This document shows positions 1 to 64,000 of a stretch of DNA of 64,000 nt, in pieces. Under the pieces are notes generated by a model. That model did no database searches and was not told where the DNA came from. It saw nothing but the letters and a program-made list of their open reading frames with translations. A program made the position numbers and the translations under genes. Source of the DNA: Thermus brockianus (GTDB taxonomy: Bacteria; Deinococcota; Deinococci; Deinococcales; Thermaceae). The stretch covers positions 1-64,000 of the forward strand of contig NZ_JAKEDV010000006.1 in assembly GCF_021462505.1 (NCBI RefSeq), given 5' to 3'. The stretch's first letter is position 1; the number at the start of each line of letters is the position of its first letter.

Positions 1-2
1 AG

Positions 3-263
3 GAGGCGGACGCGAGGCGGCTTGGGGAGCTTCTCCTTTCCCGGTGGGAGGTGGAGAACCGGTCCTTTTGGCTACGGGACGTCCTCCTCTATGAGGACGC
101 CTGCCAGGTGCGGGGCGTGGGGGCGCAAGTCTTGGCGGTCCTCCGGGCCTTTCTGGTGTCCCTGCTGTACCGCAGGGGGGTGCGGAAGAAGAAGGCGGCC
201 CTGGAGACCTTCTCCTTCCATCCCCTCTCCGCCCTCAGGTTCCTGGGGCTCTATGCGGTATAA
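3..263 (+). CDS. Transposase C-terminal fragment, ISAs1/IS4-like (cut by window edge)
   Basis: The frame is open from the left edge to a TAA at 261-263. The residues read EVENRSFWLRDVLLYEDACQ and continue with an alternating V/L/A region and a basic YRRGVRKKK segment. This matches the conserved C-terminus of ISAs1-type DDE transposases, in which a W-x-V-E-N-R-x-H-W-x-x-D-V block with the catalytic Glu is followed by E-D-x-x-x-V-R and a short helix. The catalytic core upstream lies outside the window, so I cannot tell whether the gene is intact. I see no clear terminal inverted repeat in the roughly 50 bases after the stop, which fits an old remnant. The next gene starts inside this frame. Confidence 0.6.
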   Translation, partial: EADARRLGELLLSRWEVENRSFWLRDVLLYEDACQVRGVGAQVLAVLRAFLVSLLYRRGVRKKKAALETFSFHPLSALRFLGLYAV

Positions 264-855
264 CGGTCAAGTCTGGGAGCTAGAAGCCACCGTGCTTCGG
301 GTCTTCCTCAAGGTGATTGACCTGCTGGGCGGGCCCAGGGCCATGGCGGAAAAGAGGCGCCTCACCTGGGCGGCAAGCCTCATGACCGCCGCCTACGCCG
401 TGGTCTTGGCCCAGGAGGCCATGTGGAGCGACGAGGCCATCGCCAAGGAACTGGGCCTTTCCACTGCGGCGGTGCGCCAGATCCTCCGCGCCGACCCGGA
501 AACCGCCCTCAAGAAGGTGACGGAGATGGCGGAAGGGGAAGGCCTTCGCACCCACGTGGCGGGGGGGCTGGCCAAAGCCGCTTACCGAGCCATCCGCCAA
601 GGCCAGGAGGAACCCCGGGTGCTCGGCTACTTCCTGGAGCGCTTTGTGGAGATGATGGGGATCCCCTGGGCCGTCTTGGTGCTCAAGGCAGTGAAGGGCC
701 TGGACTTCCCCGTGGGCAAGGAAACGCTCTTGGAAAGGCTTCGGGGCTTGCGCATTCTGGATAGGCCGGCAGAGGAGATCCTAGAGCGGCTGGAGTACCC
801 CGTGCAAGACCCCGCCGAACTCCTGCACCAGGTAAGGCTCCACCTGGAGGCATAG
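253..855 (+). CDS. Small helix-turn-helix regulatory protein (near-KaiC regulatory domain type)
   Basis: The product has about 200 residues from ATG 253, or 187 from GTG 292; the choice is uncertain because 253 lies inside the transposase frame. Residues around 60-85 contain a clear helix-turn-helix, W-S-D-E-A-I-A-K-E-L-G-L-S-T-A-A-V-R-Q-I-L, preceded by an alanine-rich helix. The layout resembles the small predicted regulators described next to KaiC-like ATPases (the TIGR03879 type), but that link is from memory and is an inference. The C-terminal half is helical and Leu/Arg-rich with no recognised domain. No KaiC homologue is visible in the window; the partner could lie upstream. guaA follows after 12 bases. 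Confidence 0.55.
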   Translation: MRYNGQVWELEATVLRVFLKVIDLLGGPRAMAEKRRLTWAASLMTAAYAVVLAQEAMWSDEAIAKELGLSTAAVRQILRADPETALKKVTEMAEGEGLRTHVAGGLAKAAYRAIRQGQEEPRVLGYFLERFVEMMGIPWAVLVLKAVKGLDFPVGKETLLERLRGLRILDRPAEEILERLEYPVQDPAELLHQVRLHLEA

Positions 856-867
856 TAGACTGGGGCC

Positions 868-2379
868 GTGGTCCTGGTCCTGGACTTCGGCTCCCAGTAC
901 ACAAGGCTCATCGCCCGGAGGCTTCGGGAACTCCGGGCCTTTTCCCTCATCCTCCCGGGGACCACCCCCTTGGAGGAAATCCTCCAATATAAGCCCCAGG
1001 CCCTCATCCTCTCCGGGGGGCCCAAGAGCGTCTTTGACCCCGAGGCCCCCCGCCCCGACCCCCGCCTCTTCGGGCTCGGCCTCCCCACCTTGGGCATCTG
1101 CTACGGGATGCAACTCCTCGCCCAGGAGCTCGGGGGCAAGGTGGAGCGCGCAGGCCGGGCGGAGTACGGCAAGGCCCTCCTCACCCGCTACGAGGGCCCC
1201 CTCTTCCGGGGGCTTTCCGGGGAGGTCCAGGTCTGGATGAGCCACCAAGACGCCGTCACCGAGCTTCCCCCCGGGTGGCGGGTTTCCGCCGCCACGGAGG
1301 AAAACCCCGTGGCCGCCATGGAGGGGCCGGACGGCAAGACCTTCGCCGTGCAGTTCCACCCCGAGGTGGCCCACACCCCCAAGGGGATGCAGATTTTGGA
1401 GAATTTCCTGGAGATAGCCGGCGTCCCCCGGGACTGGACCCCGGAGCACGTGCTGGAAAGCCTCCTCAAAGAGGTGCGGGAACGGGTGGGGCAGGAACGG
1501 GTCCTCCTGGCGGTCTCCGGGGGGGTGGACTCCAGCACCCTGGCCCTCCTCCTGGCCAAGGCCGGGGTGGACCACCTGGCGGTCTTCGTGGACCACGGGC
1601 TTTTGCGCCTCGGGGAGCGAGAGGAGGTGGAAGGGGCCCTGAGGGCCCTTGGGGTGAACCTCCTGGTGGTGGAGGCCAAGGGGCGCTTCCTTCAGGCCCT
1701 AAAGGGCGTGGAAGACCCCGAGGCGAAGCGGAAGATCATCGGGCGGGAGTTCGTGGCGGTCTTCTCGGAGGTGGCCCGGGAAAAGGGGCCCTTCCGCTTC
1801 CTGGCGCAAGGCACCCTGTACCCCGACGTGATCGAATCGGCGGGGGGGCACGGGGCCGCCAAGATCAAAAGCCACCACAACGTGGGCGGCCTTCCCGAGG
1901 ACCTGGAGTTTGCGCTTTTAGAGCCCTTCCGCCTCCTCTTCAAGGACGAGGTGCGGGAGCTCGCCCTCCTCCTCGGCCTGCCCGACCCCATCCGCCTGCG
2001 CCACCCCTTCCCGGGGCCAGGCCTTGCCGTGCGCATCCTGGGGGAGGTGACCGAGGAGCGCCTGGAGATCCTCCGCCAAGCGGACGACCTCTTCACGAGC
2101 CTCCTCAAGGAGTGGGGGCTTTACGGCCAGGTGGCCCAGGCCCTGGCCGTCCTCACCCCCCTAAGGAGCGTGGGGGTGGCGGGGGACGAGCGGAAGTACG
2201 GGTACGTCCTGGCCCTCAGGGCCGTGACCACGGAGGACTTCATGACCGCCGACTGGGCCAGGCTTCCCTTGGAGTTTCTGGACGAGGTGGCCCGGCGCAT
2301 CACCCGCAGGGTCCCCGAGGTGGGCCGGGTGGTCTACGACATCACCTCCAAGCCCCCCGCCACCATAGAGTGGGAGTGA
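868..2379 (+). CDS. guaA: GMP synthase (glutamine-hydrolysing)
   Basis: It converts XMP, ATP and glutamine to GMP in the last step of guanine nucleotide synthesis in the cytoplasm. The 503-residue protein has a class I glutamine amidotransferase domain first, with nucleophile Cys78 in GICYGMQ and the catalytic His-x-Glu in FHPEV near residue 164. An ATP-pyrophosphatase domain follows with the SGGVDSS loop near residue 217, and then the GMP-synthase dimerisation domain ([12 protein letters not shown], ending KPPATIEWE). Length and domain order are normal. The start is GTG 868, where the N-terminus [17 protein letters not shown] aligns with the family start. It is followed at 42 bases by a small GYD-domain gene. 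Confidence 0.97.
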
Positions 2380-2420
2380 GGGCGGAAGGCTTTGCTAAAC
2401 TGGGGGCACGGAGGCAGGCC

Positions 2421-2708
2421 ATGCCCACCTTTATCGTGCTCAGCACCCTCACGGATGACGGCGCGGAAACCCTGGTGAAAAACCCCGAGCGCATCAAGGA
2501 GGTGAACCAGGAGCTAGAAAGGGACTTCGGGGTGAAGGTGGTGGCCCAGTACGCTGTCCTTGGCCCCTATGACTTCGTGAACATCGTGGAGGCGGAGGAC
2601 GCCGCCAGCGTGGCCCGGGCCATGCTCCACCTGGCCTCCCGGGGAAGCGTGAAGACCACCACCCTCGAGGCCATCCCCGTGGCCGAACTCATCGCCCGGC
2701 TCAAATAG
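2421..2708 (+). CDS. GYD-domain small protein
   Basis: This is a 95-residue soluble protein beginning MPTFIVLSTLTDDGAETL. It has the ferredoxin-like pattern of the GYD family: a first strand, then a helix carrying K-x-x-E-R-I-K-E-V-N, then a central block in which GPYDFVNIVEAED takes the place of the family G-x-Y-D motif. The family has no established biochemical role. A purine-rich GGAGGCAGG sits just before the ATG and a TAAACT box about 25 bases upstream could be a -10. The TAG stop overlaps the GTG start of the next gene (TAGTG), so the two are probably translationally coupled. Confidence 0.8.
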   Translation: MPTFIVLSTLTDDGAETLVKNPERIKEVNQELERDFGVKVVAQYAVLGPYDFVNIVEAEDAASVARAMLHLASRGSVKTTTLEAIPVAELIARLK

Positions 2709-3085
2709 TGGAAGTCCTGGAAACCTCGGTCTACGCCCGGGACCTGGAAAAGGCGCGGGCCTTTTACGAAGGGGTCTTGGGCCTGCCCTGCTTCCAGTAC
2801 AAGCCCCCCCGCCACGCCTTCTTCCGCGCCGGGCGGGGAGTATTCCTCGTGTTCAACCCCGAGCACACGGAAAAAGACCCCCTCCTTCCCCCCCACGGGG
2901 CCCGGGGGAGCGTCCACGTGGCCTTCCGGGTGGCGGAGGAGGAGCTTCCCCTCTGGGAAGCGAAGCTCAAGAGCCTGGGCTTTCCCGTCTGGTGGGCGGA
3001 GTGGCCCAAGGGAAAAAGCCTTTACACCCGCGACCCCGAGGGGAACCTGGTGGAGCTCGCCCCCGCCGGGATCTGGGGGCTTTAG
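2708..3085 (+). CDS. VOC (glyoxalase/dioxygenase fold) protein
   Basis: The product is a single-domain, 125-residue vicinal-oxygen-chelate protein. The N-terminal module VYARDLEKARAFYEGVLGL is the standard VOC opening. A second half carries a His in VHVAFRVAEEE and a Glu in TRDPEGNLVELA at the positions that usually ligate the metal. The substrate cannot be deduced; fosfomycin-resistance-like or glyoxalase-like labels would be guesses. The GTG start overlaps the stop of the GYD gene, and the 3' end overlaps the convergent hemB stop by a few bases. Confidence 0.8.
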   Translation: MEVLETSVYARDLEKARAFYEGVLGLPCFQYKPPRHAFFRAGRGVFLVFNPEHTEKDPLLPPHGARGSVHVAFRVAEEELPLWEAKLKSLGFPVWWAEWPKGKSLYTRDPEGNLVELAPAGIWGL

Positions 3086-4062
3086 CCCTCCCTAAGCCAA
3101 CGGGCGGCCTCGAGGGCGTAGTAGGTGAGGATGCCCTGGGCCCCCGCCCGGCGGATGGCGTAAAGGGTTTCCAAGACCGCCCGCCGCTCGTCCAGGTGGC
3201 CCTGGAGGGCGGAAAGCTTCAGCATGGCGTACTCCCCGGAGACCTGGTAGGCGAAAAGGGGCTTGGCGAAGCGCCCCTTCAAGGCGGCAAGCACGTCCAG
3301 GTAGGGCAGGGCGGGCTTCACCATGAGGAGGTCCGCCCCCTCCTGGTCGTCCAGGCCCGCCTCCCTTAGGGCGTCCCAAAGCCCCGCCCTGGGGTCCATC
3401 TGGTAGCCCGAGCGGTCCCCGAACTCCGGAGCGCTCGCCGCCGCCTCCCGAAAAGGCCCGTAGAAGGCGGAGGCGTACTTCACCGCATAGGAGAGGATGG
3501 GCACGTGGGCGAAGCCCCCCTCGTCCAAGGCCTTGCGGATGGCCCGCACCTGGCCGTCCATCATGGCGCTTGGGGCCACCACGTCCGCCCCCGCCTGGGC
3601 CTGGGAGAGGGCGGTCTTGGCCAAAAGCTCTAAGGTGGCGTCGTTGTCCACGTAAAAGCCCAAGGGGCCCTCCCGCACCACCCCGCAGTGGCCGTGGCTC
3701 GTGTACTCGCAAAGGCAGGTGTCGGCGATGACGAGGAGCTCGGGGAGTTCCCGCTTCAGAAGGCGGATGGCCCGTTGCACCACCCCCTCCTCGGCGTAGG
3801 CCCCGTGGCCCAGGGGGTCCTTTTCCCCCTCGGGCAGGACGCCGAAGAGGATGACCCCGCCAAGCCCCGCCTTCAGGGCCTCCTCGCCCAGGCGGGGAAG
3901 GTCCTTTAGGGGATGGCGAAAGACCCCGGGCATGGAGGCCACCTCCTCCCGTTCCCCTTCCGCCTTCACGAAAAGGGGGAGGATGAGGTGGCGGGGGGAA
4001 AGCTCCACCTCGGCCACCAGGGGGCGCAGGAGGGGTGAACGCAGCCTTCTAGGGCGCTCCAT
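3082..4062 (-). CDS. hemB: Delta-aminolevulinic acid dehydratase (porphobilinogen synthase)
   Basis: It condenses two 5-aminolevulinate molecules to porphobilinogen in haem and corrinoid synthesis. The protein is about 326 residues from ATG 4062 (MERPRRLRSPLLRPL). A metal-site cysteine cluster reads DTCLCEYTSHGHC. The two active-site lysines lie in VKYASAFYGPFR and LLMVKPALPYLD. I chose 4062 over the ATG at 4080 because a TATAGT box at 4075-4070 ends 7 bases upstream, the spacing seen at many leaderless starts here, and because the family N-terminus begins at this Met. It is divergent from ebfC with a shared promoter core. Confidence 0.95.
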   Translation of the reverse strand: MERPRRLRSPLLRPLVAEVELSPRHLILPLFVKAEGEREEVASMPGVFRHPLKDLPRLGEEALKAGLGGVILFGVLPEGEKDPLGHGAYAEEGVVQRAIRLLKRELPELLVIADTCLCEYTSHGHCGVVREGPLGFYVDNDATLELLAKTALSQAQAGADVVAPSAMMDGQVRAIRKALDEGGFAHVPILSYAVKYASAFYGPFREAAASAPEFGDRSGYQMDPRAGLWDALREAGLDDQEGADLLMVKPALPYLDVLAALKGRFAKPLFAYQVSGEYAMLKLSALQGHLDERRAVLETLYAIRRAGAQGILTYYALEAARWLREG

Positions 4063-4069
4063 GCCTTCC

Positions 4070-4077
4070 ACTATACT
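4070..4077. promoter_or_regulatory. Bidirectional -10 core (hemB / ebfC)
   Basis: The sequence ACTATACT contains TATAGT on the minus strand (4075-4070), 7 bases before the hemB ATG. It also contains TATACT on the plus strand (4072-4077), 15 bases before the ebfC ATG. The two boxes share the central TATA. hemB would be leaderless; ebfC would have a leader of roughly 9 bases that includes a GGGGAGGG purine run. No convincing -35 is visible on either side. Confidence 0.55.
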
Positions 4078-4092
4078 CATAGGGGAGGGACG

Positions 4093-4410
4093 ATGAACCT
4101 ACAAAAGCTCCTCAAGGAAGCGCAAAAAGCCCAGAAGAAGGCGGCGGAGATCCAAGAACGCCTGGAAACCATGACCGTGGTGGGCACGGCCCAGGGCCTG
4201 GTGGAGGTGGAGGCCAACGGCCACGGCAAGATCCTCGCCGTGCGCCTCAAGCCCGAGGTGCTCACCGCCTTCCAGGACGACCTCGAGGCCCTGGAAGACC
4301 TCCTCCTCGTGGCCATCCAAGACGCCCAAAAGAAGGCCCACGAGCTCTCGGAAAAGGAAATGGCCCGGGAGCTTGGGGGCGTGGGCCAGATGCTGGGGAA
4401 GCTCTTCTAG
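4093..4410 (+). CDS. ebfC: YbaB/EbfC-family nucleoid-associated protein
   Basis: This 105-residue protein has the YbaB fold: an amphipathic helix (MNLQKLLKEAQKAQKKAAEI), a GLVEVEANGHGKILAVRLKPEV beta-hairpin, and a long C-terminal helix. Family members are dimeric DNA-binding nucleoid proteins and are characteristically encoded next to recR, as here. The stop codon at 4408-4410 abuts the recR ATG at 4411, so the two genes form one transcription unit. It starts from the plus arm of the promoter shared with hemB and is preceded by GGGGAGGGACG. Confidence 0.93.
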   Translation: MNLQKLLKEAQKAQKKAAEIQERLETMTVVGTAQGLVEVEANGHGKILAVRLKPEVLTAFQDDLEALEDLLLVAIQDAQKKAHELSEKEMARELGGVGQMLGKLF

Positions 4411-4995
4411 ATGCGGTACCCCGAAAGCCTCCTCAAGCTCGCCCGGGCCCTCTCCCGCCTCCCCGGCATCGGCCCCAAGACGGCCCAGAAGCTCGCCCTC
4501 CACCTGGCTTTTCACCGGGAGGAGGCGGAAGGGCTTCGGGAGGCCTTGGAGGCCACCCGGGCCCTAGGGGTCTGCCGGGTGTGCGGCAACCTGGCGGAAG
4601 GGGAGCTCTGTCCCATCTGCCAGGACGAAGGCCGCGACCGCACGCTCCTCGCCGTGGTGGAAACCGTGGCGGACCTGTACGCCCTGGAGCGGAGCGGGGA
4701 GTTTACGGGGGTCTACCACGTCCTGGGAGGAGCGCTCAACCCCCTGGAGGGCATCGGCCCCAAGGAGCTCAACCTGGAAAGCCTCTGGCCCCGCCTCCCC
4801 GGGGTGAAGGAGGTGGTCCTCGCCACCTCCATGACCGTGGAGGGGGAGGCCACGGCCCTTTACCTGGCGGAAGAGCTCAGGCGCCGGGGGGTCAAGGCCA
4901 CCCGGCTCGCCTACGGCCTCCCCGTGGGCGGAAGCCTGGAGTACGTGGACGAGGTAACCCTGGGCCGGGCCCTGGAGGGGAGGAAGCCCTTATAG
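4411..4995 (+). CDS. recR: Recombination mediator protein RecR
   Basis: With RecO and RecF it loads RecA on SSB-coated gapped DNA. The 194-residue protein has the expected order. First comes an N-terminal helix-hairpin-helix (SRLPGIGPKTAQKLALHL), then a C4 zinc finger (C-R-V-C ... C-P-I-C, residues about 53-70). A Toprim domain follows, with VVETVADLYALE and the acidic segment near ATSMTVEGEATALYLAEEL. The C-terminus GLPVGGSLEYVDEVTLGRAL is the standard RecR ending. It is coupled to ebfC upstream. Three roadblock-type genes follow without a gap large enough for a terminator. Confidence 0.97.
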   Translation: MRYPESLLKLARALSRLPGIGPKTAQKLALHLAFHREEAEGLREALEATRALGVCRVCGNLAEGELCPICQDEGRDRTLLAVVETVADLYALERSGEFTGVYHVLGGALNPLEGIGPKELNLESLWPRLPGVKEVVLATSMTVEGEATALYLAEELRRRGVKATRLAYGLPVGGSLEYVDEVTLGRALEGRKPL

Positions 4996-4996
4996 G

Positions 4997-5374
4997 ATGG
5001 AGGAACTCTTGCAACGCCTTTTGGACCGGGTGGAAGGGGCCTTCGCCGCAGGCGTGGGCACCCTGGACGGGCTTTTGGTGGAGGGGGTGAGGCGAAAGCG
5101 GGTGGACCTCGAGGCGGCCATCGCCGAGCACGCCGCCCTCCTCCGCCAGGCCAAGGCCGCCTACGCCGCAAGCCTGGGCGCCTCCCGGGTGGAGGAGCTC
5201 TGGATAGGGGGGCACCCCGTGGTAGGCTATGCCCGGATGGCGCGCGCCCCCAAGGCCCGGGAGGACCTCTTCCTGCTCCTCCTCATGGAGCCCTCGGCCA
5301 ACCTGGGCCGGGCCCGGGTGGAGGCCGCCAAGGCGGCGGAGAAGCTTTGGGAGGTGGTGGGATGGCCTACCTAG
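4997..5374 (+). CDS. Roadblock/LC7-like protein 1
   Basis: The 125-residue protein has an N-terminal helix (MEELLQRLLDRVEGAFAAG), a strand-turn VGTLDGLLVEGV, a helix rich in Ala/Lys, a strand with EELWIGGHPVVGYARM, and a C-terminal LFLLLLMEPSANLGRARVE segment followed by a helix. The last block is typical of roadblock/LC7 proteins. Family members regulate small Ras-like GTPases or act as dimeric scaffolds. It starts one base after the recR stop. Its 3' end overlaps the next roadblock gene by 13 bases. No GTPase is encoded nearby, so the partner is unknown. Confidence 0.65.
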   Translation: MEELLQRLLDRVEGAFAAGVGTLDGLLVEGVRRKRVDLEAAIAEHAALLRQAKAAYAASLGASRVEELWIGGHPVVGYARMARAPKAREDLFLLLLMEPSANLGRARVEAAKAAEKLWEVVGWPT

Positions 5375-5691
5375 AAAGCTTGGCCTCTTTGGGGGTGAAG
5401 CGGGCGGTGCTCACCGGGCTGGACGGCCTGGTCATTGAGGCTTTGGGCCGGGGCGCCCCGCCCGCCGAGGTCCTGGCGGCGGAGCTCGCCTCCTTGGTGC
5501 GCCACATGACCCCCTTGGCGGAGGCCCTTTCCGGGGAGGTGCGCCGCTTCACCCTGGCCACGGATAGCCACGAGGTTCTGGCCTTGCGGGTGGGCGAGTA
5601 CATCCTAGGGGCGGTGCTGGAGCGGGGCATGGACCGCAAGGCCATCGGGCAAGAGCTTTCCCGCATCGCCCTCAAGGTGCAAAGCCTCTAG
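5362..5691 (+). CDS. Roadblock/LC7-like protein 2
   Basis: This is a 109-residue protein from ATG 5362 (MAYLESLASLGVKRAVLTGL), preceded by GGGAGGTGGTGGG. It shows the roadblock order: strand-turn-strand VKRAVLTGLDGLVIEAL, a long helix, a central hairpin VRRFTLATDSHEVLALRVGEYILGAVLERGM, and a C-terminal helix. The start lies inside the previous gene, so translation is probably coupled. Sequence similarity to its two neighbours is low; they share a fold rather than being recent duplicates. Function is unknown beyond a probable role in a small-GTPase or polarity/motility module. Confidence 0.65.
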   Translation: MAYLESLASLGVKRAVLTGLDGLVIEALGRGAPPAEVLAAELASLVRHMTPLAEALSGEVRRFTLATDSHEVLALRVGEYILGAVLERGMDRKAIGQELSRIALKVQSL

Positions 5692-5701
5692 GAGGTAAGG
5701 G

Positions 5702-6049
5702 ATGCTGGAGGTCCTCAAGGAGCTTAAGGAAACCCGGGGGGTGCGGGTGGCGGCCCTCCTCAGCGAGGACGGGTTCGTGGTGGAGGAGGTGCGGGAGGAA
5801 AGCGCCCCCGAAGCCAGCCTCCTCGCCGCCCGCTCCGCCACCGTCTTGGGCACCGCCAAGGCCTTGGCCCAGACCCTGGGCCAGGAGGGGGTGGAGGAGG
5901 TCATGGTAGAGTACCCGGAGGGGGCTTTGCTTCTCGTGCCGCTTCCCGGCCACCACCTCCTCCTCTTCCTAGACGGGGCCAAAAGCCTAGGCCGGGTGCG
6001 GCTCGCCCTGAAACGGGCCCTTCCCAAGATCCAGGAGGCGTTGGCATGA
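5702..6049 (+). CDS. Roadblock/LC7-like protein 3
   Basis: The 115-residue protein opens MLEVLKELKETRGVRVAALL, followed by SEDGFVVEEV, which is the most canonical roadblock start of the three. A helix of Ala/Leu, then VMVEYPEGALLLVPLPGHHLLLFLD and a terminal helix GRVRLALKRALPKI complete the domain. It resembles the general MglB-type architecture, but it is not the Thermus MglB sequence I remember. An AGGAGGTAAGGG ribosome binding site precedes the ATG. The last 4 bases overlap the next gene's ATG (ATGA-type overlap), so the group is one operon. Confidence 0.7.
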   Translation: MLEVLKELKETRGVRVAALLSEDGFVVEEVREESAPEASLLAARSATVLGTAKALAQTLGQEGVEEVMVEYPEGALLLVPLPGHHLLLFLDGAKSLGRVRLALKRALPKIQEALA

Positions 6050-6312
6050 ACGAGCTGAAGCTAGATATCCAGATTGACAAGGACATCGCCCTGGGCCGCT
6101 ACACCAACCTGGCCCTTATCGCCCACACCAAGAACGAGTTCATCCTAGACTTCGCCCTGCTCCAGCCCCAGGGCGGGGCCATGGTGGTGAGCCGGATCAT
6201 CACGAGCCCCCAGCACGCCAAGGCCCTCTTGCGGAGCCTGGCGGAGAACGTGGCCCGCTACGAGGAAACCTTCGGCCCCATCCCCGAGCCGGTGGCGGAA
6301 AACCAGGCCTAA
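6046..6312 (+). CDS. DUF3467 family small protein
   Basis: This 88-residue protein reads LKLDIQIDKDIALGRYTNLA, then a FILDFALLQP strand and GAMVVSRIITSPQHAKALLRSLAENVARYEETFGPI. The order V/I-Y-x-N/T-x-x-x-I, then E-F-x-L-D-F, then R-I-x-x-S-P-x-H-A-K is the DUF3467 signature. The family is widespread and its function is unknown. It ends the operon: the stop at 6310-6312 is followed 13 bases later by a strong hairpin. Being locked into the roadblock cluster by a 4-base overlap suggests a shared complex. Confidence 0.85.
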   Translation: MNELKLDIQIDKDIALGRYTNLALIAHTKNEFILDFALLQPQGGAMVVSRIITSPQHAKALLRSLAENVARYEETFGPIPEPVAENQA

Positions 6313-6325
6313 GGAAGGCGTAAAA

Positions 6326-6349
6326 AGGGCTGGGCTTTCGCCCAGCCCT
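6326..6349. terminator. Bidirectional hairpin terminator, loop TTTC
   Basis: AGGGCTGGGC (6326-6335) pairs perfectly with GCCCAGCCCT (6340-6349) around a TTTC loop. Five A residues precede it and AAAGGTTTT follows, so it can act in both directions between the convergent DUF3467 and S9 peptidase genes. Confidence 0.85.
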
Positions 6350-8153
6350 AAAGGTTTTCCCGCCACCAGTCCAGGTAGGCCCGAAGCCGCGCCAGCCTGC
6401 GGTCGGGCCGGCCGGAGCGGGAGAGCTCGTGCCCTTCCTCGGGCACCCGGAAAAACCGCGCCTTCACCCCGAGGTGGAAGAGGGCAGTGTACCAGGTTTC
6501 TCCTTGGTCTATGGGACAACGGTGGTCCGCCTCGGAATGGACCACCAGGGTGGGAGTCTTCACCTGGTGGACCAGCCTTAAAGGGCTTTTCTCCCAAAGG
6601 ACCTCGGGGCGCTCCCAAGGCTTGGCGAAAAGCTCCAGGTGGGTGAAGCGGGGGCCGATGTCGCTAGCGCCGAAGAAGCTTAGCCAGTTGCAGATGCCCC
6701 GGTCGGTGACCGCCGCCTTAAAGCGCTCAGGATAGCGGGCGGTGAGCCAGTTCACCATATAGCCCCCGTAGCTTCCCCCCGCCACCCCCACCCGGTTCGG
6801 GTCCAAGGGAAAGCGGGCGAGCACGTGGTCCAAAAAGCCCAGGAGGTCCCTTTCATCCCGCTCGCCCCAAGCCCCCTCCAAAAGGGCGTAGTCCTGCCCG
6901 TAGCCCGTGGAGCCTCGAGGGTTGCAGAAGGCCACGGCGTAGCCCTGGGCCCGGAAAAGCTGGAGCTCCAGCATGGGGGCGGCCCCAAAGGCGGTGTGGG
7001 GCCCCCCGTGGATGTAAAGGATGACGGGGAAAGGGCCCTCCCCCTCGGGCAGGAGCACCCACCCCGGCACCCTGTGCCCCTCCGGGCTCTCCCAGGCGGT
7101 GGGCACGGGCTCGGCCAAGGGGAGGACCCCCGCGTTGGGGTCGTAGGTGCCCAAGGGGCCCTCGAGGCGGGCCGGGTGGGTGAAGCCCTCCGTGAGGAGG
7201 AATAGCCCCCTGGAGGTGCAGGCGAAGGAAAGGACGCTCCCCGAGGCGGAAAGGGCCTCCGCCTCCCCGTCCAGGCCCACCCGGTAAAGCCGGGCCACCC
7301 CTTCTTCCGTGCGCACCACATAGACCCCGTCCCCACCCCACTTGGGCCCCTGGAAGTGGGCGCCGAAGCGGAGGTCGCTGTTGATGGAGTTTTGGAGGCT
7401 CCCCGTGAAGAGGACCCGGGCCTCGCCCCCCTTCAGGTGGTAAAGCCTGGCCTCCGTCCCCCCGCCCCGCTCAAAGGCGTGGCCCAGGAAGAAAAGCCCT
7501 TCCGGGCTCCACTCCAGGCCGAAGATGGGGCCGTGGCCCCCGTAGACCTTCCGCAGGCCCCCCTCCTCCAGGAGGAAAAGGGTATCCCGCCCCTCCGCCT
7601 GGGCCTTGGAGTCCTCCGGCATCACCAGGTAAAGGCCCTCCGGGGCGAAGGCCATCTCCTTGGGGGGAGGGTAGCGGTCCAAGAGGAGCCGCTTCTCCCC
7701 GTCCTTTAGCAGGTAAAGGGCCAGGTTCCCCTCGGGGAGAAGGCCCCGGCCGTCAAACTTGAAGGGCCAGCCCTCAAAACGCCGGGGGCTTCCCGGTTTG
7801 GGGGCTTCCTTGAGGGCCAGGAAGGCCACCTCCCCCGAGGGGCCCAGGGCGTAGTCCAAGACCCCGGGGGTTTCCGTGAGCCTTTCCGCCTCACCCCCCC
7901 GCAGGTCCAGGCGAAAGAGCTCCTCCCCTTCCCCCACCCGGCGCAAGAAGTAGACGTAAGGGTGGGCATACCGGGGCTTCTTGGCCTCCTCCTGGGTCAG
8001 AAGGCGCAAAGCCCCGTCAAACAGGGCCAAGCGGGAGCGGTAGCGGGGCGGGTCCCCCTCGAGGATGTCCGTTAGGACGAAAAGGGGGAGCCCCTCGGGG
8101 CCTTCCGTGAGGCCGGAAAGGAAGCGGAGCTTCAAAAGGGTTTCGGGTTCCAC
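6348..8153 (-). CDS. S9 (prolyl oligopeptidase / acylaminoacyl-peptidase) family serine peptidase
   Basis: The 601-residue enzyme has an N-terminal beta-propeller region (residues about 1-345) and a C-terminal alpha/beta-hydrolase domain that starts at PFPVILYIHGGPHTAFG. The nucleophile is Ser461 in GGSYGGYMVNWL. The catalytic Asp lies in VHSEADHRCPIDQGE and the His in PEEGHELSRSG. No signal peptide is seen, so it is probably cytosolic and trims oligopeptides or N-acylated peptides. The start is GTG 8153, supported by TATCAT at 8165-8160 six bases upstream (leaderless). Its TAG sits inside the downstream hairpin terminator. Confidence 0.92.
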   Translation of the reverse strand: MEPETLLKLRFLSGLTEGPEGLPLFVLTDILEGDPPRYRSRLALFDGALRLLTQEEAKKPRYAHPYVYFLRRVGEGEELFRLDLRGGEAERLTETPGVLDYALGPSGEVAFLALKEAPKPGSPRRFEGWPFKFDGRGLLPEGNLALYLLKDGEKRLLLDRYPPPKEMAFAPEGLYLVMPEDSKAQAEGRDTLFLLEEGGLRKVYGGHGPIFGLEWSPEGLFFLGHAFERGGGTEARLYHLKGGEARVLFTGSLQNSINSDLRFGAHFQGPKWGGDGVYVVRTEEGVARLYRVGLDGEAEALSASGSVLSFACTSRGLFLLTEGFTHPARLEGPLGTYDPNAGVLPLAEPVPTAWESPEGHRVPGWVLLPEGEGPFPVILYIHGGPHTAFGAAPMLELQLFRAQGYAVAFCNPRGSTGYGQDYALLEGAWGERDERDLLGFLDHVLARFPLDPNRVGVAGGSYGGYMVNWLTARYPERFKAAVTDRGICNWLSFFGASDIGPRFTHLELFAKPWERPEVLWEKSPLRLVHQVKTPTLVVHSEADHRCPIDQGETWYTALFHLGVKARFFRVPEEGHELSRSGRPDRRLARLRAYLDWWRENL

Positions 8154-8159
8154 GCCCCC

Positions 8160-8177
8160 ATGATACTGACCGGTCAG
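8160..8177. promoter_or_regulatory. Leaderless promoter with adjacent 12-bp palindrome
   Basis: TATCAT on the minus strand (8165-8160) lies 6 bases before the GTG of the S9 peptidase. Immediately upstream of it is the perfect palindrome CTGACCGGTCAG (8166-8177), in the -10/-35 spacer of that promoter. A dimeric repressor bound there would block the peptidase promoter. The divergent Nif3-like gene has a TAAGCT box at 8203-8208, 7 bases before its ATG. Confidence 0.5.
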
Positions 8178-8215
8178 CCATCCGCCCAGGGGGGGCTTCC
8201 GGTAAGCTAGGGCCC

Positions 8216-8944
8216 ATGAACCGGGACGAGCTCGTCCGCTACCTAGACGGCTACCTGAACCTGGCGGCCTTTCCCCAGGACCCCTCCCTCAACGGCCTCC
8301 AGGTGGAGGGCAAGGAGGAGGTGCGCAAGATAGGCGCAGCGGTGGACGCAGCCGAGGCCACCTTCCAGAAAGCCCTGGAGGAAGGGGTGGACTTCCTCCT
8401 GGTGCACCACGGCCTCTTCTGGGGCAAGCCCTTCCCCATCCGGGGCCACCACAAAAGGCGCCTGGAACTCCTCTTCCGGGGCGGCATCAACCTCTACGCC
8501 GCCCACCTTCCCCTGGACGCCCACCCCGAGGTGGGGAACAACTTTGTCCTGGCCAGGGCCTTAGGCCTGGTGGACCTGACGCCCTACGACGTGGGCGTTA
8601 GGGGCCGCTTCCCCTTCCCCACCCCCTTGGTCCAGGTGGCGGACATGCTGGGGCAGCTTACGGGGATGCAGCCCTTGGTGCACCAAGGAGGGCGGAGCCA
8701 GGTGCAGGAGGTGGTCATCGTTTCGGGGGGAGCGGCGAACCTGGTGGGCCAGGTGGAGGCGGAGCTCTTCATCACCGGGGAGCCCAAGCATAGCGCCTTC
8801 CACGAGGCCTTTGAGCGGGGGCTCAACGTCATCTACGCCGGCCACTACGACACGGAAGTCTTCGGGGTAAAGGCCTTGGCGGCCCACCTGGAGGAGCGCT
8901 TCGGCCTCCCTTGGGTCTTTCTGGACCACCCCACGGGGCTCTAA
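8216..8944 (+). CDS. Nif3-like dinuclear metal centre hexameric protein
   Basis: This 242-residue protein belongs to the Nif3/YbgI/DUF34 family. The metal ligands are visible in the family pattern: FLLVHHGLFWGKP near residue 65, NLYAAHLPLDAHPEVGNN near 100, and the C-terminal TGEPKHSAFHEA and AGHYDTEVFGVKAL. The short bacterial form without the PII-like insert is about this length. Its exact chemistry is unsettled; some members act like GTP cyclohydrolases. It is leaderless or nearly so, with TAAGCT 7 bases before the ATG. The tmk start codon follows the stop directly. Confidence 0.93.
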   Translation: MNRDELVRYLDGYLNLAAFPQDPSLNGLQVEGKEEVRKIGAAVDAAEATFQKALEEGVDFLLVHHGLFWGKPFPIRGHHKRRLELLFRGGINLYAAHLPLDAHPEVGNNFVLARALGLVDLTPYDVGVRGRFPFPTPLVQVADMLGQLTGMQPLVHQGGRSQVQEVVIVSGGAANLVGQVEAELFITGEPKHSAFHEAFERGLNVIYAGHYDTEVFGVKALAAHLEERFGLPWVFLDHPTGL

Positions 8945-9544
<600 letters not shown>

Positions 9545-9551
9545 TGGGTCC

Positions 9552-10004
9552 ATGCGCCCCTTGGCCCTTTTCCTCCTCGGCCTCTTCGCCTTGGCCCAAG
9601 GGCTTTCCTTTCCCAAGAGCACCCTTTACGTGGAAGGAGGCGGCAAGCGCTATACCCTCAGGGTGGAGGTGGCCGACACCCCCGAGCGCCAAGCCCAGGG
9701 CCTCATGTTCCGCAAGTCCCTGGGGGAGGACGAGGGCATGGTCTTCCTCTTCCCCGCCCCCACGGCAGGGGGGTTTTGGATGAAAAACACGCTCATTCCC
9801 CTTTCCATCGCCTTCTTTGACCGCCAGGGGGTCATCCTGCGCATCCTGGACATGGAGCCCTGCAAGGCCGACCCCTGCCCCGTCTACTACCCCGGGGTGG
9901 TGTACCAGGGGGCCCTCGAGGTGAACCGGGGCTGGTTCGCCCGGCGGGGCCTCACCCCCGGGGCCAGGGTAGGGGGCGAGGCCCTGAAGCTTTGGCCGAG
10001 ATAG
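9552..10004 (+). CDS. DUF192 family exported protein
   Basis: This 150-residue protein has a signal peptide (MRPLALFLLGLFALAQGLSF). The DUF192 core follows: L-x-V-E-V-A-D-T-P-E-R-Q-A-Q-G-L-M-F-R, then GMVFLFPAPTAGGFWMKNTLIPLSIAFFD, then MEPCKADPCPVYYPG and the terminal LEVNRGWFARRG. The PC...CP pair in the fourth block is standard in the family. Function is unknown; members are periplasmic or extracytoplasmic. A CATAAT box ends 6 bases before the ATG, so it may have its own leaderless promoter inside the tmk 3' end. A second DUF192-like gene follows one base after the stop. Confidence 0.9.
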   Translation: MRPLALFLLGLFALAQGLSFPKSTLYVEGGGKRYTLRVEVADTPERQAQGLMFRKSLGEDEGMVFLFPAPTAGGFWMKNTLIPLSIAFFDRQGVILRILDMEPCKADPCPVYYPGVVYQGALEVNRGWFARRGLTPGARVGGEALKLWPR

Positions 10005-10005
10005 C

Positions 10006-10455
10006 GTGGAACGAAGCCCCCTCTTCCCCTTGGTGGCCTTCGCCCTTTTGATCCTCCTTTCGGTCTTCTCCTTTCTGGGCTACCTCCTGGCAGCCCGGCG
10101 CTTCCAAACCCCGCCCCCACCCGCCCAGGTGGTGGTGGAAACGCCCACGGGGCAACACACCCTAAAGGCCCGCCTCGCCCGCATGCCCGAGGCCTGGAAC
10201 CTGGGCTTGGGCCTGAGGCGGGAAGCGCTGGACGCCCTCCTCTACCTTTTCCCCGAGGCCACCGATGCCCCCTTCTCCACGGAGGGCTACCGCTTTGGCG
10301 TAACGGTGGCCTTTTTGGACGGGGAAGGAAGGGTGCTCAAGGTGGCGCGGCTTCGCCCAGGGGAAACCTACGCCCCCGGCACCGCCTACCGGGGGATTTT
10401 GGAGGTGCGGGAAGGGCTCTTAGAGCTCGCCCCGGGGGACCGGGTTCTGCGCTAG
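10006..10455 (+). CDS. DUF192-like membrane-anchored protein
   Basis: The 149-residue protein begins at GTG 10006. It has an N-terminal transmembrane segment (LFPLVAFALLILLSVFSFLGYLLAA) and then a degenerate DUF192 domain. VVVETPTGQHTLKARLARMPEAWNLGLGLR matches the family start, and VTVAFLDGEGRVLKVARLRPGETYAP matches the third block. The GFWMKNT block and the PC...CP pair of the neighbour are missing. It is probably a diverged duplicate with a membrane anchor instead of a cleavable signal. Its 3' end overlaps the convergent small gene at 10452. Confidence 0.75.
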   Translation: MERSPLFPLVAFALLILLSVFSFLGYLLAARRFQTPPPPAQVVVETPTGQHTLKARLARMPEAWNLGLGLRREALDALLYLFPEATDAPFSTEGYRFGVTVAFLDGEGRVLKVARLRPGETYAPGTAYRGILEVREGLLELAPGDRVLR

Positions 10456-10656
10456 GGCTTGGCGCCCCCCTGGAGGCCCCTCAAGTCCAAGAGGAAGTTC
10501 CCGGTGCTGGGGACAAAGATGGTCTGCACCCCAGGGGCGAGCTTCTCGGCGAAGAAGGAGCCCCGCCCCCACCAAGGGAAACCCGAACCGCCGCCTTGGG
10601 GCAAAGAGCACCGCCAGGCCCAGCAAAAGGAGCGCAAGCGCAGCTAGGTTCAGCAT
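10452..10656 (-). pseudogene. Small membrane protein gene with an apparent single-base frameshift
   Basis: From ATG 10656 the frame reads MLNLAALALLLLGLAVLFAP, then RRRFGFPLVGAG, a clear membrane helix, and then degenerates into Arg/Trp-rich sequence. One frame over, the same stretch gives GSFFAEKLAPGVQTIFVPST followed by GNFLLDLRGLQGGAKP and a TAG at 10454-10452. Removing one base from the C-run at 10561-10564 (or the one at 10566-10570) joins both parts into one coherent protein of about 67 residues. TATGCT sits 6 bases before the ATG, a good leaderless promoter, so the gene was or is expressed. A real mutation, slippage-dependent expression and a sequencing error are all possible. Confidence 0.6.
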
Positions 10657-10669
10657 GCCAAAAGCATAA

Positions 10670-10692
10670 GGCCCCAGGCTGCGCCTGGGGCC
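10670..10692 (-). terminator. Hairpin terminator after the FmdB-like gene
   Basis: GGCCCCAGGC (10670-10679) pairs with GCCTGGGGCC (10683-10692) around a TGC loop. Read on the minus strand it is followed by TTATGCTTTT, and it lies 15 bases beyond the FmdB-like stop. The T-rich tail also contains the TATGCT box of the next minus-strand gene. Confidence 0.8.
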
Positions 10693-10706
10693 AGGGAAGA
10701 CCTCCC

Positions 10707-10928
10707 TTACTCCTTGTCTTCGCCCCCTTCCGATTTGGAGGAGGAGTCCTTCTTGGCGTAGTCCTTCACGTGCCACCCCGAGCCCTTGAAGATGATGGCG
10801 GGCGGGGTGATAACCCGCTTCAGGGGCTCCCCGGTTTCGGGGTGGGCCTTCAGGGGTTCGTCGTGGAAGCCCTGTTCAAACTCGTAGTACTTGCCCGTTT
10901 CCAGGCCTTTGTAGACGTAGACCGGCAT
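10707..10928 (-). CDS. FmdB-family protein lacking the zinc cysteines
   Basis: This 73-residue protein opens MPVYVYKGLETGKYYEFEQG and contains EPLKRVITPPAIIFKGSGWHVKDYAKKD. The frame matches FmdB/zinc-ribbon proteins (M-P-x-Y-x-Y-x-C-x-x-C-G-x-x-F-E ... C-P-x-C-G ... R-x-I ... F-K-G-S-G-W-Y). Every zinc cysteine is replaced: KGLETG stands for the first CxxC and HPETG for the second. The end is an Ser/Glu-rich acidic tail. A CTAGGAGGGTAAGGT ribosome binding site precedes the ATG. Family members are small predicted regulators; without zinc the fold must be held differently. I infer this is a lineage variant, not a broken gene. Confidence 0.85.
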   Translation of the reverse strand: MPVYVYKGLETGKYYEFEQGFHDEPLKAHPETGEPLKRVITPPAIIFKGSGWHVKDYAKKDSSSKSEGGEDKE

Positions 10929-10951
10929 ACCTTACCCTCCTAGGGGGCATT

Positions 10952-10978
10952 TTGACACTCCTATGCCTTGAGTGTCAA
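10952..10978. repeat. Perfect 9-bp inverted repeat between divergent genes
   Basis: TTGACACTC (10952-10960) and GAGTGTCAA (10970-10978) form perfect inverted arms with a 9-base spacer. Both arms begin with a TTGACA that could be a -35 hexamer, but no -10 lies at the proper distance. The site lies between the FmdB-like gene (minus) and the 5-formyl-THF cyclo-ligase (plus), upstream of a TAGGAT box at 10983-10988. An operator is the best reading. Confidence 0.5.
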
Positions 10979-11003
10979 GGGGCTAGGATGGTACCCTCCC
11001 TCC

Positions 11004-11525
11004 GTGGACAAGCCCGCCCTGCGCCGCTTCGCCCTGGGCGTTTGGAAGAGCCTGGACCGCCGCGCCCTTTCCGTGGAGCTCGTGGCCCAGCTCCTCCCCT
11101 GGCTCGCGGAACGAAGGTTCCAGGACATCCTCCTCTACCATCCCTTACCCCACGAGCTGGACCTCCTATCCCTAACGGAAAAGCACCCCGCCCGCTACTA
11201 CCTGCCCAAGGTGGCGGGGGAAGGGCTTTCCGTGCACCCCTTGGGCCCCCTGGCCCCAGGCCCCTTTGGCCTTCTGGAGCCCACCACGCCCCCGGTGGAC
11301 CCAGGGGTGCTGGACCTGGTGGTGGTCCCGGGGCTTGCCTTTGACCGGGAGGGGTTTCGCCTGGGGCACGGCAAGGGGTTTTACGACCGCTTCCTGGCCC
11401 AAGTAAAGGCCGTCCGCCTGGGGGTGGTACCGGAAGCCCTCCTCCTTCCCCGCCTCCCCCGGGACCCCTGGGACATCCCCATGGCGTACCTGGCCACGGA
11501 GAAGGGGGTGTGGCGGGTTGTTTGA
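11004..11525 (+). CDS. 5-formyltetrahydrofolate cyclo-ligase family protein
   Basis: It interconverts 5-formyl-THF to 5,10-methenyl-THF with ATP in one-carbon metabolism. The 173-residue protein from GTG 11004 begins VDKPALRRFALGVWKSLDRR. It has a substrate-binding region (ILLYHPLPHELDL, ARYYLPKV) and the diagnostic C-terminal motif VPGLAFDREGFRLGHGKGFYDRFL, which binds ATP. The start was chosen because TAGGAT lies 15 bases upstream and residues before VDKP have no family counterpart. fhs, another folate enzyme, lies 7.5 kb away on the same strand. Confidence 0.88.
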   Translation: MDKPALRRFALGVWKSLDRRALSVELVAQLLPWLAERRFQDILLYHPLPHELDLLSLTEKHPARYYLPKVAGEGLSVHPLGPLAPGPFGLLEPTTPPVDPGVLDLVVVPGLAFDREGFRLGHGKGFYDRFLAQVKAVRLGVVPEALLLPRLPRDPWDIPMAYLATEKGVWRVV

Positions 11526-11561
11526 CCCTGGGCCCCCTCGCGTGGGTGCTACACTCGTCCC

Positions 11562-12170
11562 ATGCGGGGGGCTTTGTTGGACCGGGACGGGGTACTCCTT
11601 CTCATGGACGAGGAGGCCCTCTACAAGAAGGCCTTGGCCCTCGCCGCCCACGGGCCTGGCCTGGAAAAGACCCTTTCCGTGCTCGCCTGGGCCATGCGGG
11701 AGATCTTAGAAGCGGTGCGGTGGCGCAAGGTGCGCACCCTGGAAGAGGAAGCCCGCTTTTTTGAAGCGCTGGCCCAGAAGGCCGCCCAAAACTTGGGCCT
11801 GCCCCCCGAGCGGCTAAAGGGCCTCCGCTACTACCACTTTATGCGCAAAGCGCCGGGCGCCGAGGCCCTCCTGCGAAGCCTAAAGGCGCAGGGGCTCAAG
11901 GTGGGGGTGCTTTCCAACACCCTGCCAAGCCTCAAGGAAAGCCTCGCCTACCATGGCCTAGACGGCTACATAGATGGCTTCTTCGCCTCCTGCGCCATGG
12001 GCGTCGCCAAACCGGACCCGGAGGCCTTTCTCCTTGCGCTAAAGGGCCTCGGCCTCTCCCCCGAGGAAACCCTCTACCTGGACGATGACCCCGAGAACGT
12101 GGAAACCGCCCGGAGGCTCGGCCTCCGGGCAGAGGTGTACGCCCTTCACCAAAGCGCGGTGGATAGCTGA
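11562..12170 (+). CDS. HAD-superfamily hydrolase
   Basis: This 202-residue haloacid-dehalogenase-type phosphatase carries the catalytic DxD in GALLDRDGVLLLMDE (motif I). VGVLSNTLPSL is motif II, GVAKPDPEAFLLAL the Lys of motif III, and TLYLDDDPENVETARRLGL motif IV. An all-helical cap lies between motifs I and II (residues about 20-100). The substrate is unknown. A TACACT box ends 6 bases before the ATG, so it is probably leaderless. Its last 25 bases overlap the 3' end of the convergent SLH gene. Confidence 0.88.
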   Translation: MRGALLDRDGVLLLMDEEALYKKALALAAHGPGLEKTLSVLAWAMREILEAVRWRKVRTLEEEARFFEALAQKAAQNLGLPPERLKGLRYYHFMRKAPGAEALLRSLKAQGLKVGVLSNTLPSLKESLAYHGLDGYIDGFFASCAMGVAKPDPEAFLLALKGLGLSPEETLYLDDDPENVETARRLGLRAEVYALHQSAVDS

Positions 12171-13501
12171 ACGCGCACCAGCTTACCCTCACGGGTAGTC
12201 AAAAGGCGTTCCGGCCCCTCAAAGCCCAGCCCCCATACCGAAACCAGGGGAAGCGCAGCCAAGAGCGTTTTGGCTACGGGGCGCACGGGAAGGGGGCTGC
12301 GCTCCTCGAGGCCCCCCTCATCCCAAACGCTAAGGGCGATATCCTCCCCGGCCGCTAGGTTCACGCGGTAGAGCAACGTACGCGTTTTCTCCTCCTCCAA
12401 CACCACAAGATTCTTGGAATCCGGCCAGGCCACCCCCACCACCCGGTTACCCGGCTGGTCCAAAAGGTAAACGTACTCCGCATACAACCCCACTGGATTG
12501 GTTAGCAGAAGGACAAACCGCACCACCCGGCTGGGGCAGTCGCAAAGCGGCGTAGAAGGAACTATCAAAAGGTAGGCCCCCATCGGATCCAGGCTCAGGT
12601 GCCCCTCCCTAAGGCGCTGGAACACCGGGGGTAGCACCTCCTTTCCCTCTTTGGTCCCTAAGGGGACATAGCGGGCTTTCCCATCTTCCAGGACCCCACC
12701 CTTCAACCTCCAGGGAGGAATAGCGGCTTGGAAACCCTCGTTCGGCCCGAGGTCCTGACCCCCCCCGGCCTCCCAAAGGAGAACCCTCTCCCCCAACACC
12801 ACCACCTTCTTCCCCCCAGCCCCAACCCAGCGGGCAGCCACGTCCAACGTTTCTTGAGAAGCCAAAGAGGGGGATTGCAGGGCCACGGAGGGGGTGGGAG
12901 GAAAGGGAGCAGGCTTCTTGGCCTCCACCAAAGGTTGCAAACCGGCCAAGGCCAGCGCCAGTTGGTAGCGATTGACCTCTGTGGTCAAACCAAAGGAACC
13001 GTCCGGATTGAGGTCCATCAGGCCTGCTCCCAGCACGCGGCGCACGGCGGCAACCGCCCAGTGATCTTGGGGCACATCCCAAGGCAAGGGGGCTTCCTTG
13101 GCCACCCCTAAGCGCTCCAGCATCTTCGCCAGAACCACCGCCAAGGCCGCCCGGTTCAGCTCCTCTTGGCCTCGGAAGGTTCCATCGGGGTATCCGGAAA
13201 CCAAGTCCCAAGCCGCCGCCAAAGCCAGCCCTTCCAGAGCCCAGTGCCCCTTAGGAACGTCCCTGAAGGCCACCTCCTTGGGTTCCACACCCAGGTCCTT
13301 AAGCACCCGCCCCAACGTGGCCACCAACTGGTAGCGGTTCACGGGTTCCGTGCCCCGGAAGGTGCCATCCGGATACCCCTGCATCCACCCCGCCTGAACC
13401 ACACGTTCCACCCTCTCGGCCACCGGTCCCGCCGGCAGATCGGAAAAAGCGGCCAAAACCAGCCCCAGACCCCAAAAAACCCAAACCCAGATTCGCTTCA
13501 T
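12146..13501 (-). CDS. S-layer-homology (SLH) domain surface protein
   Basis: The 451-residue exported protein from ATG 13501 has a signal peptide (MKRIWVWVFWGLGLVLAAFS) and three SLH domains at about residues 20-70, 80-130 and 145-190. Each shows the pattern GW-x-x-GYPDGTFRG ... VNRYQLVATLGRVL. SLH domains bind pyruvylated secondary cell-wall polymer in Thermus. A proline-rich linker (KKPAPFPPTPS) leads to a C-terminal region of about 230 residues with repeated short beta strands, perhaps a propeller. I recognise no enzyme motif. The DNA is visibly less G+C-extreme than its neighbours, with many A/T-ending codons. The 3' end overlaps the HAD gene. Confidence 0.85.
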   Translation of the reverse strand: MKRIWVWVFWGLGLVLAAFSDLPAGPVAERVERVVQAGWMQGYPDGTFRGTEPVNRYQLVATLGRVLKDLGVEPKEVAFRDVPKGHWALEGLALAAAWDLVSGYPDGTFRGQEELNRAALAVVLAKMLERLGVAKEAPLPWDVPQDHWAVAAVRRVLGAGLMDLNPDGSFGLTTEVNRYQLALALAGLQPLVEAKKPAPFPPTPSVALQSPSLASQETLDVAARWVGAGGKKVVVLGERVLLWEAGGGQDLGPNEGFQAAIPPWRLKGGVLEDGKARYVPLGTKEGKEVLPPVFQRLREGHLSLDPMGAYLLIVPSTPLCDCPSRVVRFVLLLTNPVGLYAEYVYLLDQPGNRVVGVAWPDSKNLVVLEEEKTRTLLYRVNLAAGEDIALSVWDEGGLEERSPLPVRPVAKTLLAALPLVSVWGLGFEGPERLLTTREGKLVRVQLSTALW

Positions 13502-13524
13502 AACTACCCCGCGCCCAAATACCA

Positions 13525-13551
13525 AGGGGCCTGGAACCTGTCCAGGCCCCT
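13525..13551 (-). terminator. 11-bp hairpin terminator
   Basis: AGGGGCCTGGA (13525-13535) pairs perfectly with TCCAGGCCCCT (13541-13551), loop ACCTG. On the minus strand it follows the second phosphoribosyltransferase gene by 12 bases and is followed by TTGGTATTT. The same T-rich stretch leads into the SLH gene. Confidence 0.82.
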
Positions 13552-13563
13552 CCTCCTTACGCT

Positions 13564-14091
13564 TTAGAGAACAGGCAGTTCCGCCACGGTGACCACGTCC
13601 AAAGCCGGGCTTCCCTGGCGGAAGGCGGCGAGGCGCCCCACCACCCGCCCCCCCGCCCTTTGGACCATGCGCTCCATGGCCCGCATGGTTTCGCCGCTAG
13701 AAACCACATCGGAAATAAGGGTCACCTTCTGGTTCAAGAGCTTTTCCGCAAAGCGGCGGTCTAGCCAAAGCACCTCCCCCACCCCCAGGGTGAGGGTCTG
13801 GACCTCCTGGATAATGGGGTCTTCCATGTAGGGGCGGCGGCGGCGGCGGGCCACCACGTAGGGGAGGCCCATCTCCTCTGCCAGCACGTGGGTGAGGGGA
13901 ATGGGGCTCGTTTCCGTGGTGAAGAGCACCTCGGTTTCCCGGGGCACCAAGGGCTTTAGGGCCAAGGCCGCGGCCCGCACCAACTCTGGGTCCCCCAAAA
14001 ACTCCACCAAGGGGATACGCCGCCCCGGCAAAGGCTCTATCAGGGGCACGTGCCGGGTCACCCCGCCGATGCTGATGGGATAGGTTTCCAT
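13564..14091 (-). CDS. Phosphoribosyltransferase family protein (diverged paralogue)
   Basis: This 175-residue type I PRTase-fold protein begins METYPISIGGVTRHVPLIEP. Its PRPP loop reads VTLISDVVSSGETMRAME. The first acidic residue of the usual D-D pair is Ser (S-D), and the following T-G-x-T is S-G-E-T, so PRPP binding may be altered. The hood and flexible-loop region contains YVVARRRRRPYMEDPI, unusually Arg-rich. It is clearly a tandem duplicate of the upstream gene, with the same opening motif and nearly the same length. GGAGGG precedes the ATG. It may be a catalytically weak or regulatory partner; that is inference. Confidence 0.8.
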   Translation of the reverse strand: METYPISIGGVTRHVPLIEPLPGRRIPLVEFLGDPELVRAAALALKPLVPRETEVLFTTETSPIPLTHVLAEEMGLPYVVARRRRRPYMEDPIIQEVQTLTLGVGEVLWLDRRFAEKLLNQKVTLISDVVSSGETMRAMERMVQRAGGRVVGRLAAFRQGSPALDVVTVAELPVL

Positions 14092-14100
14092 AAAACCCTC

Positions 14101-14637
14101 CTATTCCGGCTTAAAAAGGGGTAGGTGGCCCAAGGCGATGACGTCCTGCCTGGGCGTGCCCTCGGTGAAGACCGCCAGAACCGCCACCACCTGCCCCCCC
14201 ACGCTCTCAATGAGCTCCCTAAGGCCGGAAAGCGTGGATCCCGTGGAGACCACATCGTCCACGATGGCCACCTTTCTCCCGCGGATCAAGGGCACGTCCG
14301 CCCCGTCCAGGACCAAGAGCTGGGGTTTGCCCGTGGTGATGGAGAGCACCTGGCGGCTTATGGGGTTGATCATATAGGGCTTCTCCGTCTTGCGGGCCAC
14401 CACGTAGGGCTTCCCCGTGATGCGGGAAAGGGCGTGGGCCAAGGGCACCGCCTTGACCTCGGGGGTGACCAGGGTCTCCACCTCCGGAGGAAGGCGCTTG
14501 GCCAACTCCTCGGCGGCGGCCTCGGTGAGCTCGGTATCCCCCAGTAGGTTGAGAAGGGCCACGGCCACGTCCGGGCCCACCTGGACGATGGGCAGCTCCC
14601 GCTTGACCCCGGCGATCTCCACAGGGTAGGTCCTCAC
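14101..14637 (-). CDS. Phosphoribosyltransferase family protein (adenine PRT-like)
   Basis: The 178-residue protein has a canonical PRPP-binding loop, [20 protein letters not shown], and the APRT-like segment [17 protein letters not shown]. The opening [20 protein letters not shown] is shared with its tandem duplicate downstream. Automatic pipelines would probably call it adenine phosphoribosyltransferase, but the preferred base is not provable from sequence. The GTG start at 14637 has TATAGA 8 bases upstream, sharing a TATA core with the divergent BFN-type gene. The two PRT genes are 9 bases apart and form one unit that ends at the 13.5 kb hairpin. Confidence 0.85.
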
Positions 14638-14645
14638 GCCGCCAG

Positions 14646-14653
14646 TCTATACT
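14646..14653. promoter_or_regulatory. Bidirectional -10 core (PRT pair / BFN-type nuclease)
   Basis: TCTATACT contains TATAGA on the minus strand (14651-14646), 8 bases before a GTG start. It also contains TATACT on the plus strand (14648-14653), 6 bases before an ATG start. The two boxes share the TATA core, the same arrangement as at 4070 and 61058. Both transcripts would be leaderless or nearly so. Confidence 0.6.
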
Positions 14654-14659
14654 CAAAGT

Positions 14660-15088
14660 ATGCTGAACGCCAAGATTGAAACCCTGGGCGTGGACCCCCA
14701 GAACGGGAGCGTGGTGGTCCTGCTCAGGACGGAGAATGACAAGCTCCTCCCCATCGTCATCGGCCCCCTCGAGGCCCACCACATCGTGGTGGCCCTGCAG
14801 GGGGAAAAGCCCCCCCGTCCCCTCACCCCGGACCTCCTCCTCTCGGTAATGGAAATGCTTCAAGGAAAGCTCAAACGGGTGGAGATCACCGACCTAAAGG
14901 ACGGCACCTTCTACGCCCGCCTTATCCTGGAACACCGGGGGATTGAACTGGAGGTGGACGCCCGGCCCTCCGACGCCATGGCCCTGGCCCTCCGGGTGGG
15001 GGCCCCCATCCTGGTGGCGGAGGAGGTGGTGGAGAAGGCGGGGGTGGAGGAAGCGAGCCTCAAACCCCACGGGGCGGCGGAAGCCTAG
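14660..15088 (+). CDS. Bifunctional nuclease (BFN/DUF151) family protein
   Basis: This 142-residue protein contains the DUF151 core: VVLLRTENDKLLPIVIGPLEAHHIVVALQ, then RPLTPDLLLSVMEMLQGKLKRVEITDLKDGTFYARLIL, and SRPSDAMALA-like RPSDAMALALRVGAPILVAEEV. The I-G-x-x-E-A and D-x-R-P-S-D-A motifs are diagnostic. Plant and bacterial relatives have RNase/DNase activity; the bacterial role is not settled. The ATG is 6 bases downstream of TATACT, a clear leaderless start. The phosphoesterase gene starts 3 bases after the stop. Confidence 0.9.
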   Translation: MLNAKIETLGVDPQNGSVVVLLRTENDKLLPIVIGPLEAHHIVVALQGEKPPRPLTPDLLLSVMEMLQGKLKRVEITDLKDGTFYARLILEHRGIELEVDARPSDAMALALRVGAPILVAEEVVEKAGVEEASLKPHGAAEA

Positions 15089-15091
15089 CCC

Positions 15092-15856
15092 GTGTCCCGG
15101 GCCATCCTCCTCTTTTTCTTCCTCCCGGCCCTGGCCCAAGGGGTGCGGGTGGCGGTCCTGGGGGACTGGGGTGCCGACACCCCGGGAAGGGCCCAGGTGG
15201 CGGCCCTTCTGCGAAAATCCCACGCCCAAAACCCCCTCACGGCCCTCCTCACCGTGGGGGACAACTTTTACCCCAGGGGCCAGGTGGTGGAGCGGTTTAT
15301 CCAGGACCTCCCGGCGGTGCCCCTGTACCCCGCCTTCGGCAACCACGATGCCCCCGCCCTGGCCGAGCAGCTTAGGCGCTTCCGCCGAGAAGGGCCCTAC
15401 TACCAGTTCCGGTTGGGACCCGTGGCCTTCTTCGTCCTCTACAGCGAGGCCGACCTCCTGGCCCAGAGGGCCTGGCTCAGCGAGGCCTTGGCCCACGCCA
15501 CCGCCCCCTGGCGCATCCTCGTCCTCCACCGCCCCCTCTATTCCTCGGGGCTCCACGGGGGAAGCCCCCTCTTGCGAAGCCTCTTAGAACCCCTCCTAAG
15601 GCGCCATGGGGTGGCCTTGGTCCTCGCCGGGCACGACCACCACTACGAGCGCCTCGAGGTGGGCCCCACCACCCACCTGGTCCTGGGGGGCGGCGGGGCG
15701 AGGCTCTACCCCACCCGGCCTCCCCTCCCCTTTAGCCGGGCCCTCGCCGTGGCCCACCACGCCCTCTTCCTGGAGGCCACGGAAACCGCCCTCCAGGGCT
15801 ACGCCCTAGACCCCGAGGGCCGGGTCCTGGACCGCTTTAGGCGGGGCTCCCCATGA
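15092..15856 (+). CDS. Secreted metallophosphoesterase (purple acid phosphatase-like)
   Basis: The 254-residue protein starts at GTG 15092 with a signal peptide (MSRAILLFFFLPALAQG) and then the calcineurin-type metal motifs in order. These are LGDWGADTPG (D-x-W), LTVGDNFYPRG (G-D-N), AFGNHDAPA (G-N-H-D), ILVLHRPLYSSG (H), and VLAGHDHHYER (G-H-x-H). The G-D-W-G and N-F-Y pattern is typical of acid-phosphatase type 5 relatives. It is presumably exported to the periplasm to release phosphate or cleave phosphoesters. Its last 20 bases overlap the convergent HIT gene. Confidence 0.9.
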   Translation: MSRAILLFFFLPALAQGVRVAVLGDWGADTPGRAQVAALLRKSHAQNPLTALLTVGDNFYPRGQVVERFIQDLPAVPLYPAFGNHDAPALAEQLRRFRREGPYYQFRLGPVAFFVLYSEADLLAQRAWLSEALAHATAPWRILVLHRPLYSSGLHGGSPLLRSLLEPLLRRHGVALVLAGHDHHYERLEVGPTTHLVLGGGGARLYPTRPPLPFSRALAVAHHALFLEATETALQGYALDPEGRVLDRFRRGSP

Positions 15857-16160
15857 CGTGCACGTGGACGTGGAAGACCTCCTGGCCCCCCTTCTCCCCC
15901 ACGTGCACCTGGAGTTTGTAGCCGGGAAGCCCGAGAAGCCGCGCCACCCGGTTGGCGGTGCGGAAAAGGGCCCCGAGCTTCCTCTCCCCCTCCTCGCTAT
16001 CGGGGTAATCCGAAAGCTTCTCCACGTGCTCCTTGGGCACCACCAGGACGTGGACGGGCGCCCTCGGCCGGATATCGTGGAAGGCCACGAAGCCCCCGTC
16101 CTCGTAGACCTTGCGGGCGGGAAGCTCTCCCCGGACGATGCGGCAAAACACGCAATCCAT
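15837..16160 (-). CDS. HIT family nucleotide hydrolase/transferase
   Basis: This 107-residue histidine-triad protein contains CVFCRIVRGELPARKVYEDG at the N-terminus and the catalytic triad HVHVHVMG at the C-terminus, as in HinT-type purine nucleoside phosphoramidases. Two N-terminal Cys (C-x-x-C) could be part of a zinc site with downstream His residues, as in some bacterial HINTs. Length is slightly short but normal for bacteria. It lies 10 bases downstream of mtaB's start-distal region on the same strand of the divergent cluster and overlaps the phosphoesterase gene tail to tail. Confidence 0.93.
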   Translation of the reverse strand: MDCVFCRIVRGELPARKVYEDGGFVAFHDIRPRAPVHVLVVPKEHVEKLSDYPDSEEGERKLGALFRTANRVARLLGLPGYKLQVHVGEKGGQEVFHVHVHVMGSPA

Positions 16161-16170
16161 GGGAAAAAGT

Positions 16171-17472
16171 CTACCTTAGGGGAAGCTCCAAGCGGGCCTC
16201 CTCCTTGACCCCCACCACCCGGCCCAAGAGGGTGTACCCCTCCACCCCCTCCACCCGGGCAAGGACCGTTTCCCCGGGCCGGGCCGGGCCTTGGAGGCGG
16301 GCCTCGTAGTAGTCGGGGGTGTGGCCCAGGGCGTACCCCCCCTGGAGGCGCTCCACCAGGACCTCCACCGTTTCGCCCAGCTTGGGCCTAATGCGCTCCT
16401 CCGCCAGGCGGTGGGCCAAGGCGATGAGTTCCTTGGTGCGGCGCTTGCGCACCTCCGGGGGCACCTGGGGCATGGAGGCGGCCCGGGTCTTGGGGCGGGG
16501 GGTGTAGGTGAAGGCGTGGACCCGGGTGGGCCGAAGCTCCTCCAGGAAGGCCAGGGTTTCCCGGTGCTCCTCCTCCGTCTCCGTGGGAAGCCCGGCAATG
16601 ACGTCGGTGGTGAGGGCAAAACCGGGGATGAGCTCGTAGGCCCTTTGCACCAGGTTCCGGTAGTAGGCCTTATCGTACCGGCGGCCCATGAGCTTCAGGA
16701 GCCGGTCCGAGCCCGTCTGCAGGGAAAGGTGGAGGTGGGGCCGCACCTCCGGGGCGTAGCGGGCCATGACCCGGAGGAGGTCCTCCCCGGTGTCCTCCGG
16801 CTCTATGGAGGAAAGCCGCACCTTGGCCCCCAGGTGGTAAAGGTCCTCCACGAGCCCAGCGATGCCCCTAGGGTGCCCCCGGTAGCTCCCAAGCCGCACC
16901 CCGGTGAGGACGATCTCCCGTATGCCCAGCCGCAGAAGGGCCTCCGCCTCGGCCAAGGCGTCCCGGTGGTCCCGGTGGCGCTCCTTTCCCCTGAGCCTAG
17001 GGATGATGCAGTAGGCGCACCCCACCTGGCAGCCGTCCTGCACCTTCAAAAAGGCCCGGACCCGGCTATTCAAAAGCCCCCGCTCTCCCGCCCCCCAGAA
17101 CTCGTTGGGCGGGGTGGTGATGGGGTCGGAGGGGAGGCCGAAATGCTCCAGGATCACCTTGGGAAGCTCGGCCTTGCGGCTATTGGGCACCACGGCATCG
17201 GCCCCGAGCTCCCGGATCGCTTCCGGGGCCAGTTCGGCGTAGCACCCGGTGACCACGATGAAGGCCTCGGGGTTGGCCCGCCGCGCCCGGCGGATCTCCT
17301 TGCGGGCGTCCGCCTCGGCGGTGGTGGTGACAGCGCAGGTGTTGATGACCACGAGGTCGGCCCCCGCCTCGAGGGGCACCACCTCGGGCTCCAAGGCCTT
17401 CAGGAAGCCCAAAAGGGCCTCGGTTTCCACCTGGTTCACCTTGCACCCCAGGGTGCGGAAGGCGGCGCGCAT
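16171..17472 (-). CDS. mtaB: tRNA t6A37 methylthiotransferase (MtaB-type radical SAM)
   Basis: It adds a methylthio group to t6A37 of ANN-decoding tRNAs. The 433-residue protein has the UPF0004 domain with three cluster cysteines (RTLGCKVNQVE, VINTCAVT, VTGCYAEL). The radical-SAM domain carries the C-x3-C-x2-C motif in CQVGCAYCIIPRLRGKERHR, and a TRAM domain lies at the C-terminus. The LGCKVNQ spelling and the CAVT motif point to the MtaB branch rather than MiaB. The start was set at ATG 17472 after a GGGAAGG site; longer frames run through a terminator and a tRNA and are not credible. Confidence 0.9.
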   Translation of the reverse strand: MRAAFRTLGCKVNQVETEALLGFLKALEPEVVPLEAGADLVVINTCAVTTTAEADARKEIRRARRANPEAFIVVTGCYAELAPEAIRELGADAVVPNSRKAELPKVILEHFGLPSDPITTPPNEFWGAGERGLLNSRVRAFLKVQDGCQVGCAYCIIPRLRGKERHRDHRDALAEAEALLRLGIREIVLTGVRLGSYRGHPRGIAGLVEDLYHLGAKVRLSSIEPEDTGEDLLRVMARYAPEVRPHLHLSLQTGSDRLLKLMGRRYDKAYYRNLVQRAYELIPGFALTTDVIAGLPTETEEEHRETLAFLEELRPTRVHAFTYTPRPKTRAASMPQVPPEVRKRRTKELIALAHRLAEERIRPKLGETVEVLVERLQGGYALGHTPDYYEARLQGPARPGETVLARVEGVEGYTLLGRVVGVKEEARLELPLR

Positions 17473-17607
17473 CCTTCCCATTCTGGGACGTGAAAGCTCA
17501 AGGGTCAATGCCCCGGCTCGGGAAAAGCGGATGGTTCGGGGCAGGCGGAAGAAGCATCCTGGAAGCCACAGAAGGCACCGGTAGCACCCAGGGGCAAAAT
17601 GGGGAAA

Positions 17608-17623
17608 CCCCCCTTGCGGGGGG
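17608..17623 (-). terminator. Hairpin terminator downstream of tRNA-Ala
   Basis: CCCCCC (17608-17613) pairs with GGGGGG (17618-17623) with a TTGC loop, which reads GCAA on the minus strand. On that strand it is followed by GTTTCCCC and ATTTTG. It lies six bases past the tRNA CCA end. Confidence 0.75.
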
Positions 17624-17628
17624 CTTTC

Positions 17629-17704
17629 TGGTGGAGCCGAGGGGATTCGAACCCCTGACCTCCTCAATGCCATTGAGGCGCGCTCCCAACTGCGCCACGG
17701 CCCC
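17629..17704 (-). tRNA. tRNA-Ala (anticodon GGC)
   Basis: The minus strand gives a complete 76-nt cloverleaf. The acceptor stem is GGGGCCG/CGGCTCC with the alanine identity wobble pair G3:U70. The D arm is GCGC-AGTTGGGA-GCGC, the anticodon stem CCTCA/TGAGG holds loop ATGGCAT, and the T arm is AGGGG-TTCGAAT-CCCCT. The discriminator A and CCA are encoded. The anticodon is GGC, reading GCC, the commonest Ala codon here. It lies between secG and mtaB on the same strand and is followed by a hairpin terminator. Confidence 0.97.
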
Positions 17705-17740
17705 AGGCAACGCCTATGGTACCGGGGGGAGGGCCAGTTG

Positions 17741-17968
17741 TCAACGGGGCCAGAGGCCAATCAAAAGGGCCAAAGCGGCGAAGACCACCCCCAGGATCAC
17801 GGTGAGGCGGTAAAGCCCCCCGGTGACGCCGCGGGCGGAGAAGAGGTCGGTGGAGGCGCCCATGAGGTCCCCCGCCCCCTGCTTGGGCTCCTGCACCAGG
17901 ACCAGGTAGACCAAAAGGCCGGCCACGCCGAGGTAAAGGAGGATGGTTAGGGTGTAGAGGAAGTCCAT
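17741..17968 (-). CDS. secG: Preprotein translocase subunit SecG
   Basis: This 75-residue membrane protein has two predicted helices, LYTLTILLYLGVAGLLVYLVLVQ and LYRLTVILGVVFAALALLIGL. The conserved cytoplasmic loop EPKQGAGDLMGASTDLFSARG matches the SecG pattern (Q-x-x-K-G-x-x-L ... G-S-x-x-x-L-F). SecG helps SecYEG-SecA export. A TAAAGT box at 17983-17978 lies 9 bases upstream of the ATG, giving a very short leader. The tRNA gene begins 36 bases after the stop and may be part of the same primary transcript. Confidence 0.93.
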   Translation of the reverse strand: MDFLYTLTILLYLGVAGLLVYLVLVQEPKQGAGDLMGASTDLFSARGVTGGLYRLTVILGVVFAALALLIGLWPR

Positions 17969-18024
17969 ACCCCTACCACTTTAGCGCCCTGGGGCGGGGG
18001 TGTCCACCCTGGCATGATGGGGGC

Positions 18025-18957
18025 ATGGACCTGGCAGAGATCCACGCCGCCTTCCGCCGCATCGCCCCCTACACCCACCGCACCCCCCTCCTCACCTCGA
18101 GGCTCCTGGACGCCCTCTTGGGGAAGCGCCTCCTCCTCAAGGCCGAGCACCTGCAGAAGACCGGGAGCTTCAAGGCCCGGGGGGCCCTTTCCAAGGCCCT
18201 CACCCTGGAAAGCCCCAAGGGCCTCCTGGCGGTTTCCAGCGGCAACCACGCCCAAGGGGTGGCCTACGCCGCCCAGGTCCTCGGGGTCAAGGCCCTCATC
18301 GTCATGCCCGAGGACGCAAGCCCCTTCAAGAAGGCGGCAACCCGGGCCTACGGGGCCGAGGTTTACGACCAAGGGGTGACCGTGGCCAACCGGGAGGAGG
18401 TGGCCAAGGCCCTCCTCCAGGAAACCGGCTACGCCTTCCTCCACCCCTTTGACGACCCCTGGGTGGTGGCGGGGCAGGGCACGGTGGGCCTCGAGCTTCT
18501 GGCCCAAGCGGGGAAAAGGGGGCTTTTCCCCGAGGCGGTCCTGGCCCCCGTGGGCGGGGGTGGGCTCCTCGCCGGGGTGGCCACCGCCATCAAGGCCCTC
18601 TCCCCCACCACCCGGGTCTACGGGGTGGAGCCCGTGGGGGCGGACGACGCCCGGCAAAGCCTCCTCAAGGGGGAGATCGTGCGCCTGGCCGAGCCTCCCA
18701 GGACCCGGGCGGACGGGGTGCGCACCCTAAGCCTGGGGCGCCTCACCTTCCCCATCCTGAAGGAGAAGGTGGACGGGATCTTGGCCGTGAGCGAGGAGGC
18801 CCTCCTCGAGGCCGAACGCCTCCTCTTCACCCGCACGAAGCAGGTGGTGGAGCCCACGGGGGCCTTGCCCTTGGCGGCGGTGCTGGAACACGGGGCAAGC
18901 CTCCCCGAAACCCTGGCCCTGGTGCTTTCCGGGGGGAACCGGGACTTCTCTCCCTAG
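18025..18957 (+). CDS. PLP-dependent threonine/serine dehydratase
   Basis: The 310-residue fold-type II PLP enzyme has the Schiff-base lysine in LQKTGSFKARGAL near residue 51, the substrate/PLP loop SSGNHAQGVAYAA, and the phosphate-binding glycine loop PVGGGGLLAGVA. The C-terminal ALVLSGGNRD is typical of threonine/serine dehydratases. There is no ACT-like regulatory domain, so it is the short catabolic type or a serine racemase-like enzyme rather than full-length IlvA. CATGAT lies 6 bases before the ATG (leaderless). fhs follows 22 bases after the stop. Confidence 0.9.
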   Translation: MDLAEIHAAFRRIAPYTHRTPLLTSRLLDALLGKRLLLKAEHLQKTGSFKARGALSKALTLESPKGLLAVSSGNHAQGVAYAAQVLGVKALIVMPEDASPFKKAATRAYGAEVYDQGVTVANREEVAKALLQETGYAFLHPFDDPWVVAGQGTVGLELLAQAGKRGLFPEAVLAPVGGGGLLAGVATAIKALSPTTRVYGVEPVGADDARQSLLKGEIVRLAEPPRTRADGVRTLSLGRLTFPILKEKVDGILAVSEEALLEAERLLFTRTKQVVEPTGALPLAAVLEHGASLPETLALVLSGGNRDFSP

Positions 18958-18979
18958 GGGGGAGGAGTAAGCTTACCCC

Positions 18980-20611
18980 GTGATCGTCAAGGAAGCGCTT
19001 CTTCCCATAGAAGAGGTGGCGGCCAAGCTCGGCCTAGGCCGCGAGCGGCTTTACCTCTACGGCCCCCACATGGCCAAGGTCCTGGGCGAGCCCCCCAAGG
19101 CCAAGGGGCGGCTCATCCTGGTCACCGCCATCACCCCCACCCCGGCGGGAGAGGGCAAGACCACCACCGCCATCGGCCTGGTGGACGCCCTGTGGCGGCT
19201 CGGCAAGCGGGCCGCCTTGGCCCTCCGGGAGCCCTCCTTGGGCCCGGTCTTCGGGGTGAAGGGCGGGGCCACGGGGGGCGGAAAGGCCCGCATTGAGCCC
19301 CGGCACGAGATCAACCTGCACTTCACCGGGGACTTCCACGCGGTGACCTCAGCGGTGAACCTCCTCAACGCCCTTTTGGACAACCACCTGCACCAAGGGA
19401 ACGAGCTCGGGATTGACCCGAGGCGCATTGAGCTCAAGCGGGCCATTGACATGAACGACCGGGCCCTGCGCCACATCGTCTTGGGCTTAGGGGGCAAGGC
19501 CCACGGGGTGCCCCGGGAAGGGGGGTTTGAGCTCACCGTGGCCAGCGAGGTCATGGCCCTCATGAGCCTGGCCCGGGACTTTAAAGACCTGAAGCGGCGT
19601 CTTGGGGAGATCCGCCTGGGCTTCACCCTCGAGGGCCAGCCGGTCTACGCCAAGGACCTGGGGGCGGTGGGGGCCATGGCCGCCCTCCTCCGCCAGGCCT
19701 TCCTGCCCAACCTGGTGCAGACGGCGGAGGGGAACCCCGCCTTCGTCCACATGGGGCCGTTTGGCAACATCGCCCACGGCACCAACTCCGTGCGGGCGAG
19801 CCTTTTCGCCCTGGGCCTGGCAGACTACGTGGTCCAGGAGGCGGGCTTCGCCACCGATTTGGGCATGGAGAAGTTCATGAACGTGGTGGCCCGCACCGCA
19901 GGGCTCATCCCCGAGGCGGTGGTCTTGGTGGCCACCATCCGCGCCCTGCGCTACCACGGGGGGCAGGACGCCTACGAAATGCCCGACCCCAAGGCGGTGA
20001 AGGAGGGCTTGGCCAACCTGGAAAAGCACGTGGAGAACGTGCGGCTTTTCGGCTACACCCCGGTTTTGGCCCTGAACCGCTTCCCCACGGACGCCGAGGA
20101 GGAGATCGCCCTGGTGCGGGATTTCGCCCGGGAAAGGGGCCTCCCCTTCGCCCTAAGCGAGGTGTACGCCAAGGGGGGCGAGGGAGGGTTAGAACTGGCG
20201 GAAAGGGTGCTGGAAGCCCTCTCCCTTCCCCACGCCTACCGCCCCCTCTACCCCCTGGAAGCCCCCTTGGAGGAGAAGGTGGCCACCATCGCCAAGGAGG
20301 TCTACGGGGCCCTAGGGGTGGAGTGGAGCGAGGAGGCCAAGCGGGCCCTTCGGGCGGCCAAGAAGGAGGGGTGCGAGGCCTTGCCCGTGGTCATGGCCAA
20401 GGCGGCCACCTCCCTCTCCGATAACCCCAAGCTCCGGGGCCGGCCCAAGGGCTTCACCGTGCGGGTCACGGACCTTAAGTGCCGCTTTGGGGCAGGGTTT
20501 GTGGTGGTCTACATGGGGGGGATTGAGACCCTGCCCGGCCTGCCCAAGGTGCCCCAGGCCCTCCGGATTGACGTGGACGAGGAGGGGAATATCCGGGGCA
20601 TGGACTACTAG
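18980..20611 (+). CDS. fhs: Formate-tetrahydrofolate ligase
   Basis: It makes 10-formyl-THF from formate, THF and ATP. The 543-residue protein contains the nucleotide-binding loop [21 protein letters not shown] near residue 50, the conserved [19 protein letters not shown], and [22 protein letters not shown]. The C-terminal [22 protein letters not shown] is also conserved. Length matches bacterial enzymes. The start is GTG 18980 with a TAAGCT box about 6 bases upstream. Its stop overlaps the convergent carA stop by 3 bases. Confidence 0.97.
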
Positions 20612-21780
20612 ATGCCGTGCCCGTCCGGCCGGCGCTTCTCCACGGGGAGGCCCGTGGCCCCGTGGAAGGCCTCCACCTCCTCCAGGAAGCGGCGGAAGAG
20701 GTAGAGGGCGTCGTGGGGGCCCGGGGCCGCCTCGGGGTGGTACTGCACGGAGAAGACGGGGTAGCGGGCGTGGGCCATGCCCTCGAGGGTCCCGTCGTTC
20801 AGGTTGATGTGGGTGGGGCGGAACTCCTTTAGGGAGTCTATGTCCACGGCGTAGCCGTGGTTCTGGCTGGTGATCTCCACCTTCCCCGTGAGGAGGTTCT
20901 TCACCGGGTGGTTGGCCCCGCGGTGGCCGAACTTCATCTTGTAGGTGCGCCCCCCCGCCGCCAGGGCGAGAAGCTGGTGCCCCAGGCAGATGCCGAAGGT
21001 GGGGAGAAGCCCCATGAGCTTCCAGATGGTTTCGTGGGCGTAGCGGGGCATGGAGGGATCGCCGGGACCGTTGCTGATGAGGAGGCCGTGGGGCTCCAGG
21101 GCCATGATCTGGCTCGCCGGGGTCTTGCCCGGGACCACGAGGATCTCAAAGCCCAAGGCGGCCAGGTTCTCCACGATGGCATGCTTGATGCCGAAGTCCA
21201 TGACCACGATGCGCCGCCCGGACTTCAGGGTGGGCCAGGCGTAGGGCAGGGGGGTGGAGACCTCGGGGGTCATGTCCCGCCCGTCAATGTCCGTCCAGGC
21301 CTTGGCCTCCTGGCGCAACGCCTCCAGCTCCTCCTCCGTGAAGTCGTGGTCGGGGCTCCCGTAGAGGCTTGCGTGGGCGATAACCCCCTTCAAGACCCCC
21401 CCTTCCCGGATCTTGCGCACCAGGGCCCGGGTGTCTATGCCCTCAATCCCCACCACCCCGTAGAACTCCATGAACTCCCCGATGGTCTGCTGGGCCCGGG
21501 GGTTAGAGGCCACGCGGCTAAACTCCTTGGCCACGAAGCCCCGCACCCAGGGACGGTTGGACTGCATGTCGTAGACGTTCACCCCGTAGTTGCCCTGGTG
21601 GGGGTAGGTCATGACCACGATCTGCCCGTGGTAGCTGGGGTCGGTCATGATCTCCTGGTAGCCCGTCTGGGCGGTGTTGAAGACCACCTCCCCCACCGTC
21701 TTCCCCCGGGCGCCGAAGGCGTAACCGCGGTAGACGGTGCCGTCTTCCAGGACCAAAACGGCGCGCTCCTTTACTCCCAT
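20608..21780 (-). CDS. carA: Carbamoyl-phosphate synthase small (glutaminase) subunit
   Basis: It releases ammonia from glutamine for carbamoyl phosphate, feeding arginine and pyrimidine synthesis. The 390-residue protein has the N-terminal CPSase domain ([37 protein letters not shown]). Its class I amidotransferase domain has nucleophile Cys in [16 protein letters not shown] and the His-Glu pair in [13 protein letters not shown]. The partner carB is not in the window. It is the last gene of the argG-argH-argA-carA run, 21 bases after argA, so here carbamoyl-phosphate supply appears tied to arginine synthesis. Confidence 0.97.
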
Positions 21781-21801
21781 TCCCCCTCCATCCCAGCCAT
21801 T

Positions 21802-22335
21802 CTAGCCCCCAAAGGCCCCTGGGGAAAGGTGCTTGATGACGGCGATCTCCCGGCAGTTCTCGTAAAAGGGGCAGGCGTTGCACTCGCTCCACACCTTGGG
21901 GGGAAGGGCCTCCCGGCTCGTCACCTGGTAGCCCAGGTTGCGGAAGAAGTTCACCTGAAGCGTCCAGGCGAAGACCCGGGGAAGCCCGAGGTCGCGGGCC
22001 TCCCGCTCCGCCCCGAGGACCAGCCAGCGCCCAAGGCCCTGTCCCTGCCGCGCCGGGTGGACGGCGAGGCCCCGGATCTCCGCCAGGTCCCGCCAGAGGA
22101 CGTGGAGGGCCACGGTGCCCACGATGTGGCCGTCCTCGTCCTCCAGGACCTGGAAGTCGCGGATGTTCTCGTAAAGGTGGCTGTGGCTCCGGACGAGCAT
22201 CAAGCCCTTCTCCGCCCAGTAGCGGATGAGCCAGTAGATGGCGTCCACGTCGCTTAGACGCGCCTTCCTCAGCTCCACCCCCGCCTGGGGGCGCACCTCG
22301 GGGAGCGCCGCCGTGGGAAGCTCCAGTTCAAGCAA
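21802..22335 (-). CDS. argA: Short GNAT-type N-acetylglutamate synthase
   Basis: This is a 177-residue GNAT acetyltransferase without the amino-acid-kinase domain of classical ArgA. The acetyl-CoA loop is [15 protein letters not shown]. The segment [20 protein letters not shown] and the C-terminal [19 protein letters not shown] (C-x2-C-P-x4-C) match the short N-acetylglutamate synthase group. Its place between argH and carA supports the first step of arginine synthesis. I set the start at TTG 22335: a GGAGGTGG site ends 5 bases upstream, and the frame before it is inside argH. It overlaps argH by 8 bases. Confidence 0.82.
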
Positions 22336-23716
22336 GGCCCACCTCCTCCTTGGCCTCCAACACCCTCGCCCGCACCGCCTCCGGGGCCGTGCCCCCAAAG
22401 GATTGGCGGCGGTGGATGGCGGTTTCTAGGCGCAGAAGGCCTAGGGCATCCTCGGCGAAGAGGGGGTGGGCTTCCTGTAGTTCTTCCAGGCTCAGATCCT
22501 TAAGCCCCCTCCCCTCCTCCAGAAGCCGCCGCACCAGCCGCCCCACCACGTGGTGGGCCTCCCGGAAGGGGAGGCCCTTTGCCGCCAGGTAGTCGGCGAG
22601 CTCCGTGGCCAGGGAAAACCCTTCCTCCGCCGCCCGCCACATCCTTTCCCGGCGCCACTTGAGGCCCGGCAATAGGGCAGCGAGGAGCTTGAGGCTATCC
22701 CGGTAGGTGGCGAGGGCGTCCAACAAGGGCTCCTTGTCCTCCTGCAGGTCCTTGTTGTAGGCCAGGGGCAGGCCCTTCACCACGGCGGAAAGCCCCACCA
22801 AGGCCCCGAGCACCCTCCCCGCCTTGGCCCGGATGAGCTCCAGGATGTCCGGGTTCTTCTTCTGGGGCATGATGGAGGAGCCGGTGGCGAAGGCATCGGG
22901 AACCTCCACGAAGCCGAACTCCTCCGTGCTATAGAGGATGAGCTCCTCCGCCAAGCGGGAAAGGTGGAGCATGCCGATATTTAAGGCGGAAAGGACCTCC
23001 AGGGCGAAGTCCCGGCTCCCCACGGCGTCCAGGGAGTTGCGCATGGGGCGCTCAAAGCCGAGCTCCTTGGCGGTGAAGTGGCGGTCTATGGGGAAGCCCG
23101 TGCCCGCCAGGGCAGCGGCCCCTAAGGGGCTTTCGTTGAGGCGGGTGCGGGCGTCCAGAAGCCTTCCGGCATCCCGGGTGAGCATCTCGTAGTAGGCCAA
23201 GAACCAGTGGGAAAGGAGGATGGGCTGGGCCCGTTGCAGGTGGGTGTAGCCGGGAAGGACGAAAAGGGGTTCTAAGTGCTTTTCCGCCTCCCGCACGAGG
23301 ACCCGGCGCACCTCCAAGAGGAGGGCAAGAAGCTCGTCTAGGGCCGCCCGCAGGAAAAGCCTAAAGTCCGTGGCCACCTGGTCGTTGCGGCTACGGGCCG
23401 TGTGGAGCTTGCCCCCCGGGGGGCCGATGAGCTCCATGAGGCGGGCCTCGAGGTTCATGTGCACGTCCTCGAGGTCCTCCCGCCAGGGAAACGTGCCCGC
23501 CTCAATCTCCTCCTCTATCTGGTCTAGCCCCTTCAGGATGGCCTCTAGCTCCTCCTCCGAAAGGAGGCCCACCGCCTGGAGCATGCGGGCGTGGACCCGG
23601 TTTTGCCAGAGGTCCTCCCGCCAAAGGGCCCGGTCAAAGGAAAGGGAAGCGTTGAAACGGGCGGCGAGGGCATCCGGGCCCTCCTGGAAGCGGCCTCCCC
23701 AGGTCCTATGCGCCAC
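22328..23716 (-). CDS. argH: Argininosuccinate lyase
   Basis: It cleaves argininosuccinate to arginine and fumarate. The 462-residue protein begins [20 protein letters not shown] at GTG 23716. It carries the superfamily signature [20 protein letters not shown] near residue 280, the active-site region [20 protein letters not shown], and the [13 protein letters not shown] block with the general-acid His. Length is standard. The start codon overlaps the argG stop by 11 bases and its end overlaps argA, so the four arginine genes are translationally chained. Confidence 0.97.
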
Positions 23717-24905
23717 GCCGCCCCTCCGCCATGGCCCGCACCCTCAGGCGCAGGGCGTGGATCTTGATGAAGCCCTCGGCGTCCTTTTGGTCGTAGCCCC
23801 CAAGCTCGTCAAAGGACACCAGGTCCTTCTGGTAGAGGCTTTTCTCCGCCTTCCGCCCCACCACGTAGACGTTCCCCTTGTAGAGCTTGAGCCGGGCCAC
23901 CCCGGTGACGCTCTTCGCCACGTGGTCAAAGTAGGCCTGGAGGGCCTCCCTTTCGGGGGCGTACCAGAAGCCGTAGTAGACGAGCTCGGCGTACTTGGGG
24001 GAGAGCATGTCCCGCTGGTGCAGGACCTCCCGGTCCAGGGTGAGGCTTTCCACCGCCCGCCGGGCGTGGTAGAGGATGGTGCCCCCGGGGGTCTCGTAAA
24101 CCCCCCGGGACTTCATGCCCACGAAGCGGTTCTCCACCAGGTCCACCCGGCCCACCCCGTGCCGCCCCCCAATCTCGTTGAGCCTCTGCAGGAGGGCCGC
24201 CGGGGAAAGGCGCTCCCCGTTCACCGCCACGGGGTCCCCCTCAAAAAATTCCACCTCCACGTACTCGGGGGTGTCGGGGGCCTCCTCGGGGTCCTGGGTC
24301 ATGCGGAACATGCCCTTCGGGGGCTCAGCCCAGGGGTCCTCCAGGACCCCCCCCTCGTAGGAAATATGCAGGAGGTTGGCGTCCATGGAGTAGGGCTTCT
24401 CCTGGGTCACGGGCACAGGGATGCCGTGGGCCTCGGCGTAGGCGATCATCTCCTGCCGCCCCTTAAAGCCCCACTCCCGCCAAGGGGCGATGACCCGAAT
24501 GTCCGGCTTCAGGGCGTAGGCGGTGAGCTCAAAGCGCACCTGGTCGTTGCCCTTGCCCGTGGCCCCGTGAGCCACGGCCTCCGCGCCCTCCTCCTCGGCG
24601 ATCTTCACCAGGTACTTGGCGATTAAAGGCCGGGCGATGGAGGTACCCAGGAGGTAGTACCCCTCGTAAAGGGGAAGGGCGCGGAACATAGGAAAGACAA
24701 AGTCCCGCACGAACTCCTCCCGGAGGTCCAAGGCGATGGCCTTGGAGGCCCCGGTCCTTAGGGCCTTCTCCCTCGCCTCCTCCACCTCCTCCCCCTGGCC
24801 GATGTCCGCCGTAAAGGCGATGACCTCGGCGTTGTAGGTTTCCTTCAGCCACTTGAGGATGATGCTGGTGTCCAGCCCGCCGGAGTATGCCAAGACGATC
24901 TTCAT
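23706..24905 (-). CDS. argG: Argininosuccinate synthase
   Basis: It joins citrulline and aspartate with ATP to argininosuccinate. The 399-residue protein begins [20 protein letters not shown] with the N-type ATP-pyrophosphatase loop. [20 protein letters not shown], the [16 protein letters not shown] block and GIYETP-like [19 protein letters not shown] are family hallmarks. I start at ATG 24905 because earlier in-frame codons read through a terminator. Upstream lie a short leader with a CCCCC-TCT-GGGGG stem (24934-24922), a TATACT box and an ARG-box-like palindrome. It leads the operon argG-argH-argA-carA. Confidence 0.97.
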
Positions 24906-24936
24906 GCCAGCTCCCAGTCTACCCCCAGAGGGGGCA

Positions 24937-24950
24937 TGCATAAGTATACA
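24937..24950 (-). promoter_or_regulatory. argG promoter -10 overlapped by an ARG-box-like palindrome
   Basis: The minus strand reads TGTATACTTATGCA across 24950-24937. It contains TATACT (24948-24943) as the probable -10 for argG. It also matches the ArgR half-site layout T-G-N-A-T-N4-A-T-N-C-A, differing from TGAAT/ATTCA by one base in each half. An ArgR dimer on this site would cover the promoter. ArgR itself is not encoded in the window. Confidence 0.5.
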
Positions 24951-24953
24951 AAA

Positions 24954-24978
24954 GCCGAGGTGTTCCTCACACCTCGGC
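24954..24978 (-). terminator. 10-bp hairpin terminator after the 2-oxoglutarate dehydrogenase operon
   Basis: GCCGAGGTGT (24954-24963) pairs perfectly with ACACCTCGGC (24969-24978), loop TCCTC. On the minus strand it is followed by TTTTGTATAC, so the T tract of the terminator runs straight into the argG promoter. Confidence 0.88.
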
Positions 24979-24993
24979 CCCCAAAGGCTTTTC

Positions 24994-26361
24994 CTAAAGG
25001 TGAACCGGCTTCTCCCACGCCGCCAGGGCGGCTTCCTTGAGGATCTCCGAAAGGGAGGGGTGGGCGTGGGGGGCGCGGCCCAGGTCCTCGGCGCTCGCCT
25101 TGAAGAAGATGGCCAAGGCGGCCTCGGCCAAGACATCCCCCACCCGGGCTCCGATGCCGTGGACCCCCAGGATGCGGTCGGTCTTGGCGTGGGCCAGTAC
25201 CTTGACAAAGCCCTCCGTCTCCCCCATGGCCCGGGCGCGGCCCGAGGCGGAGTAGGGGAACTTCCCCACCTTGTAGGGGATGCCCTTCTCCTTTAGCTCC
25301 TCCTCCGTGTAGCCCACGCCCGCCACCTCGGGGTGGGTGTAGACCACGCTGGGGATGGCCTGGTAGTCCACGTGGCCGAAGCCCGTAACCATGTGCTCCA
25401 CGGCGGCGATGCCCTCCTCGCTCGCCTTGTGGGCCAGCATAGGCCCCCGGACCACGTCCCCAATGGCGTAGATATGGGGGATGCGGGTCCTCAGGTGCTC
25501 GTCCACGGGGATGCGCCCCCGCTCGTCCGTGGAGAGGCCAGCGTTTTCCAGGCCGAGCCCCTCGGTGTAGGGCCTGCGGCCCACGGCCACGAGGACCCGG
25601 TCGGCCTCGAGGACCTCCCCCCCCTCCAGCTCCACCCGGGCCCCCTTGGCCTCCGGGATCACGGCGGTGACCCGCACCCCGGTCCGGATGGCAAGGCCCT
25701 CCTTCTTGAAAATCCTCTCCGCCGCCCGGGAAAGCTCGGCGTCCATGGTGGGGAGGATGCGGTCCATGTACTCCAGGATGGTGACCTCCGCCCCCAGGCG
25801 GTGCCAGACCACCCCGAGCTCTAGCCCAATGACCCCGCCCCCCACCACGATGAGCCGCTTGGGCACCTCGGGGAAGGAAAGGGCCTCGGTGGAGGTCACC
25901 ACCCGCTCGTAGTCCACCTGGGCCCAAGGGGGAATGAGGGGGGCGGAGCCGGTGGCGATGAGGATGTAGCGGGCGGTGAGCTCCTCCCCCGTCTCCTCCA
26001 CCAAGACCTTCCGGTCGGAAAGGAAGCGGGCCGTGCCCTGGTGGCGGGCGATGCCGTTTTTCTTGAAGAGGAACTCAATCCCCTGGGTGTTGGCCTGGAC
26101 CACCTTGTCCTTGTGGGCGAGGAGGGCAGGGAGGTCTAGGCTAAAGCCCTCCACCTTGGCCCCCAGGAGGCCCTTTTTCACCTCGTAGATGCGCTCGGTG
26201 GTTTCCAAAAGCGCCTTGGAGGGGATGCACCCCACCCGGAGGCAGGTCCCCCCCAGGGCCTTTTCCCGCTCCACCACCCCCACCTTCATGCCCAGCTGGG
26301 CCGCCCGGATGGCGGCCACGTACCCGCCGGGACCTGCGCCGATGACCAGGAGGTCGTACAC
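24994..26361 (-). CDS. lpd: Dihydrolipoyl dehydrogenase (E3) of the 2-oxoglutarate dehydrogenase operon
   Basis: It reoxidises the dihydrolipoyl group of E2 with NAD+. The 455-residue flavoprotein opens [20 protein letters not shown] (FAD Rossmann) and has the redox disulfide in [16 protein letters not shown]. The NAD-binding segment is [15 protein letters not shown], the second FAD motif is [20 protein letters not shown], and the interface His-Glu region is [19 protein letters not shown]. The GTG start at 26361 follows the E2 stop by one base. A second, only moderately similar lpd lies at 55.9 kb with the branched-chain complex, so each complex has its own E3. Confidence 0.95.
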
Positions 26362-26362
26362 C

Positions 26363-27568
<1,206 letters not shown>

Positions 27569-27579
27569 CTTTTACCTCC

Positions 27580-30264
27580 TCACTTGAAGGCTTCTTCCAA
27601 AAGGGCTTCCTGCTCCAGCCGGTGGACCTTGGAGGAGCCCACGGCGGGGCTTGGAGACTCAGGCCGGGCCACCACGCTCAAGGGATGGCCAAGGATCTCC
27701 CCGCAGAAGCGGGCGGAGAGGTACCACCAGGCGCCTTGGTTGATGGGTTCCTCCTGCACGTAGACCACGGGGACCTTCTTGGGATAGGGGGCGAGGGCTT
27801 CCCGAAGCTCCGCCTCGGGGAAGGGGTAGAGGAGTTCTAGGCGCAGGATGGCCACGTCCTCCGCCCCAAGCTCCCGCCTCTTGGCGAGAAGCTCGTAGTA
27901 GACCTTGCCGGAGGTGAGGAGGACCTTCCTCGCTCCCTTCACCCTTTCGGGGATCACCTTCTGGAAGCGGCCCTGGGCGAGCTCCTCCAGGCTAGAGACC
28001 ACCTCGGGGTGGCGGAGGAGGCTTTTGGGGGTCATGACCACCAAGGGCTTGCGGATGGGCCTTTTCACCTGGCGGCGGAGGAGGTGGAAGAACTGGGCGG
28101 GGGTGGTGGGGTAGGCCACCTGGAGGTTGTCCTTGGCCCCGAGTTGCAAAAAGCGTTCCAACCGGGCCGAGGAGTGCTCGGGGCCTTGGCCCTCGAGGCC
28201 GTGAGGCAGGAGGAGCACGAGGCCGGAAAGCCGGCCCCACTTGGCCTCGGCGCTCGCCAGGAACTGGTCAATGTAGACCTGGGCCACGTTGGCGAAGTCC
28301 CCGAACTGGGCCTCCCAGAGGATGAGGCCTTCGGGGTAGTCCAGGCTGTACCCGTACTCAAAGCCCAGGACCCCGGCCTCGGAAAGGGGAGAGTTGTGGA
28401 TCTCCACGGGGGCCTGCCCCTCCGCCAGGTGCTCCAAGGGGACGTATTTCTCCCCGGTGCGGTAGTCGTAAAGGGCGGCGTGGCGCTGGGTGAAGGTGCC
28501 CCTTAGGGCGTCCTGGCCCGTGAGGCGGACCCGGTGCCCTTCCGCCGCCAGCGTGGCGAAGGCCAGGGCCTCGGCGGCGGCCCAGTCCAGGGGGCGCTTC
28601 TCCTCGGCCATCTCCAGGCGGGCCTCGAGGAAGCGCTTGAGCTTAGGGTGGACCTGGAAGCCCTCGGGCACGGTGGCAAGCCGCACCAAAAGGTTGCGCA
28701 GGGCCTCCTTGGGCACCCCGGTTTCCACCTCGGGCACCAGGTGGTCAGGCCCCCCCACGTACCCCTGCCAAAGGCCCGAAAGCCCGTGGGGCACCACGGG
28801 GCCGGGCTCGGCCTTGACCCGGGCGAACTCGCTTTCCAGCCGCTCCAGGTAAGCCGCCTCGAGGGCCTTAAGCTCCTCCTCCCGCACCACCCCCTCGGCC
28901 TTAAGCCTTTCGGCATAGACCTTCCAAGGCTCTGGCTTCCTGGCCACGAGGGCGTACATGGTGGGCTGGGTGAAGGTGGGCTCGTCCGTCTCGTTGTGCC
29001 CCCGGCGGCGGTAGCCCACCAGGTCCAGGACCACGTCCTTGCCGAAGCGGCTCCGGTACTCCAGGGCCAGGCGCAGGGCGAACCAGAGCTCGTCCACCGC
29101 CTCGGCGTTCACGTGGAAGATGGGGGCCCCCACCATCTTGGCGATGTCCGTGGGGTAACGGCAGGAGGTGTACTCCGAGGGGAGGGTGGTGAAGCCCAGT
29201 TGGTTGTTGGCCACCACGTGCAGGGTCCCCCCCACCCGGTAGCCGGGAAGCTGGGAGAGGTTGAGGGTTTCCTGCACGATGCCCTCGCCGATGAAGGCGG
29301 AGTCCCCGTGGACCAGGATGGCCAGGCCCCGCCGCCTCTCCCGGTCCCCGAAGCGGTCCTGCTTGGCGCGAAGCCGGCCCAGGGTCACGGGGTTGACGAA
29401 TTCCAGGTGGCTTGGGTTGAAGTTCAAGGAGACGTGGACCTTGCCGTAAGGGGTTTCCTGGTCGCTGGAGAAGCCCAGGTGGTACTTCACGTCCCCGGCG
29501 TAGCCCTCGGGGAAGATCTCCTCAAACTCGCGGAAGATGCGCTCAAAGGGCTTCCCCACCACATGGGCCAGGACGTTGAGCCGGCCCCGGTGGGCCATGC
29601 CCAGGACCACCTCCTTGACCCCCAAGCGGGCCGCCTCCACCACCGCCTCCTTGAGGAGGGGGATGAGGCTTTCCAGGCCCTCAGCGCTGAAGGTCTTGGC
29701 CCCCAGGTACTTCCGTTGCAGAAAGGCCTCAAAGAGGCTCGCCTGCATGAGGGCCTCCAGCATGCGGCGACGGACCTCTTGGGGGGGCCTTTCCCAAGGG
29801 GCCTCTATGCGGGCGAGGAGCCACTCCCTTTCCTCGGGCTCCACGTGGGCCACCTCAAAGCCGATGGGGCCCAGGTAGGTGGCCTGAAGGCGCTCCAGGA
29901 GAGCCCCCAGGGTGGGGGCGCCGAAGAAGGGGGGAAGGGGCCGGGCGAGGTCCTTGGGGGAGAGGCCGTGGGCCTCCAGGGTGAGCGCCTTCGGCCTCGG
30001 CCTTTCCTGGCCCAAGGGGTCTATCCGGGCCGCCAGGTGCCCGAGCTCCCGGTAGGCTTGGACCAGGCGCTCCACCTTGAGGAGGAAGCCTAGGTCCACC
30101 GCTTCCGCCACAGGGACGCTCGGGGCGGGGCGTTCTCGTCGGCCGTCCTCCAGGGTGAGGGCGGAGAAGTAGCGCCGCCACTCCTCCGGCAGGGAAAAGG
30201 GGTCCTCCAGGTAAGCCCGGTAGAGGGCCTCCAGGTAGCCTTGGCTTTCCAGCGTGAGCTCCAT
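27580..30264 (-). CDS. sucA: 2-oxoglutarate dehydrogenase E1 component
   Basis: It decarboxylates 2-oxoglutarate with thiamine diphosphate in the TCA cycle. The roughly 894-residue protein starts MELTLESQGYLEALYRAYLE at ATG 30264, after GGGAGGCAGG. The ThDP-binding segment runs from HGDSAFIGEGIVQETLNLSQ to NNQLGFTT and DLVGYRRRGHNETDEP, and a C-terminal transketolase-like domain follows. I rejected a start 66 bases upstream because it runs through promoter-like sequence and lacks a family match. An inverted repeat (30302-30322) lies between it and the divergent enoyl-CoA hydratase. Confidence 0.96.
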   Translation of the reverse strand: MELTLESQGYLEALYRAYLEDPFSLPEEWRRYFSALTLEDGRRERPAPSVPVAEAVDLGFLLKVERLVQAYRELGHLAARIDPLGQERPRPKALTLEAHGLSPKDLARPLPPFFGAPTLGALLERLQATYLGPIGFEVAHVEPEEREWLLARIEAPWERPPQEVRRRMLEALMQASLFEAFLQRKYLGAKTFSAEGLESLIPLLKEAVVEAARLGVKEVVLGMAHRGRLNVLAHVVGKPFERIFREFEEIFPEGYAGDVKYHLGFSSDQETPYGKVHVSLNFNPSHLEFVNPVTLGRLRAKQDRFGDRERRRGLAILVHGDSAFIGEGIVQETLNLSQLPGYRVGGTLHVVANNQLGFTTLPSEYTSCRYPTDIAKMVGAPIFHVNAEAVDELWFALRLALEYRSRFGKDVVLDLVGYRRRGHNETDEPTFTQPTMYALVARKPEPWKVYAERLKAEGVVREEELKALEAAYLERLESEFARVKAEPGPVVPHGLSGLWQGYVGGPDHLVPEVETGVPKEALRNLLVRLATVPEGFQVHPKLKRFLEARLEMAEEKRPLDWAAAEALAFATLAAEGHRVRLTGQDALRGTFTQRHAALYDYRTGEKYVPLEHLAEGQAPVEIHNSPLSEAGVLGFEYGYSLDYPEGLILWEAQFGDFANVAQVYIDQFLASAEAKWGRLSGLVLLLPHGLEGQGPEHSSARLERFLQLGAKDNLQVAYPTTPAQFFHLLRRQVKRPIRKPLVVMTPKSLLRHPEVVSSLEELAQGRFQKVIPERVKGARKVLLTSGKVYYELLAKRRELGAEDVAILRLELLYPFPEAELREALAPYPKKVPVVYVQEEPINQGAWWYLSARFCGEILGHPLSVVARPESPSPAVGSSKVHRLEQEALLEEAFK

Positions 30265-30301
30265 CCTGCCTCCCAAGGGGGCGGTATACCCCTTATCTAC
30301 G

Positions 30302-30322
30302 CTACACCAAAAGGCGGTGTAG
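30302..30322. repeat. 7-bp inverted repeat in the sucA / enoyl-CoA hydratase intergenic region
   Basis: CTACACC (30302-30308) and GGTGTAG (30316-30322) are perfect inverted arms around AAAAGGC. The element lies 27 bases before the ATG of the enoyl-CoA hydratase, on the upstream side of its TACAAT -10 box (30337-30342), and 38 bases before sucA. A dimeric regulator site acting on one or both genes is plausible. Confidence 0.45.
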
Positions 30323-30348
30323 GTGCCCAAGCCCTTTACAATAGGGCC

Positions 30349-31113
30349 ATGGTCCTAGCGGAAAAGCGCGAAGGCGTCCTCCTCCTCACCCTCAACCGGC
30401 CGGAAAAGCTCAACGCCCTCACGGGCGCCCTCCTAGAGGAGCTCTACCAGGCCTTGGCCGAGGCGAACCGGGATCCCGGGGTGCGGGCCGTCCTCCTCAC
30501 GGGAGCGGGGCGGGCCTTCTCCGCCGGGCAGGACCTCACGGAGTTCGGCGAGGAAAAGCCCGACTACGAGGCCCACCTCCGCCGCTACAACCGGGTGGTG
30601 GCGGCCATGAGCGGCCTGGAAAAGCCCCTGGTGGTGGCGGTGAACGGGCCAGCGGCGGGGGCGGGGATGAGCCTCGCCCTCTGGGGGGACCTGCGCCTGG
30701 CCGCCGCCGGGGCCACCTTCGCCACCGCCTTCGTGCGCATCGGCCTGGTGCCGGACTCGGGGATGAGCTTCCTCCTGCCCCGCCTGGTGGGGCTCGCCAA
30801 GGCGCAAGAACTCCTCCTCCTCTCCCCCCGCCTCTCCGCCGAGGAGGCCCTGGCCCTGGGCCTGGTGCACAAGGTGGTGCCGGCGGAAAGGCTCCTGGAG
30901 GAGGCCTTAGCCCTGGCCCAAGCGCTCGCCCAAGGCCCCACCCGGGCCTACGTCCTTACGCGGAAGCTCCTTTTGGAAACCTACCGGCTTTCCCTGGAGG
31001 AGGCTTTGGGCCTCGAGGCCATTCTTCAGGGGGAGGCGGGCCGCACCCTGGACCACGAGGAGGGGGTCAGGGCCTTCCGGGAAAAGCGCCCGCCCCGCTT
31101 CCAGGGCCGATGA
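30349..31113 (+). CDS. Enoyl-CoA hydratase/isomerase family protein
   Basis: This is a 254-residue crotonase-fold protein. TLNRPEKLNALTGALLEEL is the opening motif, and GAGRAFSAGQDLTEFGEE with the following VAVNGPAAGAGMSLALWGDLRLAA forms the oxyanion hole. The substrate-side acid pair is replaced by a D in GLVPDSGMSFLLPRLVG, which resembles PaaG/PaaF-type enzymes of phenylacetate degradation more than FadB-type. TACAAT lies exactly 6 bases before the ATG, a model leaderless start. ruvA overlaps its last 4 bases, an odd metabolic/repair pairing. Confidence 0.92.
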   Translation: MVLAEKREGVLLLTLNRPEKLNALTGALLEELYQALAEANRDPGVRAVLLTGAGRAFSAGQDLTEFGEEKPDYEAHLRRYNRVVAAMSGLEKPLVVAVNGPAAGAGMSLALWGDLRLAAAGATFATAFVRIGLVPDSGMSFLLPRLVGLAKAQELLLLSPRLSAEEALALGLVHKVVPAERLLEEALALAQALAQGPTRAYVLTRKLLLETYRLSLEEALGLEAILQGEAGRTLDHEEGVRAFREKRPPRFQGR

Positions 31114-31685
31114 TCCGCTACCTCAAAGGCCTCGTCCAGAAGAAGGAGGAAGGGGGCTTCCTCCTCCTGGTGGGCGGGGTGGGGTTCTTCCTCCAGGCCC
31201 CAGGCCCCTTCCTGGCAAGCCTAAGGGAAGGCCAGGAGGTGGCGGTCCACACCCACCTGCAACTCAAGGAGGAGGGGCTTTCCCTCTACGGCTTCCCCGA
31301 CGAGGAAAGCCTAACCCTCTTTGAGCTCCTCCTCTCCGTGAGCGGGGTGGGGCCCAAGGTGGCCCTCTCCCTCCTCTCCGCCCTCACCCCCAAGCTCCTG
31401 GCCCGGGCCCTGGCGGAAGGGGACCTCCGGCTTCTCACCTCGGCCAGCGGCGTGGGGCGGAAACTGGCGGAGCGCCTGGCCCTGGAGCTCAAGGGCAAGC
31501 TCCCCCCCCACCTCCTCACCGGGGAGAAGGTGGAAAGCCAGGCGGCGGAGGAGGCCATCCTGGCCCTGGTGGCCTTGGGCTTCAAGGAAGGGCAGGCGCG
31601 GAGCGCGGTCCTGGACCTCCTCGCCCAAAACCCCAAGGCCAAGGCCCAGGACCTGATCAAGGAGGCCCTAAAGCGCCTGCGCTAG
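31110..31685 (+). CDS. ruvA: Holliday junction branch-migration protein RuvA
   Basis: It binds Holliday junctions and targets RuvB. The 191-residue protein has the N-terminal OB fold (MIRYLKGLVQKKEEGGFLLL ... VHTHLQLKEEGLSLYGF), tandem helix-hairpin-helix motifs (LLLSVSGVGPKVALSLLS and LLTSASGVGRKLAERLALEL), and the C-terminal three-helix domain (EEAILALVALGFKEGQARSAVLDLL) that contacts RuvB. The ATG overlaps the hydratase TGA by 4 bases. ruvB and ruvC are not nearby. Confidence 0.97.
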   Translation: MIRYLKGLVQKKEEGGFLLLVGGVGFFLQAPGPFLASLREGQEVAVHTHLQLKEEGLSLYGFPDEESLTLFELLLSVSGVGPKVALSLLSALTPKLLARALAEGDLRLLTSASGVGRKLAERLALELKGKLPPHLLTGEKVESQAAEEAILALVALGFKEGQARSAVLDLLAQNPKAKAQDLIKEALKRLR

Positions 31686-31704
31686 CCTCCCCGCCCGAGG
31701 AGAA

Positions 31705-31725
31705 GGGTGGGAACTCCGTCCACCC
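31705..31725. terminator. Possible weak hairpin between convergent genes
   Basis: GGGTGG (31705-31710) pairs with CCACCC (31720-31725) across a 9-base loop, between the ruvA stop and the ABC permease stop. There is no T tract on either side, so this is a weak call. Confidence 0.3.
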
Positions 31726-31726
31726 C

Positions 31727-33013
31727 CTACTCGTACCGCAACGCCTCCACCGGGTCCAGCCTAGCCGCCCGCCAAGCGGGGTAAAGCCCGAAGAAGACCC
31801 CCACCGCCACAGCGAAGGCAAAGGCCAGGACCACGCTCAAGGGGGCGAACACCGGCGTCACGCCAATGGCCTGGCCCACAAAGCGGGCCATGAAAAGCCC
31901 GAGGGCCACGCCCAAAAGCCCTCCGCCCACGCTCAGAACCACGGACTCGGCGAGGAACTGGGCCAGGATGTCCCTTGGCCTGGCTCCCAAGGCTTTCCGC
32001 ACCCCTATCTCCCGGGTGCGCTCCGTGACCGAGACCAGCATGATGTTCATAATGCCAATGCCCCCTACCAGGAGGCTAATCCCCGCCACCCCTCCCAGGA
32101 AAAGGGTCATGGCCAGGGTGGTCTGGTTCACGCTCTCCAGGGCATCCTGTTGGTTGGTCACGGAAAAATCGTAGCTTTCGGGGTCCAAGAGGCCATGCCG
32201 TTCCGCCAGGAACTGGGTGAGCCGGGCCTGGAGGTCCTTCAGGCGGTTGCGGTCCGCCCCTTGGAGGTAAATAGCGTTCACCTTGGGGCCCCCCGCCTCG
32301 GGACGGGCGAGGCGTTGCAGGTAGGTGGAGAGGGGCACGTACACCTGGTAGTTGGTGCTCACGAACCCCTGGTCCCCCTTATCCGGCAACACCCCCACCA
32401 CGGTGAAGGGAATCCCCCCGATGCGCAGGCGTTGCCCCAAGGGGTCCTCCCCTCCGAAGAGGTCCTGGGCGATGCCGTAGCCGATCACCGCCACCCGGCG
32501 CCGCGCTTCCACGTCCTCCCAGGTAAAGAAGCTCCCCTTTTCGGGAAGGGCGTTTCGCACTTGGGCGAAGTCCGGCCAGGTACCCACCACCGTGGCCCTA
32601 AGGTTATTGGCCCCAAACTTGAGCTGGAAGTTCCCCTGGGCCACAGGCGCCACCCCCACGACTTCCCCGGAAAAGGCTTCCTGGATGGCGTAGGCGTCGG
32701 AAAGGGGCAGGGTAGCAGGGCCTCCAAAGCGCACCAACCCCCCGCCCGGCCCCCGCCCCCCCTGGGCAGGGCCCACGGTGAGAAGGTTGGTACCGAGGCC
32801 CTCTAGGAGGTTGGAAATGCGCCGGGTGGTCCCTTGGCCCACCATGGTGAGGGCCACCACCGCCGCCACCCCGATGACCACCCCGAGGGCGGTGAGGGCG
32901 GAGCGCAAGGGGTTGGCGGCGATGGCCCGCAGGGCCACGCGGGCCACCTCCCAAGGGGAAAGCCCCACCCGGCCTGGCAAGGCCTCTTGGGGCTGGGGCA
33001 TCGGTCTGGTCAT
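31727..33013 (-). CDS. MacB-like ABC transporter permease
   Basis: The 428-residue membrane protein has one N-terminal helix ([25 protein letters not shown]) and a large extracytoplasmic domain of about 220 residues. Three C-terminal helices follow, including [20 protein letters not shown] and the conserved [20 protein letters not shown]. This is the MacB_PCD plus FtsX layout of mechanotransmission ABC systems that drive efflux or lipoprotein handling from the periplasmic side. It is encoded last in the efflux run, and its start overlaps the ATPase stop by 4 bases. The cargo is unknown. Confidence 0.92.
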
Positions 33014-33699
33014 CCCACCCTCCTTTCGTCAGCCACGATCTCCCCGTCCCGCACCCGGACAATCCTCTGGGCTTTCTGCGCCACCGTGGACTCGTGGGTG
33101 ACCAGGATGACCGTGGTTCCTTCCCGGTTGAGCTCTTGGAAAAGGGCAAGGATCTCCTCCCCCGTCTTGGTGTCCAGAGCCCCCGTGGGCTCGTCGGCGA
33201 GGAGGAGGGGGGGCTTTAGGGCCAGGGCCCGGGCGATGGCCACCCGCTGCCTTTGCCCACCGGAAAGCTGGTTGGGCAGGCTATGGGCCTTCTCCAAAAG
33301 GCCCACCCGCTCCAGAAGCGCTAAGGCCCTTCGCCGCCGCTCTTTAGGAGGCAGGCCAGCGTAAGCCATGGGCACCTCCACGTTCTCCACAACGCTGAGC
33401 CGGGGAAGGAGGAAAAACGCCTGGAAGACAAAACCCACGAAGCGGTTCCTCAGGTAAGCCCGCTCTCCCTCCGAGAGGTCTTGGGTGGGCCTACCCAAAA
33501 GGCGGTACTCCCCTTCCGTGGGCCGGTCCAGGAGGCCCAGGATGTGGAGGAGGGTGCTCTTGCCGCTCCCCGAGGGCCCCATGATGGCGAGGATCTCCCC
33601 CTCCTCCACCCGGAGGTCCACCCCCTTGAGGGCGAGGAAGGCCACTTCCCCGGTGCGGTAAACCTTCTTCACCCCCCGCAGTTCTAGGAGCATGCTCAC
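33010..33699 (-). CDS. MacB/LolD-type ABC transporter ATPase
   Basis: The 229-residue ATPase has Walker [16 protein letters not shown] (residues about 40-53), the Q-loop region [20 protein letters not shown], signature [20 protein letters not shown], and Walker [21 protein letters not shown] followed by the switch His in VILVTHE. The DEPTGALD spelling and [13 protein letters not shown]-like region place it in the MacB/LolD group. In the canonical MacB of proteobacteria the ATPase is fused to the permease; here they are separate genes with 4-base overlaps on both sides. Confidence 0.95.
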
Positions 33700-34994
33700 C
33701 TCCCAGGCCCAGGGCCCATAAGGGGCAGGGGACCCCCAGGGGCTTGCAGCCGCTGGGAACCTGAGCCCCCCTGGTTTCGCTTGGGCAGGACCACCTGGTC
33801 CCCCTCCTTGAGGCCTTCCAAAACCGCCACCCGGGTGCTGTCCTCGAGGCCCAGGGTAACGCGAACCCTCTCCGTGGAGCCATCGGCGCGGAGAAGGGTG
33901 ACGTAGGCCTGCCCCCTCACCCGCTCCACCGCCCGCTTGGGGAGGACCAGGACGTCCTTGAGGTCCTGCACCACGATCTCCCCATCGGCGCTCATCCCGG
34001 GGCGGAAGCGGGGGTCCGGGGGAAGGCTTACGGTGACCTTGAAAACCGGAATGTTGTTCACCACCTCACCCTGAGGGCTTATGGCCTCCACCCGGCCGAG
34101 GAAGGTTTCGCCCGGGAGGCCCTCGAGGCTCACCTCCACGGGAAGGCCCACCTTTACCTGGGCGATCTCCGTCTCGTCCACCTCCAGGACCAGGCTGTAG
34201 CGGGAGAGGTCCCCGAGGGTAAGGAGGGCCGAGGTGGGCCCCACCTGGGCTCCCGGGCTTGCCGCCACGGAAAGGACCACACCGCTCAAGGGGGCCAAAA
34301 CCCGCGTTTTTTCCAAATTATATTGGGCTTCCGCCAGGGCAATCCGCGCTTGGGCTAAGGCGGCTTCCTGGGTACGGAGGTCTGCCTGGAGCTGGGCCTC
34401 CCGCAAGGCCAAGGCCTCCCGTTGCGCGCTTAAGCTTGCCTCGGCGTCATCCAAGGCCCTTTTGGCATTGTTGTAAGCGGTTTCCGCCTCTAGAAGGGCC
34501 TGGCGGCTCGCACCCCCGGCCTGGTAGAGGAGCCGGGTGGCTTCCAGGTTCCGCTGGGCTGTGGCCAGGCTCGCCTGGGCGTTGGCGTAGGCTACTTCGG
34601 CGCTCTTCAGGGAGGCCCTGAGGGAAGCCAGGGCGCTTTCCCCTTGTGCCTTGGCGTTGGCCAGGGCCGCCTCGGCCTTCGCCACGTCGGACTGGGCCTT
34701 CGCCACAGCTTGGCGGAAGGGGGTGGGGTCCAGTTCGGCCAGCACCTGGCCCTTTTCCACCGGAGTCCCTTCGTCCACCACAAACCGAAGTAGGCCTTGC
34801 ACCTCGGGGCGCACCTCGAGGCTCTGCCAGGGGGCTAGGCTCCCAGAACCGGAAACCGTGACCCGGATCTCCCCCCGGGTTACGGTGTACACCTCAGGGG
34901 CCTCCACCGCCTGGACCACCCTCTTGGGCCGCAGGAGAAAGTATCCCAAAAACGCTAAAGCCACCACGACCCCAAGGAGAAGCCATCGCCTCAT
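33696..34994 (-). CDS. MacA-like membrane fusion protein (HlyD/RND adaptor family)
   Basis: The 432-residue protein has an N-terminal membrane anchor (WLLLGVVVALAFLGYFLLRP). A biotinyl-lipoyl-like half-motif reads VRPEVQGLLRFVVDEGTPVEKGQVLAELD, and a long alpha-helical hairpin rich in Ala/Gln (residues about 85-230) follows. A second lipoyl half (VLAPLSGVVLSVAASPGAQVG) and a beta-barrel/MP domain then lead to a Gly/Pro-rich tail. It would bridge the MacB-like permease and a TolC-type outer-membrane channel. It overlaps the genes on both sides by 4 bases. Confidence 0.93.
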   Translation of the reverse strand: MRRWLLLGVVVALAFLGYFLLRPKRVVQAVEAPEVYTVTRGEIRVTVSGSGSLAPWQSLEVRPEVQGLLRFVVDEGTPVEKGQVLAELDPTPFRQAVAKAQSDVAKAEAALANAKAQGESALASLRASLKSAEVAYANAQASLATAQRNLEATRLLYQAGGASRQALLEAETAYNNAKRALDDAEASLSAQREALALREAQLQADLRTQEAALAQARIALAEAQYNLEKTRVLAPLSGVVLSVAASPGAQVGPTSALLTLGDLSRYSLVLEVDETEIAQVKVGLPVEVSLEGLPGETFLGRVEAISPQGEVVNNIPVFKVTVSLPPDPRFRPGMSADGEIVVQDLKDVLVLPKRAVERVRGQAYVTLLRADGSTERVRVTLGLEDSTRVAVLEGLKEGDQVVLPKRNQGGSGSQRLQAPGGPLPLMGPGPGR

Positions 34995-36022
34995 CGCCCC
35001 ACCTCCCCAAGGACCACGAGGTCCTGCCCCGCCGCCAGGCTTAGGGCAGCCAGGGCCCTCCAGTAAGCGTTTTGGGCCACGAGTAGGTTATACCGGGCCT
35101 GGGCCAGGTTTGCCTCCTCCTGCTCCAACTCCACCCGGCTTGCGGTCCCCGCCTGGAAAGCCTTGCGGGCCACCTCCAAGGTCCTCTCCTGGTTGGCGAG
35201 GCTTTCCCGGGCGGTGAGCACCTGGCCCCAGGCAGCTTGGGCTTGGGCGTAGGCCGCTTCCAAGGCGGAGAAGGCTTGGGCCATGGCGTTATCCAGGGCC
35301 TTCCGGGCGTTATCCCGGCTGGCCTTGGCCTTCTCCAAGGTGAGGCGGGGGGTGTAGTCGTTGTCGGCCAGGCGCACCTGAAGCTCGGCAAGCTCCCAGG
35401 CCTGCCGGGCCTGGACCAGGCTGACAAGCCTCGCCTCGAGGCCCTCCCTCAAAGCGGCCAGGTCTACCCCCAAAGCCTTGGGCTCAGGCAAGGGAGCAAG
35501 CCGCGGCTCCTCCGCCAAAGAAGCCCCAAGCGCCGCCTCCAGAGCCTTGAGGAGAGCGGGACGCTGGGCTTGCGCATTTTGGAGGGCGATCTCCGCCGAT
35601 TTTAAGGCCGCCTCCGCCTTGGCCACGTCCAGGTCCGTGGCGTTGCCCGTTTGGCGCCGGGCCCGGGCAATCTGTAGGTTGCGCTCCGCCAGGGCCCGGT
35701 TGGCCTTGAGGACCTCCTCGTTGGCCTGGGCCTCCAAGAGCGCAGTGTAGGCGGAAAGGAGGGTCTGAAGCAGGTTTAAACGGCTCGCCTCCACCTGAAC
35801 CTCCGCCAAGGCCAAGGCCTGCCTCGCTTGGGTGAGGGGGAGGATGAGCGTGCTCGGGTCCGCCTCCAGGGCCTGAAGCTCCACCCGGGCGCTTTCCCGG
35901 GCCAGAAGGGCGTTCTGATAGGAAGGGTTTTGCCTAAGAGCCTGTTGCCAGGCCTCCTGAAAACTCAAACCTTGTGCCAAAGCTAAGCTTCCCGCGTAGA
36001 GCACCACCAGGATCCGCTTCAT
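34991..36022 (-). CDS. TolC-family outer-membrane channel protein (second copy)
   Basis: The 343-residue protein begins with a signal peptide, MKRILVVLYAGSLALAQGLS, at ATG 36022. It is dominated by Ala/Leu/Gln heptad-like helices with the duplicated outer-membrane-efflux-protein pattern: FQEAWQQALRQNPSYQNALL, the A-E-R-N-L-Q-I-A-R segment and the C-terminal KAFQAGTASRVELEQEEANLAQARYNLL. It is shorter than typical TolC (about 420-480). Upstream in-frame sequence belongs to the neighbouring tolC-like gene. With its larger neighbour it may form a mixed channel or act as a periplasmic helper. Confidence 0.85.
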   Translation of the reverse strand: MKRILVVLYAGSLALAQGLSFQEAWQQALRQNPSYQNALLARESARVELQALEADPSTLILPLTQARQALALAEVQVEASRLNLLQTLLSAYTALLEAQANEEVLKANRALAERNLQIARARRQTGNATDLDVAKAEAALKSAEIALQNAQAQRPALLKALEAALGASLAEEPRLAPLPEPKALGVDLAALREGLEARLVSLVQARQAWELAELQVRLADNDYTPRLTLEKAKASRDNARKALDNAMAQAFSALEAAYAQAQAAWGQVLTARESLANQERTLEVARKAFQAGTASRVELEQEEANLAQARYNLLVAQNAYWRALAALSLAAGQDLVVLGEVGR

Positions 36023-37284
36023 TCCCCACCTCCCACAAGGTCTTCCCCCATGGCATCCAAAAGGGCGTAATAGGCCTGGAGGAAAGCGGCCTTGGCCCCC
36101 TCCAGGGTGCGGCGGGCCTGGAGGAGGCCCACCTCCGCTTGCATGACCTCTAGAGCGGTTCCCGTTCCCGCCTGGAGCCGCCCCTTGGCCACCTCCCAAG
36201 AGTTCTCCGCTGCGCTCAAGGCTTTGGTGGCCACATCCACCTGGGCTTGGGCTTGAAGGAGGGCTTGGTGCTTGGAGCGAAGATCCAACTCGGCCGCCCT
36301 CTTTGCGCTTTCCAAGGTAAGACGGGCTTGGGTAAGGGTTTTCTCCCTCAAGGAAAGCTGGGCATCCTGGCCTGGGTTCAGGAGGGGGAAGCTCGCCTGG
36401 ACCTGGAAGGATACTCCTCCTGTTCCTTGTCCCTGGAAGGCATACTGGCCCCCATAGGTGAGGGTTCCCGCCTTTAGGTTGAGCCCAAGGGACAAGGCGG
36501 CGTTGCCCTCCTGGGCGGTAAGGCCCAAGGACACCTCGGGGAAGAACCGCTCCCATTGGGCTTGGGCCAAGGCCACCTCCGCTTCCTCCACCGCAAGTTG
36601 GGCTTTGCGCACGTCGGGCCGCTTGTCCCGTCGGGCCAAAACCTCTTCCAGGGAGGGAATTCCTTGAGGGAAAAGGGGTAAGGCCCCTGCAACCACCTCC
36701 CGGCCCAAAGTGGCCTTTAGCCGGGCCTGGGCCAGGCCAAGGGCGAGCTCCGCCCGCAGGGCTTCCGCCTGGGCCTCCGCCAGATTGCCCTCCGCCTCCA
36801 AGAGGTCCTGAAAGGTAGCCTGGCCCTTTTCCCGTTGGTCCCTCACCGCCCTAAGTTGGGCTTCCCGCCAAGCCAGGCGCTTTTGCGCCAGCGCCTGGTC
36901 CAAAGCAGCCAGGTAAGCGTCCAGATACTGGGAAAGGGCCGTTTGGAAGAGGGCGTTTCCCTGGGACAAGAAGTCCAGAAGCGCTTGCCGGTAGGTAATC
37001 TCCGCTTCCCTTAGGCTGCCCTGGGCCTGCCCCCACGGAAGGGCCAGGCTCCCCCCGAGGCCCAGGGCGAGGCTCTCCTGCCCCAACAGGCTCCGGCTAT
37101 AGCTCCCCTGGGGGGAAAGGGTGGGGACAAGCCCCTTTTGCGCCGCCTCCCAAGCGGCCTCGGCCTGGCCCTTCTGCAAAAGAAGGGCCTGGTAGCCGGG
37201 GCTTTCCCGCACCCAAGCCCTAAGGTCCACCCCCTGAGCCAGGGCGGGGAGAAAAAGGAGGAGAAGACTCCATATCCTTGGCAT
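36019..37284 (-). CDS. TolC-family outer-membrane channel protein (first copy)
   Basis: The 421-residue exported protein (signal MPRIWSLLLLFLPALAQGVD) has two outer-membrane-efflux-protein repeats. The first half contains the REKGQATFQDLLEAEGNLAEAQAE helix pair. The second contains AKGRLQAGTGTALEVMQAEVGLLQARRTLEGAKAAFLQAYYALL. The DVRKAQLAVEEAEVALAQAQWERFFPEVSLGL link is typical of TolC relatives. It is the first of five tightly overlapping efflux genes and starts 26 bases after the histidine-kinase stop, with GGGGTGG as ribosome binding site. Confidence 0.9.
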   Translation of the reverse strand: MPRIWSLLLLFLPALAQGVDLRAWVRESPGYQALLLQKGQAEAAWEAAQKGLVPTLSPQGSYSRSLLGQESLALGLGGSLALPWGQAQGSLREAEITYRQALLDFLSQGNALFQTALSQYLDAYLAALDQALAQKRLAWREAQLRAVRDQREKGQATFQDLLEAEGNLAEAQAEALRAELALGLAQARLKATLGREVVAGALPLFPQGIPSLEEVLARRDKRPDVRKAQLAVEEAEVALAQAQWERFFPEVSLGLTAQEGNAALSLGLNLKAGTLTYGGQYAFQGQGTGGVSFQVQASFPLLNPGQDAQLSLREKTLTQARLTLESAKRAAELDLRSKHQALLQAQAQVDVATKALSAAENSWEVAKGRLQAGTGTALEVMQAEVGLLQARRTLEGAKAAFLQAYYALLDAMGEDLVGGGE

Positions 37285-37310
37285 ACCACCCCAAAGCTAG
37301 CTCCCCTGGG

Positions 37311-38513
37311 TTAGGCCCCGGTTATAGGGAGGACCAAGCGGGCCACGAGGCCCGAAGGGGCGTTGGGCAGGAGTTCCAGCCTCCCCCCGTGGGCCTCTGC
37401 CACCTTCTTGGCCACGGAAAGGCCCAGGCCCTCCCCAGGGGCCCTCGAGGCCCGCAAAAAGGGGCGGCCCGCCTCCTTCCGGGCCTCCTCCGGCATCCCC
37501 GGGCCCTGGTCCACCACCCCCAGGAGGGCCTCCTTCTCCCCCGCCTCCAAGACCACCCGCACCCCCTTCCCCTCCCCGTGGAGGAGGGCGTTTTGCAGGA
37601 GGTTCCTCAGGGCCTGGGCGAGGAGGAGGGGGTCGCCCCTAAAGGGAAGGCTATCCGGCCCCTCGTAGGGCACGCCGAAGGCTGCCGCTTCTTCCCGCGC
37701 CAAGGCGGCCAGGTCCAGGACCACCCGCTCCACCCTTCCCTCCCGGGCGAGGACGAGGAGGGCCTCCACCAGGCGCTTCATGCGGAGAAGCTCCTCCTTG
37801 GCGGCGAGGAGGGCCTCCTCCTGGGAGAGGTAGCCCTTCTCCGCCGCCTCCACCTGGGCGAGGGCGGCGGCCACGGGGGTCCTGAGCTCGTGGGCGGCGT
37901 CCCGGGTGAAGCGCCTTTCCCGGTCCAGGAAGGCCTCGAGGCGCTCCAGCATGTGGTTGAAGGCCTCGGCCAAAGCCTTGAGCTCCCCCCCGCCCTCGGG
38001 GACCACCCGCAGGGAGAGGTCCTGGGAGTCCGCCACCCGCCGCGCCACCCCCGTGAGGCGGGCCAGGGGCCTGAGGGCGGCCCCCGCCAGGCTTCCCGCC
38101 AGCAGGGCGAAAAGGAGGGTGAGGAGCCCCCCCACCCCGAAAAGGGCCAGGCGGAAGCGGCTTAAGGCGAAGGCCGCCCCGGGATCGTAGCGGGCCACCG
38201 TGAGGGTCCCCCCTGGGACCTCGAGGACCAGAACCCGCCACCCCTCCCGCCAGTAGGCCCCCGGGGGAAGCTCGGGGAGGTCGGGGAAGTTGGCGCTCGC
38301 CTGCCGGGCCTCCCCATGCACCAGGCGGAAGGCGAACTCCCCCCTCGGCGGGCGCCGGCCCTCCGCCAGGGCCTGGACATAGAAGAGGAGGGACCGGTCC
38401 AGATCCGCCTCCACCAGGCGCTTAAAGGCCACGTAGCTCAAGGCCCCCTGGAAGAGGAGGGCAAGGCCGATGGCCAGGGCGAAGAAGAGGGCAAGCCGGG
38501 TCCTAAGGCTCAT
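37311..38513 (-). CDS. Sensor histidine kinase
   Basis: The 400-residue membrane kinase has a first transmembrane helix (ALFFALAIGLALLFQGALSY), an extracytoplasmic sensor of about 100 residues, a second helix (LALFGVGGLLTLLFALLAGSLAG), a HAMP segment, and the phospho-acceptor H-box FTRDAAHELRTPVAAALAQV. N-box ALRNLLQNALLHGEG and G-boxes VVDQGPGMPEE and GLGLSVAKKVAEAHGG complete the catalytic domain. It overlaps the response-regulator stop by 11 bases. The signal is not evident from the sensor sequence; the downstream efflux genes suggest an envelope stress, metal or drug. Confidence 0.93.
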   Translation of the reverse strand: MSLRTRLALFFALAIGLALLFQGALSYVAFKRLVEADLDRSLLFYVQALAEGRRPPRGEFAFRLVHGEARQASANFPDLPELPPGAYWREGWRVLVLEVPGGTLTVARYDPGAAFALSRFRLALFGVGGLLTLLFALLAGSLAGAALRPLARLTGVARRVADSQDLSLRVVPEGGGELKALAEAFNHMLERLEAFLDRERRFTRDAAHELRTPVAAALAQVEAAEKGYLSQEEALLAAKEELLRMKRLVEALLVLAREGRVERVVLDLAALAREEAAAFGVPYEGPDSLPFRGDPLLLAQALRNLLQNALLHGEGKGVRVVLEAGEKEALLGVVDQGPGMPEEARKEAGRPFLRASRAPGEGLGLSVAKKVAEAHGGRLELLPNAPSGLVARLVLPITGA

Positions 38514-39162
38514 CCCCAAGCCGGTACCCCCCGGGCACGGTGCGCACCACCCCGGGATGGAGCTTCTGCCGCAGGTAGTGCACGTAGACCTTCACCGCCC
38601 CCACCTTTTCCCCATCCCCAAACACCCTCTCGGCCACCTCTTCCGGGGCGAAGACCCGCCCCGGGTGCAGGAGGAAAAGCTCCAATAGGGCGAACTCCTT
38701 CAGGGAAAGGTCCACCCGCTTGCCCTCCCAAAAGACCGCCCGCCCCGCCAGGTCCACCTCCAAAGCCCCCAGGCGCACCCGGCTCCCCTTCACCTCGGAG
38801 GCCCGGCGGAGAAGGGCCCGCACCCGGGCGAGAAGCTCCTCCAGGTGGAAGGGCTTTACCAGGTAGTCGTCCCCACCCAGGTCCAGGCCCTGGATGCGGT
38901 CCTCCAGGGCATCCCGGGCCGTGAGGAAGAGGATGGGCCCCTTGTAGCCCGCCTCCCGCACCTCCCCGGCGAAGCGGAAGCCCCCGTCCGGGTCCTCGGG
39001 CAGGCGCACGTCCAGGACCATGAGGTCGGGCTCCAGCTCCAAGAAGGCCTCCCGGGCCTCCCCAAGCCCCTTGGCCCAGCGCACCCCATACCCCTGGGCG
39101 GCCAAGGCCCCCGCCACCGCCCGGCCCAAGTGGGGCTCGTCCTCCAAGAGGAGCACCTGCAC
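38503..39162 (-). CDS. OmpR-family response regulator
   Basis: The 219-residue regulator has a receiver domain (VLLLEDEPHLGRAV acidic pair, phospho-acceptor Asp in LMVLDVRLPEDP, switch Thr in LFLTARD, Lys in YLVKPFHLEELL). A winged-helix DNA-binding domain follows (SLKEFALLELFLLHPGRVFA ... AVKVYVHYLRQKL ... TVPGGYRLG). The start is GTG 39162, with CATACT 6 bases upstream (39174-39169), so it is leaderless. Directly upstream is an array of four GTTA/TAAC half-sites in the spacing OmpR-type regulators use, which suggests autoregulation and control of the divergent ApbE cluster. Confidence 0.94.
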   Translation of the reverse strand: MQVLLLEDEPHLGRAVAGALAAQGYGVRWAKGLGEAREAFLELEPDLMVLDVRLPEDPDGGFRFAGEVREAGYKGPILFLTARDALEDRIQGLDLGGDDYLVKPFHLEELLARVRALLRRASEVKGSRVRLGALEVDLAGRAVFWEGKRVDLSLKEFALLELFLLHPGRVFAPEEVAERVFGDGEKVGAVKVYVHYLRQKLHPGVVRTVPGGYRLGDEP

Positions 39163-39183
39163 GCCCTCAGTATGGGCCAGGCG

Positions 39184-39221
39184 GGTTAGCCGGGGGTTAT
39201 CCCGCTAACACCCGCCTAACC
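39184..39221. promoter_or_regulatory. Four-half-site operator-like array between the two-component operon and the ApbE cluster
   Basis: GTTA at 39185-39188 and 39196-39199, then TAAC at 39206-39209 and 39217-39220, have start-to-start spacings of 11, 10 and 11 bases. The array is symmetric about 39202-39203. The first pair sits in GGTTAGCCGGG/GGTTATCCCGC direct repeats, and the other pair is the mirror image. It covers the probable -35 regions of both the leaderless response-regulator promoter (CATACT 39174-39169) and the apbE promoter (TACCCT 39231-39236). Confidence 0.6.
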
Positions 39222-39243
39222 GCCCGCCCCTACCCTTTAGGCC

Positions 39244-40029
39244 ATGGGCCGGTACGGGGCCAGGTGGGAAGGGGTCTTGGGAAGCTTCCTGGAGGTGCAG
39301 GTGGAAGCCCCTTGGCCCCTCCAGAACCAGGTCCTAAGGGCCTCCCTAGCGGAGGTGCGCCGCCTGGAAGGCGTTTTCAGCCGCCACCAAGAAAGCGAGC
39401 TCGTCCGCCTGGTGCGCCAGGGCGGGGGTAGGCCAAGCCCGGAAATGCGGGAGGTCCTCCTCCTGGCCCTAAGCCTCCAAGAGGCCACGGGGGGCGCCTT
39501 CCACCCCGCCCCCCGCCACGGGGGGGAGGCCTTGCGCTTCCTAGGCGAGGAGGTGGAGGTCCTCGCCCCCCTGGACCTGGACGGCCTCGCCAAGGGCTAC
39601 ATCGCCGACAAGGCGGCGGAGGCCGCCCTGAAGGCGGGGGCCCGGGCGGCCCTGGTGAACCTGGGCGGGGATCTAGCCCGAAAGGGACCGGGCCTCGCCC
39701 AGGTCCTGGTGGAAGACCCCTTGGGCCCCGACAACGCCCCGCCCGCCTTCCACCTCCGCCTCACCCAAGGCGGGGTGGCCACGAGCGGCGTGCGCCACAA
39801 GGGGGCCCACCTCCTGGACCCCCGCACGGGGAGGCCCGCCCCCGGGCTCCAGGCCACGGTCCTGGCCCCTTCCGCCTGCCTGGCGGACGGCCTCGCCAAG
39901 GCCCTTTTCGTCCTGGGGCGGGAAGGTTTCCCGGTGCTCGCCCGCTTCCGGGCCCAGGGGGTGCTCTTCACCGGGGAAGGCCCCGTAACTGGCCCAGAGG
40001 GAGGGAAGGATGCTCAAGCGCTACTATAG
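39244..40029 (+). CDS. apbE: FAD:protein FMN transferase (ApbE family)
   Basis: It covalently attaches FMN to Ser/Thr of extracytoplasmic electron-transfer proteins. The 261-residue protein carries the family blocks LDLDGLAKGYIADKAAEAAL, ALVNLGGDLARKG, GGVATSGVRHKGAHLLDPRTGRPA and the C-terminal PSACLADGLAKALFVLG. No signal peptide or lipobox is visible, unlike many ApbE proteins, so either it acts inside or the start is mis-set. TACCCT lies 7 bases before ATG 39244. Its last 20 bases overlap the DUF2271 gene. The three-gene neighbourhood points to a flavin-dependent redox chain at the membrane. Confidence 0.9.
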   Translation: MGRYGARWEGVLGSFLEVQVEAPWPLQNQVLRASLAEVRRLEGVFSRHQESELVRLVRQGGGRPSPEMREVLLLALSLQEATGGAFHPAPRHGGEALRFLGEEVEVLAPLDLDGLAKGYIADKAAEAALKAGARAALVNLGGDLARKGPGLAQVLVEDPLGPDNAPPAFHLRLTQGGVATSGVRHKGAHLLDPRTGRPAPGLQATVLAPSACLADGLAKALFVLGREGFPVLARFRAQGVLFTGEGPVTGPEGGKDAQALL

Positions 40030-40549
40030 CCGGAGGAGCTTTTTCAGGCGGGTTTTGGGTGGGGTTTTGGCCCTAGGGATGGCCCGGGCCCAGGGGAAGC
40101 CCTGGCCCCAAGGGATGGAGCTCCGGGTGAGCTTCGCCTACGAGGGCGGCGGCTTCCGCTACCGCGCCCCTTACGTGGCGGTGTACGTGGAGGACGAGCG
40201 GGGCAACCTGGTGCGCACCCTGGGGCTTTTCCTGATGCCCGGGAAGGGGGAAAGGTGGTGGAACGAGCTACGGCGCTACTTCGCCCTGGGGGACCTGGCG
40301 CGCATGCGCACCCTCTCCGGCCCCACCCGCCCCCCGGGGCGCTACACCCTGGCCTGGGACGGCAAGGACGAAGGGGGCCGCACCGTGGCCCAGGGGAGCT
40401 ATTACGTCTGCGTAGAGTACGCCCGGGAGCACGGGCCCTACGAGCTTTTCCGCGAGAAGGTGGAGGTGGCCGAAACCCCCTTCCAAAAGAGCTATACCCT
40501 AAAGGGGGAACTCAAGGAGGTGCGCCTTGATTACGGCCGGAAGGCCTAG
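40010..40549 (+). CDS. DUF2271 protein with a Tat-type signal
   Basis: The 179-residue protein begins MLKRYYSRRSFFRRVLGGVLALG, a twin-arginine-like signal (S-R-R-S-F), so it is probably exported folded with a cofactor. The mature part is a DUF2271 domain: APYVAVYVEDERGNLVRTLGLFL, WWNELRRYF, TLSGPTRPPGRYTLAWDGKDEGGRTVAQGSYYVCVEYAREHGPYE. This beta-sandwich domain regularly occurs beside ApbE and PepSY proteins and its function is unknown. Both ends overlap neighbouring genes (20 and 23 bases). Confidence 0.85.
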   Translation: MLKRYYSRRSFFRRVLGGVLALGMARAQGKPWPQGMELRVSFAYEGGGFRYRAPYVAVYVEDERGNLVRTLGLFLMPGKGERWWNELRRYFALGDLARMRTLSGPTRPPGRYTLAWDGKDEGGRTVAQGSYYVCVEYAREHGPYELFREKVEVAETPFQKSYTLKGELKEVRLDYGRKA

Positions 40550-41141
40550 AAGCGGGGCGAGCCCCTTACGGGCCCGGCTTTACGCCTGGGCCCGGACCCT
40601 CCACCTCTACCTTTCCCTCCTGGCCTTTCTCTCCATCCTCTTCTTCGCCGTGACGGGCCTCACCCTGAACCACCCCGAGTGGTTCGGGGAAGGGAGGGTG
40701 CGGAAGGTTTCCGGCACCCTCCCCCACGCCCCCTACCTCCAAGGGGAAGGCATGGACTGGCTCGCCCTGGCGGAGGACCTGAGGGCCTTGGGGCTCCGGG
40801 GCCGGGTGGCGGAGCGCGGGGAAAGCGGGGGGTTGGCTTGGCTTTCCTTCCGGGCCCCCGGCTACGGGGCCGACGCCCAGGTAGACCCCAGGACCGGCGC
40901 CTACACCTTAAGCGTCACGGAGGCCGGTCTGGTGGCGGCCCTAAACGACCTACACAAGGGGCGGGACACCCCGGGGGCCTGGCGGTGGGTCCTGGACCTA
41001 TCCGCCCTCTTCCTGGCCCTGGTGAGCCTGAGCGGCCTTCTCCTAAGCCTCCTCTTCGGCAAGACGCGGAAGGCGGCCCTCCTCACCCTCCTTTTGGGCC
41101 TCCTCCTCTTTGGGGGCCTGGCCCTTTGGGCGGCCCTATAG
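40527..41141 (+). CDS. PepSY-associated transmembrane protein
   Basis: The 204-residue protein starts at TTG 40527, supported by AAGGAGGTG ending 5 bases upstream. It has a first helix with a His in ARTLHLYLSLLAFLSILFFAVTGLTLNHPEWF. An extracytoplasmic PepSY-like segment ends in AQVDPRTGAYTLSV, and a second His-containing stretch NDLHKGRDTPGAWRWVLD comes before two more helices. PepSY_TM proteins of this type are thought to pass electrons through haem held by such His residues. With ApbE and DUF2271 it forms a probable periplasmic reductase module. Its end overlaps the convergent gene by 6 bases. Confidence 0.85.
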   Translation: MITAGRPRSGASPLRARLYAWARTLHLYLSLLAFLSILFFAVTGLTLNHPEWFGEGRVRKVSGTLPHAPYLQGEGMDWLALAEDLRALGLRGRVAERGESGGLAWLSFRAPGYGADAQVDPRTGAYTLSVTEAGLVAALNDLHKGRDTPGAWRWVLDLSALFLALVSLSGLLLSLLFGKTRKAALLTLLLGLLLFGGLALWAAL

Positions 41142-41621
41142 CTCGTCCAAGGCCTCCCTAGGGGTACGGCGCACGCCCAGGTACCCCCCTTCCCTCAGGG
41201 TGAGGGGGAAAAGGGCCTCCAGGGGTCCTTCCAGGGCCAGGAGGTTCTCCCCCCGGAAGGCCCTTAGCCCCTCGGGGATGGGGGCCTCGAGGCCATAGGG
41301 GAATAGGGCCAGGGCCTCCCCGGAAGGCACCCCTTCCCCCCGGTCCAGGTAGAGCCCCACGGGCTCCAAGAAGCCCAGGAAGCGGGTGCGGTTCGCCTCG
41401 CGGCGGAAGGCCTGGAAGGCCTTGGGGCTTTCCGCCCCCTGCCAGAGGAGGAGGTCCGCCTCCGCCGCCAGCCCCACCAGGCTATACACCGCCAAAAACC
41501 CCTCCCGCTCCTGCCAGCGGGCGAGGAAAAGGGCGAAGTCCTCCTTGAGGTGCTCCTGGTGCTCGGCCTCGAGGCGGCGGAACTCGGGGAGGAGGCGGAA
41601 GAGGGCGAAGCTATGGACCAT
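41136..41621 (-). CDS. Chlorite-dismutase-fold protein, short HemQ paralogue
   Basis: The 161-residue protein reads FALFRLLPEFRRLEAEHQEHL, then GFLAVYSLVGLAAEADLLLW, then AFQAFRREANRTRFLGFLEPVGLYL. This pattern follows the N-terminal half of HemQ/chlorite-dismutase proteins (Y-x-L-V-G-L-x-x-x-A-D-L-x-L-W). The C-terminal half lacks the haem-ligand His block seen in the neighbour, so it probably does not bind haem in the usual way. ATG 41621 follows the hemQ stop at once, so the two are coupled. It may pair with HemQ as a partner subunit or be a relic; this is inference. Confidence 0.7.
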   Translation of the reverse strand: MVHSFALFRLLPEFRRLEAEHQEHLKEDFALFLARWQEREGFLAVYSLVGLAAEADLLLWQGAESPKAFQAFRREANRTRFLGFLEPVGLYLDRGEGVPSGEALALFPYGLEAPIPEGLRAFRGENLLALEGPLEALFPLTLREGGYLGVRRTPREALDEL

Positions 41622-42374
41622 CTAGCCCACCTCCAGGAAGCGGGCCAAGGCCTCCTCCGAGAGGTACTTCCCTACGTAGAAGGGCCCGAACTCGCCAAAG
41701 CGGGCGGAAACCTCGTCAAAGCGCATCTCGTAAACGATCTTCTTGAACTGGATGGGGTCCTCGCTAAAGAGGTCCACCCCCCACTCCCAGTCGTCCAGGC
41801 CCTGAGCCCCGCTTATGACCTGCATCACCTTCCCCTGGTACTTCCTCCCCGTTTCCCCGTGGGCCTTCATGAGGGAGGCCCTTTCTTGGGCGGGGAGCAT
41901 GTACCAGTTGTCCTGCCCCTGGCGGCGCTTGTTCATGGGGTAGAAACAGACATAGCCCCCCTTGGGCACCCGGGGGGTGAGGCGGGGCTTGACGTAGGGG
42001 GCCTCGGGGTCCAGGGGGCCCGTCTGGCTCCCCAGCTCCACCACGGAGTAAAAGCCGTAGGCGGGCCGGAGGTAGCGGGCGAAGCGGCTCTTGTTCAGGC
42101 GCTCCTCCACGGCCAAAAGGGCGTCCAGGCTCTCCCTTAGGTTGAGGAAAAGGAGGTCCGCCTTGGAGGTCACCACCTGGTAGACGCCGTAGGTACCCCG
42201 CCCCTCGGCCTCCACTTCCCGCCAGGCGGCGAGGATGGCCTTTAGCTCCTCCCAGGCGGCAAGCCGCTCCTCCTTGGGGGCGCCCAACCAGGCCCCAAAG
42301 TCCAGGTGGCGGAAGTCGTGCAGGACGTGCCAGCCCTCGAGGGTGAAGGTGGGCTCGGGTACGTGGCCTTCCAT
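41622..42374 (-). CDS. hemQ: Coproheme decarboxylase HemQ (chlorite dismutase family)
   Basis: It converts Fe-coproporphyrin III to haem b in the Gram-positive/thermophile route. The 250-residue protein starts MEGHVPEPTFTLEGWHVLHD at ATG 42374. It has KADLLFLNLRESLDALLAVE in the N-terminal half and the haem region YMLPAQERASLMKAHGETGR with the proximal His. VISGAQGLDDWEWGVDLFSEDPIQFKKIVYEMRFDEVSARF is the family core. The sequence agrees with the T. thermophilus protein of known structure as I remember it. TATAGT lies 7 bases before the ATG in a palindrome shared with mscS. hemB is at the other end of the window, unlinked. Confidence 0.94.
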   Translation of the reverse strand: MEGHVPEPTFTLEGWHVLHDFRHLDFGAWLGAPKEERLAAWEELKAILAAWREVEAEGRGTYGVYQVVTSKADLLFLNLRESLDALLAVEERLNKSRFARYLRPAYGFYSVVELGSQTGPLDPEAPYVKPRLTPRVPKGGYVCFYPMNKRRQGQDNWYMLPAQERASLMKAHGETGRKYQGKVMQVISGAQGLDDWEWGVDLFSEDPIQFKKIVYEMRFDEVSARFGEFGPFYVGKYLSEEALARFLEVG

Positions 42375-42381
42375 GCTTCTC

Positions 42382-42402
42382 ACTATACCCCTGGGGTATA
42401 GT
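42382..42402. promoter_or_regulatory. Palindromic bidirectional promoter (hemQ / mscS)
   Basis: ACTATACCCC (42382-42391), a central T, and GGGGTATAGT (42393-42402) form a perfect 21-base palindrome. Each arm supplies a TATAGT -10, one per strand, and each box ends exactly 7 bases before an ATG (42374 minus, 42410 plus). Both mRNAs would be leaderless. Confidence 0.65.
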
Positions 42403-42409
42403 CCCTTAC

Positions 42410-43465
42410 ATGAGCCTGTTGCAGATCGTCTTAGTCCTGCTCGTGGTGGCGGTATTAGGCCGCTTGGGCGGAAGGCTCTTCGCCGCCTTGGCCGAGGCGG
42501 TACCCGGGAAGCGGGACGACGCCTTCTTTCGGCTTTTGGGCCTCCTCTGGTGGGGGATTTTGGCTCTGGCTGGGTTTTCCTACCTGGTCCACGCCCTGGG
42601 CCTTCCCCACGAACCCTTCCGCACCTGGGGGGAAGGCTTGGTGCGCTGGGCTGGGGCCAAGGGGGTAGCGGGCCTAAGCGTCCTCGCCCTCACCTACCTG
42701 GCCTACCGCCTGACCCCGGTCCTCTTGGGCCACCTTCCCGAACCTGAAGGGGACGAGCTCACCCGGGAAGCGGTGCGCCGCAAGACCTTGAGGGCCGTGG
42801 CCGAGTCCGCCCTCAAGGTGGTCATCCTGGTCCTGGGGGGGCTTTTCTTCCTCTCCAACCTAGGCCTTAACGTCACCGCCCTTCTGGCGGGGGCGGGGGT
42901 GGCGGGGCTTGCGGTGAGCTTCGCCGCGCAAAACCTGATCCGCGACTTCATCAACGGCTTCTTCATCCTCCTGGAGGACCAGTACGGGGTGGGGGATATC
43001 GTCCAGATCGGCAACGTGGGTGGACAGGTGGAGCGCTTCACCCTAAGGATCACCGTCTTGAGGGACCTCGAGGGCCGCGTCCACTTCTTCCCCAACTCCG
43101 AGGTGCGCCAGGTCACCGTCCTCACCCAGGAGTGGAGCCGGGCGGTGGTGGACGTAGGGGTGGCCTACAAGGAGGACATTGACCGGGTCCTGGAGGTCTT
43201 CCGGGACGAGGTGGAGCGCTTCCACCAAGACCCCGAGTGGCGGGAGCGCTTCACCGAGCCCCCCGAGGTCTTGGGGGTGCAGGCCCTGGGAGACTCCAGT
43301 GTGGTCATCCGTGTCCTCTTCAACACCAAGCCCGCCCAGCAGTGGGCCGTGGCCCGGGAGTTCCGCCGCCGCATCAAGAAGCGCCTGGACCAGGAGGGCA
43401 TAGAGATCCCCTTCCCCCACCAGAAGCTCTACTTCGGCGAACCCTTGCGCCTGGAAAGGGTGTAG
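42410..43465 (+). CDS. MscS-family mechanosensitive ion channel
   Basis: The 351-residue membrane protein has three or four predicted N-terminal helices. The pore helix ALLAGAGVAGLAVSFAAQNLIRDFINGFFILLEDQYGVGD follows, with the Gly/Ala packing and the conserved A-x-Q-x-x-x-x-x-x-x-x-G motif of MscS. The soluble beta domain (VQIGNVGGQVERFTLRITVLRDLEGRVHFFPNSEV) and the alpha/beta cage domain then complete it. It opens on hypo-osmotic shock to release solutes. It is leaderless from the plus arm of the palindromic promoter. The coiled-coil gene begins 10 bases after the stop. Confidence 0.93.
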   Translation: MSLLQIVLVLLVVAVLGRLGGRLFAALAEAVPGKRDDAFFRLLGLLWWGILALAGFSYLVHALGLPHEPFRTWGEGLVRWAGAKGVAGLSVLALTYLAYRLTPVLLGHLPEPEGDELTREAVRRKTLRAVAESALKVVILVLGGLFFLSNLGLNVTALLAGAGVAGLAVSFAAQNLIRDFINGFFILLEDQYGVGDIVQIGNVGGQVERFTLRITVLRDLEGRVHFFPNSEVRQVTVLTQEWSRAVVDVGVAYKEDIDRVLEVFRDEVERFHQDPEWRERFTEPPEVLGVQALGDSSVVIRVLFNTKPAQQWAVAREFRRRIKKRLDQEGIEIPFPHQKLYFGEPLRLERV

Positions 43466-43475
43466 GCTAAAGGGG

Positions 43476-45728
43476 ATGCCGGAGGTCTACAAGGAGATCC
43501 TACAGGCGCTCCAACCCCACCTGGGCCCTAGGGCCGAGGTGGTGCTGGACGAAGGCCTCAAGCGCCTGGGCAAGCGCCCGGCAGAGCTCACCCCCAAGGA
43601 CGGGGAGTTCCTCCTAAAAGGCCTCGTCTTCCGCGAGCTCCAGGCCCGCTTGAGGCCCGAGGAAGCCCGGCGGGTGGTGGAGGATACCCTAGAAAGGATA
43701 CGGGAAGCCCCCTTGGACCTGGAAGGCCTGGACCTGGGCCTAAAGCGCTTCGGCCTCTACGTGGACTGGCCGGAGGTGGCCAGGCTCCGGGCCTTGGCCA
43801 ACCGCTTGCGCCAAGGGAAAGACCCCGCCCTCCTGGCCGAGGCCAAGGCCCTTTTGGAGGCTTTGGAGGAAAAGGCGGAAGAAGCCCTCCTGCGCCAGGC
43901 CAAGGACCTGGCCCACCTGGAAGAAAGCCTAGAAAGGGTACGCCACCTGGGAGGCCCCAAGGTGCGGAGGCTGGAAAGCCTCCTGGATACCATCCGCCAA
44001 GCCCACCGGGAAGGGCTTTTGGCCCAAGCGGAGGTGGAGCGGGCGAGGGCGCTGGCCTTAGAGCTCCGGAAGTTTTTGGAGTCCAGCGCCGTGCGGGCCC
44101 CCACCTTGCCCGAGATGGTCTTTGAGACCCAAGAAAGCTCCCCCGAAACGCCCAAGCACCCCACGGACGTCTTCCTCACCGTGGAGGAGGCGAGCGAGCT
44201 GGAAGGGGATCTGGTCATTGACCTAGGGCCCCTGTCCGAGGAGGCAAGCCAGCGCATCCAGGCCCTGGAGGTGGAAGAGGAAAAGCGCAGGCTAGAAGAC
44301 CTCCTCGCCCGCCACGCCCACCTCCTGGAAAGGACCACGGTGAGCCCCCTGCTCGCCGAGGTCCAGGCCCTCTTGGAAGCGGGAACCCCCGCCGGGGAGA
44401 GGCTAAAGGCCCTGGAAGAGGCCCTGGCGGAGGCGGAGAAAAACCTCCGGGCGGAGAAACGCGCCCGGCTCATCCAACTGGAGGAAGCCCTCCGGGCGCT
44501 TCCCCTTCCCGAAGCGGCCAAAGCCCCCTTGGAAAGCGCCTTGCGCCTGGCGGAGGAAACCCTCCAGGAAGGGGGCTACCCCGACCTCACCCCCCTGGAG
44601 GAGGGCCTAAGGCGCCTCCAGGAGGAGGCCCAGAGGAAGGCGGAGGAGGAGGCCCGCCTGGAAGAGGAGCGGAAAGCCCTTCTGAGGGAACTTGCCGAAA
44701 AGGGGGAGGCCTTCATCCCCCTGGCGGAGGAGCTCAAGGCCTTGCCCAAGGAAGGCCTTGCGGAAGCGTTGCCGGAAATCCGCACCCGGTACGCCGCCCT
44801 CCTCCAATCCCAAGGGGAAAGCGAAGCCCTTAAGGCCAAGCTAGAAGAGGCCAAAAGGGCCCTCCTCGTCCTCAAACCCGAGGCCGAGGCCCTGGGGCTC
44901 GGGGAGGCGGTGGCGGAGGCAGAGCGGCTTCTCGCCGAGGGCAAGCTCCCTGACCTTCCCGGCCTGCAAGGCCGCCTGGCCCAAGCCCGGGCGGAGGCCC
45001 GGGAAAGGGCCTTAGCCGAGCTTTCTCGCCTCCAGGTGCTGGCGGAGCGCTTCGCCGGCTTCGGCGGCGAGGCGGTGCTAAAGGCCATAGAGGAGGAAAA
45101 GCGCAAAGCCCTCCCCGACCCCACCCCCATCGCCCGGGCCCTGCAGGCTCTAAGGCGAAAGCTAGAGGTCAAGCGGGAGGAGCTTCTGACCCGCCTCACC
45201 GCCTTCTTCCAAAAGGAGGCCCAACTCCAGGGGTTTGAAAGCGAAACCCGGCGCCGCCTAAAGCCCCTCCTTTCCTTCCTGCAAGGCGCCAAGGAAAGGC
45301 TTCCCCTTCTGGGGCCCAAAGGGCTACTGCAGGTGGAAAAGACCTTGAACGAGGCGGAGGGCCTCCTAAGGGAACTGGAGCGGGAGAAGGAGGCGGCCCA
45401 GGCGGTGCTCAAGGAGATCGGGCGGGAGGACCTCGAGGCCCTCCTCGGGGCCCTGGCCCCGGGAGAAGACCCCCTGGCCCGGCTCCGGCTACCCGGGGTG
45501 GAGGCCTTAGGGTTCCTGGATGACCCCCTGCCCCTGCCCAAGGAACCCCTTTTGGGCCTTAAGGAAGCCTTGGACCGCATGGACCAAAGCCTGGGGCAAA
45601 AGCGGGGGCCCGTGGCCGTGCTCTTCGGGGAGAAAGCCCTGGTCCTCGCTCCTAAAGCTGGAAAGACCCTGGTGGCCATCCTGGAGAGGCCGAGCCTTTC
45701 TGCCTTCCTCCTGGAGCTTTCCGCCTAG
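43476..45728 (+). CDS. Large Glu/Leu-rich coiled-coil protein, function unknown
   Basis: The 750-residue protein is almost wholly alpha-helical: long A/E/L/R heptad stretches (residues about 110-215 and 255-670), no signal peptide, no membrane helix, no ATPase motif. An acidic break near residues 215-255 (QESSPETPKHPTDVFLTVEE ... GDLVIDLGPLSEE) separates two rods. The last 40 residues switch to beta-type sequence, RGPVAVLFGEKALVLAPKAGK followed by TLVAILERPSLSAFLLELS. That resembles the strand pair and final helix of roadblock proteins, so a scaffold role is possible. It sits between mscS and the RelA/SpoT gene on the same strand. I do not recognise a family. Confidence 0.8.
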   Translation: MPEVYKEILQALQPHLGPRAEVVLDEGLKRLGKRPAELTPKDGEFLLKGLVFRELQARLRPEEARRVVEDTLERIREAPLDLEGLDLGLKRFGLYVDWPEVARLRALANRLRQGKDPALLAEAKALLEALEEKAEEALLRQAKDLAHLEESLERVRHLGGPKVRRLESLLDTIRQAHREGLLAQAEVERARALALELRKFLESSAVRAPTLPEMVFETQESSPETPKHPTDVFLTVEEASELEGDLVIDLGPLSEEASQRIQALEVEEEKRRLEDLLARHAHLLERTTVSPLLAEVQALLEAGTPAGERLKALEEALAEAEKNLRAEKRARLIQLEEALRALPLPEAAKAPLESALRLAEETLQEGGYPDLTPLEEGLRRLQEEAQRKAEEEARLEEERKALLRELAEKGEAFIPLAEELKALPKEGLAEALPEIRTRYAALLQSQGESEALKAKLEEAKRALLVLKPEAEALGLGEAVAEAERLLAEGKLPDLPGLQGRLAQARAEARERALAELSRLQVLAERFAGFGGEAVLKAIEEEKRKALPDPTPIARALQALRRKLEVKREELLTRLTAFFQKEAQLQGFESETRRRLKPLLSFLQGAKERLPLLGPKGLLQVEKTLNEAEGLLRELEREKEAAQAVLKEIGREDLEALLGALAPGEDPLARLRLPGVEALGFLDDPLPLPKEPLLGLKEALDRMDQSLGQKRGPVAVLFGEKALVLAPKAGKTLVAILERPSLSAFLLELSA

Positions 45729-45748
45729 GGGGTGCTAGACTAAAAATA

Positions 45749-47929
45749 GTGGTCAGCGCCCCGGCCCTTTGGGAAAAACTGGAACCCCACCTAGAATACC
45801 TTCCCCCGGAGGACCGGGCGAAGGTGAGGGAGGCATACCTTTTTGCCGAAGCGGCCCACCGGGGGCAGGTGCGCAAAAGCGGGGAGCCCTACATCACCCA
45901 CCCCGTGGCGGTGGCGGAGATCTTAGCCTCCTTGCGCATGGACGCCGACACCGTGGCGGCGGGGCTCCTCCACGACACCCTGGAGGACTGCGGCGTGGCC
46001 CCGGAGGAACTGGAGAGGCGCTTTGGTCCTGCGGTGCGCCGCATCGTGGAGGGGGAAACCAAGGTCAGCAAGCTCTACAAGCTGGCCAACCTCGAGGGGG
46101 AGGAGAAGCGGGCCGAGGACCTCCGCCAGATGTTCATCGCCATGGCGGAGGACGTGCGCATCATCATCGTGAAGCTGGCGGACCGCCTGCACAACCTGCG
46201 CACCCTGGAGTTCATGCCCCCCGAAAAGCAAAAGCGCATCGCCCAGGAAACCCTGGAGATCTACGCCCCCCTGGCCCACCGCCTGGGAATGGGGCAACTG
46301 AAGTGGGAGCTGGAGGACCTCTCCTTCCGCTACCTCCACCCCGAGGCCTACCAGTCCCTCCTTTCCCGCATCCAGGAAACCCAAGAGGCCCGGGAACGCC
46401 TGGTCAAAAAGGCCATGGCCGCCCTCGAGGAGGCCCTAAGGCAGGACGAGCTCCTCCAGGCCCAGCTTCAGGGCTTTGAGGTCACGGGCCGGCCCAAGCA
46501 CCTCTACTCCATCTGGAAGAAGATGGAGCGGGAGAAGAAGGCCCTGGAGCAGATCTACGACCTCCTGGCGGTGCGGGTCATCCTGGACCCCAGGCCGAGC
46601 CCCACGGAGGAGGGCCGGGCCCTAAGGGAGAAGCAGGTCTGCTACCACGTCCTGGGTCTGGTCCACGCCCTCTGGCAGCCCATCCCGGGCCGGGTCAAGG
46701 ACTACATCGCCGTGCCCAAGCCCAACGGCTACCAAAGCCTCCACACCACGGTCATCGCCCTAGAGGGCCTTCCTCTGGAGGTGCAGATCCGCACCCGGGA
46801 GATGCACCGCATCGCCGAGTACGGGATCGCCGCCCACTGGCTCTATAAGGAGGGCCTCACCGACCCCGAGGAGATCAAGCGCCGGGTTTCCTGGCTTAAG
46901 AGCATCCAGGAGTGGCAACAGGAGTTCAGCAGCTCCCGGGAGTTCGTGGAGGCGGTAACCCGCGACCTCCTGGGGGGCCGGGTCTTCGTCTTCACCCCCA
47001 AGGGGCGGATCATCAACCTGCCCAAGGGCGCCACCCCGGTGGACTTCGCCTACCACATCCACACCGAGGTGGGGCACCACATGGTGGGGGCCAAGGTCAA
47101 CGGGCGCATCGTTCCCCTCTCCTACGAGCTCCAGAACGGGGAGATCGTGGAGATCCTCACCGCCAAAAACGCCCACCCCTCCAAGGGCTGGCTGGAGTTC
47201 GCCAAGACCCGGAGCGCCAAAAGCAAGATCCGGCAGTACTTCCGCACCCAGGAGCGCCAGGAAACCCTGGAAAGGGGCCAGGGCCTCCTGGAGCGCTACC
47301 TGAAGCGCAAAGGCCTCCCCAAGCCCACCGATAGCCAGCTGGAGGAAGCGGCCAAACGCCTGGGCCTCCCCCCTTCCCCGGAGGAGCTCTACCTGGCCCT
47401 GGCCCTAAACCGCCTCACCCCCAAGCAGGTGGCGGAGAAGCTCTACCCCCAGGCCCTCCTCAAGCCGGAAAAGCCAAAGCCCACCCCCAAGAACGAGTGG
47501 GGCATCCGCTTGGAACAGGACCTCCAGGCCCCCATCCGCCTGGCCTCCTGTTGCGAGCCCATGAAGGGGGACGCCATTTTGGGCTTCATCACCCGGGGGC
47601 GGGGGGTTACGGTCCACCGGGCGGACTGCCCCAACCTAAGGCGGATCCTCCAGGGGCCGGAGGCGGACCGGGTCATCGGGGCCTATTGGGAAGGGGTGGG
47701 GGGGAAGGTGGCCACCCTCGAGGTCCTGGCCCAGGACCGGGCGGGCCTCCTGAGGGACGTGATGCAGGTGGTGGCGGAAGCGGGGAAAAGCGCCTTGGGC
47801 TCGGAAACCCGCATCCTAGGGCCCATCGCCCGCATAAGGCTCCGCCTCACCGTGCAGGACGGGGAGCGGGAAGCCCTGGCCCAGGCCATCCGGAGCGTAA
47901 AGAGCGTCCAGGAGGTGCGGTGGGTCTAG
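45749..47929 (+). CDS. rsh: RelA/SpoT homologue, (p)ppGpp synthetase/hydrolase
   Basis: The 726-residue bifunctional stringent-response enzyme has an HD hydrolase domain (SGEPYITHPVAVAEILASLRMDADTVAAGLLHDTLED, residues about 40-75). The synthetase domain includes YDLLAVRVILD and GRVKDYIAVPKPNGYQSLHTTVI near residue 320. A TGS domain (GRVFVFTPKGRIINLPKGATPVDFAYHIHTEVGH), a Cys-containing RIS/zinc-finger region (LASCCEPMKGD, HRADCPNL) and a C-terminal ACT domain follow. An intact HD motif suggests both activities. It starts at GTG 45749 with TAGACT 7 bases upstream. The last 4 bases overlap the convergent yjbQ gene. Confidence 0.95.
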   Translation: MVSAPALWEKLEPHLEYLPPEDRAKVREAYLFAEAAHRGQVRKSGEPYITHPVAVAEILASLRMDADTVAAGLLHDTLEDCGVAPEELERRFGPAVRRIVEGETKVSKLYKLANLEGEEKRAEDLRQMFIAMAEDVRIIIVKLADRLHNLRTLEFMPPEKQKRIAQETLEIYAPLAHRLGMGQLKWELEDLSFRYLHPEAYQSLLSRIQETQEARERLVKKAMAALEEALRQDELLQAQLQGFEVTGRPKHLYSIWKKMEREKKALEQIYDLLAVRVILDPRPSPTEEGRALREKQVCYHVLGLVHALWQPIPGRVKDYIAVPKPNGYQSLHTTVIALEGLPLEVQIRTREMHRIAEYGIAAHWLYKEGLTDPEEIKRRVSWLKSIQEWQQEFSSSREFVEAVTRDLLGGRVFVFTPKGRIINLPKGATPVDFAYHIHTEVGHHMVGAKVNGRIVPLSYELQNGEIVEILTAKNAHPSKGWLEFAKTRSAKSKIRQYFRTQERQETLERGQGLLERYLKRKGLPKPTDSQLEEAAKRLGLPPSPEELYLALALNRLTPKQVAEKLYPQALLKPEKPKPTPKNEWGIRLEQDLQAPIRLASCCEPMKGDAILGFITRGRGVTVHRADCPNLRRILQGPEADRVIGAYWEGVGGKVATLEVLAQDRAGLLRDVMQVVAEAGKSALGSETRILGPIARIRLRLTVQDGEREALAQAIRSVKSVQEVRWV

Positions 47930-48306
47930 AGGAGCTTCACCCAGACCTCCCTCACCCTCGGCCCGTCAAACTCCGCCAGGAAGACCTGCTGCCAGCGCCC
48001 CAGGCGAAGCCTGCCCCCTTCGGCCACCAGGAGGAGGTGCACCCCGGTGAGGAGGCTTTTCAGGTGGGCGTGGGTGTTGCCCTCCCCATGCCGGTCCTTG
48101 GGGTGGAAGCGGGGGGCAAGCTCGTCCAAGCGGGCGAGGAGGTCGTGGGCCACATCGGGGTCGGCCCCTTCCTGGACCAAGAGGCCGCAGGTGGTGTGGG
48201 GCACAAAGAGGTAGACGAGGCCCGTGTGCCCCTCCAAGGCCGCCTCCACGAGCCCCGTGATGTTCACCAGCCCCTCTTCGGGCGTGCGCACGCTTAGCTT
48301 CCGCAT
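47926..48306 (-). CDS. YjbQ/UPF0047 family protein
   Basis: This 126-residue protein has the family blocks GLVNITGLVEAALE, GLVYLFVPHTTCGLLVQEGADPDVAHDLL, and HGEGNTHAHLKSLLTGVHLLLVAEGGRLRLGRWQQVFLAEFDGPR. The conserved HTT-x-x-L, E-x-x-D-P-x-V, H-x-E-x-N-x-x-A-H and W-Q-x-I/V-F patterns define UPF0047. Some members show secondary thiamine-phosphate synthase activity in vitro; the physiological role is open. It lies 13 bases downstream of the methyltransferase gene and is probably co-transcribed with it. Confidence 0.92.
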   Translation of the reverse strand: MRKLSVRTPEEGLVNITGLVEAALEGHTGLVYLFVPHTTCGLLVQEGADPDVAHDLLARLDELAPRFHPKDRHGEGNTHAHLKSLLTGVHLLLVAEGGRLRLGRWQQVFLAEFDGPRVREVWVKLL

Positions 48307-48319
48307 AAGGCCAGGATAC

Positions 48320-49111
48320 CTAGCCCAAGCGGGTCACCCGCAGGAAAAAGCGTTTTTCCACGGGGAAAGCATGGTCCAAGCCGCCAAACTCCGCCTCAGC
48401 CCAGGCCTTGAGCTTGGGCAACACCCTGGCGTGCACCGCCTCGGGCACGGCCTGGGTAAAGGAGTAAAGCCGCTCCTCCAGGGCCTCCAAGGCCTCCCGC
48501 ACCGTGCGCTCCTCCCGCCAGGCCACCACCTGCCGGGCCTTGGGCTTAAGGCCCAGGCGCTTCAGGGCCTCCTCCACCTCAGCGAGGCGCCTCTGGTGGA
48601 GGCCCCTTTCCACCCGCACGCCCTCCTCTGCCACCAAGGCCCGCCAGCGCTCCTGGAGGGCATAGTCCGCTTCCGCCTCCACCTGGTCCCAGCCCTCCAA
48701 AAGCGCTCCCCCCGGCTTCAGCACCCTTAGGGCCTCCGCCAAGGCCTTCGGCCAGTCGGGGAGGAGGTGCCAAAGGTGGACCACGATGACCCCGTGAACG
48801 CTCTCCTCGGGTAGGGGGATGGCCCGGGCGTCCGCCTCCAAGAGGCGCACCTTGCGCATCACCCCCGCCGCCTTCTGGCGGAAGACCTCCAGCATGGCGG
48901 GGTTCACGTCCAGGGCGATATAGGGAAAGCCCCGGGCGATGAGGGGCAGGGCGATGCGCCCCGTGCCCACGCCGAGCTCCAGAAGCACGGGCTCCTCCCC
49001 CCGGCCGGAGACCGCATGGGCGATGGCGGTGGCGATGCGGCCCGCCACCTCGGGCGGGTAGGCCCTAAGGCGGTCGTAGGCGTAGGCCACCCGGGTAAGG
49101 GCGCTGGACAT
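48320..49111 (-). CDS. Class I SAM-dependent methyltransferase
   Basis: The 263-residue protein has SAM motif I VLLELGVGTGRIALPLIARG, motif II IALDVNPAMLEVF, the LEADARAIPLPEESVHGVIVVHLWHLL segment and motif III ALRVLKPGGALLEGWDQVEAE, as in UbiE/Methyltransf_11 proteins. The substrate is not inferable. I start at ATG 49111: TACAAT (49127-49122) lies 10 bases upstream and AAAGGGGGAC just before the ATG can act as a ribosome binding site. It is divergent from the nucleotidyltransferase gene. Confidence 0.9.
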   Translation of the reverse strand: MSSALTRVAYAYDRLRAYPPEVAGRIATAIAHAVSGRGEEPVLLELGVGTGRIALPLIARGFPYIALDVNPAMLEVFRQKAAGVMRKVRLLEADARAIPLPEESVHGVIVVHLWHLLPDWPKALAEALRVLKPGGALLEGWDQVEAEADYALQERWRALVAEEGVRVERGLHQRRLAEVEEALKRLGLKPKARQVVAWREERTVREALEALEERLYSFTQAVPEAVHARVLPKLKAWAEAEFGGLDHAFPVEKRFFLRVTRLG

Positions 49112-49121
49112 GTCCCCCTTT

Positions 49122-49138
49122 ATTGTACGGGGTATACT
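49122..49138. promoter_or_regulatory. Divergent -10 boxes (methyltransferase / nucleotidylyltransferase)
   Basis: TACAAT on the minus strand (49127-49122) serves the methyltransferase. TATACT on the plus strand (49133-49138), 7 bases before ATG 49146, serves the nucleotidylyltransferase. They are 5 bases apart, so two polymerases could hardly bind at once. Confidence 0.55.
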
Positions 49139-49145
49139 TCGGCCC

Positions 49146-50192
49146 ATGAAGGGGCTCATCCTGGCCGCCGGGCGGGGCACGAGGCTCCGCCCCCTCACCC
49201 ACACCCGCCCGAAACCCGTGATCCGGGTGGCGGGCCGGCCCATCATCCACTACGCCGTGGAGAACCTACGGGAAGCGGGCATAGAGGAGATCGGGGTGGT
49301 GGTCTCCCCGGAAACGGAAAAGGACATCCGCGAGGCCCTCACGGGCTACGGGGTGCGCTACGTCCTCCAAGAGGAGCCCCAGGGCCTGGCCCACGCCGTG
49401 GCCGTGGCCCGGGACTTCCTGGGGGACAGCCCCTTCGTCCTTTACCTGGGGGATAACCTCTTCCAAAAGGGCATCCGCCCCTTCGTGGCGGCCTTCCGGG
49501 AAGGGGTGAGCGCCGTCATCGCCCTGGTGCGGGTGGAGGACCCGAGGCAGTTCGGGGTGGCGGTGCTAAGGGGAAACCGCGTCGTGAGGCTTTTGGAAAA
49601 GCCCCAAGAGCCCCCTTCGGACCTGGCCGTGGCCGGGGTCTACGTCTTCACCCCCGAGGTCTTGGAGGTTATCCAGGACCTCAAGCCCTCCGCCCGGGGG
49701 GAGTACGAGATCACGGACGCCATCCAAGGCCTCATTGACCGGGGCAGGGAGGTGGTGGGGGTGGAGGTTTTGGGCTGGTGGAAGGACACGGGCCGCCCCA
49801 AGGACCTCCTGGACGCCAACCGCCTCCTCCTAGAGGAGCTTTCCCCGAGGGTGGAGGGCGAGGTGGAGGCGAGCGAGCTCACGGGCCGGGTGGTGGTGGA
49901 GAAGGGGGCCAAGGTGGTCCGGAGCACCGTCATCGGCCCCGCCTTCATCGGGGAAGGGGCAGTGGTGGAGGGGGCCTACGTGGGGCCCTTCACCTCCTTG
50001 GGACCGGGGGCTAGGGTGGTGCGCTCGGAGGTGGAGTATTCCATCCTCGAGGACCACGCCGCCCTGGAAGACGTGGCCCTGCGCCTCCAGGAGAGCATCC
50101 TAGGGGTAGGGGCCAAGGTGCAAAGCCGCAACGGGCTTCCCCGGGCCCACCGCCTGATCCTCGGGGACCTCTCCCAGGTGGAACTGGCCTAG
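49146..50192 (+). CDS. Glucose-1-phosphate thymidylyltransferase-like nucleotidylyltransferase (long form)
   Basis: The 348-residue protein starts with the nucleotide-binding loop MKGLILAAGRGTRLRPLTHT followed by RPKPVIRVAGRPIIHY. It has the metal Asp in VLYLGDNLFQKGI and the sugar site GVYVFTPEVLEVIQDLKPSARGEYEITDAI ... GWWKDTGRPKDLLDANRLLL. A C-terminal left-handed beta-helix with hexapeptide-like repeats (GPAFIGEGAVVEGAYVGPFTSLGPGA) follows. This is the RmlA_long architecture. It could act in dTDP-sugar or UDP-sugar synthesis for cell-surface glycans; no other rml genes are adjacent. It is leaderless. birA starts one base after its stop. Confidence 0.9.
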   Translation: MKGLILAAGRGTRLRPLTHTRPKPVIRVAGRPIIHYAVENLREAGIEEIGVVVSPETEKDIREALTGYGVRYVLQEEPQGLAHAVAVARDFLGDSPFVLYLGDNLFQKGIRPFVAAFREGVSAVIALVRVEDPRQFGVAVLRGNRVVRLLEKPQEPPSDLAVAGVYVFTPEVLEVIQDLKPSARGEYEITDAIQGLIDRGREVVGVEVLGWWKDTGRPKDLLDANRLLLEELSPRVEGEVEASELTGRVVVEKGAKVVRSTVIGPAFIGEGAVVEGAYVGPFTSLGPGARVVRSEVEYSILEDHAALEDVALRLQESILGVGAKVQSRNGLPRAHRLILGDLSQVELA

Positions 50193-51077
50193 ATGCCGGC
50201 GCTCCTTTCCCTCCTCACGGAGGAGTTCCAAAGCGGCGAGGCCCTGGCCCGGCGCCTCGGGGTGAGCCGGGCCGCCATCTCCAAGGAGGCCAAGCGCCTC
50301 CAGGAAGAGGGCTTCCCCGTGGAGGTTTCCCGCCAAGGCTACCGCATCCTTCCCGGCACCCCCCTCCCTCACCTCTTCCGCCCCCCGGGGAGGCTGGGGA
50401 AGCCCTACCGCTACCTGGGCCGGGTGGGGAGCACCCAGGACGTCCTCCGAGCCTGGGCCGAGGCGGGGGCCCCCGAGGGAGCCTTGGTCCTGGCGGAAGT
50501 CCAGGAGCGGGGCCGGGGAAGGCGGGGAAGGAGGTGGGAAAGCCGCCCTGGGGCGAGCCTCACCTTCTCCCTCCTCCTAAGGCCCCGCCTCCCCCTCTCT
50601 GCCCTAGGCCTCCTCCCCCTTCTTGCGGGCCTCGCCCTCGTTGAGGCGGTGGGGGTGGGGGGGCTCAAGTGGCCCAACGACCTCCTGAGCCCGGACGGCC
50701 GCAAGCTCGCCGGGGTGCTCCTCGAGGCCAAGGCGGAAGGGGAGGAGGTGGCCCATGCCCTCCTGGGCGTGGGGGTGAACGTGGCCTGGGCCCCGGAGGG
50801 GGCGGCCTTTTTGCAGGCGTTCACCCCCCTTTCCCGGCGGGAGGTGCTGGAGAGGTTCTTGGCCCGCCTCGAGGCCCTCCTCCCCCTTTTGGAAGACCCA
50901 GAAGCCTTCCTCCCCCGCTACGCCCGGGCCTCCTACACCCTGGGCCGCCGGGTGCGGGTGGAAACCCCCAAGGGCCCCGTGGAAGGCGTGGCCGAGGCCG
51001 TCCTCCCCGACGGGAGCCTCCTCGTGGGGGGAGTACGGGTGGGGGCGGGGGAGGTGGCCCTCCTGGGGATTGAGTAA
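50193..51077 (+). CDS. birA: Biotin-[acetyl-CoA-carboxylase] ligase / biotin operon repressor
   Basis: The 294-residue protein has an N-terminal winged helix (LLSLLTEEFQSGEALARRLG, VSRAAISKEAKRLQEEGFPVEV) that in relatives binds the bio operator. A catalytic domain follows with the biotinyl-AMP loop QERGRGRRGRRWES near residue 107 and GGLKWPNDLLSPDGRKLAGVLLEAKAE, then the C-terminal SH3-like cap. The DNA-binding domain makes it the bifunctional type. ATG 50193 directly follows the nucleotidylyltransferase TAG. Confidence 0.95.
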   Translation: MPALLSLLTEEFQSGEALARRLGVSRAAISKEAKRLQEEGFPVEVSRQGYRILPGTPLPHLFRPPGRLGKPYRYLGRVGSTQDVLRAWAEAGAPEGALVLAEVQERGRGRRGRRWESRPGASLTFSLLLRPRLPLSALGLLPLLAGLALVEAVGVGGLKWPNDLLSPDGRKLAGVLLEAKAEGEEVAHALLGVGVNVAWAPEGAAFLQAFTPLSRREVLERFLARLEALLPLLEDPEAFLPRYARASYTLGRRVRVETPKGPVEGVAEAVLPDGSLLVGGVRVGAGEVALLGIE

Positions 51078-51124
51078 GGCGCGCTTAGATTTTCCTCACC
51101 CTTTGTGCTAGGATTAGGGCAGGT

Positions 51125-51550
51125 ATGTTCGCCCGCATCTTCACCAAGGAAGAGGCGGACGCCCTCCTGCCGGAGATCCGCCGGGTCCTGGCCCAGATGC
51201 GCAAGGCCCGGGCGGAGCTCAAGGAGGTGCAAGACCGGCTTCCCGAGGCCCGGGGGCTCGCCCGCAGGGCCCTGGAGGAGGAGGCCCGCTTCCTCCTGGG
51301 CTCCTTGGAGGCGGACGCCCGCTACCTGGCCTCCTTGGGGGTCCTCCTCAAGGACCTGGACCGGGGCCTGGTGGACTTCCCCGCCCGGGTAGGGGGGGAG
51401 GTGGTCTTCCTCTGCTGGCAAGAAGGGGAGCCCGAGGTGGCCCACTACCACCCCCTTTCCGGGGGCTTCGCCGAGCGGCGGCCCCTGGAAGGGGCCCCTA
51501 GCCTTCTTCCCCCGGAGGCCCGCCCCGGCGAAAGGCGTCCAGGCGCCTGA
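51125..51550 (+). CDS. DUF2203 family protein
   Basis: The 141-residue protein begins MFARIFTKEEADALLPEIRR, continues with a long charged helix (RKARAELKEVQDRLPEAR ...), and has GVLLKDLDRGLVDFPARVGGEVVFLCWQEGEPEVAHYHPLSGGFAERRPL. The E-A-N/D-x-L-L-P opening and the G-x-V-D-F-P ... W-x-x-G-E-x-x-I/V-x-x-Y-H block define DUF2203. No function is known. The Pro/Arg-rich C-terminal tail overlaps the convergent zincin gene by 53 bases. A TAGGAT box (51109-51114) lies 10 bases before the ATG. Confidence 0.9.
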   Translation: MFARIFTKEEADALLPEIRRVLAQMRKARAELKEVQDRLPEARGLARRALEEEARFLLGSLEADARYLASLGVLLKDLDRGLVDFPARVGGEVVFLCWQEGEPEVAHYHPLSGGFAERRPLEGAPSLLPPEARPGERRPGA

Positions 51551-51889
51551 GGTCCTCCCGGACGAGGTCGTCCCGCCCCGCCAGGGACTCCAGGTGGTGG
51601 CGGAGCTCGTGCAGAAGGGTTTCCCACACCTCCCTCTCCCAGTCAAACCCGGGCCCCGCCACCGCCCTGAACGAGCCGTAGTAGAGGGCGATGTGCCGCC
51701 CCAGGCCCTCAAAGCCCCCCAGGGCGCTAGGGGGGCCTGGGTCCAGGTACTCCCCAAGCCGCCACACCCCGGGAAGCCCGGATTCGGGCTTGGCCTCGGG
51801 GAGGACGTGCACCCCCTGTAGCCCCCGCTTGAACTCGGGCGGGATCTCCTCCCAAAGCCTCTCCACAAGCCGCACGAAGGCCTCGTAGG

Positions 51890-51893
<4 letters not shown>
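51498..51893 (-). CDS. Minimal zincin metallopeptidase family protein
   Basis: The 131-residue protein begins MTYEAFVRLVERLWEEIPPE, has a strand region GRHIALYYGSFRAVAGPGFDWEREV, and contains the metal motif TLLHELRHHLESLAG (H-E-x-x-H-H). This matches the short metallopeptidase family PF06262, whose members are small cytosolic predicted proteases. Length is typical. The start overlaps the rlmH stop by 4 bases and the end overlaps DUF2203. Substrate unknown. Confidence 0.88.
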
Positions 51894-53535
<1,642 letters not shown>

Positions 53536-53543
53536 GAGGCGGC

Positions 53544-54518
53544 ATGGCCCTCATGACCATGGTACAGGCCCTGAACCGGGCCCTGGACGAGGAAATGGCC
53601 AAGGACCCCCGGGTGGTGGTCCTGGGGGAGGACGTGGGGAAAAGGGGCGGGGTCTTTTTGGTCACGGAAGGGCTTTTGCAGAAATACGGCCCCGACCGGG
53701 TCATGGACACCCCCCTTTCCGAGGCGGCCATCGTGGGAGCCGCCTTGGGTATGGCCGCCCACGGCCTAAGGCCCGTGGCGGAGATCCAGTTCGCCGACTA
53801 CATCTTCCCCGGCTTTGACCAGCTGGTGAGCCAGGTGGCCAAGCTCCGCTACCGCTCCGGGGGGCAGTTCACCGCTCCCCTGGTGATCCGCATGCCCTCT
53901 GGGGGCGGGGTGAAGGGCGGGCACCACCACTCCCAAAGCCCCGAGGCCCACTTCGTCCACACCGCCGGGCTCAAGGTGGTGGCCGTCTCCACCCCCTATG
54001 ACGCCAAGGGCCTCCTCAAGGCCGCCATCCGCGACGAGGACCCCGTGGTCTTCCTGGAACCCAAGCGCCTCTACCGCTCGGTGAAGGAAGAGGTGCCCGA
54101 GGAGGACTACGTCCTCCCCTTGGGCAAAGCGGCCTTAAGGCGGGAGGGCAAGGACCTCACCCTCATCGGCTACGGCACGGTGATGCCCGAGGTGCTCCAG
54201 GCTGCGGAAGAGCTCGCCAAGGTGGGCGTTTCCGCCGATGTCCTGGACCTCCGTAGCCTCATGCCCTGGGACTACGAGGCGGTGATGGGCTCCGTGGCCA
54301 AGACGGGGCGGGTGGTCCTTGTTTCCGACGCGCCCAGGCACGCCAGCTTCGTGAGCGAGGTGGCCGCCACCATCGCCGAGGACATCCTGGACATGCTCCT
54401 CGCCCCTCCCATCCGGGTCACGGGGTTTGACACCCCTTACCCCTACGCCCAGGACAAGCTCTATCTGCCCACCGTCACCCGCATCCTCAACGCCGCCAAG
54501 CGGGCGCTAGACTACTGA
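53544..54518 (+). CDS. Branched-chain 2-oxoacid dehydrogenase E1 beta subunit
   Basis: The 324-residue transketolase-like subunit starts [20 protein letters not shown], with [17 protein letters not shown] and [46 protein letters not shown] contains the His cluster near the active site. The C-terminal domain has [13 protein letters not shown] and [26 protein letters not shown]. The ThDP cofactor is shared with E1 alpha in an alpha2beta2 tetramer. An AGGAGGCGGC site precedes ATG 53544, 8 bases after the E1 alpha stop. Confidence 0.96.
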
Positions 54519-54526
54519 GGAGACCT

Positions 54527-55891
54527 ATGCCCAAAGAAATCCTTATGCCCGAACTGGCCGAAAGCGTGGTGGAAGGGGAGATCCTGAAGTGGCTGGTGGA
54601 GGAAGGGGACTACCTCAAGAAGGACCAGCCCTTCGTGGAGGTGATGACGGACAAGGTCACCGTGGAGCTCCCTTCCCCCTACGAGGGGGTCCTCCTGAAG
54701 AAGCTCGCCAAGGAGGGAGAGGTGGTGAAGGTCCACGCCCCCATCGCCCTCATCGCCGAGCCCGGGGAGGGGACGGCCAAGGAACCCCCTCCGGTGCAGG
54801 CGGCGGAGGAACGCTCCATCGTGGAGCCGGGCCTTCCCCCCAAGGAGGAGAAGGAGGACCTCTCCCTCTTCAAGCCGGACACCACCCAGGTGGCGGTGAA
54901 AAACCCTTTCCTTGAAAGCCAAAGGGAGGAAGCCCCCACCCCAGGCCCAAGGGGCCGGGTCCTGGCGGTGCCCGCCGCCCGGAAGCTTGCCCGGGAGCTG
55001 GGCATCCCCATTGAGGAGGTGCCGGGCTCGGGGCCCTTGGGCCGGGTGCGGGTGGAGGACGTGCGGGCCTACGCCGAAAGGCGCAAGGCCCCTGCCCCAG
55101 CCCCCCAGGAAGCGGCCCCCGGGGAAGCCCCTTCCCCCACCCCCTTCCCCCCACCCCCCCGCTACACCCCGCCCAAGGGCTACGAGCACCTGGAAGAGCG
55201 CGTGCCCCTTAGGGGGGTGCGCCGGGCCATCGCCCAGGGGCTATGGCAGAGCCACCTCTATACCGTGCGCACCCTGAACGTGGACGAGGCGGACCTCACG
55301 GAGCTGGTGGCCCTCCGGGAACGGCTTAAGCCCGAGGCGGAAGCCCAGGGGGTCAAGCTCACCTACCTCCCCTTCATCGTCAAGGCGGTGGTCCGGGCCC
55401 TGAAGAAATACCCCATGCTCAACGCCAGCCTGGACGAGGAGCGGCAGGAAATCGTCTACAAGCGCTACTACCACATCGGCCTGGCGGTGGCCACGGAGAG
55501 GGGGCTTATCGTCCCCGTGGTGCGGGACGCCGACCGGAAGAGCGTCCTGGAGCTGGCCCAGGAGATCGCCGAGCTTTCCGCCAAGGCCCGGGAAGGGCGC
55601 CTAAACCCGGAGGAGGTTACGGGCTCATGTTTTACCATCACCAACATCGGCTCCGTGGGGGCCACCTTAAGCTTCCCCATCATCCACCTGCCCGATGCCG
55701 CCATCCTGGGGGTGCACTCCATCCGCAAGCGGCCCTGGGTCATGCCGGACGGCTCCATCCAGGCGCGGGACATCATGTTCCTCTCCCTCTCCTTTGACCA
55801 CCGCCTGGTGGACGGGGCCGAGGCGGCCCTCTTCACCCGGGAGGTGATCCGGCTTTTGGAAAACCCCGACCTCCTCCTTCTGGAAATGTAG
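54527..55891 (+). CDS. Branched-chain 2-oxoacid dehydrogenase E2 (dihydrolipoyl acyltransferase)
   Basis: The 454-residue E2 has a lipoyl domain (MPELAESVVEGEILKWLVEE, lipoyl-Lys in VMTDKVTVELPSPY). A first linker, a peripheral-subunit-binding domain (VLAVPAARKLARELGIPIEE ... RVEDVRAYAERR) and a Pro/Ala-rich second linker follow. The catalytic domain ends LSFDHRLVDGAEAALFTREV with the active-site His. It collects acyl groups from E1 and transfers them to CoA. It lies 8 bases after E1 beta and 9 bases before E3. Confidence 0.95.
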   Translation: MPKEILMPELAESVVEGEILKWLVEEGDYLKKDQPFVEVMTDKVTVELPSPYEGVLLKKLAKEGEVVKVHAPIALIAEPGEGTAKEPPPVQAAEERSIVEPGLPPKEEKEDLSLFKPDTTQVAVKNPFLESQREEAPTPGPRGRVLAVPAARKLARELGIPIEEVPGSGPLGRVRVEDVRAYAERRKAPAPAPQEAAPGEAPSPTPFPPPPRYTPPKGYEHLEERVPLRGVRRAIAQGLWQSHLYTVRTLNVDEADLTELVALRERLKPEAEAQGVKLTYLPFIVKAVVRALKKYPMLNASLDEERQEIVYKRYYHIGLAVATERGLIVPVVRDADRKSVLELAQEIAELSAKAREGRLNPEEVTGSCFTITNIGSVGATLSFPIIHLPDAAILGVHSIRKRPWVMPDGSIQARDIMFLSLSFDHRLVDGAEAALFTREVIRLLENPDLLLLEM

Positions 55892-55900
55892 GATAGCGCC

Positions 55901-57286
55901 ATGAAGACCTACGACCTCATCGTCATCGGCACGGGCCCTGGGGGCTACCACGCCGCCATCCGGGGAGCGCAGCTAGGGCTAAAGGTTTTGGCGGTGGAGG
56001 CCGCCGAGGTGGGGGGGGTGTGCCTGAACGTGGGTTGCATCCCCACCAAAGCCCTCCTCCACGCCGCCGAAACCCTGCACCACCTAAAGGTAGGGGAGGG
56101 GTTCGGCCTAAGGGCCGCCCCCGAGCTGGACCTCAAGAAGCTTGGGGCCTGGCGGGAAAGCGTGGTGAAGAAGCTCACCGGCGGGGTGGCAAGCCTCCTC
56201 AAGGGGAACAAGGTGGAGCTGGTGCGGGGCTTCGCCCGCCTCGCGGGACCCAAGGAGATAGAGGTCAACGGCGAGCGCTACGGCGCCCAAAGCCTCATCC
56301 TGGCCACGGGGAGCGAGCCCGCAAGCCTCCCCGGTTTTCCCTTTGGGGAAGACGTCTGGGACTCCACCCGGGCCCTACGGGTGGAGGAGGGTATCCCTGG
56401 GCGCCTCCTCGTCATCGGGGGCGGGGCGGTGGGGCTGGAGCTCGGCCAGGTCTACCACCGCCTGGGGGCCCAGGTGACCCTCATTGAGTACATGCCGGAA
56501 ATCCTCCCCGCCGGCGACCCGGAAACGGCCGCCCTCCTCCGCCGGGCCCTGGAGAAGGAGGGCCTAAGGGTGCGCACCGGCACCAAGGCCGTGGGCTACG
56601 AGAAGAAAAAGGATGGCCTCCACGTCCTCCTGGAGCCCGCCCAAGGGGGCAAGCAGGAGGAGGTGGTGGTGGACAAGATCCTGGTGGCCGTGGGGCGCAA
56701 GCCCCGCACGGAGGGCCTGGGCCTGGAAAGGGCGGGCGTGGCCCTGGACGCCAAGGGCTTCGTCAAGGTGAACGCCCGGATGGAAACCACCGTACCCGGG
56801 GTCTACGCCATCGGGGACGTGGCCCGCCCTCCCCTCCTCGCCCACAAGGCCATGAAGGAGGGCCTGGTGGCGGCGGAAAACGCCGCCGGCAAGGACACCG
56901 CCTTTGACTACCAGATCCCCAGCGTGGTCTACACCTCCCCCGAGTGGGCGGGCGTGGGCCTCACGGAGGAGGAGGCCAAACGGGCAGGCTACAGGGTGAA
57001 GGTGGGGAAGTTCCCCTTTTCCGCCAGCGGCCGGGCCCTCACCCTGGGAACCCAGGAGGGCCTCATCAAGGTGGTGGGGGACGAGGAAACAGACCTCCTC
57101 CTAGGGGTCTTCCTCGTGGGCCCCCAGGCGGGGGAGCTCATCGCCGAGGCCACCTTGGCCCTGGAGATGGCGGCCACGGTCTCCGACCTGGCCCTCACCG
57201 TGCACGCCCACCCCACGCTCTCGGAAGGGCTCATGGAGGCGGCGGAGGCCTTCCACAAACGGGCCATCCACATCCTGAACCGCTAG
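55901..57286 (+). CDS. lpd: Dihydrolipoyl dehydrogenase (E3) of the branched-chain complex
   Basis: The 461-residue flavoprotein starts [20 protein letters not shown] with the redox cysteines in [20 protein letters not shown], and has [20 protein letters not shown] for [23 protein letters not shown] is the FAD motif, and the catalytic His-Glu is near [20 protein letters not shown]. It is the second E3 in the window and differs widely from the one at 25 kb, so they are old paralogues dedicated to different complexes. The next gene converges after 6 bases. Confidence 0.95.
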
Positions 57287-57292
57287 GGCCCC

Positions 57293-58162
57293 CTAGCGGA
57301 TCTCCACCCCGGCCCAGCGTTCCAAAAGCTTCAGGGCCTCCACGTGGTCGGCCTCGGGGGAAAGCTCCCGCTTGGCCATCTCGTAGAGCTCCCGGGTGAG
57401 GCGAAGGAGGGGGCTTGGGTCCTTAGCCCCCTCCAGCACCCCCATGGCGATGCCCAGGTCCTTCACCAAAAGCCCGAGGGCGAAGGTCTTGGGAAAAGCC
57501 CGGGTGAGAACCCTTTGCGGGATGAGGTTTTCCGTGGCGTTGGAGCGGCCGCTGGAGGCGTTGATGGCCTCGAGGGCCTTTTCCCCCGGCACCCCCTGCC
57601 GCACCAAGGCCAAAAGCCCCTCCCCCGCCGCCCAGAGGTTCACCGCCAGGAGGGCGTTGTTGATGGCCTTCACCGCATGCCCCGCCCCCACGGGCCCCAC
57701 GTGCACCACCTTGCCGGCGTAGGCCAGGTAGGGCTTCACCCTTTCCACCGCCTCCGCTTCCCCGCCCATCATCACCGTGAGGGTGCCCTTTTCCGCCCCC
57801 ACGGTGCCCCCGGAGACCGGGGCGTCCAGGTAGGTGACGCCCTTTTCCCCAAGCCTTTCCGCCAGGCGTCGGCTCGCCTCGGGCTCGCCGCTCGTGGCGT
57901 CTACCCAGTAGGTGCCGGGGCGGAGGTGGGGCAAGAGGGCCTCCGCCACCTCCGCCACCTCCTGGGTGGTGGGCAGGCAGGTGAAGACCACCTGGGCCTC
58001 CGCCACCCTTTCCAGGGGCACCGCCTCCGAACCGAACTCCGCCTGGTGCTTTAGGGCCTTCGCAAAGGTCCGGTTCCAGACCAGGGTGGGAAAGCGCTTG
58101 GCCAGATGCCCCGCCATGGGGTAGCCCATGGCCCCAAGCCCGATGAAGGCCACCTTCTCCAT
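57293..58162 (-). CDS. 3-hydroxyisobutyrate dehydrogenase family protein
   Basis: This is a 289-residue beta-hydroxyacid dehydrogenase. The dinucleotide loop is [17 protein letters not shown], the substrate motif [22 protein letters not shown], and the catalytic Lys lies in [18 protein letters not shown]. Final helices ([10 protein letters not shown]) close the all-helical domain. NWRTF-like WNRTFAKA after strand 2 suggests NADP or NAD use but does not settle it. The function in valine breakdown fits its place tail to tail with the branched-chain 2-oxoacid dehydrogenase; related enzymes also reduce glyoxylate or succinic semialdehyde. Confidence 0.88.
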
Positions 58163-58171
58163 GCCCCTTTT

Positions 58172-58543
58172 TTACCAGAGCCTGAGGAGCTTGGCGAGGC
58201 CCCGGAGGAGGAGCAGGGAAAAGAGGCTAAAGGCCATGGCCACGCCCAGGAAGACGAAAAACCCCACCCCGAAGCTTCCCCCAAGGACCATCTGCCGAAG
58301 CCATAGCCCGCTGGGGAAGGCGAGGAGCCAGGTGAGGAGGAGGTTCCGCCAACTGGGCCTCCGGTAGGTCCCGAGGAAGGGGGCGAGGAGTAGCCAGACG
58401 AAGAGCACGGGGAGGACGTTGCGGGCAAGGCCCCCTAGGGTCACGGGCTGGCCGTGGGAAAGGAGGCCCAAGGCGGCGAAGAGCAGAAGGGCCAAGAGGT
58501 CCAGGAGGAAGAGGTACGGGGAAGGCTTTCCCGTGGCGGTCAT
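58172..58543 (-). CDS. DUF3054 membrane protein
   Basis: The 123-residue protein has four predicted helices: LFLLDLLALLLFAALGLLSH, NVLPVLFVWLLLAPFLGTYR, NLLLTWLLAFPSGLWLRQMV and GVGFFVFLGVAMAFSLFSLLLLRG. The order, with G-x-x-S/R-H in the first loop and W-x-x-x-P-x-G-L in the third helix, fits the DUF3054 family of small four-helix proteins of unknown function. It is 9 bases from both neighbours on the same strand, downstream of lipA and upstream of the dehydrogenase gene. Confidence 0.85.
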   Translation of the reverse strand: MTATGKPSPYLFLLDLLALLLFAALGLLSHGQPVTLGGLARNVLPVLFVWLLLAPFLGTYRRPSWRNLLLTWLLAFPSGLWLRQMVLGGSFGVGFFVFLGVAMAFSLFSLLLLRGLAKLLRLW

Positions 58544-58552
58544 GGCGGGATT

Positions 58553-60176
<1,624 letters not shown>

Positions 60177-60227
60177 CTAAGGATACCCCTTCTCCCGCCC
60201 CTGGCCCAAGCGCTGGGCCACAAAGCC

Positions 60228-61049
60228 CTAGCCGAGAAACCGGGCGATGAGCCGGTCCCGCCAAGGGGCAGGAAGGAGCCTTAGGAGAAGGGTTTCCCGG
60301 ATACGGGCGGGGTGGGCCACCAGGTAGCGGGCCTTGGGGTTTTCGCTTTCCAGGGCCTTAAGCACAGCCTCCGCTACCCGCTCGGGGGGAAGGCCCCTTC
60401 GGGCGTTCCGCTCCGCTAGCCTTCGGGCCACCTCCAGGTAGCGGCCATAGACCCCTTCCGTGCCCGGGGGAGGGGGTTCCAGGTAGGCCTCGGCCGCTTT
60501 CAGGGAGCGCTCCCAGATGGGGGTGGCCACGGAGCCGGGCTCTACGAGGGAAACCCGCACGCCAAAGGGGCGAAGCTCCACCCTGAGGGCGTCCGCCAGG
60601 GCCTCGAGGGCGAACTTGCTGGCGGCATAGGGCCCCATGAGGGGAAGGGCCACCAGGCCGGAGACCGAGCCCATGAGGACCACACGCCCACGGTTTGGGC
60701 GCAAAAGGGGCAGGAAGGCCTTCACCGTGGCGAAGGCCCCGAGGACGTTCACCTCCAAGGCCTGGCGAAAAGCGGCCAAGGGCACGAGCTCTAAGGGCCC
60801 CGCCACGGCGATGCCGGCGTTGGCCACGAGGCCATAGAGCCCCTTCCTCAGGGCCTCCTTGGCCCTTTCCAGGTCCTCCTCCCGGGTCACGTCCAGGAAC
60901 AGGGGGGTGATGCCCTCCGCCCTTAGGGCCTCGGCGTCCTCCTCCCGGCGCACCCCGCCGTAGACCCGGAAGCCCCTTTGGGCGAGAAGCCGGGCCGTGG
61001 CCCGGCCGATGCCGCTTCCCGCCCCGGTAACGAGCACTTGCCTTTCCAT
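60228..61049 (-). CDS. Short-chain dehydrogenase/reductase (SDR)
   Basis: The 273-residue classical SDR has the cofactor loop VLVTGAGSGIGRATARLLAQ, NAG motif GLVANAGIAVAGPLE, the catalytic Ser in VVLMGSVSGLVALPLMG and the Y-x-x-x-K pair in PYAASKFALEALADALRVEL. The substrate is not inferable; the closest general type is the retinol/steroid-dehydrogenase-like group. ATG 61049 was chosen because TATACT (61063-61058) lies 8 bases upstream. It is 54 bases from the divergently facing lipB start and diverges from the FMN oxidase. Confidence 0.88.
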   Translation of the reverse strand: MERQVLVTGAGSGIGRATARLLAQRGFRVYGGVRREEDAEALRAEGITPLFLDVTREEDLERAKEALRKGLYGLVANAGIAVAGPLELVPLAAFRQALEVNVLGAFATVKAFLPLLRPNRGRVVLMGSVSGLVALPLMGPYAASKFALEALADALRVELRPFGVRVSLVEPGSVATPIWERSLKAAEAYLEPPPPGTEGVYGRYLEVARRLAERNARRGLPPERVAEAVLKALESENPKARYLVAHPARIRETLLLRLLPAPWRDRLIARFLG

Positions 61050-61057
61050 TTGGACGG

Positions 61058-61065
61058 AGTATAAT
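61058..61065. promoter_or_regulatory. Bidirectional -10 core (SDR / alpha-hydroxy-acid oxidase)
   Basis: AGTATAAT contains TATACT on the minus strand (61063-61058), 8 bases before the SDR ATG. It also contains the consensus TATAAT on the plus strand (61060-61065), 12 bases before the oxidase ATG. The TATA core is shared. Confidence 0.6.
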
Positions 61066-61077
61066 CCGGGCAAACCC

Positions 61078-62334
61078 ATGTGGGGAAGAAGGGTGCAACA
61101 GGCCATCTACCTGCGGGGCTTCCTCGGGGAGAAACCGCCCTTGCCCTTGCGGCCCGAGGCCCTGGAGGAGGCGGCGAAAAGGCGCATGTCCCCCGAGGCC
61201 TTCGCCTACGTGGCGGGCGGGGCAGGCATGGAGGCCACCATGGAGCAAAACCGCCAAGCCTTCGCCCGGGTGGCCCTTTGGCCCAGGATGCTCCGGGGCG
61301 CCCCGCCCCCAGACCTCAGGCTTACCCTATGGGGAAGGCCCTGGGCTGCCCCTCTGTTCCTCGCCCCCATCGGCGTCCTGGAGCTCGCCCACCCGGAGGC
61401 GGAGCTCGCGGCGGCCCGGGCCGCCGCCCAAAGGGGTATCCCCTTCATGGTCTCCAACCAAGCCTCCCACCCCTTGGAGCGGGTGGTGGAAGCCGCCAAA
61501 GGGGTGAACCCCGAGGCCCTGGTCTTCTTCCAGCTCTACCACTCCACCGACCCCCGGGTGGTGGCAAGCTTCCTCCGCCGGGCGGAAAGGGCGGGGTGTG
61601 CCGGGGTAGTCCTCACCGTGGACACGGTGCAACTGGGATGGCGGCCCAGAGATTTGGAACTGGGCCACCTTCCCTTCCTCAAGGGACAAGGCCTCGCCAT
61701 GTACCTCACGGACCCCGCCTTCCTCGCCGCCTTGGAGGAGCCCTTGGAAGGGCCTGCCCTACGCCCGAAGCCTACCCTGGCCCTTCTCCAAAACCTCCTC
61801 GCCCTCAGGCAAGCGGGGAAGCGCTTCGGCCTAAGCCTTCCCCAGATGCAGAAGGCGGTGCGCCGCTTCGTGGCCACCTACTCCTTCCCCGAGCTCTCCT
61901 GGGAGGAGGTGCGCCGGGTGCGGGAGGCCACCCCCTTGCCCCTCCTCCTCAAGGGCCTCCTCCACCCCGAGGACGTGACCCAGGCCGTGGCCCTGGGGGT
62001 GGACGGGGTCTACGTCTCCAACCACGGGGGAAGGCAGGTGGACGGAAGCCTAAGTGCCCTAGAAGCCCTCCCCTTAGCGGTGCAAGCCGCGGAAGGCAAG
62101 GTGCCCATCCTCATGGATAGCGGCGTCCGCACCGGGGCGGATGCGGTAAAGGCCCTGGCCCTGGGGGCCAAGGCGGTGGGGCTTGGGCGGCCCTACGTCT
62201 ACGCCCTGGCCCTCAAGGGGGAAAAGGGGGTGGGCGCCCTTTTGGACCACTTCCTGGCCGAGCTGGAGCTCACCCTGGCCCTCATGGGGGTGGCCCGGCT
62301 GGAGGAGCTCGGCCCAGGGTGGATCCAACGCTAA
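61078..62334 (+). CDS. FMN-dependent alpha-hydroxy-acid dehydrogenase/oxidase (lactate oxidase-like)
   Basis: The 418-residue TIM-barrel flavoprotein has the opening AFAYVAGGAGMEATMEQNRQAFARV and the FMN phosphate region FLAPIGVLELAHPEAELAAA. The central LTVDTVQLGWRPRDLELGHLP carries the conserved Asp/Arg. The active-site block DGVYVSNHGGRQVDGSLSALEALP has the catalytic His and Arg, followed by DSGVRTGADAVKALALGAKAVGLGRPYVYALALKG. It fits lactate 2-monooxygenase or glycolate/lactate oxidase types. Chemistry cannot be narrowed further. ATG 61078 follows TATAAT by 12 bases. A hairpin terminator follows at once. Confidence 0.92.
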   Translation: MWGRRVQQAIYLRGFLGEKPPLPLRPEALEEAAKRRMSPEAFAYVAGGAGMEATMEQNRQAFARVALWPRMLRGAPPPDLRLTLWGRPWAAPLFLAPIGVLELAHPEAELAAARAAAQRGIPFMVSNQASHPLERVVEAAKGVNPEALVFFQLYHSTDPRVVASFLRRAERAGCAGVVLTVDTVQLGWRPRDLELGHLPFLKGQGLAMYLTDPAFLAALEEPLEGPALRPKPTLALLQNLLALRQAGKRFGLSLPQMQKAVRRFVATYSFPELSWEEVRRVREATPLPLLLKGLLHPEDVTQAVALGVDGVYVSNHGGRQVDGSLSALEALPLAVQAAEGKVPILMDSGVRTGADAVKALALGAKAVGLGRPYVYALALKGEKGVGALLDHFLAELELTLALMGVARLEELGPGWIQR

Positions 62335-62356
62335 AGGGCGGGGTTTCCCCCGCCCT
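62335..62356. terminator. Bidirectional hairpin terminator, loop TTTC
   Basis: AGGGCGGGG (62335-62343) pairs with CCCCGCCCT (62348-62356) around TTTC, the same loop as the hairpin at 6326. It lies between the convergent FMN oxidase and rplI genes and begins right after the TAA stop. Confidence 0.8.
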
Positions 62357-62377
62357 GCGGCCTGCCGGGCTTAGCCC

Positions 62378-62821
62378 CTACTGGGCCACCACGCTCACCT
62401 TGAGTTGGATGGGCACCTCGGGGTGGGGCTTGTAGGTGAGGACGTACTCCCCCAGTTCCTTGATGGGCCTCTCCAGGGCGAGGCGCTTGGGGTCAATGGT
62501 GATGCCGTGCTGGCGGGAAAGGGCCTCGGCGATGTCCTTGGCGGTGACGGAGCCATAGATCTTGTTCTCCCCCGCCCGCACCGGGATGGTGAGGGTGAGG
62601 CTTTCCAGGATCTCCTTAAGCCGCTCCGCCTCCGCCTTGCGCTCCGCCAGGCGCTTGGCCTGGGCGCGGATCTTGGCCTCCAGGGCCTTCAGGTTGCTCT
62701 CCGTGGCCAAGACGGCGAGGCCCCTAGGCAGCAAATAGTTTCTGGCGTAGCCGGGCTTGACGTTTACCACCTGGCCCACATCGCCCAGGTTCTCCAGGGG
62801 TTCTAGCAGGATGACCTTCAT
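62378..62821 (-). CDS. rplI: 50S ribosomal protein L9
   Basis: The 147-residue protein begins MKVILLEPLENLGDVGQVVN and VKPGYARNYLLPRGLAVLAT, followed by the long connecting helix (KALEAKIRAQAKRLAERKAEAERLKEILESL) and the C-terminal rRNA-binding domain (GSVTAKDIAEALSRQHGITID ... HPEVPIQLKVSVVAQ). It agrees with T. thermophilus L9 except for a few residues as I remember it. I set ATG 62821 rather than 62827 because the family starts MKVILL. It is the last gene of rpsF-ssb-rpsR-rplI. Confidence 0.97.
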   Translation of the reverse strand: MKVILLEPLENLGDVGQVVNVKPGYARNYLLPRGLAVLATESNLKALEAKIRAQAKRLAERKAEAERLKEILESLTLTIPVRAGENKIYGSVTAKDIAEALSRQHGITIDPKRLALERPIKELGEYVLTYKPHPEVPIQLKVSVVAQ

Positions 62822-62830
62822 GTCCACCCC

Positions 62831-63100
62831 CTACTTGCGCACCAGCTTCTCCGTGAAGGGAAGAAGCCCGAGAATCCTGGCCCGCTTGATGGTCTTGGCC
62901 AGGATCCGTTGCTCCTTGGCGCTAAGCCCCGTGCGGCGGCGGGGAAGGATCTTCCCCGTCTCCGACAGGAACCGCTTCAGCACCTCCACGTTCCGGTAGT
63001 CCTTCAGGTCAAACTCTCCCAGGGTGGCCTTCACCTTGGCCTTCCGGGAGGGGCGCCGCTGCGCCTCCTTCTTGGTGGGTTTAGCGTTTTTCGTGCTCAA
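62831..63100 (-). CDS. rpsR: 30S ribosomal protein S18
   Basis: The 89-residue protein has a basic N-terminal tail ([20 protein letters not shown]) and the S18 core [52 protein letters not shown]. The start is TTG 63100, which overlaps the ssb stop as TTGA. This unusual start is fixed by the family N-terminus and by the lack of any other in-frame start nearby. S18 binds next to S6, encoded two genes upstream. Confidence 0.96.
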
Positions 63101-63921
63101 AACGGCAAATCCTCCTCCGGCGGGAAGTCCTCGAGTCCCTCGTCAATGTCCACCCCACCCGTCTGGACCGGTTGGGGCCTGCTTCCGCCGGTCTGGGCAG
63201 GCCCACGGGTGGGCCGCTCCAAGCGGAGCGCCTCCACACGGGTCTGGAAGCGCCTTTCCCCGCTGGAGCTGGTCCAGGAGTCATTCACCAAACGGCCGAT
63301 CACCAAAAGCCCGTCGCCCTTCCTCAGCTCCCCAGCCCACTCGGCCAGGTCGCGCCAGGCCTGAACCTCTATGAAGTGGGTTTTCTCCTCCCCGTGTTCG
63401 CCTCGGGAGGCAACCTCAGCCCCCCCTCCCCGGCGGCGCTCGTTCACCGCCAGGCCCAGCCGGGCTACCGCCGTTCCCTGGGGGGTGTAGCGGAGTTCGG
63501 GGTCCCGGGTGAGGTTGCCCATGAGGACCACCTGGTTCAGGGCGTGGCGGAGCCTGGGCTGGTTGCGGGCGTCCTCCTGGGTCTCCCGCCCGCGGGCGTC
63601 CAGGGGGTCAATGAAGTCGGCCCGCACTTGCACCTCGCTCCGCCTCTCCCCGTCCCGCTCCCACTGGCGGTACTCCAGCCGCCCCTCCACGAAGAGGAGC
63701 TGGCCCTTTTCCAAGACATCCCCCCACATCTCCGCTTGGCGGCCCAGAAGCCGCACCCGGTGATACCAGGGAACCTCCCGCTCCTGGCCCGACTCGTCCC
63801 AGAGGGTATCCTGTCCGGCCAGGTTGAGCTCCAAGATGGCGAGCCCCCCCGGGGTGTAGCGCATGTCCGGCCGGGAAGTGAGGGCACCAATGAGGAATAC
63901 GCGGTTCAGGCCTCGTGCCAT
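63097..63921 (-). CDS. ssb: Single-stranded DNA-binding protein with two OB folds
   Basis: The 274-residue SSB carries two OB domains. The first runs from [20 protein letters not shown] to about residue 110 ([27 protein letters not shown]). The second runs from [21 protein letters not shown] to about residue 225 ([28 protein letters not shown]). A Gly/Gln/Pro linker and an acidic C-terminal tip ([11 protein letters not shown]) that binds partner proteins follow. The duplicated OB form working as a dimer is the hallmark of Deinococcus-Thermus. It overlaps the rpsR start by 4 bases. Confidence 0.97.
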
Positions 63922-63930
63922 GCTCCAAGT

Positions 63931-64000
63931 TTACGCCTTGCTGAGGAGGGGCTCCTGGGTCTTCACCACCATGACCCGGCGCACGTTGTCGCGGATGCGG
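63931..64000 (-). CDS. rpsF: 30S ribosomal protein S6, C-terminal end only (runs off the window)
   Basis: The visible residues on the minus strand are RIRDNVRRVMVVKTQEPLLSKA and a TAA at 63933-63931. They match the C-terminus of Thermus S6 (R-I-x-D-N-V-R-R-V-M-V-V-K). The rest of the gene lies beyond base 64000. It heads the conserved rpsF-ssb-rpsR-rplI operon, 9 bases before the ssb start. Confidence 0.93.
   Translation of the reverse strand, partial: RIRDNVRRVMVVKTQEPLLSKA

Follow-up and report, generated by a model that had tools for sequence, protein, structure and literature searches.

A HIP-type palindrome overlaid on TaqI-type TCGA avoidance in Thermus

TCGA and the octamer in the window and the genome

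The window, i.e., the whole 64-kb stretch of T. brockianus DNA analysed here, contained 50 TCGA tetramers, 46 of which were located inside the octamer CCTCGAGG. The first-pass annotation, made by eye, had estimated about 45 octamers, and a real one lay no more than 6 bp from each of the 14 positions that it cited. Among the four TCGA sites outside the octamer, it had recognized GATCGAAT, CCTCGAGC and the T-loop of a tRNA, and had overlooked CCTCGAGT at 63129. All sites are listed below (strand "." throughout).

2663..2670, CCTCGAGG, window count
3108..3115, CCTCGAGG, window count
4281..4288, CCTCGAGG, window count
5107..5114, CCTCGAGG, window count
6913..6920, CCTCGAGG, window count
7160..7167, CCTCGAGG, window count
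8057..8064, CCTCGAGG, window count
9914..9921, CCTCGAGG, window count
12304..12311, CCTCGAGG, window count
14767..14774, CCTCGAGG, window count
15652..15659, CCTCGAGG, window count
17367..17374, CCTCGAGG, window count
18095..18102, CCTCGAGG, core and flank lost together in other Thermus
18804..18811, CCTCGAGG, CCTGGAGG instead in many Thermus
19627..19634, CCTCGAGG, window count, ortholog comparison
20781..20788, CCTCGAGG, kept in most Thermus, two with CCTCCAGG
23446..23453, CCTCGAGG, swaps to CCTCCAGG
23467..23474, CCTCGAGG, core changed to CCTCCAGC or CCTCAAGC if the final base is C
25605..25612, CCTCGAGG, window count, ortholog comparison
28191..28198, CCTCGAGG, window count, ortholog comparison
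28623..28630, CCTCGAGG, window count, ortholog comparison
28857..28864, CCTCGAGG, window count, ortholog comparison
31011..31018, CCTCGAGG, window count
33842..33849, CCTCGAGG, window count
34121..34128, CCTCGAGG, window count
34814..34821, CCTCGAGG, window count
35434..35441, CCTCGAGG, window count
37443..37450, CCTCGAGG, window count
37934..37941, CCTCGAGG, window count
38219..38226, CCTCGAGG, window count
41285..41292, CCTCGAGG, window count
41567..41574, CCTCGAGG, window count
42335..42342, CCTCGAGG, window count
43066..43073, CCTCGAGG, window count
45431..45438, CCTCGAGG, window count
46090..46097, CCTCGAGG, window count
46423..46430, CCTCGAGG, window count
47716..47723, CCTCGAGG, window count
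50045..50052, CCTCGAGG, window count
50720..50727, CCTCGAGG, window count
50867..50874, CCTCGAGG, window count
52201..52208, CCTCGAGG, window count
53340..53347, CCTCGAGG, window count
57568..57575, CCTCGAGG, window count
58567..58574, CCTCGAGG, window count
60602..60609, CCTCGAGG, window count
1830..1837, GATCGAAT, TCGA outside the octamer
17645..17652, ATTCGAAC, TCGA in the T-loop of tRNA-Ala (17629-17704, minus strand)
18489..18496, CCTCGAGC, TCGA outside the octamer
63129..63136, CCTCGAGT, TCGA outside the octamer

The scarcity of TCGA and the abundance of CCTCGAGG in the window were confirmed as real. An order-1 Markov null predicted 132 ± 11 TCGA and 3.9 ± 1.8 octamers (maximum 7) against the observed 50 and 46, and synonymous-codon shuffling of the window genes gave 253 ± 11 TCGA and 22.5 ± 4.1 CCTCGAGG against 45 and 41; neither null reproduced the scarcity together with the octamer count. 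The octamer, described initially as far above the expectation from base composition, thus remained so under the Markov null, but its excess was only ≈ 1.8-fold, not more than tenfold, under the codon null, because 38 of the 41 coding copies in the window had the form xxC-CTC-GAG-Gxx, which encodes Leu-Glu in favoured codons. This composition would suit ordinary codon or dinucleotide bias as the source of the whole pattern, an explanation that is hardly credible given its rejection by the codon-preserving null.

The whole T. brockianus genome (2.35 Mb) carried 1626 copies of CCTCGAGG, approximately one per 1.4 kb, against 298 copies of the reversed word. TCGA outside CTCGAG was depleted ≈ 80-fold relative to the synonymous-codon null, under which CCTCGAGG was spared (1.65-fold overall) and CCTCGAGC was not (9 versus 87 expected). 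The bigger anomaly is the near-total ban on TCGA with a single exempt context. Exemption and enrichment of the octamer are distinct facts, the former being the main distinguishing trait of CCTCGAGG within Thermus and the latter genuine, though modest in frame, and two separate forces are involved: the TCGA purge and a force favouring the octamer itself. Intergenic copies (21 versus 1.4 expected) were not relied on as principal evidence, since genes go uncalled with the simple gene caller used.

The TCGA purge and the methylase locus between kbl and gyrB

Relative to the codon null, TCGA other than the octamer was present at ≈ 0.01–0.1 in Thermus genomes with R.TaqI (R+), at 0.01–0.4 in those without it (R−) and at 0.8–1.2 outside Thermus, and genera without a TaqI-type system were not purged; the sampled genome set was taken without G046 and G053 and covered a Bacteroidia genome in part. 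The comparison of strains proposed in the first-pass annotation showed R+ Thermus to be more purged than R− (p = 0.008, in pooled Thermus tests on phylogenetically non-independent genomes), yet several R− genomes, T. brockianus among them, were purged as strongly as R+ ones. Resident R.TaqI is therefore unnecessary for the purge, and such genomes call for another explanation: R lost recently, gene flow across the genus or an unknown TCGA nuclease. A relaxed genome, G005, carried an Mr-like methylase and no R, although its relatives were purged.

The avoidance seen earlier in codon choice was borne out in the strongly avoiding Thermus genomes, where Ile ATC, Phe TTC and Val GTC were used before GA in 2.3, 1.1 and 0.3% of cases and elsewhere in 89.9, 81 and 31%, respectively. 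ATC was replaced by ATT and also by ATA, and GTC by GTG, which indicates selection on the site and not C-to-T decay. In relaxed genomes, the first contexts to recover were the transition-reachable ones. Deamination of 5mC in methylated TCGA, considered as a cause, was rejected, since the replacement codons (ATA, GTG) are the wrong ones and 5mC methylases (PF00145) are nearly absent from the genus (2 of 26 Thermus genomes, none in T. brockianus).

An M.TaqI-type methylase was kept between kbl and gyrB in every Thermus genome checked, whereas the adjoining R.TaqI was present in 7 of 26, so that this core gene is an orphan in most genomes and the R.TaqI family comes and goes across the genus. The ortholog (phmmer E 4e-172 to 1aqj) carried the Pfam domains TaqI_C and Eco57I and an invariant NPPY motif. 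Its alleles formed two clades at one fixed locus, incongruent with the flanking genes, and the orphan methylase evolved with dN/dS of 0.18–0.30. The T. brockianus gene, adjoining gyrB, belonged to the orphan clade and was ≈ 66% identical to the M.TaqI type. No candidate homolog of R.TaqI (RE_TaqI) was found in the T. brockianus genome, and none of R.TaqI on plasmids or phages. The suggested Thermus origin and TaqI/TthHB8I-type avoidance thus hold in outline, but a resident TaqI restriction-modification system as the sole cause of the purge was rejected: T. brockianus has TaqI-type methylase features without the endonuclease, which makes its avoidance a matter of genus history or recurrent exposure and not of an active cognate pair. 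A non-homologous TCGA nuclease may be present in T. brockianus.

Distribution and strength of the avoidance and allele switching at kbl-gyrB are direct observations. TaqI-type restriction would be the force that selects TCGA out of the chromosomes and plasmids of Thermus and out of most of its phages, with the taqIM/taqIR locus switching between Mr+R (methylase plus endonuclease) and Mo (orphan methylase, as in T. brockianus).

The force favouring the octamer

Off-frame CCTCGAGG exceeded the codon null 7–17-fold in the pooled strongly avoiding Thermus genomes (17.5- and 7.5-fold in frames 0 and 1, again without phylogenetic independence), and CTCGAG was enriched 14- and 3.7-fold in the same frames in other Thermaceae, including those that do not avoid TCGA. 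The octamer preferred a 12-bp context, with GGCCTCGAGGCC at 6.8-fold and GCCTCGAGGC at 4.9-fold, and flank and core were co-dependent in orthologs (73/28/1/48). Octamer pairs less than 300 bp apart numbered 19 in the T. brockianus genome against 33 expected (p ≤ 0.002), whereas control words clustered; such even spacing was seen only in Thermus and phage phiMa, which had 84 coding copies versus 23 expected. The enrichment is established apart from the exemption by the copies lying off-frame, by the extended flanks, by the evenness of the spacing and by the enriched core in purge-free sister genera. Site-specific conservation, proposed as a check, was rejected, octamer positions being kept in orthologs no more than CCTGGAGG/CCTCCAGG (0.49 versus 0.47). 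We suggest that CCTCGAGG, best as GGCCTCGAGGCC, is a highly iterated palindrome that is itself favoured, and that turnover, rather than the preservation of individual sites, keeps its density roughly constant.

These data bear directly on the view that CCTCGAGG is by its nature not recognized by TaqI-type enzymes, so that its sites would merely survive without function. In-frame CTC use within the octamer equals the CTC baseline (0.468 and 0.481), and the small phages IN93, P23-77, phiKo and Tsatsa have ≈ 8 octamers against 8.5 expected while keeping 3 of 179 expected other TCGA, all as that view predicts. We nevertheless consider it unlikely, as the off-frame excess, the 12-bp context, the even spacing and the phiMa enrichment require a positive force. 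Moreover, CCTCGAGG was not spared in a TCGA-avoiding Bacteroidia MAG whose TaqI methylase falls in the same clade, with 81% identity to the M.TaqI type: 7 copies were present in 2.1 Mb versus 51 reversed controls. The R of this MAG is truncated, and its TCGA ratio was obtained from one 21-kb locus.

Neisseria DUS and Haemophilus USS resemble CCTCGAGG in copies per genome (here 1626), turnover and even spacing, which would suit molecular drive in competent Thermus preferring octamer-bearing DNA; they are non-palindromic, however, and have a proven uptake receptor. USS spacing is significantly even (PMC1939737), but DNA uptake by T. thermophilus reportedly shows no preference for any sequence (PMC6561018), and the CTCGAG core is enriched in other Thermaceae without even spacing, so that an uptake-like element appears improbable. 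The spacing and the phage enrichment would also suit a per-fragment function, such as a Chi-like or DNA-end-processing signal, palindromic and thus readable from both sides, that protects carrier phages like phiMa. To our knowledge, no known Chi site is palindromic, and the lytic phages P23-45 and phiLo have few or no octamers. Although AddAB, a possible reader, is present in Thermus (PMC9751324), we give this explanation little credence.

Elhai's model links cyanobacterial HIPs with orphan methylases that act on sequences internal to them (PMC4390886). A methyl-directed mismatch-repair ratchet, as put forward for these HIPs, would convert near-matches into octamers with no selected function. 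The core orphan M.TaqI ortholog of Thermus fits such a scheme; CCTTGAGG, on the other hand, was not depleted (1.15), CCTGGAGG was in excess (2.0) and over-dispersion is not predicted, which leaves the ratchet a quite doubtful account. Vsr-like conversion from CCTTGAGG was rejected on the same lack of depletion.

Exemption of the octamer and its implications

The analysis describes a HIP-type palindrome in Deinococcota overlaid on TaqI-type avoidance. Like HIP1 (GCGATCGC) and other cyanobacterial HIPs, CCTCGAGG is a GC-rich 8-bp palindrome with thousands of copies, site turnover and an extended symmetric context, with a genome-wide excess independent of reading frame, as in the HIP class (Elhai 2015), and its core would match what a conserved orphan N6-adenine methylase, here a candidate, is expected to recognize. 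It differs from HIP1 in phylum and sequence, in its position inside a near-forbidden tetramer, and in over-dispersed spacing at ≈ 700–900 copies per Mb. The HIP1-like role first proposed for a protected and enriched octamer thus stands in outline, with exemption and enrichment separated.

We favour, with a probability of roughly 0.6, the combination of a purge by TaqI-type restriction, an independently favoured palindrome and a Thermus-specific reader giving the exemption. This factor would read CCTCGAGG and make it uncuttable, so providing the sole escape from the purge. Most likely, the orphan M.TaqI paralog would methylate adenine at N6 within the octamer, the orphan allele being our suspect; another Thermus methylase or a binding protein could serve instead. 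Proteins reading this octamer exist: AbsI reads CC^TCGAGG, and Azotobacter chroococcum carries m4C CCTCGAGGA (PMC4465626). No homolog of either enzyme was identified in Thermus in this analysis, and the literature search found no Thermus methylome. TTHA0409, a core N4/N6 methylase, is not favoured as the reader together with the 225-aa protein encoded next to it, because no partner gene was found in G002 (R+, octamer spared) and several other octamer-keeping genomes.

It is possible, although we hold this tentatively, that the single kbl-gyrB locus explains both purge and exemption, Mr methylating every TCGA and Mo being narrowed to CCTCGAGG. Enrichment of CTCGAG in other Thermaceae without an M.TaqI ortholog means that a single enzyme cannot explain the whole family. 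If the single-locus reading is true, all Thermus strains would carry methylated octamers, methylation of other TCGA being limited to those with Mr, and cells or phages that may meet or acquire R would survive only with TCGA confined to pre-methylated octamers; the orphan methylase would therefore vaccinate the whole genus, as it were, against a restriction system that roams within it, leaving an evenly spaced palindromic mark.

HIP1 was reportedly described in 1995, and the function of highly iterated palindromes is said to have been open since. Thermus provides an independent case in a phylum different from that of cyanobacteria, and a convenient test system: it is easily transformed, one gene at a constant location encodes the candidate methylase, strains with and without R occur naturally (e.g., T. 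thermophilus HB8 and HB27), and octamer effects can be read without background because the tetramer context is so clean. The ≈ 80-fold TCGA depletion would rank among the strongest signatures of restriction avoidance in cellular genomes, and kbl-gyrB would be a locus where alleles can be seen to switch between a restriction-modification system and its orphan methylase.

Scarcity of TCGA and its single exempt context

The window derives from a 2.35-Mb, 24-contig genome of the genus Thermus (G000), and 46 of its 50 TCGA sites lie inside the octamer CCTCGAGG, for which an order-1 Markov model predicts 3.9 copies. A codon null was built by shuffling synonymous codons inside each gene called by a simple gene caller, with proteins and codon use preserved. 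Under this null, the window carried 45 TCGA sites versus 253 ± 11 expected and 41 octamers versus 22.5 ± 4.1, and 222 kb of G000 coding DNA gave 175 versus 1009 for TCGA, 157 versus 95 for CCTCGAGG and 9 versus 87 for CCTCGAGC, with almost every other TCGA context at zero. The main fact is therefore a ban on TCGA with one exempt context. The whole G000 genome contains 1626 octamers versus 298 copies of the reversed word, and each of the 26 Thermus genomes first searched contains 1231–2158 octamers.

In strongly avoiding Thermus genomes, the CTC share before GAG was 0.468 for C..G flanks against a baseline of 0.481; it dropped to 0.09 for C..C flanks and to approximately zero for most remaining flanks, and before GAC it was 0.001. 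One-mismatch words keeping the TCGA core stood at 0.00–0.14, and most core-less words at approximately 1. Among orthologs, flanks and core changed jointly (73 cases with both intact, 48 with both lost), the discordant cases being 28 losses of the core only and one of the flank only; because the sequences share ancestry, the Fisher p serves as an indication only. CGCG was also strongly under-represented in positions 1–64000 (97 versus 348 by maximal-order Markov; ratio 0.28).

Strength of the ban and the methylase locus

The R.TaqI profile (PF09573) was found in 7 of 26 Thermus genomes (R+), and its search found no match in G000 or in any sampled non-Thermus genome of the order; we take HB8 to be R+ and HB27 to be R−. 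A methylase of ~400 aa was present in every Thermus genome (PF07669 search), and phmmer identifies it as an M.TaqI ortholog (E 4e-172 against 1aqj). It lies between kbl and gyrB (a locus split over contigs in genome G012) and is followed by an inserted R in the seven R+ genomes.

Relative to the codon null, non-CTCGAG TCGA had ratios of 0.010–0.099 in R+ and 0.012–0.40 in R− Thermus (Mann–Whitney p = 0.008, pooled over phylogenetically non-independent genomes sampled at 15–260 kb each). Outside Thermus the ratio was 0.8–1.2, except in G027, which also has the methylase. Cytosine deamination as the cause of the ban is ruled out, because ATA as well as ATT, and also GTG, serve as TCGA-avoiding replacements. 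In relaxed Thermus genomes ATCGA is back and GTCGAC and CTCGAC are still not regained, as expected if transitions recover earlier than transversions.

The methylase tree separates an orphan clade of R− Thermus (Mo) from an R-associated clade (Mr) comprising the seven R+ genomes, G005, phage phiLo and one Bacteroidia MAG. In the kbl+gyrB tree, G000 and G007 (Mo) group with G022 and G005 (Mr), and allelic replacement at the methylase locus therefore took place. Mo is under purifying selection (dN/dS 0.18–0.30); its loop following NPPY and its TaqI_C domain distinguish it from Mr.

A separate force on the octamer

Octamers in the two off-frame registers, which need rare codons, reached 7–17 times the codon null in a pool of strongly avoiding, phylogenetically non-independent Thermus genomes. 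Longer contexts were preferred (GCCTCGAGGC, 4.9-fold; GGCCTCGAGGCC, 6.8-fold), and in every frame T was disfavoured at position −2. In most sampled non-Thermus genomes CTCGAG was enriched ~1.4–3.3-fold with the TCGA ban absent, so the ban and the octamer force are separable. Genome G041, the densest in CCTCGAGG among the order genomes sampled (6195 in 3.8 Mb), shows no TCGA avoidance.

Octamer pairs less than 300 bp apart numbered 19 in G000 versus ~33 expected (p ≤ 0.002), a deficit that holds whether octamers are placed uniformly or permuted among CCTGGAGG/CCTCCAGG sites. Control words, unlike octamers, cluster, although GCCCGGGC leans the opposite way. Even spacing has been described for uptake signal sequences (PMC1939737). 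Individual octamer positions show no special conservation (0.49 versus 0.47 for control words), and octamer density is therefore maintained by turnover.

Mobile elements and the candidate mark

The exemption is Thermus-specific. The Bacteroidia MAG (2.1 Mb) has the Mr-clade methylase and an R.TaqI remnant (L186, 11266–11586, truncated N-terminally and adjoining the intact methylase); TCGA near this locus was 3 versus 54, and the octamer 7 versus 51 reversed controls. HB8 and HB27 plasmids follow the Thermus pattern, and in small Thermus phages TCGA is nearly confined to octamers. Phage phiMa coding DNA held 84 octamers versus 23 expected (3.6 times the codon null); its 90 copies in 52 kb (L224, L227; 1.7 per kb) are over-dispersed and denser than in every Thermus host genome sampled. 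Phage phiFa, isolated on HB27, has scarcely any TCGA avoidance. The M.TaqI homolog encoded by phiLo (L220, 42311–43453) belongs to the Mr clade, where the tree places it close to the T. parvatiensis enzyme; it appears to be an anti-restriction methylase that the phage acquired.

The ban, the exemption, the separate positive force and the allelic methylase locus are observed steps. Restriction would drive the ban, and a Thermus factor would mark the octamer. Methylation by the orphan allele is the most economical candidate for this mark, because octamers would then be methylated in all strains; M.TaqI orthology alone is insufficient to establish it. Other Thermaceae lack an M.TaqI ortholog, yet are enriched in CTCGAG, and several of them have another core methylase in common. 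A candidate partner of their CTCGAG hexamer is a DPPF-type N6-adenine methylase of ~290 aa that occurs in several of these genomes (L019, L021, L025, L026). In G000, a core N4/N6 methylase (L081, 7813–9413, contig C2; TTHA0409 ortholog, PDB 2zie) overlaps a 225-aa gene for which Pfam, NCBIfam, PADLOC and PDB gave no match; the two co-occur in ~20 of 26 Thermus genomes and are possibly an uncharacterised R-M pair.

A literature search found no paper linking CCTCGAGG to Thermus, and the nearest concept is Elhai's class of highly iterated palindromes, defined in cyanobacteria (PMC4390886). The Thermus octamer is therefore classed as a Deinococcota variant of this class, which differs from the cyanobacterial one in being embedded in a purged tetramer.

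Follow-up and report, generated by a model that had tools for sequence, protein, structure and literature searches.

A tandem TAAC-N7-TAACC box at predicted promoters of a two-component system, a covalent-flavin operon and efflux operons in Thermus

The window analysed here, a 64,000-nucleotide stretch of a Thermus brockianus contig, contains a divergent gene arrangement. On the minus strand lies a response regulator gene (RR; 38503..39162), whose product carries a receiver domain (Response_reg, PF00072) and a winged-helix domain (Trans_reg_C, PF00486), both above their cut-offs; these Pfam domains place the protein in the OmpR/PhoB family, and it is the presumed binder of the boxes described below. 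Its nearest solved structures are BasR/PmrA and M. tuberculosis PhoP, and its recognition helix, VGAVKVYVHYLRQKL, is near-invariant among orthologues. A histidine kinase gene with HAMP, HisKA and HATPase_c domains (37311..38519, minus strand), the cognate sensor by gene order, adjoins RR in the orthologous loci, both within the genus and in other genera. An efflux operon on the same strand begins with tolC1, encoding an outer membrane efflux protein (36019..37284), and continues with tolC2, a HlyD/MacA-type adaptor, an ABC ATPase and a MacB-type permease (31727..36085). On the plus strand, apbE, for an FAD:protein FMN transferase (39244..40029), a DUF2271 protein gene (40010..40549) and a gene for a PepSY_TM-like membrane protein, a putative transmembrane electron carrier (40527..41141), form a complete PepSY-type flavinylation cluster gene set. 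DUF2271 proteins elsewhere are flavinylated by ApbE, and PepSY-like proteins have been proposed as membrane electron carriers (PMC8238504). At the position of the flavinylation motif, the DUF2271 protein (40010-40549) reads SGPT, as it does in this genus and in most relatives, in place of the published [S/T]GA[S/T]. The window also encodes a coproheme decarboxylase-like protein (41622-42383) that matches PDB 1VDH (E = 2.8e-136), a Thermus thermophilus protein.

The RR start codon (GTG 39162, minus strand) and the apbE start codon (ATG 39244, plus strand) have 81 bases between them, and the sequence there contains the four half-sites at 11-10-11 spacing exactly where they had initially been placed: GTTA at 39185-39188, GTTA at 39196-39199, TAAC at 39206-39209 and TAAC at 39217-39220. 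We find one tandem box at each of the two divergent promoters, in the arrangement TAAC-N7-TAACC-N9-[-10]-N6/7-start codon. Box 1, at the RR-HK promoter (TAACCCCCGGCTAACC, 39184..39199, minus strand), consists of half-1 at 39196-39199 and half-2 at 39184-39188, and box 2, at the apbE promoter (TAACACCCGCCTAACC, 39206..39221, plus strand), of half-1 at 39206-39209 and half-2 at 39217-39221. Two 6-base half-sites with 5 bases between them give each box an 11-bp period, and the half-site consensus per operator is the direct repeat (C/T)TAACN-N5-CTAACC. Box 3, absent from the initial annotation, stands before tolC at the efflux operon promoter (TAACCGGGGCCTAACC, 37309..37324, minus strand), where it runs across the final codons of the histidine kinase gene and their TAA stop.

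TAAC-N7-TAAC occurs three times in the window against 0.2 expected under a first-order Markov model, two of the occurrences making up the divergent array and the third preceding tolC, and all other TAAC-TAAC spacings from N4 to N15 gave zero matches in the window. A genome search for the same array, the check proposed at the outset, returned a single occurrence of the exact four-site pattern in the 2.35-Mb genome, even with two mismatches. When the centre is allowed to vary, the facing box pair is found in 15 of the 111 genomes of the order, always once and always in the genus Thermus, and the reversed control pattern has zero matches in those 111 genomes. The excess over expectation, the lack of any other spacing from N4 to N15, the single genomic occurrence and the empty control together exclude chance: the half-sites and their spacing are non-random.

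Each of the three boxes is followed after 9 bases by a predicted -10 element: CATACT at the RR promoter (39169..39174, minus strand, 6 bases before GTG), TACCCT at the apbE promoter (39231..39236, plus strand, 7 bases before ATG 39244) and TAGCTT at the tolC promoter (37294..37299, minus strand). ATACT at the RR promoter is invariant and at fixed spacing in 16 distinct rows, and the N9 spacer from box to -10 holds in all RR and apbE boxes except at the RR promoter of one genome (G015), where it is N10. The start codon sits at the expected transcription start, which predicts that both the RR and apbE mRNAs are leaderless; leaderless mRNAs are common in this phylum, being predicted for over 20% of Deinococcus-Thermus genes, with TANNNT ~12 bp before the start (PMC3160421). 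The boxes lie over -37 to -22, and a consensus search for sigma-70 promoters found none in the divergent region. The geometry is that of class II sites, with an operator over the -35 position, a fixed distance to the -10 and no consensus -35, and at the comparative level it supports the earlier view that half-sites cover the -35 regions of both divergent promoters, as 11-bp tandem half-sites.

Conservation was followed in 27 genomes of the genus, 18 with an RR orthologue and 9 without (RR-minus); a contig search for further relatives returned only regulators of ≤46% identity, useless for footprinting. Box 1 is present at the promoter of all 18 RR orthologues of the genus and box 2 before all 17 genus apbE genes with a readable start. 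In the 16 distinct loci compared for each promoter, TAAC and CTAACC never change and the intervening bases vary, and N7 is invariant in all orthologous boxes, as expected of a tandem-repeat operator. Loss of the half-sites in relatives that retain the gene pair had been named as evidence against a regulatory role; every such relative keeps them. All 18 RR-plus genomes have a box followed by a leaderless start, against 1 of the 9 RR-minus genomes, the exception being yceI in G013, with 0 control matches. Within the genus, apbE occurs only in genomes that also carry RR, and co-occurrence therefore cannot separate the two. Where apbE has been lost (G016), half-2 of box 2 reads TAACT, changed from TAACC, and its -10 has disappeared. 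In G010 (L095), apbE is truncated and the DUF2271 and PepSY genes are lost, yet box, -10 and start are intact.

Equivalents of box 3 precede tolC in nine genomes. Of the 18 RR-plus genomes, 7 have the MacAB-type cassette with this box in the same place; in other RR-plus genomes the kinase is followed directly by ruvA. An AcrB-type efflux operon occupies the site in the opposite direction in G008 and lies on another contig, unlinked, in G010, and both begin with the same box. Its presence at MacAB-type and AcrB-type operons alike indicates that the box accompanies efflux operons of different pump classes. The proposal that one regulator controls efflux together with the electron-transfer cluster divides in two: shared control is well supported by the comparison, and the description of the efflux genes as simply the regulator's own operon needs amending, given their own box 3, the optional cassette and the AcrB-type operons elsewhere in two genomes. 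What the sequences themselves show is that the boxes exist, have a fixed geometry, are conserved and move together with the target genes.

We consider it probable that the OmpR/PhoB-family RR activates the RR-HK, ApbE/DUF2271/PepSY and efflux operons separately, by class II activation. The kinase would presumably phosphorylate the neighbouring RR, which would bind each operator as a head-to-tail pair, with half-1 in place of a -35 element and half-2 ending 9 bases before the -10; the bound pair would then replace the -35 contact and recruit RNA polymerase, in the class II manner of PmrA and PhoB. RR would in this way activate the genes for itself and its kinase (RR-HK), the predicted leaderless ApbE-DUF2271-PepSY operon for flavin electron transfer and, by way of box 3 before tolC, the efflux operon. 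Head-to-tail class II binding is likely because the geometry is that of PmrA and BasR/PmrA is the nearest solved structure; we infer that RR is the binder, that binding depends on phosphorylation and that its outcome is activation rather than repression. A repressor that blocks polymerase by binding over the -35 region could make use of a position over -37 to -22, but the sigma-70 promoter search of the region was empty and PmrA and PhoB occupy the same position at promoters that they activate (PMC4660055), which makes repression unlikely.

The pairing of RR with the box is likely but not exclusive. All 25 RR orthologues examined have box 1 at their own promoter. Eighteen of them belong to the genus and seven to other genera of the family, and these seven all keep the autoregulatory geometry. 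Six of these seven (G050, G055/G057/G062/G065/G066) combine the half-site ATAACC with the recognition helix GVVKVCVHHLR, suggesting a modest covariation of half-site flank and recognition helix. The yceI promoters (L152:10197 = G000:C19:23196; L243-L263) read TAAC-N7-TAACC-N9-TACGCT. Among the genomes read, 16 with RR and 3 without (G013, G005, G025) have the box before yceI, and we do not accept yceI as a certain fourth target, since its box persists in the RR-minus genomes; this persistence suggests that a second regulator probably reads the same sequence. Before tolC in RR-minus G025 the half-site is the variant CTAACG.

Other 11-bp repeats were also noted. An HtrA-like protease gene (L299-L325) has CTAATC-N5-CTAAC(C/G)-N9 and a -10-like hexamer upstream, genus-wide and with or without RR, and an OmpH/Skp-like gene (L327-L353) has TCAC-N7-T(A/C)AC upstream, genus-wide and with a leaderless-type start. 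The repeats before both genes occur in RR-plus and RR-minus genomes alike, and neither gene was accepted as an RR target, as they are RR-independent and have other half-sites (TAAT, TCAC). A gene that looks FabH-like by eye (L102, L107, L119) has TAACG-N5-GTAACNCC before its start in many genus genomes; its first 60 residues have zero Pfam matches. It is matched by a looser TAAC-N7-TAAC plus -10 pattern and was set aside as a different motif, its flanks being different. TTAC/TAAC-N7-TAACC repeats lie upstream of genes for small SHOCT-domain membrane proteins (L155, L160, L297, L298), that of L297 near a heavy-metal P-type ATPase-like frame, and a SHOCT gene is found near the RR locus in other genera.

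An alternative is that a paralogous core-genome OmpR-family regulator, the one behind yceI, htrA and the ompH/skp-like gene, is the main reader of the boxes, with the site of RR different or shared. The yceI boxes that persist in RR-minus genomes and the 11-bp repeats before htrA and the skp-like genes throughout the genus speak for it. We nonetheless judge it improbable, because box 1 accompanies RR's own promoter in every orthologue across several genera, because the box flank shifts together with the RR recognition helix, and because RR paralogues of 53-61% identity lack the box in their upstream regions.

How far apart the two boxes lie distinguishes two operators from one array. Within the genus, the second GTTA and the first TAAC are separated by 10, 11, 12, 14, 15, 25, 29, 55 or 723 bp, the last in G010 after a large insertion; box 2 travels with apbE when the intergenic region of that genome reaches 795 bp. 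In a sister genus (G071, L404:7030-7120), whose RR has the same recognition helix as in Thermus, the boxes overlap fully, at an offset of -9, such that one GGTTAACCCCGCGTTAACC serves both strands; the sequence CGGTTAACCCCGCGTTAACCGG reads TAAC-N7-TAACC on both strands, with both -10 spacings identical to those of the genus. A single cooperative, helically phased four-site array, filled as a unit and controlling both promoters, would fit the 11-10-11 spacing of this species, where every interval is near one helical turn. It would also call for a conserved centre spacing, and what we find ranges from -9 to 723 bp: the other species examined depart from the 10-bp centre (11-55, 723, -9), often out of helical phase (14, 15), and each half stays tied to its own promoter. 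An array of this kind is very unlikely, and we reject the four sites as a unit, since the centre varies and each box is fixed to its own -10 and start. What survives of the mirror-symmetric helical unit in the initial annotation is the 11-bp spacing within pairs, which is conserved, and not the 10-bp centre. The 11-10-11 mirror symmetry is peculiar to this species, because the distance between boxes varies freely among relatives, and on this comparison the symmetry visible in one genome is incidental; as part of the explanation that we favour as probable overall, the four half-sites would be two separate operators, one per divergent promoter. That the motif is instead the -35 element of an alternative (ECF) sigma factor, as its fixed distance upstream of a -10-like hexamer might suggest, is very unlikely, because the box consists of two near-identical invariant half-sites one turn apart, the nearer of which lies just 9 bp from the -10, where ECF promoters are known to have a single -35 element, and because the boxes accompany an OmpR-family gene.

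The overlapping boxes of G071 raise a possible history that we put forward tentatively, with slightly less than even confidence: in this bacterial family, one pair of activator half-sites may have merged into a single operator driving two opposite leaderless promoters, or may have separated from such an operator. As parts of the same tentative reading, the palindromic GTTAAC half-sites of G071 would let one 11-bp repeat serve both strands, each promoter in Thermus would have its own copy, and the portable box would recruit unrelated efflux operons to the same regulator. If true, these genomes offer a natural series in which to follow the change from one operator shared by both directions to two that act independently. 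Because the start codons are 82 bases apart in the window and about 62 in G071, two polymerases, each occupying ~40 bases upstream of its start, would just abut in the former and would overlap in the latter, where they may exclude each other.

The type of circuit is known, and this instance appears undescribed; a literature search under guessed T. thermophilus locus numbers returned nothing on this operon. The analysis offers a testable regulon in which a two-component system would join transmembrane covalent-flavin electron transfer to efflux, in thermophiles, a group with apparently few OmpR-family sites described. It also yields a promoter rule of 31 bases, made up of box, -10 and leaderless start, that can be applied throughout the genus, and a natural series of spacings, running from overlapping operators to 723 bp, which shows the symmetry seen in one genome to be incidental. 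The results also carry a warning that several OmpR-family regulators of the genus may have almost the same half-site in common.

Among known systems, one close in geometry is the PmrA (BasR) box, whose half-sites (CTTAAT, CCTAAG) are 6 bases long, 5 bp apart and on the same strand (PMC3973317), with half-1 at the -35 element (PMC4660055), and which PmrA binds head-to-tail. The boxes described here share this spacing and placement, and differ in their half-site, which is CTAACC and not of the PmrA type (CTTAAG / NTTAAT), in their leaderless GC-rich promoters and in their flavinylation and efflux targets; the overall similarity of RR to PmrA is one of family and not of orthology. The PhoB pho box and the TTAACA-type boxes of PhoP are likewise 11-bp direct repeats that replace the -35 element, but their half-site and targets differ, and RR is by context not a phosphate regulator. 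BaeSR-MdtABC and CusRS-CusCFBA are two-component systems beside efflux operons and resemble this locus in that an RR-HK pair adjoins a TolC-type efflux operon whose promoter carries a regulator box; unlike them, the efflux cassette here is optional and of MacB or AcrB type, and the flavin operon is the conserved target. Finally, the published ApbE-DUF2271-PepSY clusters (PMC8238504) contain the same three-gene set, with [S/T]GA[S/T] in place of the SGPT found here, and are tied to Fur and iron, whereas control by an adjacent two-component system is predicted for the cluster in Thermus.
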